Assembly (NCBI RefSeq): GCF_009812055.1
Contig: NZ_WQNH01000047.1
Location: 1 to 64,000 of the forward strand
Length of the DNA stretch: 64,000 bases
Direction of reading: 5' to 3'
Source: Chelativorans xinjiangensis
Lineage (GTDB): Bacteria > Pseudomonadota > Alphaproteobacteria > Rhizobiales > Rhizobiaceae
Every line of letters begins with the position of its first letter. The stretch's first letter is position 1. Below, piece by piece: positions 1-64,000 of the stretch. Below the pieces are notes generated by a model, which saw only the letters and a program-made list of their open reading frames with translations, was not told where the DNA came from and did no database searches. The position numbers were made by a program, and so were the translations under genes.

Positions 1-60
1 CGGCTACCCTCTCCCAGCGGTCCCTTATTCGCCCGTTCGGCGGAAAAAGTCATAAGACAA

Positions 61-163
61 GCAATTCCAGGAAAAGTGGAAACCGGTTTTCCGTCCGGAA
101 TTGCGACAAAAACAACGAGCTGGACCAATTCATCGATTCGCATGAATCGATGAACTGGTCCAG
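61..163. repeat. Rhizobiales intergenic repeat, copy 1
   Basis: An extragenic repeat whose second copy lies at 30501-30599. The first part has an imperfect palindrome around AACCGGTTTTCC. The second part (121-162) is a long near-perfect hairpin. The hairpin lies just past the stop of the leftward HlyU-like gene, and the minus strand follows it with a T-rich stretch, so this copy may also end that transcript. Short repeats of this kind are common between rhizobial genes; that is recalled, not searched. Confidence 0.75.
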
Positions 164-175
164 CGAACGGCGATC

Positions 176-463
176 TCAGTTGAAGATCGTCTCGCCCTGC
201 TCGTCGATGATCTGCTTGCCCTTGCGCAGGGCCTGGTCGGCGGCGAGGTCCGCGCTCGGGAAGCGGTCGGCGCGGATGAACTTGTGTTCCTTCACCGCCC
301 CGTCGATCTCCTTGGAGATGATGCCGCAGGTCTGGTACTGCCCGTCCTGCGGGAAGGGCGTGGCCCGAATGGTGAAGCCCTTGTGCTCGGCCGGCGTGCC
401 GACGGTCTCCGCCGCGCCGCCCTCCTGCCCGGCACCGCCGAAAAGCCGTTTCAGAAATGACAT
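176..463 (-). CDS. HlyU-family small protein
   Basis: A 95-residue protein that I place in the HlyU family (PF10115), a small conserved protein of rhizobia often annotated as a transcriptional regulator. It begins MSFLKRLFGG, has a glycine/glutamate-rich linker, and then a compact core with the family-like stretches GFTIRATP, YQTCGIISKEI and HKFIRADRFPS. An open frame extends upstream to 625, but the internal ATG at 463 gives the expected family length. It has no HTH that I can see, so a regulatory role rests only on the family name. It stands alone; the LysR gene upstream is 77 bp away on the same strand. Confidence 0.75.
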   Translation of the reverse strand: MSFLKRLFGGAGQEGGAAETVGTPAEHKGFTIRATPFPQDGQYQTCGIISKEIDGAVKEHKFIRADRFPSADLAADQALRKGKQIIDEQGETIFN

Positions 464-540
464 CGGAATACTCCCTTGACCTGACACCTTTTCTAGCGCG
501 GTTGCACGCGGCCTGCCAGTCCGGCACATCGGCTTGCCGC

Positions 541-1434
541 CTACGGCCGCCGCTCGCGAAGAAAATCGACGAGCGCCTTCAGAGCAGGCCGCATCTGGCG
601 GCGGCTCGGATAGTAGAGAAACCACCCGTCGACCGGGGGCGGCGCCCAGTCGTCGAGGACCGTAACAAGCCGCCCCGCGGCAAGGTCGGGCGCCACCATA
701 TCGTGCAACGCCTGGATAAGGCCCGTACCCTCCACTGCGGCCCTGACCAGCATCGTCGCGTTGGCGCTAAGGCGCCCGTCCAAATGAGCTTCGACCATGC
801 GGCCCTTCATGCTGAAGCGCCAGGGCATCGTGGCCCCGCTCGGCAGGCGAAGGCCGAGGCAATTGTGCCTTGAAAGCTCTTGCGGCGTCCGCGGCTCCCC
901 GTGCTCGGCAAGATAGCGCGGTGACGCCACGACCACGACCGGGATCTTATCGCTGACGCGCACCGCGATCATGTCGCGCTCGAGTTGCTGCCCCGCCCGG
1001 ATGCCTGCATCGAAACGGCCGGCGACGATGTCGACAAACCCGCCATCGACTGAGATATCGAGACTGATCTCGGGATAGAGCGCGAGGAAGGACGGGATCG
1101 CCGGTTCCAGGATGGAATCCGCCGCCGGCGGCGCCACCGTCAGGCGCAGCAAGCCCGCGGGCTTGTCGCGGAACTCGTTGGTGGATTCGAGCGCCGCCTG
1201 ATAATCGTCGAGCACGGGCCTGAGCCGCTCCAGAAGCCGCTCCCCGGCCGCCGTCGGGCTGACCGAGCGCGTCGTGCGCTCGACAAGGCGTACGCCCAGG
1301 CGCTCCTCGAGATTGCGCACCAATTCGCTGACGCGCGGCAGCGAGAGGCCGAGTTGCTTCGCCGCCTTGGTGAAGCTCTTCTGCTCGAGCACCGCGACGA
1401 AGGCGCTCGTTTCCGAAAGGCCTGGTGCATGCAC
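541..1434 (-). CDS. LysR-family transcriptional regulator
   Basis: A 297-residue LysR-type regulator of full length. The N-terminal winged HTH covers about residues 5-65, with the classic pattern SFTKAAKQLGLSLPRVSELV followed by LEERLGVRLVERTTR. A two-lobed effector-binding domain fills about 90-290. The subtype resembles the regulators often found beside oxidoreductases, but no such neighbour is present. It is divergent from the small secreted-protein gene at 1638, and the shared 200-bp spacer has a 15-bp palindrome matching the T-N11-A LysR box. Autoregulation and control of the secreted protein are therefore likely but inferred. The effector is unknown. Confidence 0.9.
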   Translation of the reverse strand: MHAPGLSETSAFVAVLEQKSFTKAAKQLGLSLPRVSELVRNLEERLGVRLVERTTRSVSPTAAGERLLERLRPVLDDYQAALESTNEFRDKPAGLLRLTVAPPAADSILEPAIPSFLALYPEISLDISVDGGFVDIVAGRFDAGIRAGQQLERDMIAVRVSDKIPVVVVASPRYLAEHGEPRTPQELSRHNCLGLRLPSGATMPWRFSMKGRMVEAHLDGRLSANATMLVRAAVEGTGLIQALHDMVAPDLAAGRLVTVLDDWAPPPVDGWFLYYPSRRQMRPALKALVDFLRERRP

Positions 1435-1521
1435 GGCGCGCCCCTATCCTCCGCAAATTCCAGCCCGGCCCGACTCGATCATTCTACTCAATTATTCGGA
1501 AAAACAATATAGTCTATTCGG

Positions 1522-1536
1522 ATAATTCGGAATTAT
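1522..1536. promoter_or_regulatory. Candidate LysR-box palindrome
   Basis: ATAATTCGGAATTAT is a perfect 7-1-7 palindrome and contains T-N11-A. It sits in the divergent spacer between the LysR gene and the secreted-protein gene, in a short AT-rich block. A related half site (ATTATTCGG) starts at 1491. LysR-type regulators usually bind such sites beside their own gene. Confidence 0.5.
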
Positions 1537-1637
1537 CGCATTCCCCTCCACGGATCATATTAGCGGTCATAGAGAGCCCGTGGGAACGAACCCGAGCCCA
1601 GGACGCCCTCTCAACCCGAACCTAAAGGAGAAATACC

Positions 1638-1976
1638 ATGCGTAAATTCCTCATCCTCGCTTCCGCCGTCTCGGTCCTTGCTGCTGGCAGCGCTTCCGCT
1701 GAGGGCTTCAAGGTCAGCAACCCCAACGCCGCTCCGGGCGACCTCGGCCCCGTGGCGATCCACACCGGGGAACCCGCCGGCGCATCCCCGGTCCAGATCG
1801 GCTACAACGCGGCCGATGACTTCGGCCCGAGCCGGTCCAACGCCACTCCGAAAAACCGGACGGCGCACCAGGAAAAGGTCGTGGATCGGGAGATCGTCAC
1901 CTCCAGCACCGGCACGCAGAAGGTGTACACCGGCTACAACGCCTCCGACGACTTCGGCGCCAGCCTCGACAATTGA
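1638..1976 (+). CDS. Small secreted protein with duplicated GYNxxDDFG motif
   Basis: A 112-residue exported protein of unknown function. Residues 1-21 are a clear Sec signal peptide ending in SASA before EGF. The mature part is hydrophilic, with no further membrane segment, and carries two copies of a GYNA(A/S)DDFG(P/A)S motif, at about residues 55-66 and 97-108. The start is well supported by AAAGGAG eight bases upstream of ATG. It is divergent from a LysR gene, and a strong hairpin follows its stop. I do not recognise the family. The duplicated motif suggests two equal binding or structural units, which is only inference. Confidence 0.75.
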   Translation: MRKFLILASAVSVLAAGSASAEGFKVSNPNAAPGDLGPVAIHTGEPAGASPVQIGYNAADDFGPSRSNATPKNRTAHQEKVVDREIVTSSTGTQKVYTGYNASDDFGASLDN

Positions 1977-2010
1977 TGTCCCGCCGAACGTCCGTCCCGA
2001 CCCCACCGAC

Positions 2011-2036
2011 AGGCAGCCTTCCCCGGAAGGCTGCCT
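2011..2036 (+). terminator. Hairpin after the secreted-protein gene
   Basis: AGGCAGCCTTCC and its exact reverse complement stand almost back to back, 34 bases after the stop codon. The T-run that follows is weak, so it may be a stabilising or imperfect intrinsic terminator. Confidence 0.55.
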
Positions 2037-2106
2037 GCGGCATACCTAGTTTTACAGTTACGATTCACCGCCGCGCCATCTCGAATTTCAATTTACAACT
2101 GTAATG

Positions 2107-2526
2107 CTACCCCAGATGCAGCGCCACCTCGCGCCGGTGCGGGCGCGTGCGGTGCTCGAAAAGGTACAGCCCCTGCCATGTGCCGAGCACCATCCTGCCC
2201 TCCATCACCGGAATGCCGATCGAGGTCTGCGTCAGCGCCGCCTTGATATGCGCCGGCATGTCGTCCGGCCCTTCGAGCCGATGCGTGATCCAGCCCATCG
2301 ACTTGTCGTCCGACGGCGGCACCAGCCGGCTAAAGAAGGTGTCGAGGTCGCGCCTGACATCCGGATCGGCGTTCTCCTGGATGAGCAGCGAGCAGGACGT
2401 ATGGCGCACGAAAAGCGTCAGCAGGCCGGCCTTCACGCCCGCCTCCCGGACGAACCGGGCCGCCTCCCCGGTGAACTCGTAAAGTCCGGGACCGGACGTG
2501 GGAACCGTGAGGATCGTCTGCCGCAT
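2107..2526 (-). CDS. YjbQ / UPF0047 family protein
   Basis: A 139-residue protein of the YjbQ family (PF01894), a small trimeric enzyme with reported weak thiamine-phosphate synthase activity. The family signatures are plain: LFVRHTSCSLLIQENADPDV, then W-TH-LEGPDDMPAHIK, and G-WQG-YLFEHR near the C-terminus. ATG 2526 gives the usual length; an in-frame ATG lies five codons upstream at 2541. It is downstream of the GYD-domain gene on the same strand with a 44-bp gap, so the two are probably co-transcribed. If so, both are affected by the element inserted in the GYD leader. Confidence 0.88.
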   Translation of the reverse strand: MRQTILTVPTSGPGLYEFTGEAARFVREAGVKAGLLTLFVRHTSCSLLIQENADPDVRRDLDTFFSRLVPPSDDKSMGWITHRLEGPDDMPAHIKAALTQTSIGIPVMEGRMVLGTWQGLYLFEHRTRPHRREVALHLG

Positions 2527-2570
2527 GTCCCGGTGGTGCATCCGCACGCTCTGCCTGTCAAGAACGCCGC

Positions 2571-2864
2571 TCAGCCGAGCGACTTGATGATCTCCCGATA
2601 GGCCTCCTCCGGGAAGGCCTTCAGCGTGCGGGTGCGCACATTGCCCGCCATGCCGAGTTCCAGCGCGAAGCGCGCCGCCACCGCGTCGTCCGGCGCCTCG
2701 GCGATCGCCACCATGTCGCACTCGCCCATGGTGAGATAGAACGCCTTGAAAGCGCCGCCCATCTCCGAGAGCGCCTTCTTGGCGGCGTCGAGCCGGCTGG
2801 GCGACTCGCGCACGTTCTTCACGCCCTGCTCTGTCCAGTTCACAAGCATGATGTAAGTGGTCAC
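2571..2864 (-). CDS. GYD-domain protein, host of the attachment site
   Basis: A 97-residue ferredoxin-like-fold protein of the GYD family (PF08734), with YIMLVNWTEQGVKN at the N-terminus and YLTMGECDMVAIAEAPDD in the middle. The function of the family is unknown. The start is GTG at 2864, preceded by GGGAGG at correct spacing. Both the ribosome-binding site and the start codon lie inside the 20-bp direct repeat that bounds the phage-like element. The coding part is intact, but everything upstream of 2877 is now element DNA, so the gene has lost its original promoter region, which should be the sequence beginning at 17585. Confidence 0.85.
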   Translation of the reverse strand: MTTYIMLVNWTEQGVKNVRESPSRLDAAKKALSEMGGAFKAFYLTMGECDMVAIAEAPDDAVAARFALELGMAGNVRTRTLKAFPEEAYREIIKSLG

Positions 2865-2877
2865 GTCACACCTCCCT
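2858..2877. repeat. Attachment-site repeat, left copy
   Basis: TGGTCACGTCACACCTCCCT, identical to 17565-17584; the flanking bases differ at both ends, so the identity is exactly 20 bp. On the minus strand it supplies the GGGAGG ribosome-binding site and the GTG start of the GYD gene. Confidence 0.85.
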
Positions 2878-3464
2878 TTGATACGCTAAGATATTGTTAT
2901 GTAAGCACTTCTAGCGATTTTTTCGCTTGGCTATCCCGTCTATGGCAACTGAACAGCAACAAATCTGCGTGCTGCTCACCCAAAACGCCGGGCTGCTATC
3001 GCCAGAAGATAAAGCCGATGGGAGGAGTTTCAACTGCGGATGCGAGGTCGGGCAGGCTGCGGAGATGCACAGATGTGCGGACATTCTCCGCAAGTGTCCA
3101 GAGAAATCCTCTCTCTCTCTCAATAAGGGCCCAGGAGATGCTGCGGTCTTTGGCCACTTTTGCCCAGAGAACTCAGAAGTCTAATGATTTCAGCGGCTTA
3201 CACGGTATAATTTTCTAACACATTGATTTCATTGATCTTTCTTAACAGAGCCTTTGGAAAGGGCGTGCTCCGCGCGAAGGAAGCGCCGTATCGCACGGTC
3301 CTCGCCAGCTGAAACATCTCAAGTGCATGAAGTTCCCGCCGTCCTATGCATGCTGCGCATGCGGCTGCGCCGTCGAGATACGCTCACCGCGCCGTCACTC
3401 AGCCGCGCAAAGCCGTCAGCAACGCGACACCGATCACGACACGCGCACTGCGGCTCGCACCGCT
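2878..3464. other. Left-end non-coding stretch of the element
   Basis: 587 bases with no gene I can support. An 85-codon frame at 2927-3184 on the plus strand lacks a ribosome-binding site and any recognisable sequence. The stretch beside the repeat is AT-rich and may hold integrase arm sites, by analogy with other attachment regions. No promoter with good hexamers points towards the GYD gene. Confidence 0.5.
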
Positions 3465-3740
3465 CTATCTCTCTGTGATGACGATCTCAGCCGGATCAAA
3501 CGCCCGCCCTTTCAAGGAAGGTTCGCCCCACGTCGCCTTACGCTGCGATAGTATCCATTGGTCAATAAGCCGCGTCGTCGTGACGATCTGACCATCTGGC
3601 ATCGTACCTGCCGGAAAGCCTCGCTGCTTAAGCCATCGCTGGATCGTCCTAGGAGTGCGGCCGCAATATGCGCCGATGCTGCGGAGGCCCACAAGCATGT
3701 CAGCGGAGCCTTGGAATTTGGCGAATTGGCGGGCTGTCAT
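3465..3740 (-). CDS. Small HTH DNA-binding protein
   Basis: A 91-residue protein with a helix-turn-helix: LRSIGAYCGRTPRTIQRWLKQRGFPAG at about residues 19-45, followed by a VTTTRLIDQWI helix, the layout of MerR/excisionase-like or small-terminase-like wings. It overlaps the lysozyme gene by ATGA and is the last gene of the virion cassette before the left end. In tailed phages a small HTH protein near structural genes may be a small terminase subunit, but no large terminase follows, so a regulatory role is equally possible. The function is not settled. Confidence 0.6.
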   Translation of the reverse strand: MTARQFAKFQGSADMLVGLRSIGAYCGRTPRTIQRWLKQRGFPAGTMPDGQIVTTTRLIDQWILSQRKATWGEPSLKGRAFDPAEIVITER

Positions 3741-4780
3741 CCGAACAGATTGCCCAAGCGAGGAAGCTGCGGCGTTTGCCCGCTGCCTAGTGGCTGCAAT
3801 GGCCCGCTTTGCGCCTGTTGTTCGAACATCTGTTGTGCGGCTGCGAAGTTGGGCAATTCCGGCACGAACCGCTCTTGCTCGCTTCCCGCTCCCAAGCCGG
3901 AGAGCGCGCCGCCCAATATATCGCCCAACCGCTCTTTCCGCGTTCGCAGGTCTCCAGTACGCACCGGATCACGGCTTGCTGCCCGGCCAAGCAACTCATC
4001 CCCGCTCCCCGGCCCGCGCATCGGCTGGCCCGCCCCGCCCAACGCGCCCTCAACAGCGCCCCGCTGGCCCGCCTCAAGTCCGTCGAGCCATCTGCGATAG
4101 GCCGCTTGGTCCGTCACATCAACATCGGCTTCATTGCCCCTTGCGAAGCTCGTGGCAACGCCAAGCTGCCGCTGCGCAAACGCGAGCCGATTGCTCCATC
4201 CATGTATCTGCGCCGGATCGGTGTTCTCCCAGCCTTGCCAACCGCGTGGGCGTTCGAACCCGGCCATGGCGAATGCGGCCTGCTCGACATTCTGCGCACC
4301 CTTCAACCGCCGTCCGGCTTCAACCTCATTGTTCCGAAGCTCGAAATCAGCGAACCGAAGCTGCGTGTCGAAGTCCCTCCAATCGGCGTTGTTCCGCTTC
4401 GCAAAGGCTTTCAGATTGTCCAGCCGATCACCGCGCCATTGGAAAATGCCGTGCGCCGTGCCGTTGTCGCCCACGGCATTGGGATTAAGCCCGCTGCCAG
4501 ACTCCTGCATCCCCGCCCCGACAATCGCACTCGCCTGCACCGGACTCCAGCCCATGCCCATAAAGAAGGCTTGGGCATACGATTGTCTGGCTGCGGGATT
4601 ACGTGGAGGCGGGGCGGAGGCGGCACGCCGTAGCACCTCATCATCTGGCTGCTGCGCATTCGCAGCTTGCAGCCCGCCTCTCGGCTGGCTCGCTGGCCCG
4701 CCCGCATTGACGACCGTGGGCCGCGCTAGCTCCCGCTTCGGGGGCGTAAAGATTCGGCCAAACGGGCTCTCACCTACCAT
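3737..4780 (-). CDS. Phage tail-type lysozyme
   Basis: A 347-residue protein with a Phage_lysozyme2-type domain (PF18013) at about residues 65-175. The signatures are FFMGMGWSPVQASAIVGAGMQESG, with the likely catalytic Glu in QESG, then GTAHGIFQWRGDR and a W-DF-TQL-F helix. Such domains are virion-borne muramidases that open the peptidoglycan during DNA entry. The C-terminal half is low-complexity and Gly/Gln-rich with no recognised domain. The start ATG at 4780 has an excellent AGGAGG. It is followed by the HTH gene with an ATGA overlap and preceded by a 210-bp gap that carries the oppositely directed 30-residue gene. Confidence 0.8.
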   Translation of the reverse strand: MVGESPFGRIFTPPKRELARPTVVNAGGPASQPRGGLQAANAQQPDDEVLRRAASAPPPRNPAARQSYAQAFFMGMGWSPVQASAIVGAGMQESGSGLNPNAVGDNGTAHGIFQWRGDRLDNLKAFAKRNNADWRDFDTQLRFADFELRNNEVEAGRRLKGAQNVEQAAFAMAGFERPRGWQGWENTDPAQIHGWSNRLAFAQRQLGVATSFARGNEADVDVTDQAAYRRWLDGLEAGQRGAVEGALGGAGQPMRGPGSGDELLGRAASRDPVRTGDLRTRKERLGDILGGALSGLGAGSEQERFVPELPNFAAAQQMFEQQAQSGPLQPLGSGQTPQLPRLGNLFG

Positions 4781-4822
4781 TTGTCATGCCTCCTATGCTC
4801 GCCGCGAAGGCGGAAAAAGGAA

Positions 4823-4851
4823 TATGTTCCTCTGTCGAAGTGTGCTATACT
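4823..4851 (+). promoter_or_regulatory. Extended -10 promoter for the 30-residue gene
   Basis: TGCTATACT is an extended -10 with a consensus-like TATACT at 4846-4851, about 38 bases before the start codon. The -35 at the proper distance (about 4823) is poor, as expected for extended -10 promoters. It points opposite to the virion operon. Confidence 0.5.
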
Positions 4852-4888
4852 TGCCCCTCAAGTCACTGAAATAAGGGAACAAATCGTC

Positions 4889-4981
4889 ATGTTTGAAATC
4901 CTTCTGACAATCGGGTTTTTCCTTTTGTGGGTGCTGTACGTCTTGTCCATCTGGTGGACAGACTACCGGCCCCTTGATTAG
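4889..4981 (+). CDS. 30-residue single-span membrane peptide
   Basis: A mini-gene running against the virion operon in the gap between the two large genes. The peptide starts MFEILLTIGFFLLWVLYV; about residues 3-22 form one hydrophobic helix, followed by a short polar tail with WWTDYRPLD. An AAGGGA ribosome-binding site stands ten bases upstream of ATG, and an extended -10 promoter lies further up. Such tiny membrane proteins inserted in virion operons with their own promoter resemble phage morons, for example superinfection-exclusion or lysis-modulating peptides. That role is inference; no homologue is recognised. Confidence 0.55.
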   Translation: MFEILLTIGFFLLWVLYVLSIWWTDYRPLD

Positions 4982-4989
4982 TGGCAGCG

Positions 4990-6498
4990 TCATCGCCTAC
5001 CCTCCCGGTTAAACCGGCCTTGCGCCTCAAGCCCCATCACTTGGCCGAATGTAGCCGCCCCTGGTCTCGCTGCTGGCCCCGGTAGCTGCCCACCCGTCGC
5101 GATCAAATGCCTAGCTTCCAGCGCTCTCCGACTGGCCGTACCCGCTACAGCTTTTTCTCCTGCCAGCCCTCCGAGAGCCAGAGCCCCGGCAAGGGTAGGC
5201 CCACCGAACGCAAAAGTCAGACTGCCCACACCCAGAAGACCCATGAGTGACCGCGTATCGCGCAAAGCCTCATCAAACGCGTCTGCCTTCACAACCTTCT
5301 CAATCGCCCTGCGCTCCGCTGCATTGAATGTGTGCTCAAAGTCCGGCCTCTTGGCGATCCGCCGAAATGCGCCTTTCAATGCTGGCAAGCTTCTCGCCGC
5401 CGCGAGGTCGGCGTCCTGCAAGGCCCGTTCGATGGTTTCGACCTTGAAGACGCGATGTTGCAGGGCGCGGGCCTGTTTCAGCGTTCCGGCACCCTCATCC
5501 GGCAGATGGTCGAGCCAGCTTTTCAATTCCCTGTTCGCAACACCAGCAAGGCGCTGCTCTGTCGGGCTTGCACCAAGATCACGAATAACGCGGCGGATGC
5601 CCTCGACTTCCTCAAGATCGACGCCACCGGCCTTCCGGTAGCGCGTGGCATCGGCTTTCAAATCCCGCAGCATGTTTGCAATGCCGGGGTGCGTGCGCTC
5701 TCGGAAGCCCGCCTCTTTTACCGCACTCTCAACTTTCTCAACGGCGTTTTCAAACTGACGGGGCTGGATGCGTACACCGGCCTCGCGCATCTGGCTGTAG
5801 AGAAGGTTCGCTTGTTCTCGTAGCTGCGATGCGGCTGGAGTCTGCGGACCACTACCGAGAAGTTTTTGCATTCCAGCACTGGCAAGCCTTCCGACAACAT
5901 TTGCAACGCCACCGCCAGCACCGCCGAATGCCGCACCTGTCAGACGCTCGCCCGTTGTGGGCGCTCGCCCCTCATCAGCCCGTGTTCTGATTTCCGTCTC
6001 GGCTGCGCCAATCCCGGCACCTGTCGCCGTGGCCGGAAGGAAGCGACTTGTGACGGCGGGCACGGCCCTTGATGCTACGCCGAAGATACCGCCGAGTGTG
6101 GCCGTGCTTCCGGCGATCTCTGCCGCCGTGCCCGCCGCTCCAGTGCGCTGTTGCGCTTGCTCTGTGCGAACCCGTTGCTGCTGAAAGTCACCGCCACCGC
6201 CCGGCAACGCACCAGCAATGCGATCCGCCGCGCCAAACGTCGCACCACGCGCCGCAAGCCGCACAAGATCGTCCGCGCCGCGTCCAATCGTCTGCACAGT
6301 CTCAAGTGCCGAAGGCGGAGCCGTGCGCGTACCACGCTGCCGACCGAAAGCCGCCCGGCGCTGTTGCGCCTCAGTCCCTTCAATCCGGCGAGGCTGCCTG
6401 CCGAACTGCCTTTGCAACGCACGCTTGATGACAGCGCGAGACGTGCCGTCTGGAAACTCGGCTATCCGTCCATCCGGCAACTCAACTTCGATGGGCAT
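4990..6498 (-). CDS. Virion-type Ala/Gly-rich protein with a membrane-active segment
   Basis: A 502-residue protein. Its N-terminus, PIEVELPDGRIAEFPDGTS, is a short beta-rich domain seen at the front of many podophage internal or ejection proteins. Residues about 70-200 are Ala/Gly-rich with glycine-zipper patches, the middle is helical, and about 415-450 is a hydrophobic Gly/Ala-rich run (GLLGVGSLTFAFGG) able to enter a membrane. The ATG at 6498 overlaps the stop of the upstream gene as TGATG, so the two are translationally coupled. It is probably an internal virion protein that helps DNA cross the envelope. The exact family is not recognised. Confidence 0.65.
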   Translation of the reverse strand: MPIEVELPDGRIAEFPDGTSRAVIKRALQRQFGRQPRRIEGTEAQQRRAAFGRQRGTRTAPPSALETVQTIGRGADDLVRLAARGATFGAADRIAGALPGGGGDFQQQRVRTEQAQQRTGAAGTAAEIAGSTATLGGIFGVASRAVPAVTSRFLPATATGAGIGAAETEIRTRADEGRAPTTGERLTGAAFGGAGGGVANVVGRLASAGMQKLLGSGPQTPAASQLREQANLLYSQMREAGVRIQPRQFENAVEKVESAVKEAGFRERTHPGIANMLRDLKADATRYRKAGGVDLEEVEGIRRVIRDLGASPTEQRLAGVANRELKSWLDHLPDEGAGTLKQARALQHRVFKVETIERALQDADLAAARSLPALKGAFRRIAKRPDFEHTFNAAERRAIEKVVKADAFDEALRDTRSLMGLLGVGSLTFAFGGPTLAGALALGGLAGEKAVAGTASRRALEARHLIATGGQLPGPAARPGAATFGQVMGLEAQGRFNREGRR

Positions 6499-7946
6499 CA
6501 CCGCACCTCTTCAAGTTCGCCGGTGTCAGGATTGAAGCGGAAACGCTCACTTGGGGCACTGCCGCCCGCTTCGCCTCCGTCGCCCCCTTGGCCCAGAAGC
6601 GCCCGCAGTTCCGGGCTCAAAATGGACTGCCGATCAAGTGCAGCAATCTGCCTGCGTGCCTCGGCTGCCGATATCTCATCATTCTGGAATGCGATCACCA
6701 CGTCGCCGCGTGCGCTGTTGATATCCGCCTTCGCTTTGAAGGCCCCGGCGATTAGCCTGTTAGCCTCAGGGTTGTTTCGCAACCGGGGAAGGCCACTTCG
6801 CATCGCATCGAACTCTACATCGGACGTGGAACCGCTGCCCTCAACACGAAGCGTCGGCGTGAGACGGTTCACGATGGCCGTGAAGGCCGCAGCCGCATTG
6901 TCGAACTGCGGGAACGCCTCCGCTAGCCGACCGGTCAAGCCGCCCTGCGGGGCAATCTCTATAAGCTCATCCAGCAATTCAAAATCTTGCCGTTGGCCTG
7001 CTGCCTGATTGGCCGCCTCGACATGCGCAGCCCAGATTTCACCGGTCTTTTTTCCAAGCTCCTCTCGCAGCTTCGTTTCGGCGGGGTCTTGTCCGCGCTC
7101 AAACTCCAGGCGCTCCTGCTCCCGCGCGCCCGTCTGTATCTCGTCGGCAAGCTGGAGCCGAAAATCCCGTTCCTGCTCAAGACGTACCGCTAGCTCGTTA
7201 TCGCCAACCCGGACAGCTTCACGGATTTGGTTTGTCAGGCCCAACGCTTCCTGGCGAAGCTCTTCCGGGCGCATCGTTTCGGGAGGCTGCTGGCCGGGCT
7301 GCCCTATAGGTTGTTGGGCACCGATATCAGGTGCGGCAGTCACCAAGCTTTCGGGTTGGAACATCTGGCCAAGTGTGCCGCCTTGGGGTTGGGGCGGCTG
7401 ACCAGCGGGTTGCCCACCGCCGCCTAGTATCTGACTGCGCTGGCTCTGCTGCGAGAATTGCCGGGCTTGGTCAAGCGCCTGATCTAGGGTCAATTGCCCG
7501 TTCGCCACAGCCGCGCTCATCTGGGTCAGCCACCCCGGAGGCGCACCCTTATGTGCGGCGAAGAGAAGCTCCCGCGTGGACTGTAGGGTTTCATCCTTCA
7601 GCCCAGCGAGCATCTTGTCAAAGTCTTTGAAGAAGGGCGTGCTGGTATCCGCGCCAAGCCGCCTAGCGCCCTCGCGAAGCATGAAGCGCCGCATTGCAGG
7701 ATCGTTCTTCGGATCGAGGGATTTCGACCAAAAGTCGAGCGCCTGCGCATCCTTCGCCCGGTTCTCAAATTCGGCCTTCTGCTCGGCCAGCGATTGCGCC
7801 CTCTCTGCAATCTGATTTTCAAACTGCTGCTGTTCGCGCTGGAGCTGCAAGCTCAAGGCATCCCGCTCACGCTCTGCCCGCGCCTCGCGAGCTTGCTGGA
7901 AGCCCTTCCCAAAACCGACCGCGAAGCTGGTAAACCCGTTGCCCAT
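6498..7946 (-). CDS. Virion-type coiled-coil protein
   Basis: A 482-residue protein. Residues 1-15 (MGNGFTSFAVGFGKG) resemble the start of podophage internal proteins. About 16-80 is a charged coiled coil rich in Glu, Gln and Arg, followed by a helical region, a Gln/Pro/Gly-rich linker at about 185-240 and a second helical half. There is no catalytic motif. The start at 7946 overlaps the preceding stop as TGATG, with GGAGGG upstream. An open frame extends to 8003 but would overlap the previous gene heavily. Size and order before another large Ala/Gly-rich gene and a lysozyme fit an internal-virion (ejection) protein set. Confidence 0.65.
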   Translation of the reverse strand: MGNGFTSFAVGFGKGFQQAREARAERERDALSLQLQREQQQFENQIAERAQSLAEQKAEFENRAKDAQALDFWSKSLDPKNDPAMRRFMLREGARRLGADTSTPFFKDFDKMLAGLKDETLQSTRELLFAAHKGAPPGWLTQMSAAVANGQLTLDQALDQARQFSQQSQRSQILGGGGQPAGQPPQPQGGTLGQMFQPESLVTAAPDIGAQQPIGQPGQQPPETMRPEELRQEALGLTNQIREAVRVGDNELAVRLEQERDFRLQLADEIQTGAREQERLEFERGQDPAETKLREELGKKTGEIWAAHVEAANQAAGQRQDFELLDELIEIAPQGGLTGRLAEAFPQFDNAAAAFTAIVNRLTPTLRVEGSGSTSDVEFDAMRSGLPRLRNNPEANRLIAGAFKAKADINSARGDVVIAFQNDEISAAEARRQIAALDRQSILSPELRALLGQGGDGGEAGGSAPSERFRFNPDTGELEEVR

Positions 7947-8191
7947 CAGTGCACCCTCCCTGTCGTCGCCTCGGCCAACGCGCCGCAAGCTGGCGTTACG
8001 CACAGCATCACGTCATCCCGCTTCCCTATACAGAAGCCGAAGGTGTCCATTGACGTAACCACGGTGAACATGTCTTCGCCTATGAAGGCTGCGGCGGCTG
8101 CAAGCGAAGGGACCAGCATCGCGCCACCAGCCCCGGATATTTGGTATCCGCCCGGCCATGTCTCGCAGTACGTGGCTTCAATCTCAGGCAT
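7946..8191 (-). CDS. Small protein of the virion cassette
   Basis: An 81-residue protein with no recognised domain. It has a fairly hydrophobic centre (about residues 24-40, AMLVPSLAAAAAFIG) and three cysteines, but nothing that clearly spans a membrane. It overlaps the upstream gene by eight bases and the downstream gene by one. Its reality rests on this coupling and on sharing strand and style with its neighbours. Confidence 0.55.
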   Translation of the reverse strand: MPEIEATYCETWPGGYQISGAGGAMLVPSLAAAAAFIGEDMFTVVTSMDTFGFCIGKRDDVMLCVTPACGALAEATTGRVH

Positions 8192-8408
8192 CGGCCTTGG
8201 CCCTATTTACCCAATTCGCAAGCACGGTAATCTTGTCTGGGCCGTCTTCTCTGGGCGTACGTTCGATCACCTTGCTGATAGCAGCCCGGCCAAGAGCGAC
8301 AGTCCTCCGATGGGCGTCTATCGCCGCGTCGAGGGACAGATATTCATCCCCAATGCGCCGACCATCGTGGCCGTACACGCGAATGTGCTGGTAGGGCATC
8401 ATGCTCAT
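8184..8408 (-). CDS. Small protein of the virion cassette
   Basis: A 74-residue protein, MSMMPYQHIRVYGHDGRRIG at the start, with a mixed alpha/beta pattern and a basic middle. No family is recognised. It overlaps the upstream gene by ATGA and the downstream gene by eight bases, which implies translational coupling in the cassette. Confidence 0.55.
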   Translation of the reverse strand: MSMMPYQHIRVYGHDGRRIGDEYLSLDAAIDAHRRTVALGRAAISKVIERTPREDGPDKITVLANWVNRAKADA

Positions 8409-8587
8409 GGATTGCCCTCCTCTAGCACGCGCTCAAGCTGGGCTTGCTCGGCCTCGGCCAGCCGGTTCCATTCCTCTTCGAAGGTCTTGAAGGCGTCCTT
8501 GCGCCTGTCATGCTGGCGGAGGAGACGCATAATCAACGCGGCCTGCGAGGCCCGAATGACATGCAAGGGCATGCGGTTCGCGCTCAT
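8405..8587 (-). CDS. Small helical protein of the virion cassette
   Basis: A 60-residue, strongly charged helical protein; the second half (FKTFEEEWNRLAEAEQAQLE) has heptad character. It overlaps both neighbours by ATGA. It may be a chaperone-like or assembly peptide, but that is only suggested by its composition. Confidence 0.5.
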   Translation of the reverse strand: MSANRMPLHVIRASQAALIMRLLRQHDRRKDAFKTFEEEWNRLAEAEQAQLERVLEEGNP

Positions 8588-9087
8588 AGCGGAAGCTCCC
8601 CGGCATTGCCGACCATCGCCCTCAAGGCTTCGATCTGCTGCGGCGTGAATGCCGCCTTCGCCTTCTTCGCACGTTCCTGTGCCTCCTTCTCTGCGGCTTC
8701 AGCTTTGGCCTTCTGCTCGGCCTCAAGGGCCCTGCGCTCGGCCTCTTCTTCGGCACACCACTTGGCTTCTTGCTTCTTTCGCTCGGCCCTCTCGGCAGCT
8801 TCCCGCTCGGCCTCTTCCCGCCTGCGCTTAAGTTCCTTCTCCGGGATGGCGAAATTGCTGAAGGGCTCCGCAGCTTCTTTCACTTTCGTGGACACGAAAG
8901 CCTTAGCCCGGCTTGCCTCTATCAGCGCCTCAAGCTCCTGCACGCCAGCACCGAAGTGCAACCGGGCCAATTCATCGAGGGCCGTGAGCAGAGAGATAGC
9001 CTTCTTGTTCTCTTTCGAGCGAGGGTCCGCACCAAGCACCTTGGGAAGTTTCGTGTGATGGACTTTCCTATCGGGATAAAGGGGCAT
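8584..9087 (-). CDS. Coiled-coil protein of the virion cassette
   Basis: A 167-residue protein. About residues 85-145 are an uninterrupted Lys/Glu/Arg/Ala helix with repeated AEREAAERAE-type heptads, and a short globular N-terminal part precedes it. No catalytic motif is present. Long charged helices are common in phage scaffold and tail-assembly proteins. It overlaps the next gene by ATGA and is 62 bp from the previous one. The family is not recognised. Confidence 0.6.
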   Translation of the reverse strand: MPLYPDRKVHHTKLPKVLGADPRSKENKKAISLLTALDELARLHFGAGVQELEALIEASRAKAFVSTKVKEAAEPFSNFAIPEKELKRRREEAEREAAERAERKKQEAKWCAEEEAERRALEAEQKAKAEAAEKEAQERAKKAKAAFTPQQIEALRAMVGNAGELPL

Positions 9088-9149
9088 CGGTCTTCATCTC
9101 TCTAAGCTGCCGGTTACGCAAAGATTGCACGTCTGCGGCGTGTCATCTG

Positions 9150-9410
9150 CTATCTTCCTCGGTGCGGCTGGGTCGGAAAGAGCTTCTGTTGAGCCTTGTC
9201 ATTTGCGGAAAGGCGCTGTTGCTTGCGAGCACGGACTAGTGAGCCAAGCGAGGTATGCCCGGATGGCACTTCCCCATCGGCTCCCGCGAACGCGGCGGCC
9301 TCTTCGGCATTGCTGAAAAAGCGCGTCGTGCCTGCGATGGGCTGGCCGTCTCGGTCGATCTGCACGGCGCTATTCTGGCCGTAGTGTCCGTAGGTCCAAC
9401 GTCCCCTCAT
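9150..9410 (-). CDS. Small protein of the virion cassette
   Basis: An 86-residue protein, MRGRWTYGHYGQNSAVQIDR at the start, then a short beta-type segment and a basic C-terminus (PTQPHRGR). No domain is recognised. It overlaps the upstream 68-codon gene by ATGA. The function is unknown. Confidence 0.5.
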   Translation of the reverse strand: MRGRWTYGHYGQNSAVQIDRDGQPIAGTTRFFSNAEEAAAFAGADGEVPSGHTSLGSLVRARKQQRLSANDKAQQKLFPTQPHRGR

Positions 9411-9613
9411 TTCCGCACCCCATCGGGCACATAGCGACCGGGGTTGCGCTTGTTCTCCTGCATGATCCGTTCATGCCTGCGCGTGAACTCTGGAGGAGGC
9501 ATATCGAGCTTCTTAAAGCCCGTCTTCGCCTCCTCGCCGTCCATGAGACGCTGGAGCGGTTTCTTGTCCCAACCCTTCGGGCCAGCCTTCCGGCTTCGGT
9601 TGATGCTGGTCAT
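9407..9613 (-). CDS. Small basic protein of the virion cassette
   Basis: A 68-residue basic protein with many Lys and Arg (start MTSINRSRKAGPKGWDKKP) and a RRHERIMQENKRNPGRY helix near the end. It overlaps both neighbours by ATGA. The charge would suit nucleic-acid or virion packing, but nothing proves this. Confidence 0.5.
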   Translation of the reverse strand: MTSINRSRKAGPKGWDKKPLQRLMDGEEAKTGFKKLDMPPPEFTRRHERIMQENKRNPGRYVPDGVRK

Positions 9614-9795
9614 TTCGTCTGCAATCCCTTGCTGGGCCGGTTGTTGTAGGTAGAAGGCTTGACGATGCCCTTCGGAAACGGATCGGCCTTTTTGCCGAAC
9701 ATCAAATTGCCCGACATGATCGGACCTTGGGCGTCCGTAATCACCTTACGGTTTGCCGCGGCACGCGCTTTCATCGATGGGAAGTCGGTAGGCAT
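9610..9795 (-). CDS. Small basic protein of the virion cassette
   Basis: A 61-residue protein starting MPTDFPSMKARAAANRKV. The frame is open to 9960, but the upstream part looks non-coding in composition, and GGAG ten bases before 9795 supports this start. It overlaps the next gene by ATGA. The function is unknown. The 170 bases between its start and the scaffold-like gene hold nothing recognisable; in a complete podovirus, head genes would be expected in this part of the operon. Confidence 0.5.
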   Translation of the reverse strand: MPTDFPSMKARAAANRKVITDAQGPIMSGNLMFGKKADPFPKGIVKPSTYNNRPSKGLQTK

Positions 9796-9967
9796 TGGTT
9801 CAATCTCCGTGTTGTTAAGAGGGAAGCCGGGAGGAGCGCCACACGCGGCAAGGCAAGAAGCAGGCGGCTCAAACTCCCGGTATGGGGCGACCAATTGCAC
9901 GCAGACCAAGCGCGGGGGCCCACATCGCAAATCCCCACACAAGGCGGCTGGCCGCTCCATCTCGCGT

Positions 9968-10453
9968 TTACTCCGCCTGGGGCCGGCGCCGAAACTGCAA
10001 ACCCGCTTCCCGGCGAGCCTGCTTACGCTGCTTTAGGACGTCGCCCATACTCCCCTCAGGAAATCCCGTCTCCTGGTTGATCCGGGGTCGGCGGTTTGGC
10101 TGGCCGAAGGGTTCACCATCCTGCGGGAACTGGCCTGACGGCTCCGGCCCATTGCCAAGCCGCTCGATACGATCCCGGACAAGCCCAGCTAGCTTCTCAC
10201 TGGCTTCAGCAACCGGGATATCGGCCAAGTCTTTCATGTTGGCGTTCAGCACGGCCTGCACCACGTCATGGTCTTGGGGATTGATATCCTTATGCTGGCC
10301 ATAGAAGCCGTTCCAGAATTGCTGCTGACCCTGATGTTGAGTGTAAGCTTGCGTCACCTGTTGGACGGCCTCTTGCACGGCTTCCTGCTTAACGCGCTTG
10401 AGCGTGCCGTCTGCATCTCTATAGAGGTCGTCAGAATAGCTACCTTCAGGCAT
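9968..10453 (-). CDS. Scaffold-like acidic/Gln-rich protein
   Basis: A 161-residue hydrophilic, helical protein that opens the leftward virion cassette. Residues about 15-45 are Gln/Glu-rich (RVKQEAVQEAVQQVTQAYTQ), a helical region follows at about 60-95, and the tail is Pro/Gly/Arg-rich. The composition and first position resemble capsid scaffolding proteins, yet no capsid gene follows. AAAGGA stands about nine bases upstream of ATG 10453. It is divergent from the gene at 10589, with a candidate operator between them. The scaffold idea is weak inference. Confidence 0.55.
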   Translation of the reverse strand: MPEGSYSDDLYRDADGTLKRVKQEAVQEAVQQVTQAYTQHQGQQQFWNGFYGQHKDINPQDHDVVQAVLNANMKDLADIPVAEASEKLAGLVRDRIERLGNGPEPSGQFPQDGEPFGQPNRRPRINQETGFPEGSMGDVLKQRKQARREAGLQFRRRPQAE

Positions 10454-10537
10454 TTCATAAGTCCTTTCGAAGAAACCGGGTGAGCGGGCGGGTTCCGCCG
10501 CGCTATCGGGATGATTTTCGGCTGATCGACCGGTATT

Positions 10538-10570
10538 TTGCAAGTGAGATTTGTATTATACTATACAAAT
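10538..10570 (+). promoter_or_regulatory. Promoter with overlapping operator-like inverted repeat
   Basis: TTGCAA (10538) and TATACA (10562) are 18 bases apart. An inverted repeat with 8-bp arms, ATTTGTAT and ATACAAAT around a 6-bp centre (10549-10570), covers the -10. It lies between the divergent virion cassette and the 113-residue gene, so it is a good candidate switch site. Confidence 0.5.
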
Positions 10571-10588
10571 ATGATGCAAAGGTGCAGG

Positions 10589-10930
10589 ATGATGGCCGGA
10601 AAAATCCAGAATGCGATGCTTGAATACTTCGCAAAAGCATTCTCACTCGAAAAACCCCTTCAAAGGGTCTTGGACGTGAGGCAGCTAGCGGAATTTTACT
10701 GTTGGGAATATCAAGACTACGACGACGAACAGCCGCCCACCGCAAGCGACATGCAGAAGGTCACGAGGGCTGCTTTGAAGATGGGACCGTACATGGGCTA
10801 CATGCCCTTTTACATCGGCCCTAAGCGGGAATTGCACTTCGCCCATTGGCAGGACGAACAAGCCTTGATCGCGCTGGGGGCGTTGAGCGCAGAACTCCAC
10901 AAGGGCAGGAATGCGGTTGGCAGCGCATAG
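10589..10930 (+). CDS. Unknown 113-residue protein, divergent from virion cassette
   Basis: A protein of unknown function with a central YCWEYQDYDDEQPPT stretch followed by DMQKVTRAALKMGPYMGYMPFYIG. The pattern suggests a small alpha/beta fold, perhaps a winged helix, but I cannot name a family. The start at 10589 (ATGATG) has AAAGG seven bases upstream; the frame is open to 10538. A promoter with an operator-like inverted repeat lies directly upstream. The position opposite the virion operon fits a phage regulator, which is inference only. Confidence 0.55.
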   Translation: MMAGKIQNAMLEYFAKAFSLEKPLQRVLDVRQLAEFYCWEYQDYDDEQPPTASDMQKVTRAALKMGPYMGYMPFYIGPKRELHFAHWQDEQALIALGALSAELHKGRNAVGSA

Positions 10931-11420
10931 GATTTATTGGCCCCGCTTCGCATCACGAAGCAGCCTCTACCCCGGCCAGTCAGCCCCCCAAATCCCCCAC
11001 AGCCTGCTATCCCGAAACAGAGACCGTAATGCGTTTTTGGGTACTCATTCGGATTGTTCCCTTCGGTACGCCGGCGGAGTGAGAAAGGGAGCGGGCCGAA
11101 GCCCGCCCCAGTTGCCCGCACGCTCGCGGCGGCGCCCAGCATCCAGTTTCGCGTATTTGCAGGCATGAGAACGGGCAGGGAACAGAGAATCACGTCATTA
11201 TAACGGCGCTTCACCTATCGCCATAAAACGGTCTGCGGTACGCTTCACTATTGGTTGTTGAGTCGCGTGCAAGTAGCGAGGCCCCCCAGACTGGTGGGTT
11301 CGGCCTCAAAGACAAATGTCGACGGCGTGGTAGTTGATTCGTATCCTCCACAGTTTGCCCCTCCTACAAACTGGATTCACGTCAGCTCACGATTCGTCGT
11401 TGTGTATTGGTGAGAAGAGT
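10931..11420. other. Non-coding gap within the element
   Basis: 490 bases without a supportable gene. It holds two stable hairpins: GCGGGC-CGAA-GCCCGC near 11090, and one near 11278-11308 with GAGGCC and GGCCTC arms. Neither has a T-run. A small RNA or an origin is possible but unsupported. Confidence 0.4.
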
Positions 11421-11633
11421 ATGACCGAAGATCAGTATTGGTCGGCCATTAGGAACCATTTCGGGCTGATACCTAGCAGGTTTCGTGCTGGTGATATGGT
11501 TGTGTGTCGTAACAGAGAGAACCAGCAGCAGTACGTTCGTGATCCTGCCGGAATGACGCCCGACGAACGAATCAACGAGTTAAGGAACCTGGCCGCCGTT
11601 ATGGATGTGGAGCCACCTACTACACTCTGCTAG
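11421..11633 (+). CDS. Small unknown element protein
   Basis: A 70-residue protein, MTEDQYWSAIRNHFGLIPSR at the start, with a short region VVCRNRENQQQYVRDPAG and a helical end. No family is recognised. The ATG at 11421 is chosen over the open frame from 11334 because a weak GAGAAGAG precedes it and the upstream part looks non-coding. Its end overlaps the convergent HicB-like gene by four bases. Confidence 0.45.
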   Translation: MTEDQYWSAIRNHFGLIPSRFRAGDMVVCRNRENQQQYVRDPAGMTPDERINELRNLAAVMDVEPPTTLC

Positions 11634-11875
11634 GCGGCACGTGTTACCGGCACAGCGACCCAAGGCGCCGGCACATGGGTATCGGCGGCCTCCGTTTCCG
11701 AAACGAGCACCTCTATGCCATCCGCTAGGTACATTACCCGGATGGCTTCGGGGATGTTCGCCATAACCGAAGCCTCGTCACGCCCGCTCACGTAGAGGCC
11801 CGGCAAATCGTTACTGGTCGCGTACACAAGGCTATTCGCCTTGGTTAGCGAGACATTGATAATCTTCGCCTTCAT
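11630..11875 (-). CDS. HicB/DUF1902-like single-domain protein
   Basis: An 81-residue protein with the small HicB/DUF1902-type fold: a first strand KIINVSLTKANSLVYATS, then NDLPGLYVSGRDEASVMANIPEAIRVM, as in HicB antitoxins. There is no HicA partner and no added DNA-binding domain, so it is an orphan. GGGAGG eight bases upstream of ATG 11875 decides the start; the frame is open to 11896. It may be a stray antitoxin or a regulator of element genes. Confidence 0.65.
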   Translation of the reverse strand: MKAKIINVSLTKANSLVYATSNDLPGLYVSGRDEASVMANIPEAIRVMYLADGIEVLVSETEAADTHVPAPWVAVPVTRAA

Positions 11876-12283
11876 TTTGTCAGTCCTCCCGCGCACGATC
11901 TCGCCCCCGCATTACCGGCCAGTTAACGCACGCGTACATAGGAGATGCTCCACAATGGCAACGTGTCAAGCGCATTGCAGCACGCTCTCTATGTATTTCG
12001 CAAGTGCGAACATATCAAGGCTGCGTTGCAAATGTCGCATATCAGGCTGGCGTAGAGCTTGTGGCTCAACCTCGTAGCTCCCTTCGTAAGCGCTGCGTTC
12101 TCACGCGCGGTGTGCTGATTGATGCGCCGAAACCGACACGCTTTGCCGTCCGCCCGCCGCCGTGGTCGCTCTGCGGAGCCGTTGCTGCACCGGAGACGGT
12201 CTGACAGAATCGCTCGCTGACGGCGCTTCTCCGTGCCGCTCTGACGATGCGCAAAAAGTGCGCAAGGCAACAGGAAATCCCAA
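11876..12283. other. Non-coding gap within the element
   Basis: About 400 bases with no convincing gene. A 41-codon plus-strand frame at 11954 has an AGGAG box but an improbable Cys/Ser-rich product. Two related stretches, CATATCAAGGCTGCG (near 12013) and CATATCAGGCTGGCG (near 12039), could be regulator sites. Confidence 0.35.
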
Positions 12284-12436
12284 ATGAACATCCCTGCAAA
12301 CTCCCCGATCCTTTCGGTTGCCACCCTGACAAACGGTCTACAAAAGATCACCCTGAAATCTGGCAAAACCATCACTGGGCTTTACGTCCCCGCCGCCTCG
12401 GCTTCTGCGGCCCACGCGGCAAAGTCCCTTCGATAG
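12284..12436 (+). CDS. Possible 50-residue protein
   Basis: A short frame giving a 50-residue peptide that begins MNIPANSPILSVATLTNGLQ and continues with KITLKSGKTITGLYVPAASA, a plausible beta-hairpin followed by an Ala-rich helix. AGGAAATCCC stands upstream at acceptable spacing. It runs convergent to the 113-residue Cys-protein gene and overlaps its 3' end. It has a natural residue composition but no family match. Confidence 0.35.
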   Translation: MNIPANSPILSVATLTNGLQKITLKSGKTITGLYVPAASASAAHAAKSLR

Positions 12437-12713
12437 GGACTAGCACGTAACCGCCATCATGCAGGGGGCTGCCCGGCTTACAATGCGCTAAGCGGTGGCC
12501 TCCTGCATCGTCCGGTAAGCTGTGGACGTGGCGGACCTCGCAGTAGGGGCAGTCAAAGGCCAAGCCGCTCTCTGTTCGCTCGCATTCTATGATGGGAACA
12601 CCGCCATTTTCACGGCGGCTTTCCTCGATCTCGGCCATGCATAGCAGGCGGTAGCGTTCGTATTCGTCCATGCTGTCGAGCATGGCGTGGAGTTGATCGA
12701 GCTTGGTGGTCAT
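12372..12713 (-). CDS. Small protein with CPYC/HC motif
   Basis: A 113-residue protein: an acidic helical N-terminus (about 1-35), then FDCPYCEVRHVHSLPDDAGGHRL and AHC, a possible zinc-binding cluster of the CxxC...HxC kind, and a basic tail (PRRRGRKAQ). It overlaps the upstream ATPase gene by ATGA, so the two are coupled. A nucleic-acid-binding helper of replication is a reasonable guess. The family is not recognised. Confidence 0.55.
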   Translation of the reverse strand: MTTKLDQLHAMLDSMDEYERYRLLCMAEIEESRRENGGVPIIECERTESGLAFDCPYCEVRHVHSLPDDAGGHRLAHCKPGSPLHDGGYVLVPIEGTLPRGPQKPRRRGRKAQ

Positions 12714-13930
12714 TGCCCCAAGCCTCCTTTCTTGAGTAGTTCCAGAGATGGGATGTCAACCTCGTCTGAGAGCTTCCAAAGCTTGTCGTTTATCCTTCCG
12801 CGTTGTGTAAGCTCCAAATCTTCAAGCTCCTCCAGAGCGCGCGCAACTGTGCTTCGTGGGATATGGGCGGCCTTCACAATATCCTCACGCTGCATCGCCT
12901 TTTCTTCGAGCAGGGCCAGCATGATGGCGAGGCGGCGTTGCTCGATGCTGTCGCGGGCGCAGCGCATAGCCGCCCGCATAGCCGCCTCACGGCTTAGGCC
13001 GATTGCCATCCCGCCCCGCACAAGCTGCTTCAACTGCTTCAGGAAGCGGGTTGGCTGCTCCGGTTCGTACATGCCAAGGAAGACGCCATCCTCCCGCCTA
13101 GCGGGCGTTCTCATCAGGGTGGCGATGTCAGCCACGTCTAGCAAGCGGTCCTCGTCCTCAACGGTAAGGGCGGGCAGGCTTTCCGGCTCGACGGCCTCTA
13201 GCAGCCCGGTCACGCACTCCGAAAGCTCGGCCCGCATTTGGACTTCATGTTCGCTATTGTCCCTCGCTTGGCGACCCTTCTCACGCCGATTTCGCCGGCC
13301 ATCCAGCCGTACAAGCATGAAGCGTTCGCCCATCTGGCTTATTACCCCATAATGGCGGTCATACTCTGAGGTGGAGGCTCCTATGATTGTGATGCGGCCT
13401 TCCCATTCTGTAGTTCTGCCGCCATCAGCGCCGGAGCTTCTGATCCAATACCCGTCGTAGATTTCCCGCAGTGCGGCTAGTATCTCCTGGCGGGCTTCGT
13501 AGGGACGGCTTAAGACGCTGGTGAAATCTTTCAGTATCAGTATTCCCCGATTACCCATCTTTCTGAGTATGCCGCCCGTACCGCCTTCCGCCTCTTTCTT
13601 GGGCGTGTGGCTCATGAGGGAGGATGCATTCGTCAAATGGCTTTCGAAGAAAGCCCCTTCCCTGAGCGACGTTACAGTTTCGGTTTTTCCGTCGCCGGAG
13701 CCGCCTATAATCATCAGCCAGACGGCCTCACCATCCAATTGTTGAACAGCGGCGGTTGCTAGAACGATGTCGAGGAATTCTAGATCATAGGCATCACTGA
13801 GCCACCGACGAAAGGTTTTTTGGACCGCTCGAAGTCTTTCCGCTTGCGGATTTGTGTCATGGTTAAGCTCAGCGGGAGGAGAAATCCCCGCTTGACTTCC
13901 GGAATCTGTCGGTGTACTCTCGCGTTGCAT
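12710..13930 (-). CDS. P-loop replication-type ATPase with C-terminal winged helix
   Basis: A 406-residue protein. The Walker A is GGSGDGKTE (about residues 77-85). It is followed by a conserved stretch GILILKDFTSVLSR (Walker B-like), then LAALREIYDGYW and GRITIIGAST, a pattern known from ATPases of phage, ICE and plasmid replication modules. The last 70 residues hold a winged helix, REDIVKAAHIPRSTVARALEELE. It is probably the element's helicase/primase-type replication ATPase, although a primase motif is absent. It lies behind a hairpin terminator and before the coupled Cys-protein gene. Confidence 0.7.
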   Translation of the reverse strand: MQRESTPTDSGSQAGISPPAELNHDTNPQAERLRAVQKTFRRWLSDAYDLEFLDIVLATAAVQQLDGEAVWLMIIGGSGDGKTETVTSLREGAFFESHLTNASSLMSHTPKKEAEGGTGGILRKMGNRGILILKDFTSVLSRPYEARQEILAALREIYDGYWIRSSGADGGRTTEWEGRITIIGASTSEYDRHYGVISQMGERFMLVRLDGRRNRREKGRQARDNSEHEVQMRAELSECVTGLLEAVEPESLPALTVEDEDRLLDVADIATLMRTPARREDGVFLGMYEPEQPTRFLKQLKQLVRGGMAIGLSREAAMRAAMRCARDSIEQRRLAIMLALLEEKAMQREDIVKAAHIPRSTVARALEELEDLELTQRGRINDKLWKLSDEVDIPSLELLKKGGLGQ

Positions 13931-13978
13931 ATGGAAATCCGACTGGCTGCTACAGGTTGCGGTTTCTATTTCTCCAGT

Positions 13979-14013
13979 AAAGGGGCCCTAGAGTTGCTGC
14001 TAGGGCCCTTTTT
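13979..14013. terminator. Bidirectional hairpin terminator
   Basis: The arms CCCTAG/CTAGGG, extended by GGG/CCC and A/T pairs, enclose an 8-base loop and end in a T-run on the plus strand. It separates two leftward genes, so on the minus strand it would act as an attenuator between the coiled-coil gene and the ATPase gene. Confidence 0.6.
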
Positions 14014-14019
14014 CTTGGG

Positions 14020-14223
14020 CTATTCCGCCTTCTCCTCTAGCGCCTCAACACGCTCCGCCAGCGTCACAAGCTCCGAATTTTCGGACGCTTCGAGCGCGCC
14101 AACTCGCTGGTGCAGATTGGACAACACGTGCAGGACGCCAGCCACGAACTTGCGCTGTGTGTCGGCGGTCCACGGGTTCGGCTCCTGCTCCGGTTGGGGC
14201 TGGGCTTGGCTATGCAAGTTCAT
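14020..14223 (-). CDS. Small coiled-coil protein
   Basis: A 67-residue protein. The N-terminus is Gln/Pro-rich; residues about 28-67 form a leucine-zipper-like helix (VLSNLHQRVGALEASENSE and LAERVEALEEKAE). It starts inside the end of the HTH gene, overlapping by 14 bases. It could be a dimeric accessory factor of excision or replication. No family is recognised. Confidence 0.5.
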   Translation of the reverse strand: MNLHSQAQPQPEQEPNPWTADTQRKFVAGVLHVLSNLHQRVGALEASENSELVTLAERVEALEEKAE

Positions 14224-14494
14224 CGTTCTCACTCCTGTTGTCTCCACTCTCGATAAGGTCCAGCCACGCGTGATAATCGCGGAGTCGGACAAGGGTGCTG
14301 CGGCCATGCTTGAAGGTGCGCAGACGGCCTTTTTGGATTTCCTCGTACACTTTCGTCTTCTGGAAGGGTGCCATGCGGATCACTTCCTTGAGCCGCAGCA
14401 ATTGCCGCGCGGGGTCGCCCATCGTGATTTCCGCTTGAAGGTCGGCTAGCCCTTTGAGGGCGCTATCTATCGTGTCGTGTGTGGGGGTTGCCAT
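14210..14494 (-). CDS. AlpA/excisionase-like HTH protein
   Basis: A 94-residue protein whose second half is an HTH_17-type domain: LLRLKEVIRMAPFQKTKVYE, then IQKGRLRTFKHGRSTLVR and a final helix. This is the layout of AlpA and excisionase proteins that work with P4-type integrases. ATG 14494 is preferred; the frame is open to 14614. It heads the leftward replication module and lies 360 bp downstream of the integrase gene. It may bind the attachment site or the early promoter. Confidence 0.7.
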   Translation of the reverse strand: MATPTHDTIDSALKGLADLQAEITMGDPARQLLRLKEVIRMAPFQKTKVYEEIQKGRLRTFKHGRSTLVRLRDYHAWLDLIESGDNRSENDELA

Positions 14495-14853
14495 CAAACA
14501 AGCCTCCGATAGGCACACTGAGTGCGCCGTTGTGGATCGGGTGGCCCCCTGAGGGGACCGTTTCGCTTGTTTGTTGGGGTTATTTTCAGCCTGCGTATGA
14601 GGCCGCCCCGTCATGGCTATTGTGCGGAATATCCGTTTCCGCCGAAGACCGTTCTAGCACGGTGCACCGCGCGATGTCTTTGCAAAATTTCATTGTTTTG
14701 ATGCAAGAAAACCGTGCCTTTCACGCAATCCATGCATGATCTATGCACGCCACACAGTGAAAACTCCCTGTTTGTGCGCTAATTGCAGGAAGCGCGCAAA
14801 AAGAAGGCCCCTGTTCGGGGCCAATCGTACACGCTCCTGGACGAAGCACGATT
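14495..14853. other. Intergenic control region, integrase to HTH gene
   Basis: About 360 bases with no gene. The right part holds the integrase terminator. The rest, AT-rich around 14685-14760, should contain the promoter of the leftward replication module. An imperfect repeat of TTGCA and TTTTG elements near 14680-14710 may be an operator. Confidence 0.4.
14796..14822 (-). terminator. Intrinsic terminator of the integrase gene
   Basis: GGCCCC and GGGGCC arms around a 5-base loop, followed on the minus strand by TTCTTTTT. It begins 32 bases after the integrase stop codon. Confidence 0.8.
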
Positions 14854-16164
14854 TTAAGCATGCACGGGACGAAGTTGCCGCACGTTGTCAGCCTCGACAA
14901 GCCCAACCAGCACGCGCAACCGGTTGTCCCATGCGGCTAGCGCCTGCTCAACGCGAGGGTCAAGCTTCGGCCTCACATAACGGCGTACGAGCGTGATGGT
15001 TGCTGCTGTCCCGCGTTGATGCCCGAGAACCGATGCAATCGTGTCCAGCGGGATTTCCAACTGCTCATCCATCTGCGTGGCGACCGTGCGGCGCAGATCG
15101 TGCGATGTGAAATGGGCGCAGGGCAGCTTGCGCTTATCGAGGGCTTTGCCCAGGTCGGTTGCTAAAAGTGGGCGATCCGACATAGCAGCTCGGAACAGCG
15201 GACCTTTGACCCATATATCAAGCTGCCTTTCCACGATCTCGCGGGCGAGGCCGACCAACGGCGTCACGCGCTCACGTTTGTTCTTCGACCGGGCGGCGGG
15301 AAGTGTCCAAAGGAGCTTTGTTTCGCCGTCCGCGTCTGGCTCGGTTTCGTGAAGTTCCGCCGCCGTCATTCCGCCGATCTCACCAATCCGCGCCCCGGTG
15401 CATAGCTGCAAGCGAAGGGCTGCAATACAGTCTGGCGGCATCGCTGCCGCTCCGGCATCGAACCATTCCCACAGCGCCTTAATCTCGTTGGGTGTGGGCT
15501 GCTCCTTCGCGTCACGCTCACCGCCTGTGAGCACCCGCTCACGTGGCTCGCCCCGGCCGTAGGTCTCCGTGCCGTCAACCGGATTGTGCGTCACATAGCC
15601 TTTCGAGAGGCCCCAACGGTACATCGTGCTGATCTGCTGGCGGCTAATCTCGGCTGCCCGCGCATGGCCCTTGTTATAGATAGCATCGAGCAACGCACTC
15701 ATATCGCTGCGCGTGAGGCTGTCGGCCTTCCTGTCGAGGTGCGGTTTCAGCACCCTGCGCAGACGCTTCATAATGTCATCCGCTGTGCGCAGTGGGCCAC
15801 CGTTGCGCTTCGGATGGGTGATTGACTTCTCATATTCGTCTAGCAGGAACGAGACGGTTTTTTCCGTCTGTTTGGCACGCCGTGCTTCGTCCTCTTCTGC
15901 GATCAAATCCCGGCCTTTGCTGGCAGCATTCATGATGTCGGCAGCGCGCTTGCGCGCATCTGCAAGCGTCCAAACGCCGTAGGCTCCGAGGGAGAGGCTC
16001 TTTGTTCCGGCCGCACCGCGAATGCGATACGACATGACGAATGTCTTACTTCCGGCTGGAGTGACGCGGAGCATCAATCCCGGCTGCTGCTCGTCTCCGA
16101 CGCGATAAGCCTTTGCCGAGGGCTTCTGTGCATTGATGAATGTGTCTGTGAGCTTCTTCTTCAT
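14854..16164 (-). CDS. Tyrosine integrase, P4 type
   Basis: A 436-residue site-specific recombinase. The N-terminal DUF4102 arm-binding domain (about 1-95) has KLTDTFINAQKPSAKAYRVG and SYRIRGAAGTKSLSLGAYG. A core-binding domain follows, then the catalytic domain with Arg in LQLCTGARIGEIGGM, HDLRR at about 360 and a Tyr late in RRYVRPKL. ATG 16164 has GGGAGCAGGG upstream; the frame is open to 16200. It almost certainly recombines the 20-bp repeat at 2858 and 17565. It lies 1.4 kb from the right end, with two cargo genes between, rather than against it. P4-type integrases usually target tRNA genes, so this site is unusual. Confidence 0.92.
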   Translation of the reverse strand: MKKKLTDTFINAQKPSAKAYRVGDEQQPGLMLRVTPAGSKTFVMSYRIRGAAGTKSLSLGAYGVWTLADARKRAADIMNAASKGRDLIAEEDEARRAKQTEKTVSFLLDEYEKSITHPKRNGGPLRTADDIMKRLRRVLKPHLDRKADSLTRSDMSALLDAIYNKGHARAAEISRQQISTMYRWGLSKGYVTHNPVDGTETYGRGEPRERVLTGGERDAKEQPTPNEIKALWEWFDAGAAAMPPDCIAALRLQLCTGARIGEIGGMTAAELHETEPDADGETKLLWTLPAARSKNKRERVTPLVGLAREIVERQLDIWVKGPLFRAAMSDRPLLATDLGKALDKRKLPCAHFTSHDLRRTVATQMDEQLEIPLDTIASVLGHQRGTAATITLVRRYVRPKLDPRVEQALAAWDNRLRVLVGLVEADNVRQLRPVHA

Positions 16165-16308
16165 TATCCCTGCTCCCGTCCAAGTGTTGTGTAGCAACAA
16201 TATAGGACCTGGGAGAGTCGCTGCCTACTGGGGAAAAAGCCGCCCTCTCGGCGCTTGCTTGTCGTCCCGCGCCTCAAGAGGTACTCTTTGCACTTGGGAG
16301 GGCTAGTC

Positions 16309-16776
16309 ATGATTAGGCTATCGCTACTGCTGGGCTGCATGATCGCGGGCAGTTGCGCAGGTACAAACGTTATTCAGACATCCGAAAACACCGCTATTGT
16401 GCAAGCGAGCGCCGCCCCCATTTGCGGCGGCATCGGCGCGGCACGGGTAGCGCAAAAGCAGGCTGCTATCGCAACGCTCCAAGCGGGCTTTGATCGCTAT
16501 GTGATTATGGGATCAAGTGCTGCCAACAACACTCGCGTTTCCCAGGGTCCCGGCACCTATCAAACGACCGGCATCTATGGCGGCGGCATGATGAACGCCA
16601 CGACCGTGTATCAGCCCGGCCCCGTCATCCATTCGGGCAGCCACGACCAGGCATTCGCGGTAAGGATGTTTCGTGAAGGCGAGCCGGGGGCGGCACAGGC
16701 CATCTCTGCACGCAATGCGCTCGGGCCGGAGTGGGAGAAGGCGGTGGAATCGGGATCGCTGGCGACGTGCCTCTAG
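16309..16776 (+). CDS. Cargo: small secreted or lipoprotein-like protein
   Basis: A 155-residue protein with a short hydrophobic leader, MIRLSLLLGCMIAGSCAG, that holds two possible lipidation cysteines. The rest is Gly/Ala-rich, with a helical part (VAQKQAAIATLQAGFDRYVI) and a Gly/Thr/Tyr segment (GTYQTTGIYGGGMMNATTVY) typical of exposed surface proteins. GGGAGGG upstream of ATG 16309 decides the start over 16255. It lies between the integrase and the right end, so it travels with the element. No family is recognised; an envelope change in the lysogen is a possible role. Confidence 0.6.
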   Translation: MIRLSLLLGCMIAGSCAGTNVIQTSENTAIVQASAAPICGGIGAARVAQKQAAIATLQAGFDRYVIMGSSAANNTRVSQGPGTYQTTGIYGGGMMNATTVYQPGPVIHSGSHDQAFAVRMFREGEPGAAQAISARNALGPEWEKAVESGSLATCL

Positions 16777-16823
16777 GTCAAGGCCGACTGTTTGCAACTC
16801 TGTAATATGCGGGAGGGGGGATC

Positions 16824-17330
16824 ATGTTTGGCCGAAATCGACGCAAGGCCACTGAGCATACCATCCAAGCCATTCAGCCGTTGATTGCCACCTACCAAAA
16901 CTTTAGCGGCCTTCCGCCGCATTTTTGGCGAGATGAATTCGTTCTCGGCTTCATCGGGGTCATGATCGGCTTTCACGGCAGTGTCACCTCGGGTCGATCA
17001 TTGTCCCAAGCTGACAAGGGTTATCTTCTCTATGACGTCTTCACCGCCCTTTCAAACATGAACGGGCAAGCTATCGGCAGGGACTACACCCGCCTTGCTA
17101 CGCAATCTCCCAAAAGCCCGGATTTTGAGAAAGGCGCCCATCACGCATCAATTTGCGCCCTCGCTTCTATCGGAAAGATAACTGAGGAAGGCCAGCCCTA
17201 CTACGAGCAAGCTGAGGAGATGGCGGCAGCGCAGGGAACGCCTAACGATGTTGGTGCTATAATCGGCTCCCTTCTGCACATACTCTTCTATCAGCCTTTG
17301 CAAGAACGGTTCGACTTAGGCTCCCCCTAG
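16824..17330 (+). CDS. Cargo: unknown 168-residue protein
   Basis: An all-helical soluble protein with no signal peptide. It starts MFGRNRRKATEHTIQAIQPL and contains GLPPHFWRDEFVLGFIGVMIG and ASIGKITEEGQPYYEQAEEM. No catalytic motif is visible and I do not recognise the family. GGGAGGGGGG stands about six to seven bases upstream of ATG. It follows the lipoprotein-like gene by 47 bp on the same strand, so the two probably form one cargo unit. Confidence 0.55.
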   Translation: MFGRNRRKATEHTIQAIQPLIATYQNFSGLPPHFWRDEFVLGFIGVMIGFHGSVTSGRSLSQADKGYLLYDVFTALSNMNGQAIGRDYTRLATQSPKSPDFEKGAHHASICALASIGKITEEGQPYYEQAEEMAAAQGTPNDVGAIIGSLLHILFYQPLQERFDLGSP

Positions 17331-17564
17331 CCGCACTCCGTCCCCTGCTGACCCAAAATTTTCTCAGATTTGCCAGTGCGCCTATGCCCTAGAGCAGGGT
17401 GCCAAGGGGCCAACCCACCCCCTCCGCAGGGTGCGGCTGTAGCAACGCTATGGCAACATTTCGGGCGGCTCTCGGCGGTCTGCGGCGGATGCTAGCGGAG
17501 CCTCAACGCCTTGCGCTGCAACGGTTTGCGGAGCGTGACGAACACGGGCGGAACGCCCGGAAGC

Positions 17565-17584
17565 TGGTCACGTCACACCTCCCT
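17565..17584. repeat. Attachment-site repeat, right copy
   Basis: Identical to 2858-2877 over 20 bases. No coding frame that makes sense crosses it here. Joining the outer flanks restores GTG and GGGAGG in front of the GYD gene followed by the sequence from 17585. Confidence 0.85.
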
Positions 17585-17721
17585 CGGCGCCGTGCCACGC
17601 TCGGGAAAAGCCCGCCGGCGCCGGACCTTTTTTTGCCCCATCGCCACCGCCGACTATGCGCTCGCCGCGCCCAGGCCGCAAGGTCTGCGGCGCGCCCGTA
17701 TTTGCGGTCCGCCGCCCTTCA

Positions 17722-17752
17722 CCGTATATAAAAAGGAAAGCTGTATATACGG
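17722..17752. promoter_or_regulatory. vapBC operator palindrome
   Basis: CCGTATATA and TATATACGG are perfect 9-bp inverted arms around 13 bases, ending 10 bases before the vapB start. Antitoxins of this type repress their own operon by binding such palindromes. Confidence 0.65.
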
Positions 17753-17762
17753 AACCGCCGCC

Positions 17763-18026
17763 ATGGGCATGTCCATCAGAAATCCGGAAGTGGAACGCCT
17801 CGCCCGCGAACTCGCCGCCCGCCGCGGCATCTCCAAGACCGAAGCGATCCGCCAGGCGCTGGCGCACGAGGTCGAGCGCGAGCGGCTGGTTGCGAAACCG
17901 CCCGATCCCGAACGGCACGAGCGGCTGAACCGCATCATCCGGCAGGCATCGCGTCTGCCAGTCCTCAGCGACCTGAGCGAAGACGAGATTCTCGGCTACG
18001 ACGAGCACGGCATACCGACGCGATGA
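17763..18026 (+). CDS. vapB: VapB-type antitoxin (Rv0623/PSK family)
   Basis: An 87-residue antitoxin. The N-terminus MGMSIRNPEVERLARELAAR, followed by RGISKTEAIRQAL, is the ribbon-helix-helix type of the Rv0623-like family (PF07704). The C-terminal half, with LSDLSEDEILGYDEHG, would wrap the toxin. ATG 17763 or 17769 could be used. The stop overlaps the vapC start by ATGA. The operator palindrome just upstream supports autorepression. The operon stands 180 bp outside the right end of the element, so it belongs to the host. Confidence 0.85.
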   Translation: MGMSIRNPEVERLARELAARRGISKTEAIRQALAHEVERERLVAKPPDPERHERLNRIIRQASRLPVLSDLSEDEILGYDEHGIPTR

Positions 18027-18421
18027 TCGTCGATTCCTCCGCCGTCGTTGCGGTTATCCTCGACGAGCCTGAGCGGGCGGCATTCCAGGCACTGATCGAG
18101 ACGACCGCCTCTGTAGGCATGGCCGCACCGGGCCTGATCGAGACGTCGATGGTGCTTGCTACGCGCCGGGGCCCGGCGATACTCGACCTCTTGGACGAGT
18201 TCCGCCGCGAGGCGCAGATCGCCATCCTCCCATTTACCGAAACACACGCCATAGCCGCCCGCGAAGCCTTCCTGCGCTACGGCAAGGGCCGGCATCGCGC
18301 CGGCCTGAACTATGGCGATTGCATGTGCTATGCCGTTGCCAGGCTCGAAGGCATGCCGCTCCTCTTCAAGGGCGACGATTTCCATTTCACCGACATCGAG
18401 CCGGCCCTCCCCCGCCCCTGA
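18023..18421 (+). CDS. vapC: VapC-type PIN-domain ribonuclease toxin
   Basis: A 132-residue PIN-domain toxin. The acidic active-site residues are in place: D4 in IVDSSAVV, Glu in GLIETSMVL near 40, Asp in NYGDCMCYAVA near 100, and Asp in LLFKGDDF near 117. VapC toxins are Mg-dependent RNases, often cutting tRNA or rRNA; the target here is unknown. It is translated from an ATGA overlap with vapB. The gene is intact and of normal length. Confidence 0.88.
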   Translation: MIVDSSAVVAVILDEPERAAFQALIETTASVGMAAPGLIETSMVLATRRGPAILDLLDEFRREAQIAILPFTETHAIAAREAFLRYGKGRHRAGLNYGDCMCYAVARLEGMPLLFKGDDFHFTDIEPALPRP

Positions 18422-18422
18422 G

Positions 18423-18452
18423 AGGAAAAGGCCCGGCGCAACCCGCCGGGCC
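18423..18452 (-). terminator. Terminator of the carbonic anhydrase gene
   Basis: GGCCCGGCG and CGCCGGGCC arms around 5 bases, followed on the minus strand by TTTTCC. It lies between the convergent vapC and carbonic anhydrase genes and may serve both. Confidence 0.65.
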
Positions 18453-18472
18453 AGGTTCGCCAAGACGCCGCG

Positions 18473-19225
18473 TCAGTGCGAGCTCAGGATAAAACGGCGG
18501 TTCTGGGAAACGATCGGCCGGGCGTTGGCCGGATAGAGCGCCGTGAACCGCTCGATGTCGGCGGCGGTCACCTCAACCGGCTCCCTGGCCACCATCCAGT
18601 CGACGTTCTCGCTGCATGGCGGCGTCGTCAGCGAGCCTTCATAGGTCCAGTAGCGCAGGGAAGTCGGCAGAAGGCCGTTGGGATCGACCTTATCGACGGA
18701 CACCTGCGCGCCTTCCCGCGCCGGGAAAACCGCGGCAAGCCCCGCGAAGGTCGTGTTGGCTGCGCCCGGCGTCAGGAACACGGCAAGCACGCCGAGGGCC
18801 CCGGTGTCGCGGTCCTTGTGCACGAAATGCGCCTCCATGGGAAAGGTCCTGCCTTCCACATGATGTTCGCTGGGCGCGTGGAAATGGAACTGCAGCAGGT
18901 CGTATTTCCTGCCGCCGCGCGCGAGCGTGCTGCCGGCGGGCATGTCGACCTGGATGGTGTGACCGTTGTTGACCATCACGCCGCCGCCCTTGTGCCAGCC
19001 GATGGAGATGGGCGGCAGGTCCGCCTCGATGGTACCGGAAACGTCCACCGGCGACTGCTGCGAGCCGCCCGAGCAGACGAAATTCTTCCTGTCCAGCTCG
19101 GCCCAATGCCGCGGCCCTTCCCCGCCGGAATAGCTCCAGTGAACACCCGCCGCGCTGGCCGCTTTGACGCAGACCGGGCAGGCGCCCAACGCAATGAACC
19201 CCTTGATGAAATTACGCCGTTCCAT
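18473..19225 (-). CDS. Alpha-type carbonic anhydrase, exported
   Basis: A 250-residue enzyme that hydrates CO2 to bicarbonate, placed in the periplasm. Residues 1-26 are a leader with two arginines (MERRNFIKGFIAL), perhaps a Tat signal. Zinc ligands H114 and H116 in QFHFHAPSEHH and H133 in EAHFVHKD are all present, as are QSPVD and the SLTTPPCSE stretch, so it should be active. Two cysteines (C51 in FVCSGG, and the one in PPCSE) fit the disulphide of bacterial alpha enzymes. It stands alone between vapBC and rpoD with its own terminator. Confidence 0.93.
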   Translation of the reverse strand: MERRNFIKGFIALGACPVCVKAASAAGVHWSYSGGEGPRHWAELDRKNFVCSGGSQQSPVDVSGTIEADLPPISIGWHKGGGVMVNNGHTIQVDMPAGSTLARGGRKYDLLQFHFHAPSEHHVEGRTFPMEAHFVHKDRDTGALGVLAVFLTPGAANTTFAGLAAVFPAREGAQVSVDKVDPNGLLPTSLRYWTYEGSLTTPPCSENVDWMVAREPVEVTAADIERFTALYPANARPIVSQNRRFILSSH

Positions 19226-19377
19226 AGGACTTTCTCCTTTTCACGAACGGAATCAATGAACTATGCACCGCCAAACCAGAGCGGAGCGCAATGCGCACCG
19301 GTAATCCTCCCAGATGGTGACGAAATCGCGGCGAACGGCTGCGGCCATGCTGCAGTGCGGCGAAAATTCGCACCCGC

Positions 19378-19410
19378 GAAAAGAAAAAGCCGGGCACGAG
19401 GCCCGGCTTT
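19378..19410 (-). terminator. Intrinsic terminator downstream of rpoD
   Basis: AAAGCCGGGC and GCCCGGCTTT arms around ACGAG, then TTTTTCTTTT on the minus strand. It is 240 bases past the rpoD stop, beyond an inserted repeat. Confidence 0.8.
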
Positions 19411-19494
19411 GGGAATGTTTGGATTGAGACGCGGCCTTCTAGTTACCTAGAGCACGGTAATGAATTGAAGCCGGGTCGTGTGGATGGCAATCCG

Positions 19495-19613
19495 CCCTCG
19501 TGGTTCGACAAGCTCACCATGAGGGCTGGCATTTACGCTCGTCCTTCGACATCGAAGCTTGTACAGCGTCGGTCTGCCTTCACCCTCATGGTGAGCTTGT
19601 CGAACCACGAGGG
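19495..19613. repeat. Perfect 31-bp inverted repeat
   Basis: Arms at 19495-19525 and 19583-19613 are exact reverse complements, starting CCCTCGTGGTTCGACAAGCT, with 57 bases between them. The motif is one I know as a dispersed intergenic repeat in alphaproteobacteria. It stands between the rpoD stop and its terminator. Confidence 0.75.
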
Positions 19614-19652
19614 TGAAGGCACGCACCCGACTACACCTGAATTCATCTCGTT

Positions 19653-21656
<2,004 letters not shown>

Positions 21657-21885
21657 GCCTTGCTTTCTCCAACCGGCTCGCGCCTCATGCGTCACCACGC
21701 CGCATGATTCGCGCATTCACCAGGCTCTAGCCGCTGCAGCGTTAACGCCCGGCTAACCTTAACATCTATAGCGGGCCTTGCGGCCGTCCATGCCGTGCGC
21801 CGTTCTCGTTCGTTTTCCGCCCAGCCGAATCGATCCTGATTCCTTCAATCGGCGCCGAGGTCAAGCCGCTGTGCCATGATTCGCA

Positions 21886-21928
21886 TGAAAAAAGCGAATC
21901 ACCCGCCCTTTGCCGGCGATCCGCTTTG
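21886..21928 (-). terminator. Intrinsic terminator of dnaG
   Basis: AAAGCGGATC and GATTCGCTTT arms (one G-T pair), then TTTTTT on the minus strand, ten bases after the dnaG stop. Confidence 0.75.
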
Positions 21929-21937
21929 GGGGCGACA

Positions 21938-23854
21938 TCACGACCGCCCGGCGCGCCCGGAGAGGAGTCCGAACCCCTCGATCAGCGCTTCCGTCGCTTG
22001 CACATTGCGCAACTCGGCCTGAATCTCCACCAGATGCCGATAGTTCTCTTCAGTCGGTTCGTTGGCGAGCGCCAGCTCGGCCGCTTTGAGCTCCTTATGT
22101 AGAAAGCCGGCGCTGCGGTGCAAGTGCAACGCTTGAAGAAACGCCTCGCGCGCGTCCTCCAGCGCCGCTTCCGGCAGTGCCGGCCACTGGTTGGCCCGCC
22201 GCACCAGCATCTCCGCCTGTTCCAGCGCCCCGCCGGCGCCAGCGGCCGTTAGCGCCTCCCTCAGCGCCTCCCGCTCGTGCGCCACCCCGTGGGCGAGCGC
22301 GTCGAGCAGAGCCGAGCGCAGGCGGACGAGTTCGGCGCTCGCCAGCGCCATTATCTCCACCGCGTCGAAATGCTCGTCGATGAGTGCGGGATGGTTGATG
22401 AGCGCCACCATGATGGCCGCCTCGCGCAGCGGCATGTGCCCGCCCGCCGAGCGCACCAGGCCCGACCGCGCCAGGCTTTCCGAGACCGCGAGCCTGCCCG
22501 CCGCCGCCCCCGGCCTGCCCTGCTGCTGCCTGCCGCCGAAGCCGCGTTGGTCGCCGCGCCTTCCCTGCCGCGCCGCTCCGAAAAAGGTCTGCACCCGCTC
22601 GCGCAATTCCTGCGCGTAGTGGCGCCGCACGCTCTCGTCGCGGATACGGCCGGACAGCGCCCTTAAGTTCTGCTCCAGCTCGGCCCGCCGCTCCGGCGTG
22701 TCGAACACCCGCCCCGATGTCTCGCGCATCCACAGGATGTCCGCCAAAGGCCGCGCCTCGGCCACCAGCGCGTCAAACGCCTCGCGGCCCGCCTCGCGCA
22801 CCAGGTCGTCCGGGTCCTTGCCCTGCGGCAAAAGCGCGAAGCGCAGCGTGCGCCCCGCCTGCACCATGGGCAGCGCCATATCGGCGGCCCGCCACGCCGC
22901 GCGCAGGCCCGCCTCGTCGCCGTCGAAGCACAGGACCGGTTCCCCCGTCATGCGCCACAGGAGTTCCAACTGATATTCCGTCAGCGCCGTGCCGAGCGGC
23001 GCCACCGCGTTCTCCACCCCCACCTGGGCGAGCGCGATGACGTCCATATAGCCTTCCACCGCCACCACCGGCCCGCCGCGCGCCGCCTTGCGCGCCCGCG
23101 CGAGATTGTAGAGCACACGGCCCTTGTGGAAGAGCTCCGTGTCCGGCGAGTTCATGTATTTGGCCGGCACGTCGGAGGAGAGCGCCCGCCCGCCGAAGGC
23201 GATCACATGCCCGCGCACATCCTCGATGGGAAACATGATGCGCCCGCGGAACCAGTCGTAGGAAACGGCGATATCCGGTCCGTGCCGCACCAGCCCGCAC
23301 ACCTCGATCTCGTTCTTCCCCACCCCCTTGCCGGCCAGGAACTCCTTGAGCGCATTGCGGCTATCCGGCGCAAAGCCGAGCCGGAAAGCCTGCTGCGTCG
23401 CCGACGAGATCCCCCGCCCGCGCAAATAAGCCCGCGCCTCCGCCCCGCCGGGCCCCTGCATGCTGTCCTGGAAGAAGCCGGTCGCCATCTCCATCACGTC
23501 CGTGAGGCTCGCCCGCTCCTTCTCCTTACGCTCGGCTTCGGGGTCGCGCGCCGGCATCGGCACGCCCGCCATCTCCGCCACCCGCTCCACGGCTTCCGGA
23601 AAGCTCATCCCGTCGAGCTCCGTCAGAAAGCGGAAATGGTCCCCCGAAACCCCGCAGCCGAAGCAGTGGTACCGCCCCTTCCGGTCCTCGCAATGAAAGC
23701 TCGGCGTCTTCTCCCCGTGAAACGGGCAGCACGCCCAATAGTCGCCGCGCGCCGCGTTGGTCTTGCGCTTGTCGAAGGTGACGCGCTGCCCCACCACCTG
23801 CGAAATGGGCACGCGGTCACGGATCTCGTCCAGGAAGCTGGTGGGAAAGCGCAT
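21938..23854 (-). CDS. dnaG: DNA primase
   Basis: A 638-residue primase that makes RNA primers at the replication fork. The CHC2 zinc finger is at about 43-67 (CPFHGEKTPSFH, then YHCFGC). The TOPRIM catalytic core is near 260-340 with VVAVEGYMDVIAL and CFDGDEAG. A Gly/Arg/Gln-rich linker (about 430-450) leads to the C-terminal DnaB-interacting helical domain. ATG 23854 is the natural start. The gene is upstream of rpoD on the same strand. Nothing is unusual. Confidence 0.96.
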   Translation of the reverse strand: MRFPTSFLDEIRDRVPISQVVGQRVTFDKRKTNAARGDYWACCPFHGEKTPSFHCEDRKGRYHCFGCGVSGDHFRFLTELDGMSFPEAVERVAEMAGVPMPARDPEAERKEKERASLTDVMEMATGFFQDSMQGPGGAEARAYLRGRGISSATQQAFRLGFAPDSRNALKEFLAGKGVGKNEIEVCGLVRHGPDIAVSYDWFRGRIMFPIEDVRGHVIAFGGRALSSDVPAKYMNSPDTELFHKGRVLYNLARARKAARGGPVVAVEGYMDVIALAQVGVENAVAPLGTALTEYQLELLWRMTGEPVLCFDGDEAGLRAAWRAADMALPMVQAGRTLRFALLPQGKDPDDLVREAGREAFDALVAEARPLADILWMRETSGRVFDTPERRAELEQNLRALSGRIRDESVRRHYAQELRERVQTFFGAARQGRRGDQRGFGGRQQQGRPGAAAGRLAVSESLARSGLVRSAGGHMPLREAAIMVALINHPALIDEHFDAVEIMALASAELVRLRSALLDALAHGVAHEREALREALTAAGAGGALEQAEMLVRRANQWPALPEAALEDAREAFLQALHLHRSAGFLHKELKAAELALANEPTEENYRHLVEIQAELRNVQATEALIEGFGLLSGRAGRS

Positions 23855-23940
23855 GGTCGACCGTTAGGGTTTGTCTATCGTCTATACATGAGAAGATCGA
23901 CCGCCACGACGACAAAAGAAGCCTGTGCCCGCTTTTCACA

Positions 23941-23984
23941 TTACAGCGCCGTGCGTCCTTTTGGACGCACAAAGGACGCTGTAA
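23941..23984. repeat. Rhizobial palindromic repeat
   Basis: An outer TTACAGCG/CGCTGTAA pair and an inner GTGCGTCC-TTTT-GGACGCAC hairpin. I recall this ACAGCGCCGTGCGTC repeat as common between genes of Rhizobium and relatives. It stands upstream of the toxin-antitoxin pair. Confidence 0.75.
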
Positions 23985-23995
23985 ACTATTGAACC

Positions 23996-24050
23996 TGCGC
24001 AATCGTGCTTCCGAAACCGATTCCGGTTTTCGGGCCGATGCTGTAGGTGT
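23996..24050. repeat. Second rhizobial intergenic repeat
   Basis: It contains the hairpin CCGAAACCG-ATTC-CGGTTTTCGG, followed by GCCGATGCT. It resembles a dispersed rhizobial repeat and directly follows the previous one, leaving little room for a promoter of the pair at 24086. Confidence 0.55.
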
Positions 24051-24085
24051 TGGTTCACATTTCAGACGCGTGATATGGTGCAACC

Positions 24086-24316
24086 ATGAACCAGACAACA
24101 CTAAAAGCAGTCCTCGAGCAAGCCGAGCATTGGGCGGAGGAGGACCGGCAAGACCTGGCCGACTACGCTCGTGTGATCGAGGCACGTCGAACCGGCACAT
24201 ACCGCGTGAGCGAAACTGAACGCGAAGCGTTGACCAAGTCACTGAAAGAAGCCGATCGGGGCGAATTCGCCACCGACGCCATGATTTCAGCCGCCGCCAA
24301 ACGCTTCGATAGATGA
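24086..24316 (+). CDS. Type II antitoxin (ParD/RelB-like)
   Basis: A 76-residue, mainly helical acidic protein: QAEHWAEEDRQDLADYARVIEARRTGTYRVS, then a helix at TEREALTKSLKEADRGEF. It has the size and position of a ParD/RelB-type antitoxin, though the ribbon-helix-helix part is not obvious. The stop overlaps the toxin start by ATGA, so the two are coupled. Confidence 0.75.
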   Translation: MNQTTLKAVLEQAEHWAEEDRQDLADYARVIEARRTGTYRVSETEREALTKSLKEADRGEFATDAMISAAAKRFDR

Positions 24317-24597
24317 AGGTTCGCTACACGCGGCAAGCGTTTCGCGACCGCGAACGTATTCTCGATTATCTGGAAACACGGTCACGCAGCGGCGCCCGCA
24401 ACGTGAAGACGCGGCTGGATTCTGCGGTGGTCTTGCTGTCGGAGCAGCCGACTGCCGGCACCGTTACCGACGTGCTGAATGTCCGCGTTCTGTTCGTCGG
24501 CCACTATCCCTATAAGATATTTTACCCCGTCAAGACGGGTACCATCGAGATCCTGCACATTCGGCATACCTCCAGACGCCCGAGCGAGTACATTTGA
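24313..24597 (+). CDS. RelE/ParE-family toxin
   Basis: A 94-residue toxin of the RelE/ParE superfamily (PF05016). It begins KVRYTRQAFRDRERILDYLE, has a middle helix, and ends with VLFVGHYPYKIFYPVKTGTIEILHIRHTSR, the family's usual closing strands and basic C-terminus. Whether it cuts mRNA or poisons gyrase cannot be told from sequence. It is complete and paired with the antitoxin by an ATGA overlap. Confidence 0.87.
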   Translation: MKVRYTRQAFRDRERILDYLETRSRSGARNVKTRLDSAVVLLSEQPTAGTVTDVLNVRVLFVGHYPYKIFYPVKTGTIEILHIRHTSRRPSEYI

Positions 24598-24619
24598 CGA
24601 TTTTCCACAGCCCTCCGCC

Positions 24620-26836
24620 TCACGCGACGCTCGCCACCACCGTAAGCGTCCGTCTTTTGACCCCGAGAAGGGCGTCGATCTGGTTGAGCGTGACCGGAGA
24701 CGAGAAAAGGAAACCCTGCAGCTCGTCGCAGCCGACCTGCTTGAGGTAGTCGCTCTGCTCCCGCGTCTCGACGCCTTCGGCCGTGGTGCGAAGCCCGCGG
24801 GCGCGGGCAAGATGGATCATCGCCTGCACGATCGCCTCGTCGCCGCTCAGCCGCCCGAACCCCTGGACGAAGCTGCGGTCGATCTTGATCCGGTCGACCT
24901 GAAGCTGCTTCAGCCGGCCGAGCGAGGAGAAGCCGGTTCCGAAATCGTCGAGCGCGATCTGCACGCCCATCTCCCGCAAAGCCCTGATGTTCTGCTCGCA
25001 ATGACCGATATTGTCCGATACGGCGCCTTCCGTCACCTCGATCTCCAGCCGTTCGGGACGGAGCCCGCAGTCGCTCAGCGTATCGGCCACCCTGGCCGCG
25101 AAGCCGGGATTGCGCAGTTCGATCACCGAGGTGTTGACCGAGATCGTGACGTCCGGCCACAGAACGGCCGCCTTGCAGGCCTCCCGCAGCACCAATTCGT
25201 CGAGCGCCTCGATAAGCCCCGTCTCCTCGGCCACCGGCACGAAGACCGTGGGCGAGATCCACCCCTTGGACGGATGGTTCCAGCGCAACAGCGCCTCCAC
25301 ACACGTGATCCGCATATCCGTGGCGGCGTAGCGGGGCTGGTAGTGGATGCTGATCTCGTCTCCCCGGCCCATCGCCAGCCGCAAGTCGCGCTCGATGTCG
25401 CGGCGCGTCTGCAGCATGGCATCCATGGCGTTGCCAAAGATGGCATAGCGGCCGCGCCCGGCGCTCTTGGCATGGTAAAGGGCGATGTCCGCCTTCCGGG
25501 TGAGCTCCGTCCGCTCCGCGCCATGCGCCGGGGCGAACGCCACGCCGATGCTCACGCCTGAAAAGACCTGATGGCCCTCGATCTCGAACGGCCGCTCCGA
25601 TGTCGCGACGATCCGTTCGCACAGGGTCTCCACCTCCTTCGCCTGCCGCAGCCTCGGCTTGATCACGATGAACTCGTCGCCGCCGATGCGCGCCACCGTG
25701 TCGCCCTCGCCCGTCAGCGCCTTCAACCTCTCGCCGAACTCCTTGATCACCATGTCGCCCGCGGGATGGCCCAGCGTATCGTTGACCTGCTTGAACCGGT
25801 CGAGGTCGAGATAGAGCACCGCCACTTTCCTGCCCACGTCCCGGACCCCCCGCAGCGCCGCATCCAGCTTTTGGTCGAACAAGGCCCGGTTCGGCAGCCC
25901 GGTAAGCGGATCGTGCAGGGCGAGAAACGTCATCCTGGCCTCGCTCGCGGCCAGCTTCCTCGACCGCTGGCTGATGACGAGAAGGAGCGTGGCGATGGTC
26001 ACGAGCACCAGCACCAGAAACCCGAGGAGCACCGGGGCGAGCCGGGAAAGCACCGCCGCCCCCGGCCTGTAGGGCCGCCAGATGAAGTAGCCGATCACCT
26101 CTTCCGAGGCAGCCGTCAAAGGCAGCGCCTCCTCGCCCTCCCCCGCGTCCTCGTCCCAGGCAAAGCGCATTCCCTCGAAGAGATAGTCACCCTCCAGCTC
26201 CGCCACGAAATCGCCGTCCAGATATCTGACGGCGATATGCAGATACTCCTCCCCCGGCGTCTGCTCGATCTCTTCGGTATCGGAGATGATCGGCTTGACG
26301 CTGACAATGGCCGGATGGCCCTCGACCACCATCAGGTCGGTCGCACCGGGGCTCAGGAAGCGGCCGCCGACTCCCTCCATATCTCCCGTGCGCATCTTTT
26401 GACGAAGCGCCCGGATCAGCGGCGCGGCCGGCCCGGCAAGCGCGGCAAAGCCGCCCTCCCCCGTGTCCGCGTCGACGGAGAAGGCGGCCACGAGCCCATC
26501 CGTCGAATTGAGGATATAGGCTGCGTCGTGGCCGAAATAGGTGTGCATCCAGCTTCCCATGTTGTAGTCGATCCACTCCAGATCGCTGCCGTCCCTGACG
26601 GCATTCAGGGCATCGTCCCAGACCGTGACGCTTTCCTGGTTGTAGGCGACCGTCGCCTGCATCTGCGACACCACCAGCCCCACCAGCCCCTCCTGCCGCT
26701 CCAACGCGACATTGTCGGCCTCCACGCTCGACCACATGAGAATCCCCGCCACCGCCACGCTTACCGCGGCGGCGATCGCAAAGACCGGAATGACGATTTT
26801 TGTAGTGAAGGAACCAAAGAGCGCGGAAAGCCGCAT
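24620..26836 (-). CDS. CHASE4-GGDEF-EAL membrane protein
   Basis: A 738-residue cyclic-di-GMP enzyme of the inner membrane. The first membrane helix is near 14-35, a periplasmic CHASE4-type sensor domain lies at about 36-265 (MWSSVEADNVALERQEGLVG at its front), and the second helix near 268-292. The GGDEF domain carries IGGDEF intact, preceded by DLDRFKQVNDTLGH; the EAL domain carries VEALLRW, DDFGTGFSS, KIDRSF and AEGVET, so both halves look active. ATG 26836 is preferred to 26866. It stands alone. The signal is unknown. Confidence 0.92.
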   Translation of the reverse strand: MRLSALFGSFTTKIVIPVFAIAAAVSVAVAGILMWSSVEADNVALERQEGLVGLVVSQMQATVAYNQESVTVWDDALNAVRDGSDLEWIDYNMGSWMHTYFGHDAAYILNSTDGLVAAFSVDADTGEGGFAALAGPAAPLIRALRQKMRTGDMEGVGGRFLSPGATDLMVVEGHPAIVSVKPIISDTEEIEQTPGEEYLHIAVRYLDGDFVAELEGDYLFEGMRFAWDEDAGEGEEALPLTAASEEVIGYFIWRPYRPGAAVLSRLAPVLLGFLVLVLVTIATLLLVISQRSRKLAASEARMTFLALHDPLTGLPNRALFDQKLDAALRGVRDVGRKVAVLYLDLDRFKQVNDTLGHPAGDMVIKEFGERLKALTGEGDTVARIGGDEFIVIKPRLRQAKEVETLCERIVATSERPFEIEGHQVFSGVSIGVAFAPAHGAERTELTRKADIALYHAKSAGRGRYAIFGNAMDAMLQTRRDIERDLRLAMGRGDEISIHYQPRYAATDMRITCVEALLRWNHPSKGWISPTVFVPVAEETGLIEALDELVLREACKAAVLWPDVTISVNTSVIELRNPGFAARVADTLSDCGLRPERLEIEVTEGAVSDNIGHCEQNIRALREMGVQIALDDFGTGFSSLGRLKQLQVDRIKIDRSFVQGFGRLSGDEAIVQAMIHLARARGLRTTAEGVETREQSDYLKQVGCDELQGFLFSSPVTLNQIDALLGVKRRTLTVVASVA

Positions 26837-27193
26837 TAGCCGTACCCCCAGGGAATCGAGCGGCACCGTGCGGCAGAAATCTTTAAGCTTGGATTGACGG
26901 CTTAAGACAAGTTGAAGCTTTCACAGCCGCCGACACCGGTTTTGGCGGCGGAACGGATGCGCAAATCGCCGCAGCCGCCGCTTGACTGGCAGGTTGGGCC
27001 GGTGGCGTGAGGGTGCGGAAATACCGGCGGTGTCAGTTTGAATTTCGGCTCGCGGCCCGCTGCGGGCATTGGCGAGGGATGCTGTAAACGGCTCGGTTTG
27101 AGGAGATTGCGGAGGTCATTTCTCGCCCTTCGAAGGGTTCCCGACTTCCGGCTCATGTCACTGACGACTCCAGGCGTCATCAAGAGCCGTCAC
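26837..27193. other. Intergenic region, no gene seen
   Basis: About 360 bases. A 93-codon minus-strand frame (26902-27183) has no ribosome-binding site and an unlikely Pro/Ser/Arg composition. A short inverted pair CAGCCGCCG/CGGCGGA near 26930-26950 may end the VOC-gene transcript. Confidence 0.45.
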
Positions 27194-27844
27194 TCAAACC
27201 AGTTCGCGTTGACCTCTTGGCGTTGTGATCGTTGCTCGGATTTGAGCCGTCGGGCCGGTGGAGATGGTAACGCGATCGTCGGTGAAAACGGGGGCAAGCA
27301 CCTCGGCAAGGCGAACACCTTCCGGATGCGTGATATCGAGTCGTTCAAGCCGACAGCCTCGATCCACCATACGCAATGAGGGATGCGGGCCCCTCGGCCA
27401 TTCTAAGAGGGTCGGGAAAGCGCCGCCGAACGGCATCGATCCGTCGTCCGGCACGGAAATTAGCCAGGAGAGAGCCCCACGCGTGACACCCACGGCTTCG
27501 CCGGCCACTCCCTCAACCTGGCGGAGCGCCCGGGCAAGATCGGGAACACGAGCCACCCAACTGATAAGCTGTGGGGAACTCCTGAGACGCGTACGCATTC
27601 TCAAATCGTCAAGCGCAAACCAACGCGCCCGTCGCGGCACGGCCTTGGGGTCGGGCGCAATGACCTCAAGGAACTCTTTGTCGCCAAGTCGCATCAGATG
27701 GTTGTGCGTGCCCATCAACGGATGGGCGCCACCGGGCGGCACCTCAACACCTAGTGTGCTCTGGATATAGGCAACACCCTCTTCGAGCGTCAGCGCCGCA
27801 ACCGTGAGATGATCTAACTCTAATGAAACGCACGGCGCTGTCAT
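27194..27844 (-). CDS. VOC/glyoxalase-like domain protein
   Basis: A 216-residue protein of the glyoxalase-like type (PF13468). It starts MTAPCVSLELDHLTVAALTL, with His in LDHLTVA as the first candidate metal ligand, GTHNHLMRLGDKEFLEVIAP as the second part, and PSLRMVDRGCRLERLDITHP later. The substrate is unknown. The start overlaps the ABM gene by ATGA, so the two are coupled, and they probably modify one small molecule together. The LysR gene upstream on the same strand may control them. Confidence 0.8.
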   Translation of the reverse strand: MTAPCVSLELDHLTVAALTLEEGVAYIQSTLGVEVPPGGAHPLMGTHNHLMRLGDKEFLEVIAPDPKAVPRRARWFALDDLRMRTRLRSSPQLISWVARVPDLARALRQVEGVAGEAVGVTRGALSWLISVPDDGSMPFGGAFPTLLEWPRGPHPSLRMVDRGCRLERLDITHPEGVRLAEVLAPVFTDDRVTISTGPTAQIRATITTPRGQRELV

Positions 27845-28173
27845 TCCGACGCTCCGGGCTTGGCTTTGGTGGCCCATGCACGATCCCGAACGACACTGCA
27901 TATCTGGAATCTATAGTCGCTGAAAAAGCTCTCGACCCCGCGCCTTTTCGCCTTGGCATGCTCGGGGTGAATGCGCCATTCGCGTAGGGCTTCCTCGGAT
28001 TCGAACTCGACGATCGTCACCCGCTCCCCATCTTCTGCGATGAAACCTTTGTGGGAGATGTAGCCGGGGATGGTCCGCGCCAGCTCGCTCATGCGCCTTG
28101 CCATTGGATCGTATTCCTCCTCCACACCGGGATTGAGTCGGCTGCGAAATACTGTGACGATCATCGGGGGCAT
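27841..28173 (-). CDS. Antibiotic-biosynthesis-monooxygenase (ABM) fold protein
   Basis: A 110-residue ABM-domain protein: MPPMIVTVFRSRLNPGVEEE, RRMSELARTIPGYISHKGF and VTIVEFESEEALREWRIHPEH are typical of the dimeric ferredoxin-like fold, used in cofactor-free oxidation of quinols or in haem turnover. It is coupled to the VOC gene by an ATGA overlap. ATG 28164 is an alternative start. The substrate is unknown. Confidence 0.85.
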   Translation of the reverse strand: MPPMIVTVFRSRLNPGVEEEYDPMARRMSELARTIPGYISHKGFIAEDGERVTIVEFESEEALREWRIHPEHAKAKRRGVESFFSDYRFQICSVVRDRAWATKAKPGASE

Positions 28174-28309
28174 CCGTGCGTAAGATTGGATTGAATTTGC
28201 GGCTTTCAGGTGCTGACTGCCACAAACTTTCAGAATACCGCGGGAAGATGCGCTCCCTCTTTATATAAATCAAATGCATATTTTATATAATTATTATGCT
28301 AAAAGCGCA

Positions 28310-29209
28310 TTATGCTAATTTGGCCTTCAGCTCGCTCACCAACAACTCAATAGCGGGATCGAACCGCCCAGACGCGGCATTTCGGATTAGGGCCACGGTC
28401 ACTGGTAAAGTAAAATCCAGCATGTCTAGGATTTGAAGCTTATGACGATGCGGGCTGTGCTCGAACTGACGACGAGGAACAAGCCCCAACCCTCCACTAT
28501 GGGCAAGCAGCGAAAGTTGAAGGTCTTCGCCGAAGACCTCGGCCGCAATGTGGATAGGCAGTTGCAGCCGATCGAACGATTTCACGAGAGCAGCCCGGCA
28601 GCCGCATCCAGGTGGGTTCAGGAACCAGCCTTCTCCTGCAAGGTCGCGGAGCCGCCATGGATTGCCGTCCCGCTTTCTCTGTCCCCAGGAAGCGGCAACG
28701 ACCACAACCTGCTCTGATCCGAGGGGTATTCGAGACAACCCTGTCGGGACCATATGCGCATCCGTCAGCAGGCCGACTGAGCAATCTAGCGCACCGCTAC
28801 GCACATCCTCGATAAGGTTCGTGGTCCAGTTCGAACTGACTTGCAATCTGATCCGTGGGAACGACTGCCGCAGGGCATCGAGCGGCGACGTCAATACCAT
28901 CTCGCCGAGGCCGTGAGCAATGCCTGCTTTCAGGTTGCCGGCAGGATCGGCGGCATTCGTCGTGCAAGCCTCCAGTTCAGCCACAGCGGTCAGAACTCGT
29001 CTGCAATATTCGAGTACATGGCCCCCGTGAGAGGTAAGGACGGCCGGTTTCACCGCTCGATTGAATAGAGGCGTGCCCCCGGTAGCGGCCTCGAAATTCT
29101 GGATACGCCGGGTTGTTGCTGGCTGTGTGAGATTAAGCCGAACGGCGGCGCGGTTCACGGAGCCGCTCTCGGCGACTGCCACGAAAGCTTCGATGTCCTG
29201 TAGGTTCAT
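28310..29209 (-). CDS. LysR-family regulator
   Basis: A 299-residue LysR-type regulator. The HTH is at about 16-36 (GSVNRAAVRLNLTQPATTRRI) and an effector domain runs from about 90 to 295. It lies upstream of the ABM/VOC pair on the same strand, 136 bp away. The spacers before it and before the ABM gene share an AGCATAAT block followed by an AT-rich palindromic part, the likely binding sites. So it probably controls both itself and the pair. Confidence 0.88.
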   Translation of the reverse strand: MNLQDIEAFVAVAESGSVNRAAVRLNLTQPATTRRIQNFEAATGGTPLFNRAVKPAVLTSHGGHVLEYCRRVLTAVAELEACTTNAADPAGNLKAGIAHGLGEMVLTSPLDALRQSFPRIRLQVSSNWTTNLIEDVRSGALDCSVGLLTDAHMVPTGLSRIPLGSEQVVVVAASWGQRKRDGNPWRLRDLAGEGWFLNPPGCGCRAALVKSFDRLQLPIHIAAEVFGEDLQLSLLAHSGGLGLVPRRQFEHSPHRHKLQILDMLDFTLPVTVALIRNAASGRFDPAIELLVSELKAKLA

Positions 29210-29709
29210 AAGCCGAAAGCATAATGTAAAAATGTATATTCAGGTAGCGCATATCCTCCAGAAGCGTGAATGGTTCGAAATTCGAGGTTAGCGAGAACCT
29301 TGTATCGGTCGGTAGGTTCTCTACCTACACCGGCTTTGGAGGCCGGAATTCAGATCTCTGGAAAGTCCCCATCCCGCACCCCAGCCGGCAGAGGCGCTCG
29401 GGCGCCCATGGCAACCACGAGCAGGCACACCCCGACCGCGCAGCCTGCCTAGCTCTACAGTTGCGCTTCACGCCGCGCCCCTTCGCGCCCCCCTCTGTCC
29501 TGCCGGACATCTCCCCCACAAGGGGGGAGATTGGCGGTCACGAGCGATTTCGCCAATCGTCAATAGCAGGATAGGTGCCGGAGCCAGCGGCCAGCGCAAT
29601 CTCCCCCCTTGCGGGGGAGATGTCCGGCAGGACAGAGGGGGGCGCGAAGGGGCGCGGACATTTCATGCAACTTTAATGCCCGGCCGCGGCATTCCCCGCC
29701 TGCCGCTCC
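29210..29709. other. Intergenic region with repeat pair
   Basis: 500 bases without a gene. The first part holds the LysR promoter, with GCATAATG near 29219. The rest is a repeat pair, listed separately. Confidence 0.6.
29474..29656. repeat. Inverted pair of a GC-rich intergenic repeat
   Basis: A roughly 60-bp unit that includes CGCGCCCCTTCGCGCCCCCC and the self-complementary ATCTCCCCC...GGGGGAGAT occurs here (29474-29532) and inverted (29597-29656). The same unit recurs near 48918 and 49046. It is a dispersed element of this genome. Confidence 0.75.
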
Positions 29710-30450
29710 CTACAGAACCCAGTCAAACGCGCGCTTCAATTCCGCCGCCCCGTCCTTCTCATACCAGCGGCCATGGGCGATGATGATGCGTTCCGGGTCC
29801 CAGGCGATCATTCTTTCGACCGCCGCCTTGAGCGCCGGCTTTTCCTTTGCATAGGTCAGCCGCATGTCGCGCGGCATCTGGCCGTCCGGGTCCAGGACGC
29901 CGCCCAGATAGGCGAGCCAGCGCATCGGCCGGCCGAGCTTGTCCGCCTCGAAATTCTCGATGAGATCCGTCAGCACCAGCGTCCGGCTGGCACGGTGGAA
30001 GAACGCGACCTCCGTCATGAAGCTGCCGGCGACGGGCAGCGTGTCGATCTCCCCGTCCCACGGATAGCCGCTCTCGCCGGCAAGCTCCCGCGCCGTAAAG
30101 TCGATGCGCGCGCCCGCCTGCTCGCGGATGCGCGGGGCGAGCCAGACCTGCGCCTGGCCATAAACTGCGCGCCAGTCCGGTATCCACCAGTAGTGGATGC
30201 GGTTCGGCCCGATGATGAAACGCACCTCTCCCATCGCCGCGATCTCCCGCCGCAGCCCCTCGGTAAGCGGCGTCGGCGAATGAATGAAGAGGCCGCCGTC
30301 CTTAAGCCGGATCACCGTCATGCGTGTGGGAAACGGCATTTTCGGCCACGGCATGCCGAAGCGGATTGTCGGACCGTCGACGATCCACACATCCTCGCAC
30401 ACGGGCTTCAGCGTATTGAGCGGCGGATAGGTGGTTTCATGCTCTGCCAT
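29710..30450 (-). CDS. DUF4336 protein
   Basis: A 246-residue protein of the DUF4336 family, distantly like metallo-beta-lactamase-fold proteins. It starts MAEHETTYPPLNTLKPV, with FIHSPTPLTEGLR, FIIGPNRIHYWWIPDW and ALAYLGG-type stretches, and IIIAHGRWY near the end (His likely a metal ligand). The usual HxHxDH motif is absent. Enzymatic activity is unproven. ATG 30450 is chosen among three near ones. It is divergent from carB, with a rhizobial repeat in the spacer. Confidence 0.75.
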   Translation of the reverse strand: MAEHETTYPPLNTLKPVCEDVWIVDGPTIRFGMPWPKMPFPTRMTVIRLKDGGLFIHSPTPLTEGLRREIAAMGEVRFIIGPNRIHYWWIPDWRAVYGQAQVWLAPRIREQAGARIDFTARELAGESGYPWDGEIDTLPVAGSFMTEVAFFHRASRTLVLTDLIENFEADKLGRPMRWLAYLGGVLDPDGQMPRDMRLTYAKEKPALKAAVERMIAWDPERIIIAHGRWYEKDGAAELKRAFDWVL

Positions 30451-30500
30451 GGCAGCAAGCATGCACCGCCGCCCCCCGCCGGGCAACAACGTGCCTCAGA

Positions 30501-30599
30501 GCAATTCCAGGAAAAGTGGAAACCGGTTTTCCGTCCGCAATTGCGACAAAGCAAAGAGCTGGACCAGTTCATCGATTCCGTGAAACGATGAACTGGTCT
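30501..30599. repeat. Rhizobiales intergenic repeat, copy 2
   Basis: Nearly identical to 61-163, including the final long hairpin. It stands in the 275-bp spacer between the divergent DUF4336 and carB genes. Confidence 0.75.
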
Positions 30600-30725
30600 A
30601 GGCGCATTTTCGGGGTTCCGTAGCTGCCCGCCATTGCCTATAAGGCCCGCCTAGCCTGACAGTTTTGACTTCCCTGCGACGGGGGCGGCGTGCCCGCCCA
30701 CGCCCGAGCCACGGACGGACCCTCC

Positions 30726-34220
<3,495 letters not shown>

Positions 34221-34256
34221 CGAGTCACGAGCAGTAGCAAGAGTTGGCGGCAGCAC

Positions 34257-34931
34257 TCAGGCAACTTGTCGGCGGGGGAAGACTCGGTTGGCTATCGCGC
34301 GCAAACTATCGTCTGCTATCAGCTCCGACTCCAAGCCTACGGATAGGTTGGAACCGGTACGCTGACGATAGTGGTTCCTAAGTCTTTTTAGGATTCTCTT
34401 TCCTGCAATGTTTTTTATTGGATCCCCATCCACTCTCCCTCGCATCGTGCGCGCTAACGCCCCCACATTGACCCTCGTATTCCCCCTCTTTCTCTCCCAA
34501 TCTAGTCTTGAATTGACCGCATGCTCGTACCCCTCCTCCTTGATTTCTTCAATGACTTCTCTAAGTAATTCTGAAAACATATCTCGGATTTGGTGTGGAT
34601 TACACATAGATAGATAATCTACGGAAATTAGGTGAGACTCTATGTCCACACCCATAGTCACAAAGGGGTCACACTGCATTTCTCGAACCGAGGTCTTCCA
34701 CTCTTCAACATCCGTCTCATCGAGAAAATCACGATCACGGTGTATTATTAACCTTGCTCCGGATATCCTACGCGTGTGATCTATTATCGTTCTAAGATTA
34801 TGCAGATCTACTACACCCCGGTATGGCAAGATAAGCGTTCTTTCCATGACGAAGCCGCTGGAAAGCAACAAAGTTGCCAGATTCTTCGTGATCTCATCCT
34901 CCGTCAAGACAATTGCAGCATAATCCTGCGC
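34257..34931 (-). pseudogene. TOPRIM half of an OLD-like gene, cut off by TGA
   Basis: The frame directly after the ATPase stop, with no shift, encodes about 224 more residues with a TOPRIM domain. AAIVLTEDE (motif I, catalytic Glu) comes eleven codons after the TGA, HRDRDFLDE (DxD motif) about 60 residues later, then a VDIESHLI stretch as in TOPRIM nucleases. The only starts of the usual kind lie at or after TTG 34907, which is inside motif I, and no ribosome-binding site precedes it. So the half is either dead, made by readthrough, or made truncated. In relatives that I recall, ATPase and TOPRIM are one chain. The codon use is AT-rich, unlike carB. Confidence 0.7.
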
Positions 34932-35954
34932 TCAAACCCTTTCACGCAGGTCTAATGCCCCAAGATCCATTAGAATTTCTATTTGATCCGCAGCCGAAGC
35001 TGGCGAAGCAGCGCCAGACTGAACCCATATATAGTGTGCCACCCCTGAGAGGGCATCGACAATGTGCCGTGAATGCGTAGTAATTACAACTTGAGTTTCC
35101 AGTTCATCAGAAATTTTAGACAGCAAATTTGAAATGATTCTTTGATTGTTTGGATGAAGATGCGAGTCAGGTTCATCAAGAACAATAAGGCTTGGCCTAA
35201 ATCTATGAAGGTAACACAGTATTTGGACAGCCTGCAGAAATCCTGTTCCGCAAAGCTCTATAGGTATTCTACCTCCATCGCTTGTAACATATACAAATAT
35301 ATATTCGTCTATATCGTCTTTAAATATAACTTCAATTTCGATAGACGGAAATAACTCAGAAAGATCAACACTAAACCTCCTTCTATTATCATCCATTGGC
35401 CAAAGTCGAAGCAACATATTGCGCAAAATTACATTCGCATCTCCGCGAGCAAGCGCGCGTAACAGCACGCCATCAGATACAAACACCTCACTTTTTGCGA
35501 CTCCCGCCAATCCAGGAGAAAAAATGCTGAATGGATTGTCCAAACTGGCTAGAGCTTCAGCCACTGCGGGATTTACGAGGCGTGCTTGAACGTTGTTGTT
35601 CTTACCTTTAGCCACTTCCAATGAGAAGGCGCGACCATCCTCCAGAGTGAAATCAAACAATATTGAGCGATTTATACCTTCGACAAGCTTCCCTCCTTGC
35701 CCAAGGGTATAAGGATCCAATGCCGGCGAATAAATTATCTCATCCGGCCCAAGCGTTGCTATCAGCGGCTCTTTACGAGTCCATTTCTCCGCAAGCTTTA
35801 TTGATTGAAGTATAGATATACCAAAATGAAGTGCCTGTATAATACTACTCTTTCCAGAGTTATTCGATCCAACAATAATATTTATATTTCTAAGGTCAAT
35901 GCTGGCATCTTCTATACATTTGAATCTGCGTATTCTAAAATTCTGTATTTTCAT
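34932..35954 (-). CDS. OLD-like AAA ATPase (defence-type), ends at in-frame TGA
   Basis: A 340-residue AAA_15/OLD-type ATPase. Walker A is GSNNSGKSS (about 30-38), followed by a long insert; the family signature region has CGTGFLQAVQIL, Walker B is LIVLDEPDSHLHP, and the switch His is in VVITTHSRHIVDAL. GGAGGGG upstream of ATG 35954 decides the start. It ends ...LRERV then TGA at 34932-34934, and the TOPRIM part continues in the same frame. The whole (566 codons) has the size of fused OLD-family nucleases such as GajA-like proteins, known in phage defence. No helicase partner is beside it. The gene is clearly AT-richer than its surroundings, a sign of transfer. Confidence 0.8.
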   Translation of the reverse strand: MKIQNFRIRRFKCIEDASIDLRNINIIVGSNNSGKSSIIQALHFGISILQSIKLAEKWTRKEPLIATLGPDEIIYSPALDPYTLGQGGKLVEGINRSILFDFTLEDGRAFSLEVAKGKNNNVQARLVNPAVAEALASLDNPFSIFSPGLAGVAKSEVFVSDGVLLRALARGDANVILRNMLLRLWPMDDNRRRFSVDLSELFPSIEIEVIFKDDIDEYIFVYVTSDGGRIPIELCGTGFLQAVQILCYLHRFRPSLIVLDEPDSHLHPNNQRIISNLLSKISDELETQVVITTHSRHIVDALSGVAHYIWVQSGAASPASAADQIEILMDLGALDLRERV

Positions 35955-36039
35955 TATCTCACCCCTCCCCCACTCGGGTGACTTCATAGCATATCTAGGC
36001 GGCGAAGACGACCTGCAACTAACATTGCTAACCAGATGA

Positions 36040-36181
36040 GGTGGCGAGGCGGTTTCGTACCACAAGTTCCGCCACAAATCGGACGGCCAGATTGTCATCG
36101 TGCCGCATCCGCGCAAGGATATCCCCGCCCGCCGGCACCGTCCGTTCCATCTACGCCCAGGCGCGCTGGCCAAAGGACTGA
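36040..36181 (+). pseudogene. hicA toxin remnant
   Basis: The C-terminal half of a HicA-type toxin survives: VSYHKFRHKSDGQIVIVPHP then RKDIPA, with the family His and the final VPHP-K strand. After that an extra base in the run at 36125-36134 shifts the frame; the right frame continues as GTVRSIYAQARWPKD and stops at 36181, five bases before hicB. The N-terminal part (first beta strand and helix) is missing and replaced by AT-rich island DNA, with a TGA at 36037 in frame. So the toxin is doubly broken. Confidence 0.75.
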
Positions 36182-36186
36182 CAGGC

Positions 36187-36465
36187 ATGACCCACTACGT
36201 CGCGCTCATCCACAAGGAGCCGGACAGCGGCTACGGTGTGTCCTTCCCCGACGTGCCGGGTGTGATCGCTGTCGCCGGTACGCTGGACGAGGCCTTGCGG
36301 GAGGCCTCCGCCGCCCTCGGCTTCGCCTTCGAGGACTGGCCGGGCGAGCGCCCCGAGCCCCGTTCCCTCGACGACCTGCGCCGCGATCCCGATTTCCTGC
36401 GCGAATCCACCGACGCCGTCGTCGCGGCAATAGCCCCCGCCCCGAACATGGCCGACGCGGCTTAG
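36187..36465 (+). CDS. hicB: HicB-type antitoxin, toxin partner broken
   Basis: A 92-residue HicB antitoxin (PF15919-like). It starts MTHYVALIHKEPDSGYGVSF, with PDVPGVIAVAGTLDEALREA, the RNase H-like degraded fold. The C-terminus is a short helix and Ala-rich tail; no clear DNA-binding domain. It is intact although its hicA is not, which fits an antitoxin left over after loss of the toxin. ATG 36187 follows the toxin stop by 5 bp. Confidence 0.88.
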   Translation: MTHYVALIHKEPDSGYGVSFPDVPGVIAVAGTLDEALREASAALGFAFEDWPGERPEPRSLDDLRRDPDFLRESTDAVVAAIAPAPNMADAA

Positions 36466-36534
36466 CCGTAGTAGAGGGCTTCCCGCTACCTCAAATGCAA
36501 TAGTTGCGCTTCCGCCGAGCAAGGCGACGGCGAG

Positions 36535-36837
36535 CTAAAAATCTTCTCCTTCCCAATCCCGCCCACCATAAAACAACCGAAGGATCGTCACCCGATCCTC
36601 TGAAACGGTGAAAGCGACGGTCAGGCGCCGCTCGAAACCGACAACGCGCAACCCCAGCCTCACTTCTTCCCGCAACCGCCCTCGCTCGGCTGCAAGATCG
36701 AACCCGCGGCACCAGGCTTCTACCCGCTCCACATAGGCAAGCGCCGTCGCAGGGCTGACGGCATCCGCGATCCAGTCGTAAATGCTCAGAAGGTCGTCCC
36801 GCGCCTCCGGCGCGAAGACGACCTGCCGCCGCTTCAA
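36535..36837 (-). CDS. parE: ParE-family toxin
   Basis: A 100-residue ParE/RelE-superfamily toxin: KRRQVVFAPEARDDLLSIYD at the start, ALAYVERVEAWCRGFDL in the helical hairpin, then RVVGFERRLTVAFTVSEDRV and ILRLFYGGRDWE, the usual ParE end. ParE toxins poison gyrase. It is coupled to the ParD-type antitoxin by an ATGA overlap. The gene is intact. Confidence 0.9.
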   Translation of the reverse strand: MKRRQVVFAPEARDDLLSIYDWIADAVSPATALAYVERVEAWCRGFDLAAERGRLREEVRLGLRVVGFERRLTVAFTVSEDRVTILRLFYGGRDWEGEDF

Positions 36838-37115
36838 GCCTTCGCCTTCATGCGCTCGGCATGGCGCTTGCGCACCTCCGCGAACACCTCTTCCGCCGCC
36901 AGCCCGCGTTCCGGCTCCGCCTCCATCGCGTCATAGGCATGAGTGACTTCCTCGCGCAGCCAGCGCTCCACCGCCGCGTCGCGCTCCTTGAGCGCGCGCA
37001 GCCCGGCGCGCACGACCTCGCTGGCCGAGGCATAGTCGCCCGAGGCCACCTTGGCGTCGATGAAGGCCGCGTGCTCGGCCGGCAGGCTGATGGTCCGCTT
37101 CTCTGGATTGGCCAT
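36834..37115 (-). CDS. parD: ParD-family antitoxin
   Basis: A 93-residue antitoxin. The ribbon-helix-helix domain is residues 1-50, with KRTISLPAEHAAFIDAKVAS and SASEVVRAGLRALKERD; the acidic helical C-terminus binds the toxin. It precedes parE on the same strand with an ATGA overlap. It probably represses its own operon. Confidence 0.92.
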   Translation of the reverse strand: MANPEKRTISLPAEHAAFIDAKVASGDYASASEVVRAGLRALKERDAAVERWLREEVTHAYDAMEAEPERGLAAEEVFAEVRKRHAERMKAKA

Positions 37116-37711
37116 GAAATCGCTCCTTCGGCCTCAGTTTAGCATGAAGTGTGAAATTTTCATACTTTCCTGTCGCCCTGCGGCTTTCGTGCGGGGATAA
37201 ATTCCCGCCCCCTCAAAAAAACATTCGTTCCAAAACAATCGCTTATAATTTTTTCGCCCCGCCCAACCGCGCATTTTATCCCCCCTGCCCGAGCCGCCCC
37301 TATCATGCTCCCCGTCCCTCCCGCGGGAACGTGGATCGCGACGGCGGTCTCGCGGGGAGGGGCCGGCGCCTCCGGCGGGCAGACTTAAAAACGCCGGACG
37401 GGCGGCCCGAGGGTCGCGAAAAAAATATGACGAGCGACACGAAGGCCGCCCGTCTTCCCGGTTCTTTGACATAGCCCGGCTTCGCATGAAGCGCGGCAAC
37501 GGATAAGGACGTCCCTTGCCAGGAAAGGCGGGGCGCTCACGCCTCCCCTCCCCCTTGTGGGGAGGGGTAAGGGGTGGGGGTGGACGCGCCCGTGTGCCGT
37601 CGGAGGTGATTGTCTTGTCCCGGCACTAGGGATGCGCCGGCACATGTCGCCACGACCCCCACCCCTCACCCCTCCCCACAAGGGGGAGGGGAATCGCGGG
37701 CGCCGCGCCCT
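37116..37711. other. Intergenic region, no gene seen
   Basis: About 600 bases. The part beside parD holds its promoter (AT-rich near 37145-37250). Further on is a GC-rich inverted repeat pair (listed separately). No frame has gene-like composition. Confidence 0.55.
37545..37691. repeat. GC-rich inverted repeat pair
   Basis: Arms at 37545-37581 and 37655-37691 contain CCCCTCCCCCTTGTGGGGAG and its complement. Each arm is itself nearly palindromic. It is a dispersed type of repeat often seen next to genes in this group. Confidence 0.7.
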
Positions 37712-38515
37712 TCAATCCCGCCGATAAAGCCAAAGCACCACCGGCGACAGCACGATGGTCAGCGCCACCGGCGCCGCCAGCGCCAGCAGCACCTCCCCCG
37801 CCGTCGCGCTGCCGGCCATCAGCCCGCGCAGCGCCGTCGTCATGTGCGAGACCGGGTTGTTCTCCACGAACACGCGCAGCCAGCCCGGCATGGTCTCAGG
37901 CCGCACCATGATGTTGGAGGCGAAGACCAGCGGGAAGATGAACGTAAATCCAATTGTCATCACCGTCATGGGCGTGCGGATGAGCAATCCCAACACGAGG
38001 AAGATCCACCCCGTGCCGAAGCCGATGGCGATCAGGAGCAGGAAGGAGAAGAACACGCCGGAAATCCCCGCCTCCGGCCGGTAGCCGAGGGCAAGCCCAA
38101 TGCCGAGGATGATGCCGCCGGCGATCACGTGGCGCAGGACGTCGCCCACCATCAGCCCGGCGAACGGGGAAAGCGACCAGATGGGCAGCGACCGGAAACG
38201 CTCGAACAGCCCCTTGGAAAGGTCGGTCGAAAGCCCCATGCCGGAATAGACCGAGTTGAACACCACCGTCTGCACCAGGATGCCCGGCAGGAAGAACTGC
38301 AGATACTCGCCCGGCGAGCCGGCGAGCGCGCCGCCGAACACGAAGGTGAACAAGAGCGTGAACATGAGCGGCGTCATGACGAGGTCGAAGAGCTGCTCCG
38401 GCACGTGCTTGAACTTCAGGATCGCCCGCCATCCGAAGACGAGCGCATTGGAAAAGGCCGACGGCGCGGCCGGCCGCGGCACGTTCTGCAGCATGGCTGG
38501 GCTGATCTCGCTCAT
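37712..38515 (-). CDS. ABC-2 type permease (DrrB-like)
   Basis: A 267-residue membrane protein with six hydrophobic segments, ABC-2 type (PF01061). The signature is FNSVYSGMGLSTDLSKGLFERFRSLPI, as in DrrB/NodJ proteins, and a final NNPVSHMTTALRGLM stretch. It would export a hydrophobic compound (drug, lipid or polysaccharide) with the ATPase encoded before it. The start overlaps the ATPase gene by ATGA. Confidence 0.9.
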   Translation of the reverse strand: MSEISPAMLQNVPRPAAPSAFSNALVFGWRAILKFKHVPEQLFDLVMTPLMFTLLFTFVFGGALAGSPGEYLQFFLPGILVQTVVFNSVYSGMGLSTDLSKGLFERFRSLPIWSLSPFAGLMVGDVLRHVIAGGIILGIGLALGYRPEAGISGVFFSFLLLIAIGFGTGWIFLVLGLLIRTPMTVMTIGFTFIFPLVFASNIMVRPETMPGWLRVFVENNPVSHMTTALRGLMAGSATAGEVLLALAAPVALTIVLSPVVLWLYRRD

Positions 38516-39522
38516 TCGTCTTCTCCCTCATTCTCGTCTTCCAGCCCCTGCCCCGTGAGCGCGAAGAACACCTCGTCGAGGCTTGGCGAACCCATGGAGA
38601 AATCGGCAAGCTCGATGCCGGCGGCGATCAGCGCGGCAAGCGCCTCGTTGGCCGCCCGCGGCGTCTCGGCGACGACGGAGAGCTGCGCGCCTTCCGCGCT
38701 GCGCTGCACGGTGTTGCCGAGCCGGGCTTCGAGAATGGCCTCCGCCTCGTCGAGCCGCGCCTGGTCGGCCAGCGCCACATGCAGGAAGCCGGAGCCGATC
38801 TCCGCCTTCAGTTCGCGGCTCGTCCCCTCGGCGATCTTCTTCCCGTGGTCGATGACGGCGATGCGCGCGGCCAGCTGGTCGGCCTCCTCCAGGTACTGCG
38901 TGGTCAAAAGCACGGTCACGCCCGACTGCGCCAGCTGGCGGATCATCCGCCACACGCCCTGGCGGGCCTTCGGGTCGAGGCCCGTCGTCGGCTCGTCGAG
39001 GAACAGGATGCCCGGCGTGACGATGAGCGAAGCGGCGATGTCGAGCCTGCGGCGCATGCCGCCGGAATACGACTTCACCTGCTTCTTTGCCGCGTCCGAA
39101 AGGTCGAAGGCGGCCAAAAGCTCGTCCGCCCGCTGCTTCGCCGCCCGCCCGGCAAAGCCCCACAGGCGCGCCAGCATCAAAAGGTTCTCGCGCCCCGTCA
39201 GGTCCTCGTCGAGCGAGGCGAACTGCCCCGTCATGGCGATCGCCCCGCGCACGGCCTGCGGGTGGGAAACGAGGTCGTGCCCCATCACGTCGGCTGAGCC
39301 CGCATCGGGCGAAAGGAGCGTCGCAAGCACGCGGATCAGCGTCGTCTTGCCGGCCCCGTTGGGCCCCAGGATGGCGAAGATCATGCCGCGCGGCACGTTA
39401 AGGTCGATGCCGTCGAGTGCCTTCACGTCGCCGAAATGCTTGACCAGCCCGCGCACGGAAATGGCTGGCGGCGCAGCCTTCTGCGCCGTCACCGGACGGT
39501 TCGTCAGCACTGTATCGTTCAT
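38512..39522 (-). CDS. DrrA-like ABC transporter ATPase
   Basis: A 336-residue ATP-binding subunit. Walker A is GPNGAGKTT (about 53-61), signature YSGGMRRRLDIAASL, Walker B ILFLDEPTTGLD. A C-terminal extension of about 80 residues is typical of the daunorubicin-resistance type (DrrA). ATG 39522 begins MNDTVLTNRPV, about 87 bases inside the longest frame. It pairs with the DrrB-like permease. The substrate is unknown. Confidence 0.92.
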   Translation of the reverse strand: MNDTVLTNRPVTAQKAAPPAISVRGLVKHFGDVKALDGIDLNVPRGMIFAILGPNGAGKTTLIRVLATLLSPDAGSADVMGHDLVSHPQAVRGAIAMTGQFASLDEDLTGRENLLMLARLWGFAGRAAKQRADELLAAFDLSDAAKKQVKSYSGGMRRRLDIAASLIVTPGILFLDEPTTGLDPKARQGVWRMIRQLAQSGVTVLLTTQYLEEADQLAARIAVIDHGKKIAEGTSRELKAEIGSGFLHVALADQARLDEAEAILEARLGNTVQRSAEGAQLSVVAETPRAANEALAALIAAGIELADFSMGSPSLDEVFFALTGQGLEDENEGEDE

Positions 39523-39694
39523 TATAACCCTCTCTCGACAAATCCCCTGTCGAAGACGAAACAGCCCCACCCAAACCGACAGCGCGGAGACATATACCCG
39601 TTTGGCCATGCTTTTGAAGACGCCCCGAAGAGGCAGCGGACACTTCTTGCCGTCGCCCCCGCCCGCAAGACGCGGCCCGCCGGCGGGCGTCGCT

Positions 39695-40324
39695 TCAGCT
39701 GCGCAGGCCGGTTTCCCTGAGCAGGCCCTTGCGCTTGGCGTCGTAATAATAGCCGCTGGCGTAAAAGCCCACGGCCCGGTCCTCGTTGCCGCCGGCGGTG
39801 ATATAGGCCCCGCGCAGGTATTTGACGGCGTATTTGAGGTTGGTCTCCGCGTCGAGCAGCCCGCTCGCCGGCCCGCGGTAGCCCATGGTCCGCGCGGTAT
39901 CGTGGCGGATCTGCATCAGGCCCCAATAGATGCGGTTGCGGGCGGCCGGGTTGAAATTGCTCTCCCGCTCCACCACGCGCCGCACCAGCCCCACCGGCAC
40001 ACCGTAGAGCGCGGCGTATTTGGCGATCAGCCCGTCGAGCTCGGCGCTCTGCGCGGCCACCGGGCGCACCGCCCCGCTCTCCTCGAAGGCCGTCGCCGCC
40101 AGCGACGCCGCGCCCCCGGCATAGGCATTCGGCTCGATCTCCCCGACACCCGCAAGATCGGCGTCCTGCTCCGCCGCCAGGCTGCTGGCGACCACCTTCT
40201 CGTCCGCTCCGCCGCCCGCCGTGCTGCAGCCGACGAGAAGCGGTACCGCAAGAAGCGTGCCGAGGCTCAATATTCGGGAGAATGGAGGCCGGGAGAATGG
40301 AGGCAAGGACCCGTCGCTTTCCAT
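39695..40324 (-). CDS. Lytic transglycosylase lipoprotein (SLT domain)
   Basis: A 209-residue lipoprotein. A signal with lipobox LLVGCS ends at about residue 33, so it is attached to the envelope. An SLT domain (PF01464) fills about 95-205: VRRVVERESNFNPAARN holds the catalytic Glu, then YWGLMQIRHDTARTMGY, LDAETNLKYAVKYL. It cuts peptidoglycan glycan strands. ATG 40324 and 40333 are both possible. It is divergent from ogt. Confidence 0.87.
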   Translation of the reverse strand: MESDGSLPPFSRPPFSRILSLGTLLAVPLLVGCSTAGGGADEKVVASSLAAEQDADLAGVGEIEPNAYAGGAASLAATAFEESGAVRPVAAQSAELDGLIAKYAALYGVPVGLVRRVVERESNFNPAARNRIYWGLMQIRHDTARTMGYRGPASGLLDAETNLKYAVKYLRGAYITAGGNEDRAVGFYASGYYYDAKRKGLLRETGLRS

Positions 40325-40465
40325 ATCGATCATCGCCCCCACCTGCCGTCCATACAACACCGGTGCCAGCCGTTCAATCTTCAATGGGTGCGGCCACATT
40401 CGTTCTTGATTTGTACCTTGCCGCCGCTATCATGCCCGCCGTGCGGAATCGCCGTGGAGCACCCC

Positions 40466-41014
40466 ATGATCTCTCATCACGTCTTCGAGACCGCCTTCGG
40501 CTTTTGCGGCATCGGGTGGACCGCGCGCGGCATCGCCCGTTTCACGCTTCCCATGGCGGCCCCCGCCCAGGCGGCCGAGGCGCTGAGGAAACGCCTGCCC
40601 GGCTCCAGGCAAGCCGCGCCGTCCGGCGCAACGGCAGAGGTCGTCGCCGCCGCCACGCGCTATTTCGCCGGCGAGCGCGAGGATTTCTCCGCCGTCGTCG
40701 TCGATCTCGAAGGCGTCGATCCCTTCCGCCGCGCCATCTACGGGGCGGCGCGCAGGCTCGGCTACGGTAAGACCACCACCTATGGCGCGCTGGCCGGGGA
40801 GGCCGGCTTTCCCGAGGCCGCGCGCGAGACCGGCACCGCGCTCGGCCGCAACCCCATCCCCCTCATCGTGCCCTGCCACCGCATTCTGGCGGCGGGCGGC
40901 AAGCTCGGCGGCTTCTCCGCCCCCGGCGGCACGACCACCAAGCGCAAGATGCTGGCGCTCGAACGCGCCGTCCCGCCCGACGCGGAGCCTGCGCAGGCCT
41001 CCTTCACTTTCTAA
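40466..41014 (+). CDS. ogt: Methylated-DNA--protein-cysteine methyltransferase
   Basis: A 182-residue DNA repair protein that takes alkyl groups from O6-alkylguanine in a suicide reaction. The active cysteine is C137 in the canonical IVPCHRIL, followed by LGGFSAPGG. The DNA-binding HTH comes before it (YGKTTTYGALA). The start ATG 40466 follows GGAG. A far longer open frame reaches back to 37610 on the same strand, but it is only the reverse side of the transporter genes. Confidence 0.92.
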   Translation: MISHHVFETAFGFCGIGWTARGIARFTLPMAAPAQAAEALRKRLPGSRQAAPSGATAEVVAAATRYFAGEREDFSAVVVDLEGVDPFRRAIYGAARRLGYGKTTTYGALAGEAGFPEAARETGTALGRNPIPLIVPCHRILAAGGKLGGFSAPGGTTTKRKMLALERAVPPDAEPAQASFTF

Positions 41015-41177
41015 GGCGTGGCGAGCCTTGCGCCCCGATTCGCACCGGGCATAATGGCTTTGGGCTGATTCGCCCTCCCCGCCGCGCTTCGGCGGCCGTG
41101 TACTTCCGTTTCGTGCAGCCGCGTATTCGGCATGACGGCACGCCTTGGTCCGTGCCACTCAGCCAGGGGGAAGAACC

Positions 41178-41399
41178 ATGCGCCACCTAAGGGAAGACAG
41201 CATCAAATCCCGCTTGACGGAGCGCGCGCAGCTCATGCTGGCGGTCGCCAAGATGATGGAGCGGGGCATACCGGAAGAGCTGATCCCGGTCCATCTCGCC
41301 CGCGCCTTCTACGTCGATATGGACGAACTCAACGCCGTCCTCGACACGATGCGCGCGGTGCCTGAAAGAAGGGCGCAACGGCTGCGCGCCGTCGCCTGA
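41178..41399 (+). CDS. Small rhizobial protein of unknown function
   Basis: A 73-residue helical protein: MRHLREDSIKSRLTERAQLM, then AVAKMMERGIPEELIPVHLAR and a [12 protein letters not shown] helix. No family name comes to mind. AGGGGGAAG stands upstream of ATG 41178. It runs convergent to ugpC with six bases between the stops. Confidence 0.6.
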   Translation: MRHLREDSIKSRLTERAQLMLAVAKMMERGIPEELIPVHLARAFYVDMDELNAVLDTMRAVPERRAQRLRAVA

Positions 41400-41405
41400 C
41401 GCGCC

Positions 41406-42551
41406 TCAAGCGTTCAGCGCCTCGGCAAGCGGCTTGGCCGTCCGCGCCGGCCTGGCCGGCAGGTCGAGCTCCTCCAGCCTAGCGCCGGTTTCCGCATCGA
41501 ACAGATGCACCATCCCCGGCTCGATGGCAAGCGGCAGCCGGTCGCCCGGCTGCACCTGCGTACTTCCCGGCAAGCGCGCCACCAACTCACCGCTGCCGTT
41601 CGCAGCACCCGCAAGCCGTCCATGCGCCAGCGTGTCCGCACCCAGCGTCTCCACCGCCGCCACGTCGAGTTCCAGATCGGCATTGGCGCCGGAGACCGGC
41701 GTCAGGTGTTCCGGCCTGACACCGAGGATCGCCTTCCGCCCCTTTTCCGGCAGGCGGATGTCGCGCGGCTTCACCGTCCGGCCGTTGGCGAGCGTGAGGC
41801 CGCGGCTGCCCGCCGCTTCCACCGACAGCATGTTCATGGCCGGCGAGCCGATGAAGCCGGCGACGAAGGTGGTGGCCGGCCGGGCATAGACGGCCATGGG
41901 GGTATCGATCTGCTCGGCCACCCCGTCGTGCATGACCACCAGCCGGTCGGCCAGCGTCATCGCCTCGACCTGGTCGTGGGTCACGTAAAGCGCCGTGGTG
42001 CCGACAGACTGCTGCAACTGCTTGATCTCGAGCCGCATCTGCACGCGCAGCTTGGCGTCGAGATTGGATAGCGGCTCATCGAGAAGGAAAGCAGCCGGAT
42101 CGCGCACCAGCGCCCGGCCCATGGCCACCCGCTGGCGCTGCCCGCCCGAAAGCTGGCGCGGCTTGCGCTCGAGGAAGGGTTGAAGCTGCAGCATGGTCGC
42201 CGCCTTGTCGACGCGGGCGCGGATATCGGCCTTGGAAAGGCCGGCGATCTTCAGCCCGTAGGCCATGTTGTCGTAAACGCTCATATGCGGATAGAGCGCA
42301 TAGTTCTGGAACACCATGGCGATGTCGCGCTCGCCCGGCTCCAGCCGGTTGACCACTCGGCCGCCGATTTCGATGGTGCCCTCGGTGATCGTCTCCAGCC
42401 CCGCTACCATGCGAAGCAGCGTCGACTTGCCGCAGCCCGACGGGCCGACAATGACGATGAACTCGCCATCGGCGATGTCGATGTCCACCCCGTGGATCAC
42501 CTCGGTCTTGCCGTAGCTCTTCCTGACGCCGCGGATGGCTATTGCACTCAT
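41406..42551 (-). CDS. ugpC: Glycerol-3-phosphate ABC transporter ATPase
   Basis: A 381-residue ATPase of the MalK/UgpC type that drives uptake. Walker [10 protein letters not shown], signature [14 protein letters not shown], Walker [13 protein letters not shown], and a C-terminal TOBE region from about 240 ([10 protein letters not shown]). It is the last gene of ugpBAEC, three bases after ugpE. It is of full length. Confidence 0.92.
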
Positions 42552-42554
42552 GAT

Positions 42555-43403
42555 CTATTTCTCGCTTTCAACCAGGCCCTTGACGAAGAACCGCTGCATC
42601 ACCACCACCACGACCACCGGCGGCAGCATGGCCAGCACCACCGTCGCCATGACCATGTTCCATTGCGGGACCGCGTCGGCCACCTCCGCCATACGTTTGA
42701 TGCCCATCACGACGGTGTAATAGCCAGGATCGGTGGTCACCAGCAGCGGCCACAGATACTGGTTCCACCCGTAGATGAAGAGGATGACGAAGAGCGCGGC
42801 GATGTTGGTCCGCGACAGCGGTAGCAGGATGTCGCGGAAGAACTTCAGCGGTCCGGCACCGTCCACCCGCGCCGCCTCCGTCAACTCGTCGGGAACCGTC
42901 AGGAAAAACTGCCGGAAGAGGAAGGTCGCCGTCGCCGAGGCGATCAGTGGGATCGACAGCCCGGCATAAGAGTTGAGCAGGCCGAGATCCGCCACCACCT
43001 TGAAGGTCGGCACGATACGCACCTCGACCGGCAGCATCAGCGTGATGAAGATCGTCCAGAAGGCGAGCTGCCGGAAGGGGAAGCGGAAATAGACGATGGC
43101 GAAGGCCGAAATGAGGGAGATGGCGATCTTGCCGATGGCGATGGCGAGCGCCATCACGAGGCTGTTCGTCATCATCAGCGCGATCGGCGGCGCGCCGGAG
43201 GTCGACACGCCGGAGAACAGGATCCGGTGATAGTTTTCCAGCGTGTGCGGGCCGGGGAGCAGCGGAACGAGTCCCGACAGGAAGTCGGTCGGACCGCGCG
43301 TGGAGGCGATGATCGCAACATAGACCGGGAAGGCGACGACGATCACGCCGGCGATCAGCACCAGATGCGAAAGCAGATTCAGGAGAGGCCTGTTCTCGAC
43401 CAT
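42555..43403 (-). CDS. ugpE: Glycerol-3-phosphate ABC permease UgpE
   Basis: A 282-residue inner-membrane permease with six helices. The EAA loop is [22 protein letters not shown] near 190-210, where it docks to UgpC. The sequence [20 protein letters not shown] at the start and [10 protein letters not shown] at the end match the UgpE family. It follows ugpA after ten bases, so the two are co-translated. Confidence 0.9.
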
Positions 43404-43413
43404 TTTTCGGCTC

Positions 43414-44298
43414 TCAGTATTGGACCCGCCGCTCGATCCAGCGGAACTGGATGACCGTCAGGACGATGACGATGGCCATGAGCACCACCGATTGCGCGGC
43501 GGAGGAACCGAGGTTGAGGCCGATGAAACCATCCTCGAACACCTTGTAGACCAAGATGTTGGTCGACTGCGCCGGCCCGCCTTCGGTGGTGGCGTGGATC
43601 ACGGCAAAGGTGTCGAACATGGCGTAGACGACGTTGACGACGAGCAGGAAGAAAGTGGTCGGCGAAAGGAGCGGGAAGATGATCGTGAAGAAGCGCTTCA
43701 AGGGCCCGGCTCCATCGATCGCCGCCGCCTCCACCAACGAATGGGGGATGGCCGCCAGTCCCGCAACGAAGAAAAGAAAATTATAGGAGATCTGCTTCCA
43801 GCTCGCGGCGATGATGACGAGGATCATCGCGTCGACCGACGAGTTGCGGTGATTCCAGTTATACCCGAGCATCTCCAGCATGTAGGGTAGGATGCCGATC
43901 GTCGGGTTGAACAGGAACCACCACATGATGCCGGCGACCGCCGGCGCGACGGCGTAGGGCCAAACCAGAAGCGTGGTGTAGGTGCGCGCTGCGCGCAGCG
44001 TGCGATCCACCGCCAGAGCCAGGATGAGGGCCGCGACGAGTGACAGAAAGGCGACGCCAAGCGAAAAGACGACCGTCACCCAAAGCGAGTTGTGATACAG
44101 CGGGTCGGCGAACAGCTTCTCGTAATTTTCGAACCAGACGAACCGGGTCTTGAACCCGAAGGCATCCTCACGCAGGAAGGACTGGCGAAACGCCTGTCCG
44201 GCCGGCCACAGGAAGAAAACGCAAGTGATGGCGAGCTGCGGCAAAAGCAGCGCATAAGGCAGTACGCGGTTGCCGAAGATTGTGCGCTTGGTCTGCAT
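43414..44298 (-). CDS. ugpA: Glycerol-3-phosphate ABC permease UgpA
   Basis: A 294-residue permease, six helices, begins [20 protein letters not shown]. The EAA loop is [20 protein letters not shown]. It forms the pore with UgpE. It stands 70 bp after ugpB; a stable hairpin in this spacer would let the binding protein be made in excess. Confidence 0.92.
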
Positions 44299-44320
44299 AT
44301 GAAGACTTCGAAATGAGGTG

Positions 44321-44346
44321 GAAGCCCGCGCCGTGGCGCGGGCTTC
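44321..44346 (-). terminator. Hairpin between ugpB and ugpA
   Basis: GAAGCCCGCGCC and its exact complement, nearly back to back, with no T-run. In binding-protein operons such intercistronic hairpins protect the upstream message or partly stop transcription. Confidence 0.6.
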
Positions 44347-44368
44347 ACGAAGGGTGAGGATCGACCGC

Positions 44369-45688
44369 CTAGCTGTTGGAGGCTTGGAAGTCGCGGATCA
44401 GCGCGTTACCGCGCTCCACCACCGCGTCGAGCGCTTCCTGCGCGGACTTGCCGCCCGAAAGAAGGTGCTCGAACTCCTCGTCGATGACGTCGCGGACCTG
44501 GACATAGTTGCCGAACCGCAGACCCTTGGAGTTCGGCGTGGGCGCGTTCAGCGTGATCTGCCTGATGGCGACGTCGGTGCCGGGGTTCTCCGCGTAATAG
44601 CCCTGGCTCTTGCCGAGTTCGTAGGCGGCCGTCGTGATCGGCAGGTAGCCGCTGAACTGGTGCCAGTCGGCCTGCACCTCAGCCGAGGAAAGATAGTTGA
44701 AGAAGTCCGCGACGCCCTTGTACTCCTCGTCCTCGTGACCGGCGAGGACCCACAGGGTGGCACCACCGATGATGGAGTTCTGCGGCGCGCCCTCCACGTC
44801 ATCATAGTAGGGCAGCATGCCGTAGCCCACTTCGAAGTCCTTGGCGTTCTCCACAACGCCGGCGCGCGAGGCCGAGGAGTTCATGTACATCGCGCACTCC
44901 TGGGCATAGAACTTCGGCGGTGCGTCGTTGCCTCCGACAGGGCCGCCATACTGGAAGACGCCCTCGTCCTGCCACCGCTTCATGTTCTCCCAATGCTTGA
45001 CCTGCACCGGGCCGTTGAAGGTCAGCTCCGTATCGAGGCCGGCGAAGCCGTTTTCCAGAGTGCCGATCGGCTGGTTGTGCCAGGCCGAAAGGTTTTCCAG
45101 CTGTACCCAGGAGATCCAGCCGCTCGTGAAGCCGCAGGGGGCCGCGCCGGATTCCATGATCTTCTTGGAGATTTCCTCGACTTCCGCCCAAGTCTCAGGC
45201 GCCTTTTCAGGATCGAGGCCGGCCTTCTCGAACACGTCCTTGTTGTAGTAGAGGATCGGTGTCGAGGAATTGAACGGCATCGACAGCATGTTGCCGTCGG
45301 TATCGGCGTAGTAGCCGACGACCGCCGGCAGATATGCTGCCGGATCGAACTCGGCGCCAGCATCCTGCATGAGCTTGTAGACGGGATAGACGGCGCCCTC
45401 GGCGGCCATCATCGTGCCGGTGCCCACCTCGTACACCTGGACGATATGCGGCTGCTGGCCGGCGCGAAAAGCGGCGATCGCCCCCGTCATCGTCTCCGGA
45501 TAGGTGCCCTTGTAGACCGGCACCACTTCGTACTGGTCCTGCGACTGGTTGTAGCCGGCGACGATCTCCTCGAGCTTCGCGCCGAGCTCGCCGCCCATTG
45601 CATGCCACCATTCGACCTTGGTTTGCGCCTGTGCGCTCAAGGGCAAGGCGATCATGGCGGTCGTCGCCAGAAGAAACGTGCGAGTCAT
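44369..45688 (-). CDS. ugpB: Glycerol-3-phosphate-binding protein UgpB
   Basis: A 439-residue periplasmic solute-binding protein. The Sec signal is residues 1-21 ([20 protein letters not shown]), the mature part starts near [15 protein letters not shown], where the WWHAMGG stretch is the UgpB hallmark. Further family stretches are [19 protein letters not shown] and [23 protein letters not shown] precedes ATG 45688 (the frame is open to 45703). It heads the ugpBAEC operon and probably responds to phosphate starvation. Glycerol-3-phosphate (and its diesters) is the expected ligand. Confidence 0.93.
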
Positions 45689-45745
45689 TGGGGTCTCCCT
45701 CATTGTTATCCGTTGACTGGATGGGGACCCTTTTGACGACGTTCT

Positions 45746-45763
45746 ATAACGCTTGCATGACAG
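45746..45763 (-). promoter_or_regulatory. Candidate Pho box upstream of ugpB
   Basis: On the minus strand CTGTCAT is followed, 11 bases on, by a weaker GCGTTAT repeat, 58 bases before the ugpB start. PhoB controls ugp operons in many bacteria. The second half matches poorly. Confidence 0.35.
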
Positions 45764-45817
45764 CCCTGGGTAAAGCTGTGAAGGTTGGGAGGGAGCGTAT
45801 CGGGTGCCTCTCCCCGC

Positions 45818-46426
45818 CTATGGCGTATGCTCCATCGGCACATGGCCCGGATCGGCCTCCACCCTCTTCAGCCAGGCCGAAACCGCCGGAAAGGCACCAA
45901 GGTCGTAGCCGCCCACCCCGGCATCGTGCGTATAGGCATAGAGCGCGATGTCGGCCACCGTCAGAGGTTCGCCGACGAAGAACGGCGTCTGCGACAATTG
46001 CCGCTCCATGACGCCGAGTGCCTGGTTGCCGCCTTTGAGCGTCGCCGACATTCTCTCCGGTGTCGCCATCGCCGCCCTTTCGGGATATCGGATGAGCGAC
46101 CGGCGGACGGCGATGTTCGGCTCGTGGCTGTATTGCTCGAAGAACAGCCATTGATGGACCAGCGCGCGCTCATAGGCATCGGCCGGCAGGAAGCGCGTAC
46201 CTTCCGCGAGGTAGAGCAGGATGGCGTTCGATTCGGACAGATACCGCCCGTCGTCGAGCTCCAGAAGCGGCACCTTGCCGTTGGGATTCCTGGCCAGATA
46301 GTCGGGCTTGCGGGTCGTGCCGTCGCGCGAACTGGTCTCGACATGGACGTAAGGGACGTCAAGCTTCGCCAGAAGCAGTCTCGGCTTGTAGCAGTTGCCG
46401 CTGTCGGTCATTCCATAGAGTTTCAT
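45818..46426 (-). CDS. Glutathione S-transferase family protein
   Basis: A 202-residue GST. The thioredoxin-like N-terminal domain (1-78) has MKLYGMTDSGNCYKPRLLLA, the cis-Pro region KVPLLELDDG and the SESNAILLYLA helix that binds glutathione; the helical C-terminal domain has the N-capping VADIALYAYTH. Ser or Cys in DSGNCYK is the likely catalytic residue. The substrate is unknown. It stands alone. Confidence 0.9.
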   Translation of the reverse strand: MKLYGMTDSGNCYKPRLLLAKLDVPYVHVETSSRDGTTRKPDYLARNPNGKVPLLELDDGRYLSESNAILLYLAEGTRFLPADAYERALVHQWLFFEQYSHEPNIAVRRSLIRYPERAAMATPERMSATLKGGNQALGVMERQLSQTPFFVGEPLTVADIALYAYTHDAGVGGYDLGAFPAVSAWLKRVEADPGHVPMEHTP

Positions 46427-46523
46427 CGCGCGCTCCTCTTGCCCGCATTCGATAGCAGAGCCGCGCTTCCCGCGACGAATGAATAATCCTGCAGGAATCC
46501 ATCAGCGCAGTTGAGGCAAGCGG

Positions 46524-47396
46524 TCAGGCGGAGTGGTCGCGGTTGGCGAAAAGCGGCACCACGCGGTCTTCCGGAGCGAGCAGGTGTCTGACGTCCATCC
46601 GCTCCGCTTTGAAGAGCGAACCGGCAAGTTTCGGCTGGCCAAGCAGATACCCCTGCATGAGGTCGGCACCTGTCTCGATCGCCACCCGCAACTGCGCCGG
46701 CGTTTCGATGCCCTGGATCAGAACCAGCCGGCCCTCGCGCCGCAATGCATCGACAAGCGACGTCAGAAGCCTGGTGGCGACGGCCACCCTGGCGATGCGG
46801 CGGAACCACCCGCCATCGATCTTCACGACCTCCGGGTCGAGCAGCCTCACGCGGGTGAACGTGGAGCGCCCGACGCCGAAATCGTCGACGGCGAGGCGGA
46901 TGCGGTTGCGCCGCAATTCGGCGGCGAGGTCCATCATCAGGCCCTCGTCCGCAGTCTCGGCGATCTCGCAGACGACAAGCGCCGGATCGACCGCGATCTC
47001 GTCCAGGAACCGCATCATCCCGTCGACCTGATCGAGAGCCGTCTGCAACCCGAAATCGGCACTGGCATAGTGCTTGATGAAGACCATCAGCCCGTCGGCG
47101 CCGATATTGGGATAATTGCGCAAGTGCAGCGTGTGACAGAGATTTTCGACGAAAAGCGTATCGTCCGCGGCAGTCACGTCGGCGAAGAACGCCCGCGTGC
47201 TGACGGGGCGGCCGTCCTTGTGCGGTCCCGCCAGCCCCTCCACCCCGCAGGGCACCAACTCTCCCGCCGTGTTGCGGAAGACCGGCTGGTACATGGTCTT
47301 CACGAAATAAGGCCCGTAGCGGCCGGTCTCGATGCCGACCTCATCGACAAGAATCGCCTGGTCGATGCGTCTGGCAAGGCTGTCTGCGTCGGCCAC
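46524..47396 (-). CDS. Degenerate EAL-domain protein
   Basis: A 290-residue soluble single EAL-type domain, without GGDEF or membrane part. The fold is clear: YQPVFRN, VVCEIAET, RLAVDDFGVGRSTF, VVKIDGGWF. The namesake motif reads EGL in GVEGLAG, and the late AEGVE motif reads IQGIET, so one metal-binding Glu seems lost. It may bind cyclic-di-GMP as a receptor rather than cleave it, or work by protein contact. The start ATG 47396 looks natural. It stands alone. Confidence 0.8.
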   Translation of the reverse strand: MADADSLARRIDQAILVDEVGIETGRYGPYFVKTMYQPVFRNTAGELVPCGVEGLAGPHKDGRPVSTRAFFADVTAADDTLFVENLCHTLHLRNYPNIGADGLMVFIKHYASADFGLQTALDQVDGMMRFLDEIAVDPALVVCEIAETADEGLMMDLAAELRRNRIRLAVDDFGVGRSTFTRVRLLDPEVVKIDGGWFRRIARVAVATRLLTSLVDALRREGRLVLIQGIETPAQLRVAIETGADLMQGYLLGQPKLAGSLFKAERMDVRHLLAPEDRVVPLFANRDHSA

Positions 47397-47692
47397 GTCT
47401 CAGCTCCCCGCCCGGCAACGAGCGCGCAGTGCGGTCTTGCATGCACCGGCGCCCCACCGGATGGTCTGTGTTGAACTTGTCCCGTGCGTCACCGCCTGCC
47501 CCCAGTATCCCTGTGGCGGCGAACCTTGCATCGAACGATTGAACCCTCGTTAAAAAAATAAAGCGCATTTTTCAGGCTTGTCGCAATGCACGCCGAACCC
47601 GCCCGCACCCTTGCGAATTGCCGCGCGATCGGACATTAAGGCATGTCTTGGCCAGGCCGGATCGAGACGCGAAATCCCGCTGGAGAAATTGA

Positions 47693-48898
<1,206 letters not shown>

Positions 48899-49207
48899 GC
48901 GGTCGCTCCGACAAGCCCGCGCCCCTTCGCGCCCCCCTCTGTCCAGCCGGCGCAATCTCCCCCACACGGGGGGAGATTGCGCCGGCTGTTTGCTCCGGCA
49001 CCCTTCCTGCAACATTGGCGGTTAGCGAAAGTCGTCGCGACGGCCGATCTCCCCCCTCGCGGGGGAGATGTCCGGCAGGACAGAGGGGGGCGCGAAGGGG
49101 CGCCGACATTTCCTTGAGAACACCCGCAAATCGGAACCTCCTCACGACACACAATTACTTGACTCAGTCAACTAATTACCCCACACTGGCCGCAAGGAGG
49201 TCGTGCC
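48899..49207. repeat. Repeat-filled intergenic region
   Basis: About 310 bases. Two inverted copies (48918-48980 and 49046-49103) of the GC-rich repeat seen at 29474-29656 fill most of it. The last 60 bases (49145 on) hold TTGACT-like promoter sequence for the MarR-GNAT gene with an AGTTGACTGAGTCAA-type palindrome near 49160. Confidence 0.6.
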
Positions 49208-50143
49208 ATGCAGCCTGTCCAAGCGCCCTCGGAAAGTCAGATCGCCGCCATGAGACGCTTCAACCGCTTCTACACGCGCCAGATCGGCGTGCTCGAAGAG
49301 GGCATGTACAAAAGCGAGTTCTCGCTGACGGAGGCCCGCGTTCTCTTCGAGCTGGCGCACAGGGACCGTCTGACCGCCAGTGTCCTCGGCAACGATCTCG
49401 GTCTCGACGCGGGCTATCTGAGCCGCATGCTGAAGAAGTTCGAGCGGCGCGGTCTCCTGAAACGGCAGCCTTCCGCCGAAGACGCCCGGCAGTCCCATCT
49501 GGAGCTCACGGAGGAGGGTCGCCGGGCCTTCGAGCCGCTCGACCGCGCCGCCCGCGACCTGGTGGAGGCGCTGCTCGCCCCGCTTTCCGCAGCTGACCGG
49601 GAGACCCTGACGGCAGCGATGAGGACGGTGGAGCGTCTTCTGGGCGCGGCGGCGGAGCGCCAGGTCCCCTACGCCCTCCGCCCGCTGCGGGTCGGCGATA
49701 TCGGCTGGATCATCCACCGCCAGGGGCTGCTTTATCATCAGGAATACGGCTGGGACGAAAGCTACGAGGCGCTCGTCGCGGAAATCCTGAGCGCCTTCGT
49801 GACCAATTTCGATCCACGCTTCGAAGCCTCCTGGATCGCCGAGCGCGACGGCGGGATCGTCGGCTCGGTCTTCCTCGTCAGGGCGTCCGAGGAGACGGCC
49901 AAGCTCAGGCTGCTCTACGTCGAGCCCGCCGCGCGCGGCCTTGGCCTCGGCCGCAGACTGGTGGACGAGTGCATCGCCTTCGCCCGCGCCAGGGGCTACA
50001 AGCGCCTGACGCTGTGGACCAACGACATCCTGGTCTCCGCGCGCCGCATCTACCAGGCGGCCGGCTTCCGGCTGGAGAAGGAGGAGCCTCACCATTCCTT
50101 CGGCAAGGACCTTGTCGGCCAGACCTGGGTCCTCGATTTGTGA
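49208..50143 (+). CDS. MarR-GNAT fusion protein
   Basis: A 311-residue protein with a MarR-type winged helix (about 15-150; LTASVLGNDLGLDAGYLSRM and KFERRGLLKRQPS) joined to a GNAT acetyltransferase domain (about 157-311; the acetyl-CoA loop is in EPAARGLGLGRRLVDECIAF). Such bifunctional helix-turn-helix/GNAT proteins are common in rhizobia. The substrate and regulon are unknown. A GTCAA-type palindrome in its leader may be its own site. AAGGAGG precedes ATG. Confidence 0.92.
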   Translation: MQPVQAPSESQIAAMRRFNRFYTRQIGVLEEGMYKSEFSLTEARVLFELAHRDRLTASVLGNDLGLDAGYLSRMLKKFERRGLLKRQPSAEDARQSHLELTEEGRRAFEPLDRAARDLVEALLAPLSAADRETLTAAMRTVERLLGAAAERQVPYALRPLRVGDIGWIIHRQGLLYHQEYGWDESYEALVAEILSAFVTNFDPRFEASWIAERDGGIVGSVFLVRASEETAKLRLLYVEPAARGLGLGRRLVDECIAFARARGYKRLTLWTNDILVSARRIYQAAGFRLEKEEPHHSFGKDLVGQTWVLDL

Positions 50144-50305
50144 TCGGCACCTCGCTGCCTCGGCCCTTCTTCCACTTGCTCTCTCTCCCCTCTCGTGTGA
50201 CGATGCCTTGACGGCGGAATACCGGCCAACGGTATCCGCCCGCGCGACGGCCGAGCGAGGCCGGCCGCCGCTCATGAGAGAACGCGTGAGAGGAGGTCGG
50301 CAATC

Positions 50306-52342
50306 ATGGGAAACCGCGCGGGAGAAAGACACACGGGGCCAAAATGCATCGCCATTCTTGGCCCCCTTGAAAGCGGCAAGACCACACTTTTCGAAGCCAT
50401 ACTTGCGCGCACCGGCGCCGGCGCCCAAGCTGGCAGTCATGGGGCCGGCAGCCACGGGGCCGGCAGTCACGGGGAAACGCGCGAGCACGCCATGAGCGTG
50501 GAGGCCACCTTCGCCACCACGAGCTTCATGGGTGAGAGCATGACCTTCGTCGACTGCCCGGGCTCCGTGGAGTTTGCGCAGGAAGCCGAGCCGGTGCTGG
50601 CCGCCGCCGACGTGGCCGTGGTGGTGACCGAGGCCGACGACAAGAAGCTGCCGGCCCTCCAACTCATCCTGCGGCGGCTCGACGAACTGGGCATGCCGCG
50701 CATGCTCTTCCTCAACAAGATCGACAAGAGTGCGGCCGGCGTGCGCGACACGCTGAAGCTGTTGCAGCCGGCGAGCGGCAATCCGCTGCTCCTGCGCCAG
50801 ATCCCGCTGCGCAAGGACGGCATCGTCGTCGGCTCCATCGACCTGGCGCTGGAGCGCGCCTACATCTACCGCGAGCATGCGGAGAGCGAGATCGCCGCTA
50901 TCCCCGACGACGAGAAGGCGCGCGAGATCGAGGCCCGCTTCTCCATGCTGGAGACGCTGGCCGACCACGACGACATGCTGATGGAGCAGCTTCTGGAGGA
51001 GATCGAGCCGCCGCGCGACGCGGTTTTCGACGACCTTGCGGCCGATCTGCGCGAGGGAGCGGTGACCCCGGTCCTGATCGGCTCGGCGGAAAAGGGCAAT
51101 GGCGTTCTGAGGCTCCTGAAGGCCGTCCGGCACGACGCTCCCGACGTCACCGCCACGCGCCGAAGGCTGGGCGTCGACGGCGGCGAGACCGTGCTTCAGG
51201 TGATGAAGACCATCCATACCGGCCATGGCGGCAAGATCTCGGTCGCCCGGGTGCTTTGCGGCAGCGCCACCGACGGGATGGAGCTTGCCGGCGCCGGCCG
51301 TGTCTCCGGCCTCTACCGGCTGACGGGCCGCGAGCAGGTCAAGCTTTCGTCCTCCGGCGAAGGCGAGACGGTCGCCCTCGGCAAGCTGGACGGCGCCAAC
51401 ACCGGCGATACGCTGTCGGCGGGCAAGGCCGCTGCGGCGCAGCTCGCCCGGCTGGAGGCTCCCCGGCCGGTCTTCGCCATGGCACTCAACCCGCGCGACC
51501 GCAAGGACGAGGTCAAGCTTTCGACCGCCCTGCAGAAGCTCCTGCAGGAAGACCCCTCGCTCGTCCTGGAGCAGAACCAGGACACGGGCGAGACCGTGCT
51601 CGGCGGTCAGGGAGAGATGCATCTGCGGGTGGCAAGGGAGCGGCTGGAGGATAAGTTCCAGATCGCCGTCGAGACCCGCCCGCCGTTGATCCCCTACCGC
51701 GAGACCATCCGCAAGGCAGTCACCCAGCGCGGCCGCCACAAGAAGCAGTCGGGCGGCCATGGGCAGTTCGGCGACGTGGTGCTGGAAATCCGCCCGCTGC
51801 CGCGCGGCAGCGGCTTCGAGTTCACCGAGACCATCACCGGCGGCGTGGTGCCCAAGCAGTACATCCCTTCGGTGGAAACCGGGGTGCGCGAAGCGCTGAA
51901 GGGCGGGCCGCTCGGCTTCCCCGTGGTCGACCTCGCGGTGAACCTCTCCGAAGGCTCCTACCACTCGGTCGATTCTTCCGACATGGCCTTCCAGCTTGCC
52001 GCTCGTCTGGCCATGCGCGAGGCCCTGGCGGCGGCAAGCCCCGTGCTGCTGGAACCGGTGCTGAAGGTGGAGGTCGACACGCCGTCGGAGGCGACGGCCC
52101 GGGTAACGGCGATCCTGTCGCAAAGGCGCGGGCAGATCCTCGGCTTCGACACGCGAACCGACTGGCCGGGCTGGGACGTGGTGGAGGCCATGATCCCCGA
52201 GGCGGAGATCGGCAACCTGATCATCGAGCTGCGCTCGGCGACGGCGGGCGCCGCCACCTACCGCGCCAGCTTCGACCACATGGCCGAGCTTACGGGCCGG
52301 CTGGCCGACGAGGTGCTGAACGGGAGAGGCAAGGCGGCCTGA
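50306..52342 (+). CDS. EF-G-like translation GTPase (paralogue)
   Basis: A 678-residue EF-G-family GTPase, shorter than true FusA (about 700) and diverged, as in the EF-G-like group. G1 is GPLESGKTTLF (about 19-29), G3 DCPGS, G4 LNKID; domains II to V follow with RGRHKKQSGGHGQFGDV in domain IV. Three tandem 15-bp units put AGSHG repeats between G1 and G3, in the switch I area. AGGAGG precedes ATG 50306. The function is not known; it is not the tufA-linked fusA. Confidence 0.85.
   Translation: MGNRAGERHTGPKCIAILGPLESGKTTLFEAILARTGAGAQAGSHGAGSHGAGSHGETREHAMSVEATFATTSFMGESMTFVDCPGSVEFAQEAEPVLAAADVAVVVTEADDKKLPALQLILRRLDELGMPRMLFLNKIDKSAAGVRDTLKLLQPASGNPLLLRQIPLRKDGIVVGSIDLALERAYIYREHAESEIAAIPDDEKAREIEARFSMLETLADHDDMLMEQLLEEIEPPRDAVFDDLAADLREGAVTPVLIGSAEKGNGVLRLLKAVRHDAPDVTATRRRLGVDGGETVLQVMKTIHTGHGGKISVARVLCGSATDGMELAGAGRVSGLYRLTGREQVKLSSSGEGETVALGKLDGANTGDTLSAGKAAAAQLARLEAPRPVFAMALNPRDRKDEVKLSTALQKLLQEDPSLVLEQNQDTGETVLGGQGEMHLRVARERLEDKFQIAVETRPPLIPYRETIRKAVTQRGRHKKQSGGHGQFGDVVLEIRPLPRGSGFEFTETITGGVVPKQYIPSVETGVREALKGGPLGFPVVDLAVNLSEGSYHSVDSSDMAFQLAARLAMREALAAASPVLLEPVLKVEVDTPSEATARVTAILSQRRGQILGFDTRTDWPGWDVVEAMIPEAEIGNLIIELRSATAGAATYRASFDHMAELTGRLADEVLNGRGKAA
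50432..50476 (+). repeat. Three tandem 15-bp units within the EF-G-like gene
   Basis: GGCAGTCATGGGGCC, GGCAGCCACGGGGCC and GGCAGTCACGGGGAA in a row, each giving GSHGA or close to it. It keeps the frame. Slippage could change the copy number. Confidence 0.8.
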
Positions 52343-52371
52343 ACCGCCCTCCTCCTGGGAGTAGAACCTGC

Positions 52372-52404
52372 GCAAAAAAAAGAGCCGGATCACGAAGATC
52401 CGGC
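52372..52404 (-). terminator. Intrinsic terminator, LysR gene side
   Basis: GCCGGATC and GATCCGGC arms around 5 bases, then TCTTTTTTTT on the minus strand. It lies between the convergent EF-G-like and LysR genes, and the T-run favours the LysR side. Confidence 0.7.
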
Positions 52405-52583
52405 CCAGTCGTTGGAAGTGCCATTTAAGGCGAAACCTCCAGAGGGGAACACTCGCGGGGGCAAATGGGAGGAGAACACCCCCGGGAGTGATCAAGATAT
52501 GAGCATTCGTTGCTCAAATAACAACCACGGGTTTTTGCATTTCAGCCATGCATTTTTGCATGGAACAATTGGCAGATCTTGCA

Positions 52584-53474
52584 TCAGAAGGACCAGGTGC
52601 GCGATTTCGAGATGAGAAAATCCCTGAAGACCTGCAGCTTTGCCTGGTTTTTCATGGTGTCGGGATAGCAGAAATAGGTGTCGAAGGAAGGCACCGCCGT
52701 CTCCGGCAAAAGCTGCACCAGCCCGCTCTCGTTACCCACAACATAATCGGGCAGCATGGCGATGCCGGCGCCGCGCTGCACGGCGACCTTGATCGACAGG
52801 ATGTTGTTGATCTGCAGGCCGACGCTGCGTTTCGTGCCCTCCGGCCGCCCCGCCGTCTCCAGCCAGTTCATGTCGCTCAGATGCGCCGGCACCGCTTCTC
52901 CGAAGGTGACGATGCGGTGCCGGTCGAGATCGTCGATCGAAGCCGGCTTGCCGTGCCGGTTGACGTAGGCCGGCGCGGCATAGAGGTGGAAATGCACGGT
53001 GAACAGCTTGCGCTGGATGAGGTCCGGCTGCTGCGGCTGGCGCATGCGGATGGCGCAGTCGGCCTGGCGCATGGTGAGATCCAGCTCCTCGTTGTCGAGG
53101 ATGAGCTGGAGCTGGATGTCGGGATAAAGCTCGCCGAACTCCGGCAGCCGCTCCGTCAGCCAGCCGGTGCCGAGCCCGACGGTGGTCGACACCTTGAGAA
53201 GGCCCGAAGGCCGGTCTTTCGTCTCCGAAAGGCGCACCTTCGCGCTTTCGAGCTTCATCAGCACCTCGTGGGCGGTGCGATAGAGCATGTCGCCCTGCTC
53301 CGTCAGCACGAGGCCGCGTGCGTGCCGGTGGAAAAGCGGCACGCCGACCTCCTGCTCGAGCGCGCTCACCTGGCGCGAGATCGCCGATTGCGAAAGATGC
53401 AGCGTCTCCGCCGCATGAGTGAAGGATCCCGCAGCAGCAGCAGCGTGGAATACCCTTAGCTTGTCCCAATCCAA
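52584..53474 (-). CDS. LysR-family regulator beside trxB
   Basis: A 296-residue LysR-type regulator. The HTH is at about 15-36 (GSFTHAAETLHLSQSAISRQV), followed by LEQEVGVPLFHRHARG; the effector domain resembles the GcvA/AmpR-like kind. It stands 90 bp after trxB on the same strand, an arrangement I recall as common in rhizobia. The target is unknown. Confidence 0.9.
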   Translation of the reverse strand: MDWDKLRVFHAAAAAGSFTHAAETLHLSQSAISRQVSALEQEVGVPLFHRHARGLVLTEQGDMLYRTAHEVLMKLESAKVRLSETKDRPSGLLKVSTTVGLGTGWLTERLPEFGELYPDIQLQLILDNEELDLTMRQADCAIRMRQPQQPDLIQRKLFTVHFHLYAAPAYVNRHGKPASIDDLDRHRIVTFGEAVPAHLSDMNWLETAGRPEGTKRSVGLQINNILSIKVAVQRGAGIAMLPDYVVGNESGLVQLLPETAVPSFDTYFCYPDTMKNQAKLQVFRDFLISKSRTWSF

Positions 53475-53564
53475 CGCCGAGTTCCCCTTTTATTTTTAGG
53501 CGTTTGCCGTCTTTCTACTCAGCCGCCTCCCGGCCTTCGCCTGCCGAAGCCCTCAGAAGCGCCT

Positions 53565-54569
<1,005 letters not shown>

Positions 54570-54741
54570 TCAATATCCCAACGGGCCGCGCGGCAGGCGC
54601 CGCGAGCCGCAATCGATCTAATTATTCCATACCCCTTCGCGCAAGGCGAAGAACGGTTTTCCAACAGCTACCGGTTGTCGCGCAGCGCCTGTTCTGCCGA
54701 AGGCGCCGGCTATAAAATGCGGATCGTGCAAGTGGCCTGAC

Positions 54742-54838
54742 CCAAACAGATGGGTACCCATCCGTTTGGAAAAGCCGGCCCACAAGCTATTAATCTGGTG
54801 GGGCGATTTGTCCTGACAGATGGGTACCATCTGTCAGG
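54742..54838. repeat. Twin related palindromes between trxB and lrp
   Basis: 54742-54769 is a 28-bp palindrome with one mismatched pair (arms CCAAACAGATGG / CCATCCGTTTGG). 54812-54838 is a 27-bp palindrome (arms CCTGACAGAT / ATCTGTCAGG). Both share the core CAGATGGGTACC. They are centred 70 bases apart in the 389-bp divergent spacer, whose remaining sequence shows no gene. Confidence 0.7.
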
Positions 54839-54943
54839 ATCGCACCACTAGGCAACTTACTTGGCTCAGGCGAGCGTATGCCATAAGTTTTATTTCGCAA
54901 ATACGACAGATTCGTGCGCATCGCCGCAGGACAGGGGAGCTGC

Positions 54944-55417
54944 ATGCCGTTGAAGGCTGACCTCGACGCCATCGACTGGAAGATTCTCCGCGAGCTGCAG
55001 GACGACGGGCGCATCACCAACGTCGAACTGTCGCGGCGCGTCGGCATTTCCGCCCCGCCCTGCCTGCGCAGGGTGAAGCGGCTGGAGGAGAGCGGCATCA
55101 TCAAGGGCTACCGCGGCCTCTTGAACAGCCCGGCGCTCGGCTACGACGTCGTCGCCTTCTGCCTCATCGGCCTGCACCACCAGTCGGAGGTGGAGCTGAA
55201 AACCTTCGCCGAGCGCACCCGCAAGTGGCCCATCGTCCGCCGCGCCTGGATGGTCTCGGGCGATTCGGACTTTCTCCTGCACTGCGTGGCCACCGACCTC
55301 GGCACCTTCCAGACCTTCGTCATCGAGGAACTGACCTCGGCGCCGAACGTCGACACGGTAAGGACGGCGCTGACGATCCGGCAGGTGAAGGACGAGGGGC
55401 TGGTGGCGATTGAGTGA
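54944..55417 (+). CDS. Lrp/AsnC-family regulator
   Basis: A 157-residue Lrp-type regulator. HTH at about 5-55 (LDAIDWKILRELQDDGRITN and RVGISAPPCLRRVKRLEESG), RAM effector domain from about 65. ATG 54944 begins MPLKADLDAID; the frame is open to 54914. It is divergent from trxB, a conserved pairing in rhizobia that I recall. Lrp proteins bind palindromic AT-containing sites as octamers, so the twin palindromes upstream are candidate sites. Confidence 0.9.
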   Translation: MPLKADLDAIDWKILRELQDDGRITNVELSRRVGISAPPCLRRVKRLEESGIIKGYRGLLNSPALGYDVVAFCLIGLHHQSEVELKTFAERTRKWPIVRRAWMVSGDSDFLLHCVATDLGTFQTFVIEELTSAPNVDTVRTALTIRQVKDEGLVAIE

Positions 55418-55474
55418 GTGCCGGGCTGCGCCAGGTGGCCGCCGTCATCAGCGACAATATCGCGTTCATCGCAT

Positions 55475-56377
55475 TCAATTATAGGTTTGTGAACGGCTTC
55501 TAAGATGCTCCCACGCATAGCCACTTTTAAGTTCGGATAGCGAAAACTGGTGGTTGGCTAGATGTGCAAACCAGGTCTGCCGGTCGGGCTCGATGCGCAG
55601 CATCCGCGGACTGGCAAGCGCCTCCCAGGGAAAGCGGATGGGATGGGCCGCGCAGTGTTCTTCGCAAAGCACCGGAATACCCTGTCGAATGGCCTCAACC
55701 GCCACGTTGCTGTTGAAGCAAACGACGACCGCTGCACGATCAAGGTCGTCTTGCAGGCTGCCGCTGCTCACCGTTAGATTTGGATCGGCCGGAGGGGCGG
55801 GTTCTGAAAACGTCCCGTCCGGATTCCCCCATTCATCAACGTTTTTTGCGCCGGGTTTTTCACGCCAGATGATCGGCATCTCGGAGAAGCACCGGATACG
55901 ACGGACGGTCTCCTCGCGCCAATTGCTACAGCCGAAGAACCAGCGGATAGCCGGTGTGGGCGGCAGGATAAGGATGGCATCGCCTTTTCCTCCGCGCCAA
56001 GGCAAGAGAGGGTAGTGATTGGCGAAATAGCGCCGGAACCGATCATTGTCCCCGTCCGTCATCCGATTTGTGGCGTGGCCATTCATGGTCACACGGAACC
56101 ATCGGTGTGAGCGACCGAGCCGCTCGAGCCAATGCGTGCTTCGAGTGAAATAGCCGTGATCGATGTAGTAGAAGTCGATCTTCCGTTCTTGAGAATACCT
56201 GTAGAGCAGGCCCGTACCACGGAGTATGCCGTACATCGCCACCGCCGCTGCGTCGGCGGGAAGCCCACCCTCGAGGAAAGTCGATACGTGTCGCAGGGGA
56301 GCCTTCGCACCGCGGCAGAAAGCCCCCGTTACGGTGGGGCTCAGCCCAACTCCGGTGTGGAAGCCGTAGAGGGTCAC
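55475..56377 (-). CDS. Surface polysaccharide biosynthesis protein, unnamed
   Basis: A 300-residue soluble protein that I cannot assign exactly. Its second half has VVVCFNSNVAVEAIRQGIPVLCEE, like the nucleotide-sugar-binding part of capsule (Kdo-type) and teichoic-acid-type transferases. FYYIDHGYFTRS in the first half is also of that kind. It is the last gene of the leftward cluster, five bases after the previous gene. Confidence 0.6.
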   Translation of the reverse strand: MTLYGFHTGVGLSPTVTGAFCRGAKAPLRHVSTFLEGGLPADAAAVAMYGILRGTGLLYRYSQERKIDFYYIDHGYFTRSTHWLERLGRSHRWFRVTMNGHATNRMTDGDNDRFRRYFANHYPLLPWRGGKGDAILILPPTPAIRWFFGCSNWREETVRRIRCFSEMPIIWREKPGAKNVDEWGNPDGTFSEPAPPADPNLTVSSGSLQDDLDRAAVVVCFNSNVAVEAIRQGIPVLCEEHCAAHPIRFPWEALASPRMLRIEPDRQTWFAHLANHQFSLSELKSGYAWEHLRSRSQTYN

Positions 56378-56382
56378 GATTG

Positions 56383-57225
56383 CTAGACGTCCTCCACAAG
56401 TCCAAGTTTGCGGAGAATTTTGCGCGGCAGCGGTTCCATCCCCCGGGAGCGCAAGCTCGACTTGCCAAGCTTTTTGGCGTGACCACCTTTCAAGTGGTCC
56501 ATGTAGGCTCCGAGAACCGAGTGCACAAACGGATGACGTGCAACGTCGTAACGGGCAATTGTCTCGGCATCAATTGTGCCCGCTGCGCACAGGACGCTGC
56601 GAACCACGTCGAAGACGAAGGAGTCATGCCACTCATTGAGTGTGTAAATCTCCCCCGACTCATACATTGCCTGCATAACCCTGAAGAACTCCAGCGCGTT
56701 GGAATGGCTCATGTCGAAGCGCAGGAACCCGCACTCGCTGTGGGTGTAGCGGCGGCCGAGATAGATTAGAAAGGCATCGCCAAGCGAGGTGATAAAGTCT
56801 TCCGGAACAGGCTTTGTCGTCACCGTGTCGGCATCGAGCCACACGAGATAGCGGGAATTTGTGCGCGATGCCTGAGCGCAATACGCAAAGACCTTGTTGG
56901 AAAACTTCACCGCATCGTACTTGAAATGGTACTTATCCGTCAGCTTCACGCGTGCTTCTTTTGCCGCGCTCGATCCCGTCACCCCGTTCTGCCAGGGGGC
57001 TTTGTTGGCTTCCTTGAAGGCAACAAGGGCTGGGCATGCTTGATGCAGGTCGACGACCTCAAGGCGCTCGGAGTGTTCCTGCAACTCGAAATCTTCGGCA
57101 TAGACGGTGAGCCGTACATTTTCCGGCCAATGTTCGAGGAAAGTCCGTACCATGATCTGACCATATTGCTCATAGCCGCCGCGGTGCATGGTCGTGACGA
57201 CGTTGACAACGTGCGTGTCTGTCAT
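56383..57225 (-). CDS. GT-A type glycosyltransferase
   Basis: A 280-residue protein. It starts MTDTHVVNVVTTMHRGGYEQ, with KVFAYCAQASRTNSRYLVWLDADTV: the DAD stretch (about 125) is a DxD metal/nucleotide-sugar site. The C-terminus is basic. There is no membrane segment. The donor and acceptor are unknown. ATG 57225 is preferred to 57273. Confidence 0.75.
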   Translation of the reverse strand: MTDTHVVNVVTTMHRGGYEQYGQIMVRTFLEHWPENVRLTVYAEDFELQEHSERLEVVDLHQACPALVAFKEANKAPWQNGVTGSSAAKEARVKLTDKYHFKYDAVKFSNKVFAYCAQASRTNSRYLVWLDADTVTTKPVPEDFITSLGDAFLIYLGRRYTHSECGFLRFDMSHSNALEFFRVMQAMYESGEIYTLNEWHDSFVFDVVRSVLCAAGTIDAETIARYDVARHPFVHSVLGAYMDHLKGGHAKKLGKSSLRSRGMEPLPRKILRKLGLVEDV

Positions 57226-57428
57226 GTGCAATTTTGTCCCTTGACGGAAATAAAGCAGCCTAGGTCCGGCCATTGGCAGAACCTGATAGACGAAAGCTTC
57301 TTGCGAATGAAGGGATATCTTCCGTCTTCACGACGGAGGCCGACCTGGCCAACAGCACGGGGCTGAAAGCTGTGGTCGCCCTCCGCCGGCCGGCAGAGCG
57401 CGCCTAGTCCGGTGCCGGACGGGCAGCC

Positions 57429-58130
57429 TCAGATCGGCTTCCAGTCGGGATCGACCTTCGAGGCCTCGGCCCGCCAAAGGTCGCCGTAGTCGACGTCCTG
57501 CCAATCCTTGAACCAGGGGCCGCCATTGGTAAAGTGCACGGCGCTCGGCGTGCCAGAAGCCGGCTTCTCGCTCCAGCCTTCCAGCCAGTTCCAGGCCTCG
57601 GGCAGTCCACCGATCTCCTCGTCGGCGGCCCATTGCATGCGGTGCAGATAGGCTCCGGACTCGCGGTTGATCAGTTCCGGCGTCAGCTTCCTGGTGGAAG
57701 GATGCTCGCAGTTGAACAGCATGAAGGAAGACCAGTTCTTGCGCGGATAGTTGGTCTGTACCTTGCCGTCCATCTTCACCGTCGCCTTCGGCGTGTAGTC
57801 GTGCTTGACGCACAACACCGCCTTCGACGGATCGCGATATTCGAGGAGCTTCTCCACATCGTCCAGGAAGAGGAAGTCGCAATCGCAGAAAAGTGCCCAG
57901 CCCTGATAGCCGGCAAGCCAAGGCGTAAAGAAGCGAGAATAGGTAAACTCGGTAGAGGCAAGCGGGTCGACATCCCGCGTATAGTCGCCATTCTCCACCA
58001 GCTCGGCCAGCTTTATCGGATGCACTTCGGCGGGAATGCTAGCCCGCTCAATCAATGTCTTTTTCGCAACGTCATAGGCGATTGGCTCACGGGAATCCCA
58101 ACCGATATAAATATCGAGCTTTCTATCCAA
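57429..58130 (-). CDS. GT8-like glycosyltransferase
   Basis: A 233-residue protein: MDRKLDIYIGWDSREPIAYD, then WALFCDCDFLFLDDVEKLLE with the DCD (DxD) site, and VHFTNGGPWFKDW at the end, as in family GT8 glycosyltransferases. It overlaps the upstream GT29-like gene by eight bases. The sugar is unknown. Confidence 0.8.
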   Translation of the reverse strand: MDRKLDIYIGWDSREPIAYDVAKKTLIERASIPAEVHPIKLAELVENGDYTRDVDPLASTEFTYSRFFTPWLAGYQGWALFCDCDFLFLDDVEKLLEYRDPSKAVLCVKHDYTPKATVKMDGKVQTNYPRKNWSSFMLFNCEHPSTRKLTPELINRESGAYLHRMQWAADEEIGGLPEAWNWLEGWSEKPASGTPSAVHFTNGGPWFKDWQDVDYGDLWRAEASKVDPDWKPI

Positions 58131-58788
58131 TTTCCTTGTCCTTCTCGTTCAAGTCCGCCCGGTCTTCTTCGACCGACCATATGCGGATATTGCGCTCCCC
58201 CGCCTTCTGCTTCACCCAGGCCTGCTCATCACCCCAGGCGTGGCGTTTCCAGCCTTGCCAACTGAAACCGGCAATCTCCACATCCCATTCCTCAGCAGGA
58301 AGGCGCTCAAGCGCGTACCGGATACCAAAGTATCCGGAGCTTGGGAACATGCTGGTCAGCATCGCAGATGTCAGGCCCAACTCCGCGCACCCCTCTTCGT
58401 AGTAGGTCGGGGGCAGGATCGCCACCGTCTTGCCCGCCTCGCCGAACATTGCGAGCGCCTCGTGGGTCCAGTCTCCGCGTCGCCCTTTGAGACGCGACAG
58501 GAAATTGGGCTGGATGAAGTAGTCGCGTATAATTCTCGGGTGATAGAGAAAGAAGACCATGTCTGCGGCCTGCACGATCGGCGAAGTGGGATAGTTTGGG
58601 TCGTTCAGCCGCCGCTGCATCGGCTTTCCCGAATTGGCGACGAACAGCCAGTTGGTCTTTGTGCCGCTCATGCCGATGGACATCTTCGGCTCGTTGAAGC
58701 GAACGACATGATCGCTGGCGTCGACACGCTCTGACATGTCGAAAGGCAAAGAGCCGTTGCCGACGATGAATGCTCTCTTTCTGACCAT
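58123..58788 (-). CDS. GT29 (sialyltransferase)-like protein
   Basis: A 221-residue protein that starts MVRKRAFIVGNGSLPFDMSE, followed by VDASDHVVRFNEPKM. This VGNG...D-HD-VVRFN pattern is the L-sialylmotif type of family GT29. A GT29-like fold transferring a sugar (not necessarily sialic acid) is likely. GAGAGG supports 58788; ATGs at 58797 and 58806 are alternatives. It is part of the leftward cluster. Confidence 0.7.
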   Translation of the reverse strand: MVRKRAFIVGNGSLPFDMSERVDASDHVVRFNEPKMSIGMSGTKTNWLFVANSGKPMQRRLNDPNYPTSPIVQAADMVFFLYHPRIIRDYFIQPNFLSRLKGRRGDWTHEALAMFGEAGKTVAILPPTYYEEGCAELGLTSAMLTSMFPSSGYFGIRYALERLPAEEWDVEIAGFSWQGWKRHAWGDEQAWVKQKAGERNIRIWSVEEDRADLNEKDKEIG

Positions 58789-58819
58789 ATCGACCATGCC
58801 TCTCATTCGTCCGCCACGC

Positions 58820-59566
58820 CTACCGTGCCGGCATTCGCAGGTCCAGAACGTTGCGGGCCCTTACCGCCGCCCGATAGATCGCCCGGCGGACCTCCCGCGC
58901 CAGAACCTCAGCAAACGGCTTTCCCTTCCCCTGCACCGTCGTCCCGCCCAACTCCTCAGCAACTTCGCGGATGGCGACCGGCATGGCGCTCAGCACGCGC
59001 ACGCCGTGCAGCCACTGCATCTGCACCGTCGTATCGACAGGCCTGTCGAACACGTGCGTGAAGGCGAGCAGCACTTTGGCCGCATCGCGGCCGACGATCT
59101 GCGCCTGCATGCCGAGGCGCGGGTGGCGCGGAGCGATGAGGCGCGCCGAACCGGAATGTGCCGCCACGCGGCCTTTTTCGCCCCGCGCCTTCTTCGGAAA
59201 GCGCACGAGATCGCCCCGCCCCGCGTGGGCGAGCGCCAGGTCGAGCACGTCGGCGAAGCGCGACGGATCGATCTCCACGTCGTCCTCGACCACCAGCCCG
59301 GCGTCGAGCTTGCGGTCGACGATCGCCTGCCAGGCCTCGCGGTGCGACAGGAAGCAGGCGACTTCCGAAATCCGCAGCGGAAAGGGGTAGTACGGCCTGT
59401 GGAGCCGCGGCTTATAGACCTCGGCGACCTTTTCCTCGGGCAGCGTCTGCCCGTCCACGGCCTCGATGACCGTGACGGGCAGCGGCAGGCTTTGCCGCAG
59501 GCGCTCCACCTGGCGCGCCCGGCCATGCGCGCGGGCAAGGTGGACGATGAAGGCCTCGGCCTTCAT
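58820..59566 (-). CDS. GT25 lipopolysaccharide glycosyltransferase
   Basis: A 248-residue protein of family GT25 (PF01755). EAFIVHLARAHGRARQVERL at the start, ISEVACFLSHREAWQAIVD in the middle, then LVVEDDVEIDPSRF with the acidic metal site. GT25 enzymes add galactose or glucose to the LPS core. It is coupled to the GT4 gene by an ATGA overlap. Confidence 0.88.
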   Translation of the reverse strand: MKAEAFIVHLARAHGRARQVERLRQSLPLPVTVIEAVDGQTLPEEKVAEVYKPRLHRPYYPFPLRISEVACFLSHREAWQAIVDRKLDAGLVVEDDVEIDPSRFADVLDLALAHAGRGDLVRFPKKARGEKGRVAAHSGSARLIAPRHPRLGMQAQIVGRDAAKVLLAFTHVFDRPVDTTVQMQWLHGVRVLSAMPVAIREVAEELGGTTVQGKGKPFAEVLAREVRRAIYRAAVRARNVLDLRMPAR

Positions 59567-60666
59567 GCCTCCCCCTTCCAGAGCCCTTCATAAACCTCCG
59601 CCAGCGCGTCCGCCTCGCGCGCCAGGGCGAACCGCGCGGTCACATGGGCGCGCGCGGCCCCGCCCTGCCGCTTCGCCGTCGCCGGATCGGCCATATAGGC
59701 CTCGATGGCGCGGGTGAGTGCCGTGCCATCGCCGGCCGGCACAACGACGCCGGTTTTTCCCGGCGCGATCATCTCCGCATAGGCGCCGGCATCGCTCGCC
59801 ACCGTCGGTGTGCCCGACGCCATGGCCTCGAGCGGTGTCAGACCGAAACCCTCGTTGCGCGAGGGCGCCACGCACAGCGCGATGCGGCGGTACCACGGCA
59901 CGACATCCGGCACCTCGCCCATGAAACGGACCCGATCGCCCAGCCCCGCATCCCGCACGCGGCCCCGAAGCTCGTCCGCGAAAGCGCTGTTCTCCGCAGT
60001 CGCCCGGCCGAACACCAGCGCCGTCCAGTCCGGATAGCGCGGCAGCAATTCGATCATCGCGGCAACGAAAAGGTCCGTCCCCTTCTGGTGGCGGATGCGC
60101 CCGAAACAGCCGATACCGTAGCGCCCCGGCATGCCGCTGGCCACCCACTCGTCCCCGGCCCCGCGCGGCGGGCGGAAGCGCTCGATGTCGATGCCGTGCA
60201 TGACCACCCGATGCGGCACCTTGAGGAAGGAGCCGGAGCGCGCGCTGGTGGCCACCACCGCATCCATACGGCGGACGAGCCATTTGGTGTATGCACGGTG
60301 ATCGCGCTGGGCGGCAGAGGTGAAGACCAGCTTGAGCGGCGCGCGGAAGACGTGCTTCGCAAGGATCCCCGCCAGCATCTCGGTATTGCGCCGCGCATGC
60401 CAGATGCGGAACGGCCTTTCCGCCGGCTTGGTCAAAAGCGCGGGCACCTGCCACCAGCGCATCTTCGGCAGGTCCGCGGGTAGGCCCGGCCCCAGCGTGG
60501 CAACCCCCATCGCCCGCGCCTGCAGCGGAACCAGCTGCACGATCGTGCTGGTGACGCCGGAGAGACGGCGCTTGAAGTTGGGCGCGACCACCTCCACGCG
60601 GCGCATGTCGGGCGGGGCGGCGGCAGCACTCGCCCCGGCGTCCGCCGTCACGGCCCCGGCCCCCAT
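59563..60666 (-). CDS. lpsB: GT4 mannosyltransferase of the LPS core (LpsB/LpcC-like)
   Basis: A 367-residue retaining GT4 glycosyltransferase. The C-terminal domain has CFGRIRHQKGTDLFVAAMIE and LCVAPSRNEGFGLTPLEAMA, the nucleotide-sugar-binding EGFGLTPLE motif. Its place directly behind greA and the overall sequence fit LpsB/LpcC, which adds mannose to the rhizobial LPS inner core. The N-terminal 20 residues are Ala/Gly-rich, and MRRVEVVAP (60606) is an alternative start. Confidence 0.85.
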   Translation of the reverse strand: MGAGAVTADAGASAAAAPPDMRRVEVVAPNFKRRLSGVTSTIVQLVPLQARAMGVATLGPGLPADLPKMRWWQVPALLTKPAERPFRIWHARRNTEMLAGILAKHVFRAPLKLVFTSAAQRDHRAYTKWLVRRMDAVVATSARSGSFLKVPHRVVMHGIDIERFRPPRGAGDEWVASGMPGRYGIGCFGRIRHQKGTDLFVAAMIELLPRYPDWTALVFGRATAENSAFADELRGRVRDAGLGDRVRFMGEVPDVVPWYRRIALCVAPSRNEGFGLTPLEAMASGTPTVASDAGAYAEMIAPGKTGVVVPAGDGTALTRAIEAYMADPATAKRQGGAARAHVTARFALAREADALAEVYEGLWKGEA

Positions 60667-60668
60667 AT

Positions 60669-61142
60669 TCAGCCGTATTGCACCCGGAGGACTTCGTAGC
60701 CGCGCGCGCCGCCCGGCGCGTTGACCTCGATGGAATCGCCCGCGCCCTTGCCGATCAGCGCCCGCGCGATCGGCGAGGAGATGGAGATGCGGCCGGACTT
60801 CACGTCTGCCTCCTGGTCGCCGACGATCTGGTAGGTCTTCTCCTCGTCCGTATCCTCGTCCACGAGCACCACGGTGGCCCCGAACTTGACCGTATCGCCG
60901 GAAAGCTTCTTGACATCGATGACCTCGGCGCGGGCGATGAAATCCTCGAGCTCGCCGATGCGGCCCTCGTTCATGCTCTGCGCCTCTTTGGCGGCGTGAT
61001 ATTCGGCGTTCTCGGAAAGGTCTCCATGGGCGCGAGCCTCGGCGATCGCCTCGATGATGCGCGGCCGCTCTTCCTGCTGGCGCCAGCGCAGCTCTTCCTT
61101 CAGCGAATCATATCCGGCCAGGGTCATCGGGACCTTGTTCAT
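60669..61142 (-). CDS. greA: Transcription elongation factor GreA
   Basis: A 157-residue factor that rescues backtracked RNA polymerase. The N-terminal coiled coil (1-75) has the acidic tip ([12 protein letters not shown]), followed by the FKBP-like domain ([18 protein letters not shown]). ATG 61142 gives the usual length of 158. It heads the leftward cluster, three bases before lpsB, so surface-sugar genes may share its promoter. Confidence 0.95.
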
Positions 61143-61455
61143 CTGTACCACCTTCCTGACGTCATCCGCGCCGCCTTCCGGGCACTTGCCCGGCGCCTGC
61201 GGACACAAAAAGAAAACGGTCCGGCAGCCTTGGCCAACGGAACCGCTTCGTTCAACTCACGCGAAATATAGCAATCTTTGTGGCTTTTTCACGCGGAATC
61301 TTCGCCCCGGCGCCGGAAATCCGATGGTTGCCGGCAAACGGATATGGCCGCCCCGAGGGAGGAGTAACGCCAACGATACGCAGGACCGGCCTTGGCCCGC
61401 CGCGTGCCCTACCCTATTTCAACCGGATCGCGGGTTGAGCAAGGGGTCGAAGCAA
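61143..61455. other. Divergent spacer, greA and dehydrogenase
   Basis: About 310 bases with no gene. It should hold both divergent promoters; a TTGTGG/TATAGC pair near 61265-61280 (minus side) is plausible for greA. Nothing else was found. Confidence 0.45.
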
Positions 61456-62580
61456 ATGCCGAATATCTTTCTCGCCGCGCTTCTTGCGGTGGTTCTTCCC
61501 GCCACCGCCTGTGCACAGGTCTCCGAGGCGGGTGACGTCGCGTTACGCACCGAAACTCTGGCCGAGGGGCTGGAGCATCCCTGGGGCATCGATTTTCTCC
61601 CCGACGGCAGCGCCATTATCACGGAGCGCACCGGCACAGTACGCATTTTTGCCGACGGCAGGCTCTCCGAGCCCCTCTCCGGCGTTCCTGAAGTCGCTGT
61701 GTTCGGCCAGGGAGGGCTTCTGGACGTCGCGCTCGCCGCCGATTTCGAGCAATCGCGCACGCTCTTCCTCTCCTATTCCGAGCCCGGCCCGGGCGGCGCG
61801 GGCACGGCGATCGCCCGTGCCCGCCTGGTACAGGAGGGTGGGTCGGCGCGGCTGGAGGATGTCGAGGTCATCTTCTCCCTCGACCGCAGGACCGGTGAAA
61901 GCCGGCATTTCGGCTCGCGCATCGTGCCCGCCCCGGACGGCACCCTCTTCTTCACCATCGGCGACCGCGGCGAGATGAACCGCGCCCAGGACCCTTTCGA
62001 CCACGCCGGCTCCGTGATGCGCATCAATCCCGACGGCAGCGCCCCGGAGGACAATCCCTTCGTAGATGGCGGAGAAGCCGCACCCGAGATCTGGTCCATC
62101 GGCCACCGCAACCCGCAAGGGGCGGTGCTCGATCCCGTGACGGGTGCGCTGTGGACGGTCGAGCACGGCCCGCGCGGCGGCGACGAGGTCAACCGCCCGC
62201 AAGCCGGCAGGAACTACGGCTGGCCCGTCATCTCCTACGGCCGCCACTATTCCGGCCAACGGATCGAGCGCGGCGCCGATGCGCCCGGCTACGAGCAGCC
62301 GAAATATTACTGGGACCCCTCCATCGCGCCCTCGGGCATGGCGGTCTATGACGGCCGGATGTTCCCCGAGTGGCAAGGCGATTTCCTTGTCGCGGCCCTC
62401 AGCTTCCAGCTCCTGACACGGCTCGAGCGCAACGGCAGCGGTGAAATCACCGGCGAGGAGCGCATGTTCGAAGGCACCTTCGGCCGCCTGCGCGACGTGG
62501 AGGTGGCGCCGGATGGCTCCATCTGGCTGTTGACGGACGATTCCAACGGAAAGATCATCCGCATCTTGCGGGCCGAATGA
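61456..62580 (+). CDS. PQQ-dependent sugar dehydrogenase (GSDH family)
   Basis: A 374-residue secreted protein of the glucose/sorbosone dehydrogenase family (PF07995). Sec signal about 1-20 (MPNIFLAALLAVVLPATACA), beta-propeller with LEHPWGIDFLPDGSAIITER, GGLLDVALAADF, GDRGEMNRAQDP, WSIGHRNPQG (the PQQ-contact His-Arg) and NRPQAGRNYGWPVISYG. It oxidises aldoses or an unknown sugar with PQQ in the periplasm. ATG 61456 is chosen over a long upstream open frame (61054), since the signal peptide begins there. Confidence 0.92.
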   Translation: MPNIFLAALLAVVLPATACAQVSEAGDVALRTETLAEGLEHPWGIDFLPDGSAIITERTGTVRIFADGRLSEPLSGVPEVAVFGQGGLLDVALAADFEQSRTLFLSYSEPGPGGAGTAIARARLVQEGGSARLEDVEVIFSLDRRTGESRHFGSRIVPAPDGTLFFTIGDRGEMNRAQDPFDHAGSVMRINPDGSAPEDNPFVDGGEAAPEIWSIGHRNPQGAVLDPVTGALWTVEHGPRGGDEVNRPQAGRNYGWPVISYGRHYSGQRIERGADAPGYEQPKYYWDPSIAPSGMAVYDGRMFPEWQGDFLVAALSFQLLTRLERNGSGEITGEERMFEGTFGRLRDVEVAPDGSIWLLTDDSNGKIIRILRAE

Positions 62581-62700
62581 GGAGCGGATCTCCCCTTTTT
62601 CGAGAGCACTCATCGGATCCGGGGGAACGCAAAAGGCTTTGCACCCTGCAATGCCGCTGCTAAGACCGCCCGGTCCGAAAAACCTCCCCACGTCCCGCCG

Positions 62701-63588
62701 ATGACCCGTATCCAGGCCAACACGCTTCTGCTCACCGCCGGTGCCATGTGGGGCATGGGCTTCGTCGCCCAGTCGACGGCGATGGAGGCGGTGGGACCGT
62801 TCCTCTTCATCGGCCTGCGTTTTGCCATCGCCTGCCTTTCCATGCTGCCATTCGCGCTGCGCGAAGGCAGACAGGCGCAAACGCCGCTCGCGCCCGAGCA
62901 TTGGCGCGCCTTCACGCTGATCGGCCTTTTGCTTTTCGGCGGCATGGCCGCGCAGCAGGTGGGGCTGATGACAACCACGGTCACCAATTCCGGCTTCCTC
63001 ACCGGCCTTTACGTCGTGATGGTGCCCTTCTTCGGCGTATTGTTGTTCCGGCAATGGCCGCACCGCGCGGTGTGGCCGGCGGCCCTTCTCGCCCTCACCG
63101 GCATCTGGCTGCTTTCGGGCGGCGGCGCGGTGGCGCTCGTGATGGGCGACTGGCTGACGATCCTGTGCGCCGCCTTCTGGGCGCTCCAGGTCATCTATAT
63201 CGCCCGCAGCGCCAGTCGTACCGGGCGGCCGGTCACGCTCGCCGTCACCCAGTTCACTGTCACTGCCGTCGTGGCGCTGGCCATAGCGCTCGTGGTCGAG
63301 CCGGTCGAGTTCGCCGCCATCCGCGCAGCACTCCCCGAGATCCTCTATGCCGGCATCTTCTCCGGCGGCATCGCCTTCACGCTCCAGGTCGTCGGCCAGC
63401 GCTACACGACAGCGCCGCAGGCGGCCATTTTTCTGTCCACCGAGGCCGTCTTCGCCGCCCTTTTCGGCGCCCTCTTCCTGGGCGAGCGGCTGCCCGCGTC
63501 TGGCCTCGCCGGCTGCGGCCTGATCTTCTCGGCCATCCTCCTCGTCGAGGTCGTGCCGGCGCTGCGCGCCCGCCGCGCGACGTCCTGA
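62701..63588 (+). CDS. EamA/DMT-family transporter
   Basis: A 295-residue membrane protein with ten hydrophobic segments and two EamA repeats (PF00892): LLTAGAMWGMGFVAQSTAME in the first and FSGGIAFTLQVVGQRYTTAP, IFLSTEAVFAALFGALFLGE in the second. Such carriers usually export amino acids or other metabolites. The substrate is unknown. It stands 120 bp after the dehydrogenase on the same strand. Confidence 0.92.
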   Translation: MTRIQANTLLLTAGAMWGMGFVAQSTAMEAVGPFLFIGLRFAIACLSMLPFALREGRQAQTPLAPEHWRAFTLIGLLLFGGMAAQQVGLMTTTVTNSGFLTGLYVVMVPFFGVLLFRQWPHRAVWPAALLALTGIWLLSGGGAVALVMGDWLTILCAAFWALQVIYIARSASRTGRPVTLAVTQFTVTAVVALAIALVVEPVEFAAIRAALPEILYAGIFSGGIAFTLQVVGQRYTTAPQAAIFLSTEAVFAALFGALFLGERLPASGLAGCGLIFSAILLVEVVPALRARRATS

Positions 63589-63652
63589 CGCCACCATCCT
63601 GCATAAATCCGTTCCAAGATGCGCTATGGTCATCGGCGGGGCTCATGTGTCG

Positions 63653-64000
63653 ATGGAGCGGTGCGTGAAGAGAGCGGTCGAAAAGGAATGGGAGCTGTCG
63701 CTGGGGCCGGACACGGTGCGCCTGTTGGCCGAGAAGGCGCGCGCCATTTCGGCTGCCGTCAACGACGACTACGACGACGGCAAGGAGCACGAGGTCGAGT
63801 TCGGCGGCGATGCCTCCGACCGCCACAATCATGATGGGCTCGCCGAGGAAAAAGAGGAAAACCTCACGGAAGAGGAATTCCGCGAGCTGATCGCCGACCT
63901 GAACGTCGACGAGGCGTCCGAGCTTCTGGCGATCGCCTGGATCGGACGCGGCGACTACGATGCGGAGGAATGGCCAGACGCTGTGGCCGACGCGCGGCAG
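63653..64000 (+). CDS. DUF3775 protein, cut by the window end
   Basis: The frame stays open to the last base, so the gene is partial. About 116 residues are seen: KEWELSLGPDTVRLLAEKAR at the start, an acidic middle, then LTEEEFRELIADLNVDEASEL and LLAIAWIGRGDYDAEEW, as in the rhizobial DUF3775 family. The start is uncertain (ATG 63626, ATG 63653 or GTG 63665). The function is unknown. Confidence 0.75.
   Translation, partial: MERCVKRAVEKEWELSLGPDTVRLLAEKARAISAAVNDDYDDGKEHEVEFGGDASDRHNHDGLAEEKEENLTEEEFRELIADLNVDEASELLAIAWIGRGDYDAEEWPDAVADARQ

Follow-up and report, generated by a model that had tools for sequence, protein, structure and literature searches.

A headless, att-bounded island with podovirus-type ejection genes in Chelativorans xinjiangensis: a putative phage satellite carrying its own ejection machinery

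An att-bounded island with an ejection operon

The window considered here, a 64,000-nucleotide stretch of Chelativorans xinjiangensis contig NZ_WQNH01000047.1, contains an intact island of 14.7 kb (2858-17584) bounded by exact 20-bp direct repeats spaced 14,707 apart (Table 1), of which about 1e-4 chance pairs would be expected in 16.5 kb by calculation. The left repeat lies at the 5' end of a minus-strand host gene (2571-2864), presumably of the GYD type. Of 16 genomes from the genus, five align with the joined flanks in one piece that spans the junction (at query position 250): G281 (95%, query 1-350), G322 (93%, 1-356), G398 (77%, 1-366), G090 (81%, 34-334) and G396 (79%, 10-297). Three further flank matches stop at most 10 bp from the junction, and are uninformative on the empty site. 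An earlier note on this DNA had proposed looking for the same gene order in other genomes. An equally headless element of 15.2 kb with the same operon is present in Nitratireductor luteus.

Table 1. Features of the island and its boundaries
Feature	Position	Strand	Evidence
Left attachment repeat TGGTCACGTCACACCTCCCT	2858-2877		exact 20-bp repeat; empty site in relatives
wHTH protein, excisionase-like or small-terminase-like	3465-3740	-	phrog_66 5e-4, phrog_57 0.006 (both weak); 47% identity in N. luteus
Phage tail lysozyme, third part of ejection set	3737-4780	-	PF18013 9e-25; phrog_9570
Ejection (internal virion) protein	4990-6501	-	first 40 residues 66% identical to phiM5 gp31
Ejection protein, RHph_I3_18 gp15 type (C-terminal domain)	6498-8003	-	likely start 7946
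Small ORF, overlaps next gene's likely start	7946-8191	-	no tblastn match in N. luteus element
Small ORF	8184-8408	-	no tblastn match in N. luteus element
60-aa protein	8405-8587	-	58-60% identity in N. luteus element
167-aa charged protein	8584-9087	-	44% identity in N. luteus element
Small ORF	9150-9410	-	N. luteus counterpart L019 11645-11881 (by position and eye)
Small operon ORF	9407-9613	-	ORF
Small ORF, likely start near 9798	9610-9960	-	by eye, C-terminus similar to N. luteus L019 11878-12051
191-aa protein, predicted helical, first operon gene	9968-10543	-	72% identity in N. luteus element
Plus-strand ORF	10538-10930	+	30% identity in N. luteus element
Second conserved block outside recognised genes	11081-11119		40 columns, 90% identity
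Small ORF, conserved	11334-11633	+	72% identity over 69 aa in N. luteus element
88-aa protein, weakly HicB-like	11630-11896	-	phrog_497 0.023; 80% identity in N. luteus element
113-aa protein	12372-12713	-	conserved; 72% identity in N. luteus element
AAA ATPase with winged HTH, presumed replication/control protein	12710-13930	-	AAA 0.03 and wHTH
Small protein, coiled by eye	14020-14307	-	ORF; no family found (Pfam, PHROGs)
HTH_17 / AlpA-excisionase-like regulator (weak)	14210-14614	-	PF12728 0.0017, phrog_66 2e-4
Tyrosine integrase	14854-16200	-	PF13356 2e-17, PF00589 5e-11, PF22022, phrog_1
Cargo ORF adjoining attR	16255-16776	+	ORF; no Pfam or PADLOC match
Cargo ORF adjoining attR	16824-17330	+	ORF; no Pfam or PADLOC match
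58-bp conserved block outside recognised genes	17343-17400		77.6% identity with N. luteus element
Right attachment repeat	17565-17584		exact 20-bp direct repeat

The earlier note had read from the letters alone an integrase, an AlpA-like factor, a replication ATPase and a tightly coupled operon encoding a scaffold-like protein, two internal-virion-type proteins and a tail lysozyme. The integrase is a clear tyrosine integrase, and the ORF layout bears out the coupled operon on the minus strand. The AlpA-like assignment holds weakly, since the PF12728 match falls below the family's cut-off; this gene has no tblastn match in the N. luteus element, where an ORF (L009 4163-4570) resembles it by position and by eye. 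The ATPase combines a weak AAA match with a winged HTH and has no match among 50,697 phage records; it may act in replication, a role that the earlier reading had assumed.

The homology of the operon to podoviral genes is firmer. Iterated HMMs place the 4990-6501 protein in a 20-member set including phiM5 gp31, which is annotated as detected in the particle, and the 6498-8003 protein in a 12-member set with RHph_I3_18 gp15: both internal-virion-type proteins are homologous to podovirus ejection proteins, including ones detected in particles. The tail lysozyme is likewise confirmed by its family match, and is 48% identical over 152 aa to an 861-aa protein of a resident prophage. PDB sequence searches gave nothing useful. 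Three pattern-based IMG/VR scans with operon proteins, whose reach is limited to close relatives, found no operon relative, and a scan with the ejection protein of locus G552 found no relatives; the scans otherwise gave four tape-measure-like lysozyme domains.

No recognisable head genes, and conservation in a second species

No capsid, portal, terminase or neck gene, as a complete podoviral prophage would have, was found in 2858-17584 by PHROGs and Pfam (20 ORFs), by Pfam (three more) or by head HMMs, in agreement with the earlier note. The head HMMs, for which portal, capsid and neck seeds other than the phiM5 ones had been identified by eye, found the portal in 17 of 17 phage regions, six of which had given seeds (16 by the general model, five seed regions among them, and one by its own seed), and with any model matched none of eight headless elements. 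They are imperfect, as the terminase of G131, an incomplete relative, was missed and was seen only by PHROGs.

Could the island be a prophage that lost its head module? The gap at 9796-9967, where the earlier note had suspected such a loss, is not a deletion scar but ordinary spacing, because N. luteus has 142 bp at the equivalent place (L019 12052-12193). The N. luteus element has its own 56-bp repeats (95%) at a tRNA-Arg, and differs in integrase (named by eye), target site and ATPase. Operon proteins are 44-72% identical between the two elements, and the nine genes common to both contain no stops, with dN of 0.10-0.57 and dS of 1.15 to saturated. These substitution rates indicate that the architecture is under purifying selection in a second species. 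Recent head loss was rejected on the basis of this conservation, since N. luteus keeps the same headless operon without stops and with dN well below dS.

Among the seven operon proteins compared with N. luteus, the 191-aa protein is the best conserved. Its label as scaffold-like was not confirmed: it has no Pfam or PHROGs family match at E 0.01 or better, no phage record match and, in hhalign tests that are weak with two or three sequences per side, no profile similarity to phage scaffolds. Its AF2 model is poor (mean pLDDT 58.9); none of 135 fold matches is significant, the Foldseek top match being a 'scaffolding protein' at E 0.019. Homology to phage scaffolds was rejected on these grounds, and a scaffold role is only suspected. 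The scaffold of G131 is homologous to phage scaffolds, minus an internal block. The small N. luteus ORF at L019 11645-11881 ends in S[LMI]GDV..xRK, a motif that also closes the 191-aa protein.

Two blocks outside recognised genes are also conserved. The 17343-17400 block is a candidate packaging or origin site; with either element circularised, it would by calculation lie about 770 bp past the wHTH gene. A conserved 20-mer is exact in two of the 16 genus genomes, which are those of the two elements; with two mismatches it occurs in two further genomes at three places, and its single IMG/VR match, inside a tail-fibre-like gene, is taken as chance. As a packaging site shared with a helper it was rejected, there being no convincing helper match.

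No helper phage was identified. A resident podoprophage on contig C31 was considered and rejected, as it shares no DNA with the element beyond chance (14 common 14-mers, where five control stretches gave 16-23). Its terminase is present in three of the 16 genus genomes and was not found in that of N. luteus; two of its internal proteins show no profile similarity to the element's ejection proteins in a weak test, and the lysozyme domain is the sole match among the proteins compared.

Headless ejection loci in related bacteria

Thirty further ejection loci of one bacterial family, i.e., the 33 best places of a phrog_5880 family search (52 of 337 genomes) minus G284, G177 and G250, which had already been seen, comprise 14 with head genes, one with a terminase only, 13 with an integrase and no head marker, and two with neither, within fetched regions of about 20-37 kb from which head genes lying further off would escape. 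Four loci (G106b, G280b, G280c and G073) lie close to contig ends, and among the 13 headless ones are G106b, which breaks off 4 kb past the gene, and G246, with a short ejection ORF. Pfam found no head family in 31 further large ORFs from 11 of these 13 loci (five boundary-crossing ORFs left out), and PHROGs was run on 11 of the 13, with 25 of 91 families listed. One headless locus has a tail-collar gene, so that such elements are not in every case limited to interior proteins. Att-bounded headless cases number eight, at 13.9-25.6 kb; no att repeats were found for G552, and the G177 integrase was named by eye. A family search with the G131 ejection protein matched 15 of 394 genomes (G086, with a giant ORF, left out).

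A class-wide phrog_5880 search matched 16 of 385 genomes, and 12 regions from 11 of these were fetched. Head or neck markers are present in G821, G911, G895, both regions of G791, and G869, and G1076 is a broken remnant; G855, G944, G1051, G1121 and G816 have no head marker, but were left unclassified owing to short contigs or weak matches. Trees with four headless elements, none of them from the 30-locus set, place at least two (ej15) and at least three (ej16) switches between phage and headless states on starred branches. Such trees could show seemingly separate origins if phages and islands had swapped ejection genes.

These data bear on the rival readings. If such islands were podoviral prophages in decay, with the head module gone and integrase and ejection genes kept, a single deletion could suffice, as related phages have their ejection genes last or nearly last in the structural cassette, and broken or short ejection genes do exist (G1076, G246). 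Full-length podoviral prophages with related ejection proteins were found, but no common deletion point, which the earlier note had named as a refutation of its satellite reading, was seen. The sister elements of two species are equally headless despite different att sites, integrases and ATPases, their shared genes stay open under constraint, other headless loci retain long open ejection ORFs, and the trees require several changes of state, all of which makes decay unlikely. Somewhat less probable again are islands of defence or superinfection exclusion, whose ejection proteins and lysozyme would block the entry or assembly of related podoviruses in the resident cell without any particle transfer: defence-like genes occur in some relatives (a TIR domain in G284, a weak PD-T7-3-like match in N. 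luteus), but PADLOC matched none of six non-structural ORFs of the window element, and mobility better fits the joint retention of coupled ejection sets, putative replication genes and att sites. An autonomous tiny phage with capsid, portal and terminase too divergent to recognise is very improbable: several operon genes lack a family and the head HMMs overlooked one real terminase, but, the integrase, ATPase, ejection proteins and lysozyme aside, no ORF on the operon strand exceeds about 200 aa, which falls short of the size of a usual portal or large terminase.

A proposed satellite equipped from the inside

The element resembles phages phiM5 and RHph_I3_18 in its ejection proteins (homologous to phiM5 gp28-31 and RHph_I3_18 gp15-16) and in uniting a lysozyme domain and large proteins in one cassette; these phages, whose genes are taken as annotated for phiM5 and were partly named in this analysis for RHph_I3_18, measure 43-44 kb and carry a terminase and other virion genes, whereas the element has 14.7 kb and no shell genes. 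It is integrated, att-bounded, below phage size and devoid of part of the virion genes, as phage satellites generally are. Satellites described so far redirect packaging, reduce the size of the head or carry their own capsid. P4-like satellites and SaPI-type PICIs have about 15 kb, an integrase, an AlpA-like regulator and no capsid or tail genes, all of which the element shares (the regulator weakly); they redirect helper capsids by Sid/Psu and CpmA/CpmB, respectively. The element differs in carrying ejection proteins, and no known hijacking gene, of Sid/Psu or CpmA/CpmB type included, was recognised in it. PICIs also have a pri-rep module and, in addition, genes for a small terminase or for capsid morphogenesis; here, the wHTH gene with its weak small-terminase match is the only candidate counterpart. 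Of the P4-like set of integrase, AlpA and P4-type primase, the primase has no match in the element by Pfam or PHROGs.

The hijacking factors are named in excerpts of PMC4936722, PMC10690885 and PMC6893505, and no Sid/Psu-type family match was found in the operon, Psu and Sid being themselves described as without sequence homologs in an excerpt of PMC11389934. Capsid-forming PICIs and the Mulch/Flayer satellites bring part of the virion themselves, according to excerpts of PMC10690885: these contribute capsid and packaging genes (capsid, portal and terminase for cfPICIs, which take a tail), while the element has none of these and brings ejection proteins and lysozyme only. PICMI and AH14b are likewise small integrated elements without capsid-remodelling genes (excerpts of PMC10803314 and PMC4936722); AH14b reportedly lacks structural-protein genes (PMC4936722), and differs from the element in this respect. 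The word 'ejection' is absent from the excerpted PMC10803314 and PMC4936722, and no description of a satellite with its own ejection machinery was found in the searchable literature.

Taken together, we favor, with a probability of about 60%, an integrated satellite with its own ejection machinery that takes its shell from a podovirus helper. The earlier note had proposed a satellite with its own ejection machinery, and this part of its reading is better supported than head loss, by a conserved, recurring headless architecture; its scaffold assignment and its deletion gap were not supported. The element would excise and replicate by its own integrase and a putative replication protein, and a co-infecting or induced podovirus would provide shell, portal, terminase, tail and lysis. 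The element would contribute the in-head proteins, i.e., two ejection proteins and a tail lysozyme, and possibly a small scaffold-like protein fitting the head to a 15-kb genome. In the resulting particles the exterior would come from the helper and the interior equipment from the satellite, leaving entry of satellite DNA independent of the helper's own ejection proteins. Whether such islands form a common, polyphyletic class of satellites, living off podoviruses from within the shell with their own ejection machinery (and in some cases also a terminase or a shortened scaffold) and a helper's shell and tail, a strategy that would have arisen several times over in the Nitratireductor family (Rhizobiaceae in GTDB) and beyond, is an even bet.

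If this holds, the builder of the particle and the opener of the target cell would be separate parties, and it could be tested whether ejection proteins limit host range and whether particles can swap them. A set of headless prophage-like islands, readily written off as remnants, would be explained as well. Of the 30 fetched ejection-protein loci, 13 belong to the headless class, so such elements may be common in this bacterial family, and their recurrence in related bacteria suggests a little-noticed phage parasite that borrows the shells of other phages.

Anatomy and ejection genes of the integrated element

Exact 20-bp direct repeats bound the window element, and the left one abuts a small host gene at that gene's 5' end. 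Its joined flanks align in one piece across the junction in 5 of the 16 genus genomes, which identifies the target site and marks the element as an insertion. Its minus strand encodes an integrase, an AlpA-like regulator (weak match), a small protein, a protein with AAA and winged-helix domains and the products of two conserved small genes. An operon follows, with genes for a 191-aa protein, small proteins, two large ones of 501 and 503 aa, a tail lysozyme and another protein of winged-helix type; two plus-strand cargo ORFs lie at the right end. A small membrane-like ORF (by eye) separates an ejection gene from the lysozyme gene; the DNA upstream of it is kept in a sister island of Nitratireductor luteus, where a different exported-looking ORF comes next. 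A VapBC-like toxin-antitoxin pair (by eye) begins shortly before the right att site and extends past it, and further along the window local G+C falls to 0.51 and 0.42, where the surrounding DNA has about 0.66.

Coordinates and sizes of the features discussed
Feature	Position	Length	Remark
Left direct repeat	window 2858-2877	20 bp	
Membrane-like ORF	window 4781-4981		plus strand
Ejection protein ej16	window 4990-6501	503 aa	
Ejection protein ej15	window 6498-8003	501 aa	RHph_I3_18 gp15 type
191-aa protein	window 9968-10543	191 aa	minus strand
VapBC-like pair	window 17511-18421		
Right direct repeat	window 17565-17584	20 bp	
Low-G+C stretch	window 34001-36000		
Exported-looking ORF, N. luteus	L008 14890-15363		
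TIR-domain protein, G284	L081 10373-11176		PF13676, 2e-11
Broken ejection gene, G1076	C1 about 2402800-2405500 (L127)		phrog_5880 type
G131 locus	L012 1-12889		
Podoprophage, window's own genome (G000)	C31 150000-190000 (L041, L042)		
G106a element		19.8 kb	att at tRNA-Phe
G280a element		25.6 kb	att at tRNA-Thr
G038 element		19.0 kb	att repeats
G246 element		13.9 kb	att at tRNA-Glu

In short-tailed phages, according to the available text of PMC8954989, ejection proteins exit the head with the DNA and build a path through the cell envelope. Over its first 40 residues the 503-aa protein aligns at 66% with gp31 of Sinorhizobium phage phiM5, an internal virion protein whose annotation says that it was detected in the particle, and two other phage proteins give weaker matches. 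For the 501-aa protein the match is Rhizobium phage RHph_I3_18 gp15 (31% over 29% of length, E 5e-9), and the lysozyme matches an earlier portion of gp15 (31%), so that the element seems to carry parts of gp15 as two genes. With iterated HMMs over the loci collected, the 503-aa and 501-aa proteins join sets of 20 and 12 members, mostly phage-derived.

Absence of head genes and conservation in a sister island

The earlier note had reported neither capsid, portal nor terminase, and this holds: PHROGs and Pfam (20 ORFs), Pfam (three more ORFs) and head HMMs detected none of these in the window element, and no neck protein either. In control phage regions these HMMs detected the portal in 17/17 (16 by one model, five of these regions having supplied its seeds, and the 17th by its own seed only), the terminase in 14, the capsid protein in 14 and a neck/stabilisation protein in 13, and no model matched any of 8 headless elements. 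Since they overlooked a terminase that PHROGs detect in the G131 locus, the evidence for head-gene absence is strong but not absolute.

The earlier note had proposed to look for the same gene order in other genomes. The N. luteus element (15.2 kb, at a tRNA-Arg gene, bounded by 56-bp repeats 95% alike) shares the operon and the control genes with the window element, differs in having an integrase (by eye) at the opposite end, another ATPase and other cargo, and yields no head gene with the head HMMs. Nine genes common to both are open in both, with dN of 0.10-0.57 and dS of 1.15 or more, and the absence of head genes thus appears not to be a recent loss. Among the seven operon proteins compared, conservation is highest (72%) in the 191-aa protein. 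Two conserved blocks lie outside recognised genes; one of them is a candidate packaging or replication site. With each element taken as a circle, this block stands about 770 bp (771 and 776 bp) past the winged-helix gene, despite differing integration modules. Across the genus, exact copies of its core 20-mer occur in 2 of 16 genomes, in these two elements and nowhere else.

Recurrence of headless elements

An order-wide search gave matches in 7/397 genomes, including a headless element of another family (G552) with an integrase, an ATPase, a Holliday junction resolvase and two ejection proteins, for which an att repeat was sought and not found. Family-wide, the G131 ejection protein matched in 15/394 genomes: two loci are headless with att sites, G284 (17.6 kb, tRNA-Thr) and G177 (21.8 kb, tRNA-Arg), three lie on incomplete contigs (G131, G316, G098), and nine have a phage context (G007, G057, G068, G074, G115, G170, G194, G250, G029), G074 by weak neck matches only (its head genes would fall beyond the fetched stretch); G086 was left out of this classification. 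A family-wide phrog_5880 search matched in 52/337 genomes, and the 30 loci fetched from the best places comprise 14 with head genes, one with a terminase only (G280c), 13 with an integrase and no head marker, four of them with att repeats (G106a, G280a, G038 and G246), and two with neither (G096, G088). Pfam assigned 31 more ORFs of at least 270 aa in 11 of these 13 loci to replication, transposase, tail-collar, lysozyme and other families and to no head family, nor did PHROGs show one among the 25 of 91 families listed.

The G284 cargo includes a TIR-domain protein, a possible defence gene, and one genome (G280) holds three separate ejection-gene loci (L195, L197, L199) with no portal/capsid marker in the fetched stretches. 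G1076, by contrast with the intact elements, has an ejection gene broken across three open frames in a host setting, apparently a genuine remnant.

Trees of the ej15 proteins (12) and the ej16 proteins (19) require at least two and three changes of the headless state, respectively, on well supported branches. The ej15 proteins of the window element, N. luteus and G552 group in one clade (100/98), and one ej15 lineage covers two bacterial families. This leaves two readings: the arrangement arose repeatedly, or phages and headless elements exchange ejection genes.

Scaffold, helper and proposed cycle

G131 encodes a 274-aa protein homologous (31-39%) to the one whose gene takes the scaffold position, between those for portal and capsid, in four related prophages. 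Relative to five phage scaffolds (341-386 aa), some 32 residues are missing from it as one internal block; a shortened scaffold would be expected of a head-size-changing satellite. G131 and G280c (L199) combine ejection genes with a large terminase, with no portal/capsid marker in view, and in G131 a PAPS reductase gene sits between the ejection genes. The scaffold-like label that the earlier note gave to the 191-aa protein finds no support in sequence profiles; a low-confidence prediction makes the protein helical, with one helix at its C-terminus, and its fold matches at ranks 1, 3 and 12 are named scaffolding protein, none being significant. From these models, it could play the same part as the G131 scaffold.

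A possible helper is the podoprophage resident in the window's own genome, with a terminase (phrog_2) and, by eye, a portal, scaffold, capsid, tail protein and tail spike, and internal proteins of 861 aa (with tail lysozyme), 583 aa and 862 aa; the lysozyme domain (48%) is its sole link to the window element.

A satellite bringing its own ejection or internal virion proteins is not described in the literature searched, most subscription papers and bioRxiv being outside its scope, nor by title or abstract among the matches listed from the wider literature, nor in passages of PMC4936722, PMC10690885, PMC10803314, PMC11389934 and PMC6893505; among the matches listed, a phage satellite and an ejection protein are named together in one paper, on S. 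aureus. The window element is satellite-like, and its set of carried virion genes is new within that literature.

The window element is built like a mobile element, carries homologues of ejection proteins, has no detectable shell genes, and is both conserved and recurrent. It is most likely a satellite that excises, replicates and gets packaged by a podovirus. In this cycle, whose helper, replication, packaging, scaffold role and cis site we infer, the element would excise and then replicate, a podovirus helper would package its DNA, and its own ejection proteins would fill the helper head, so that the DNA would be delivered through the element's own conduit.
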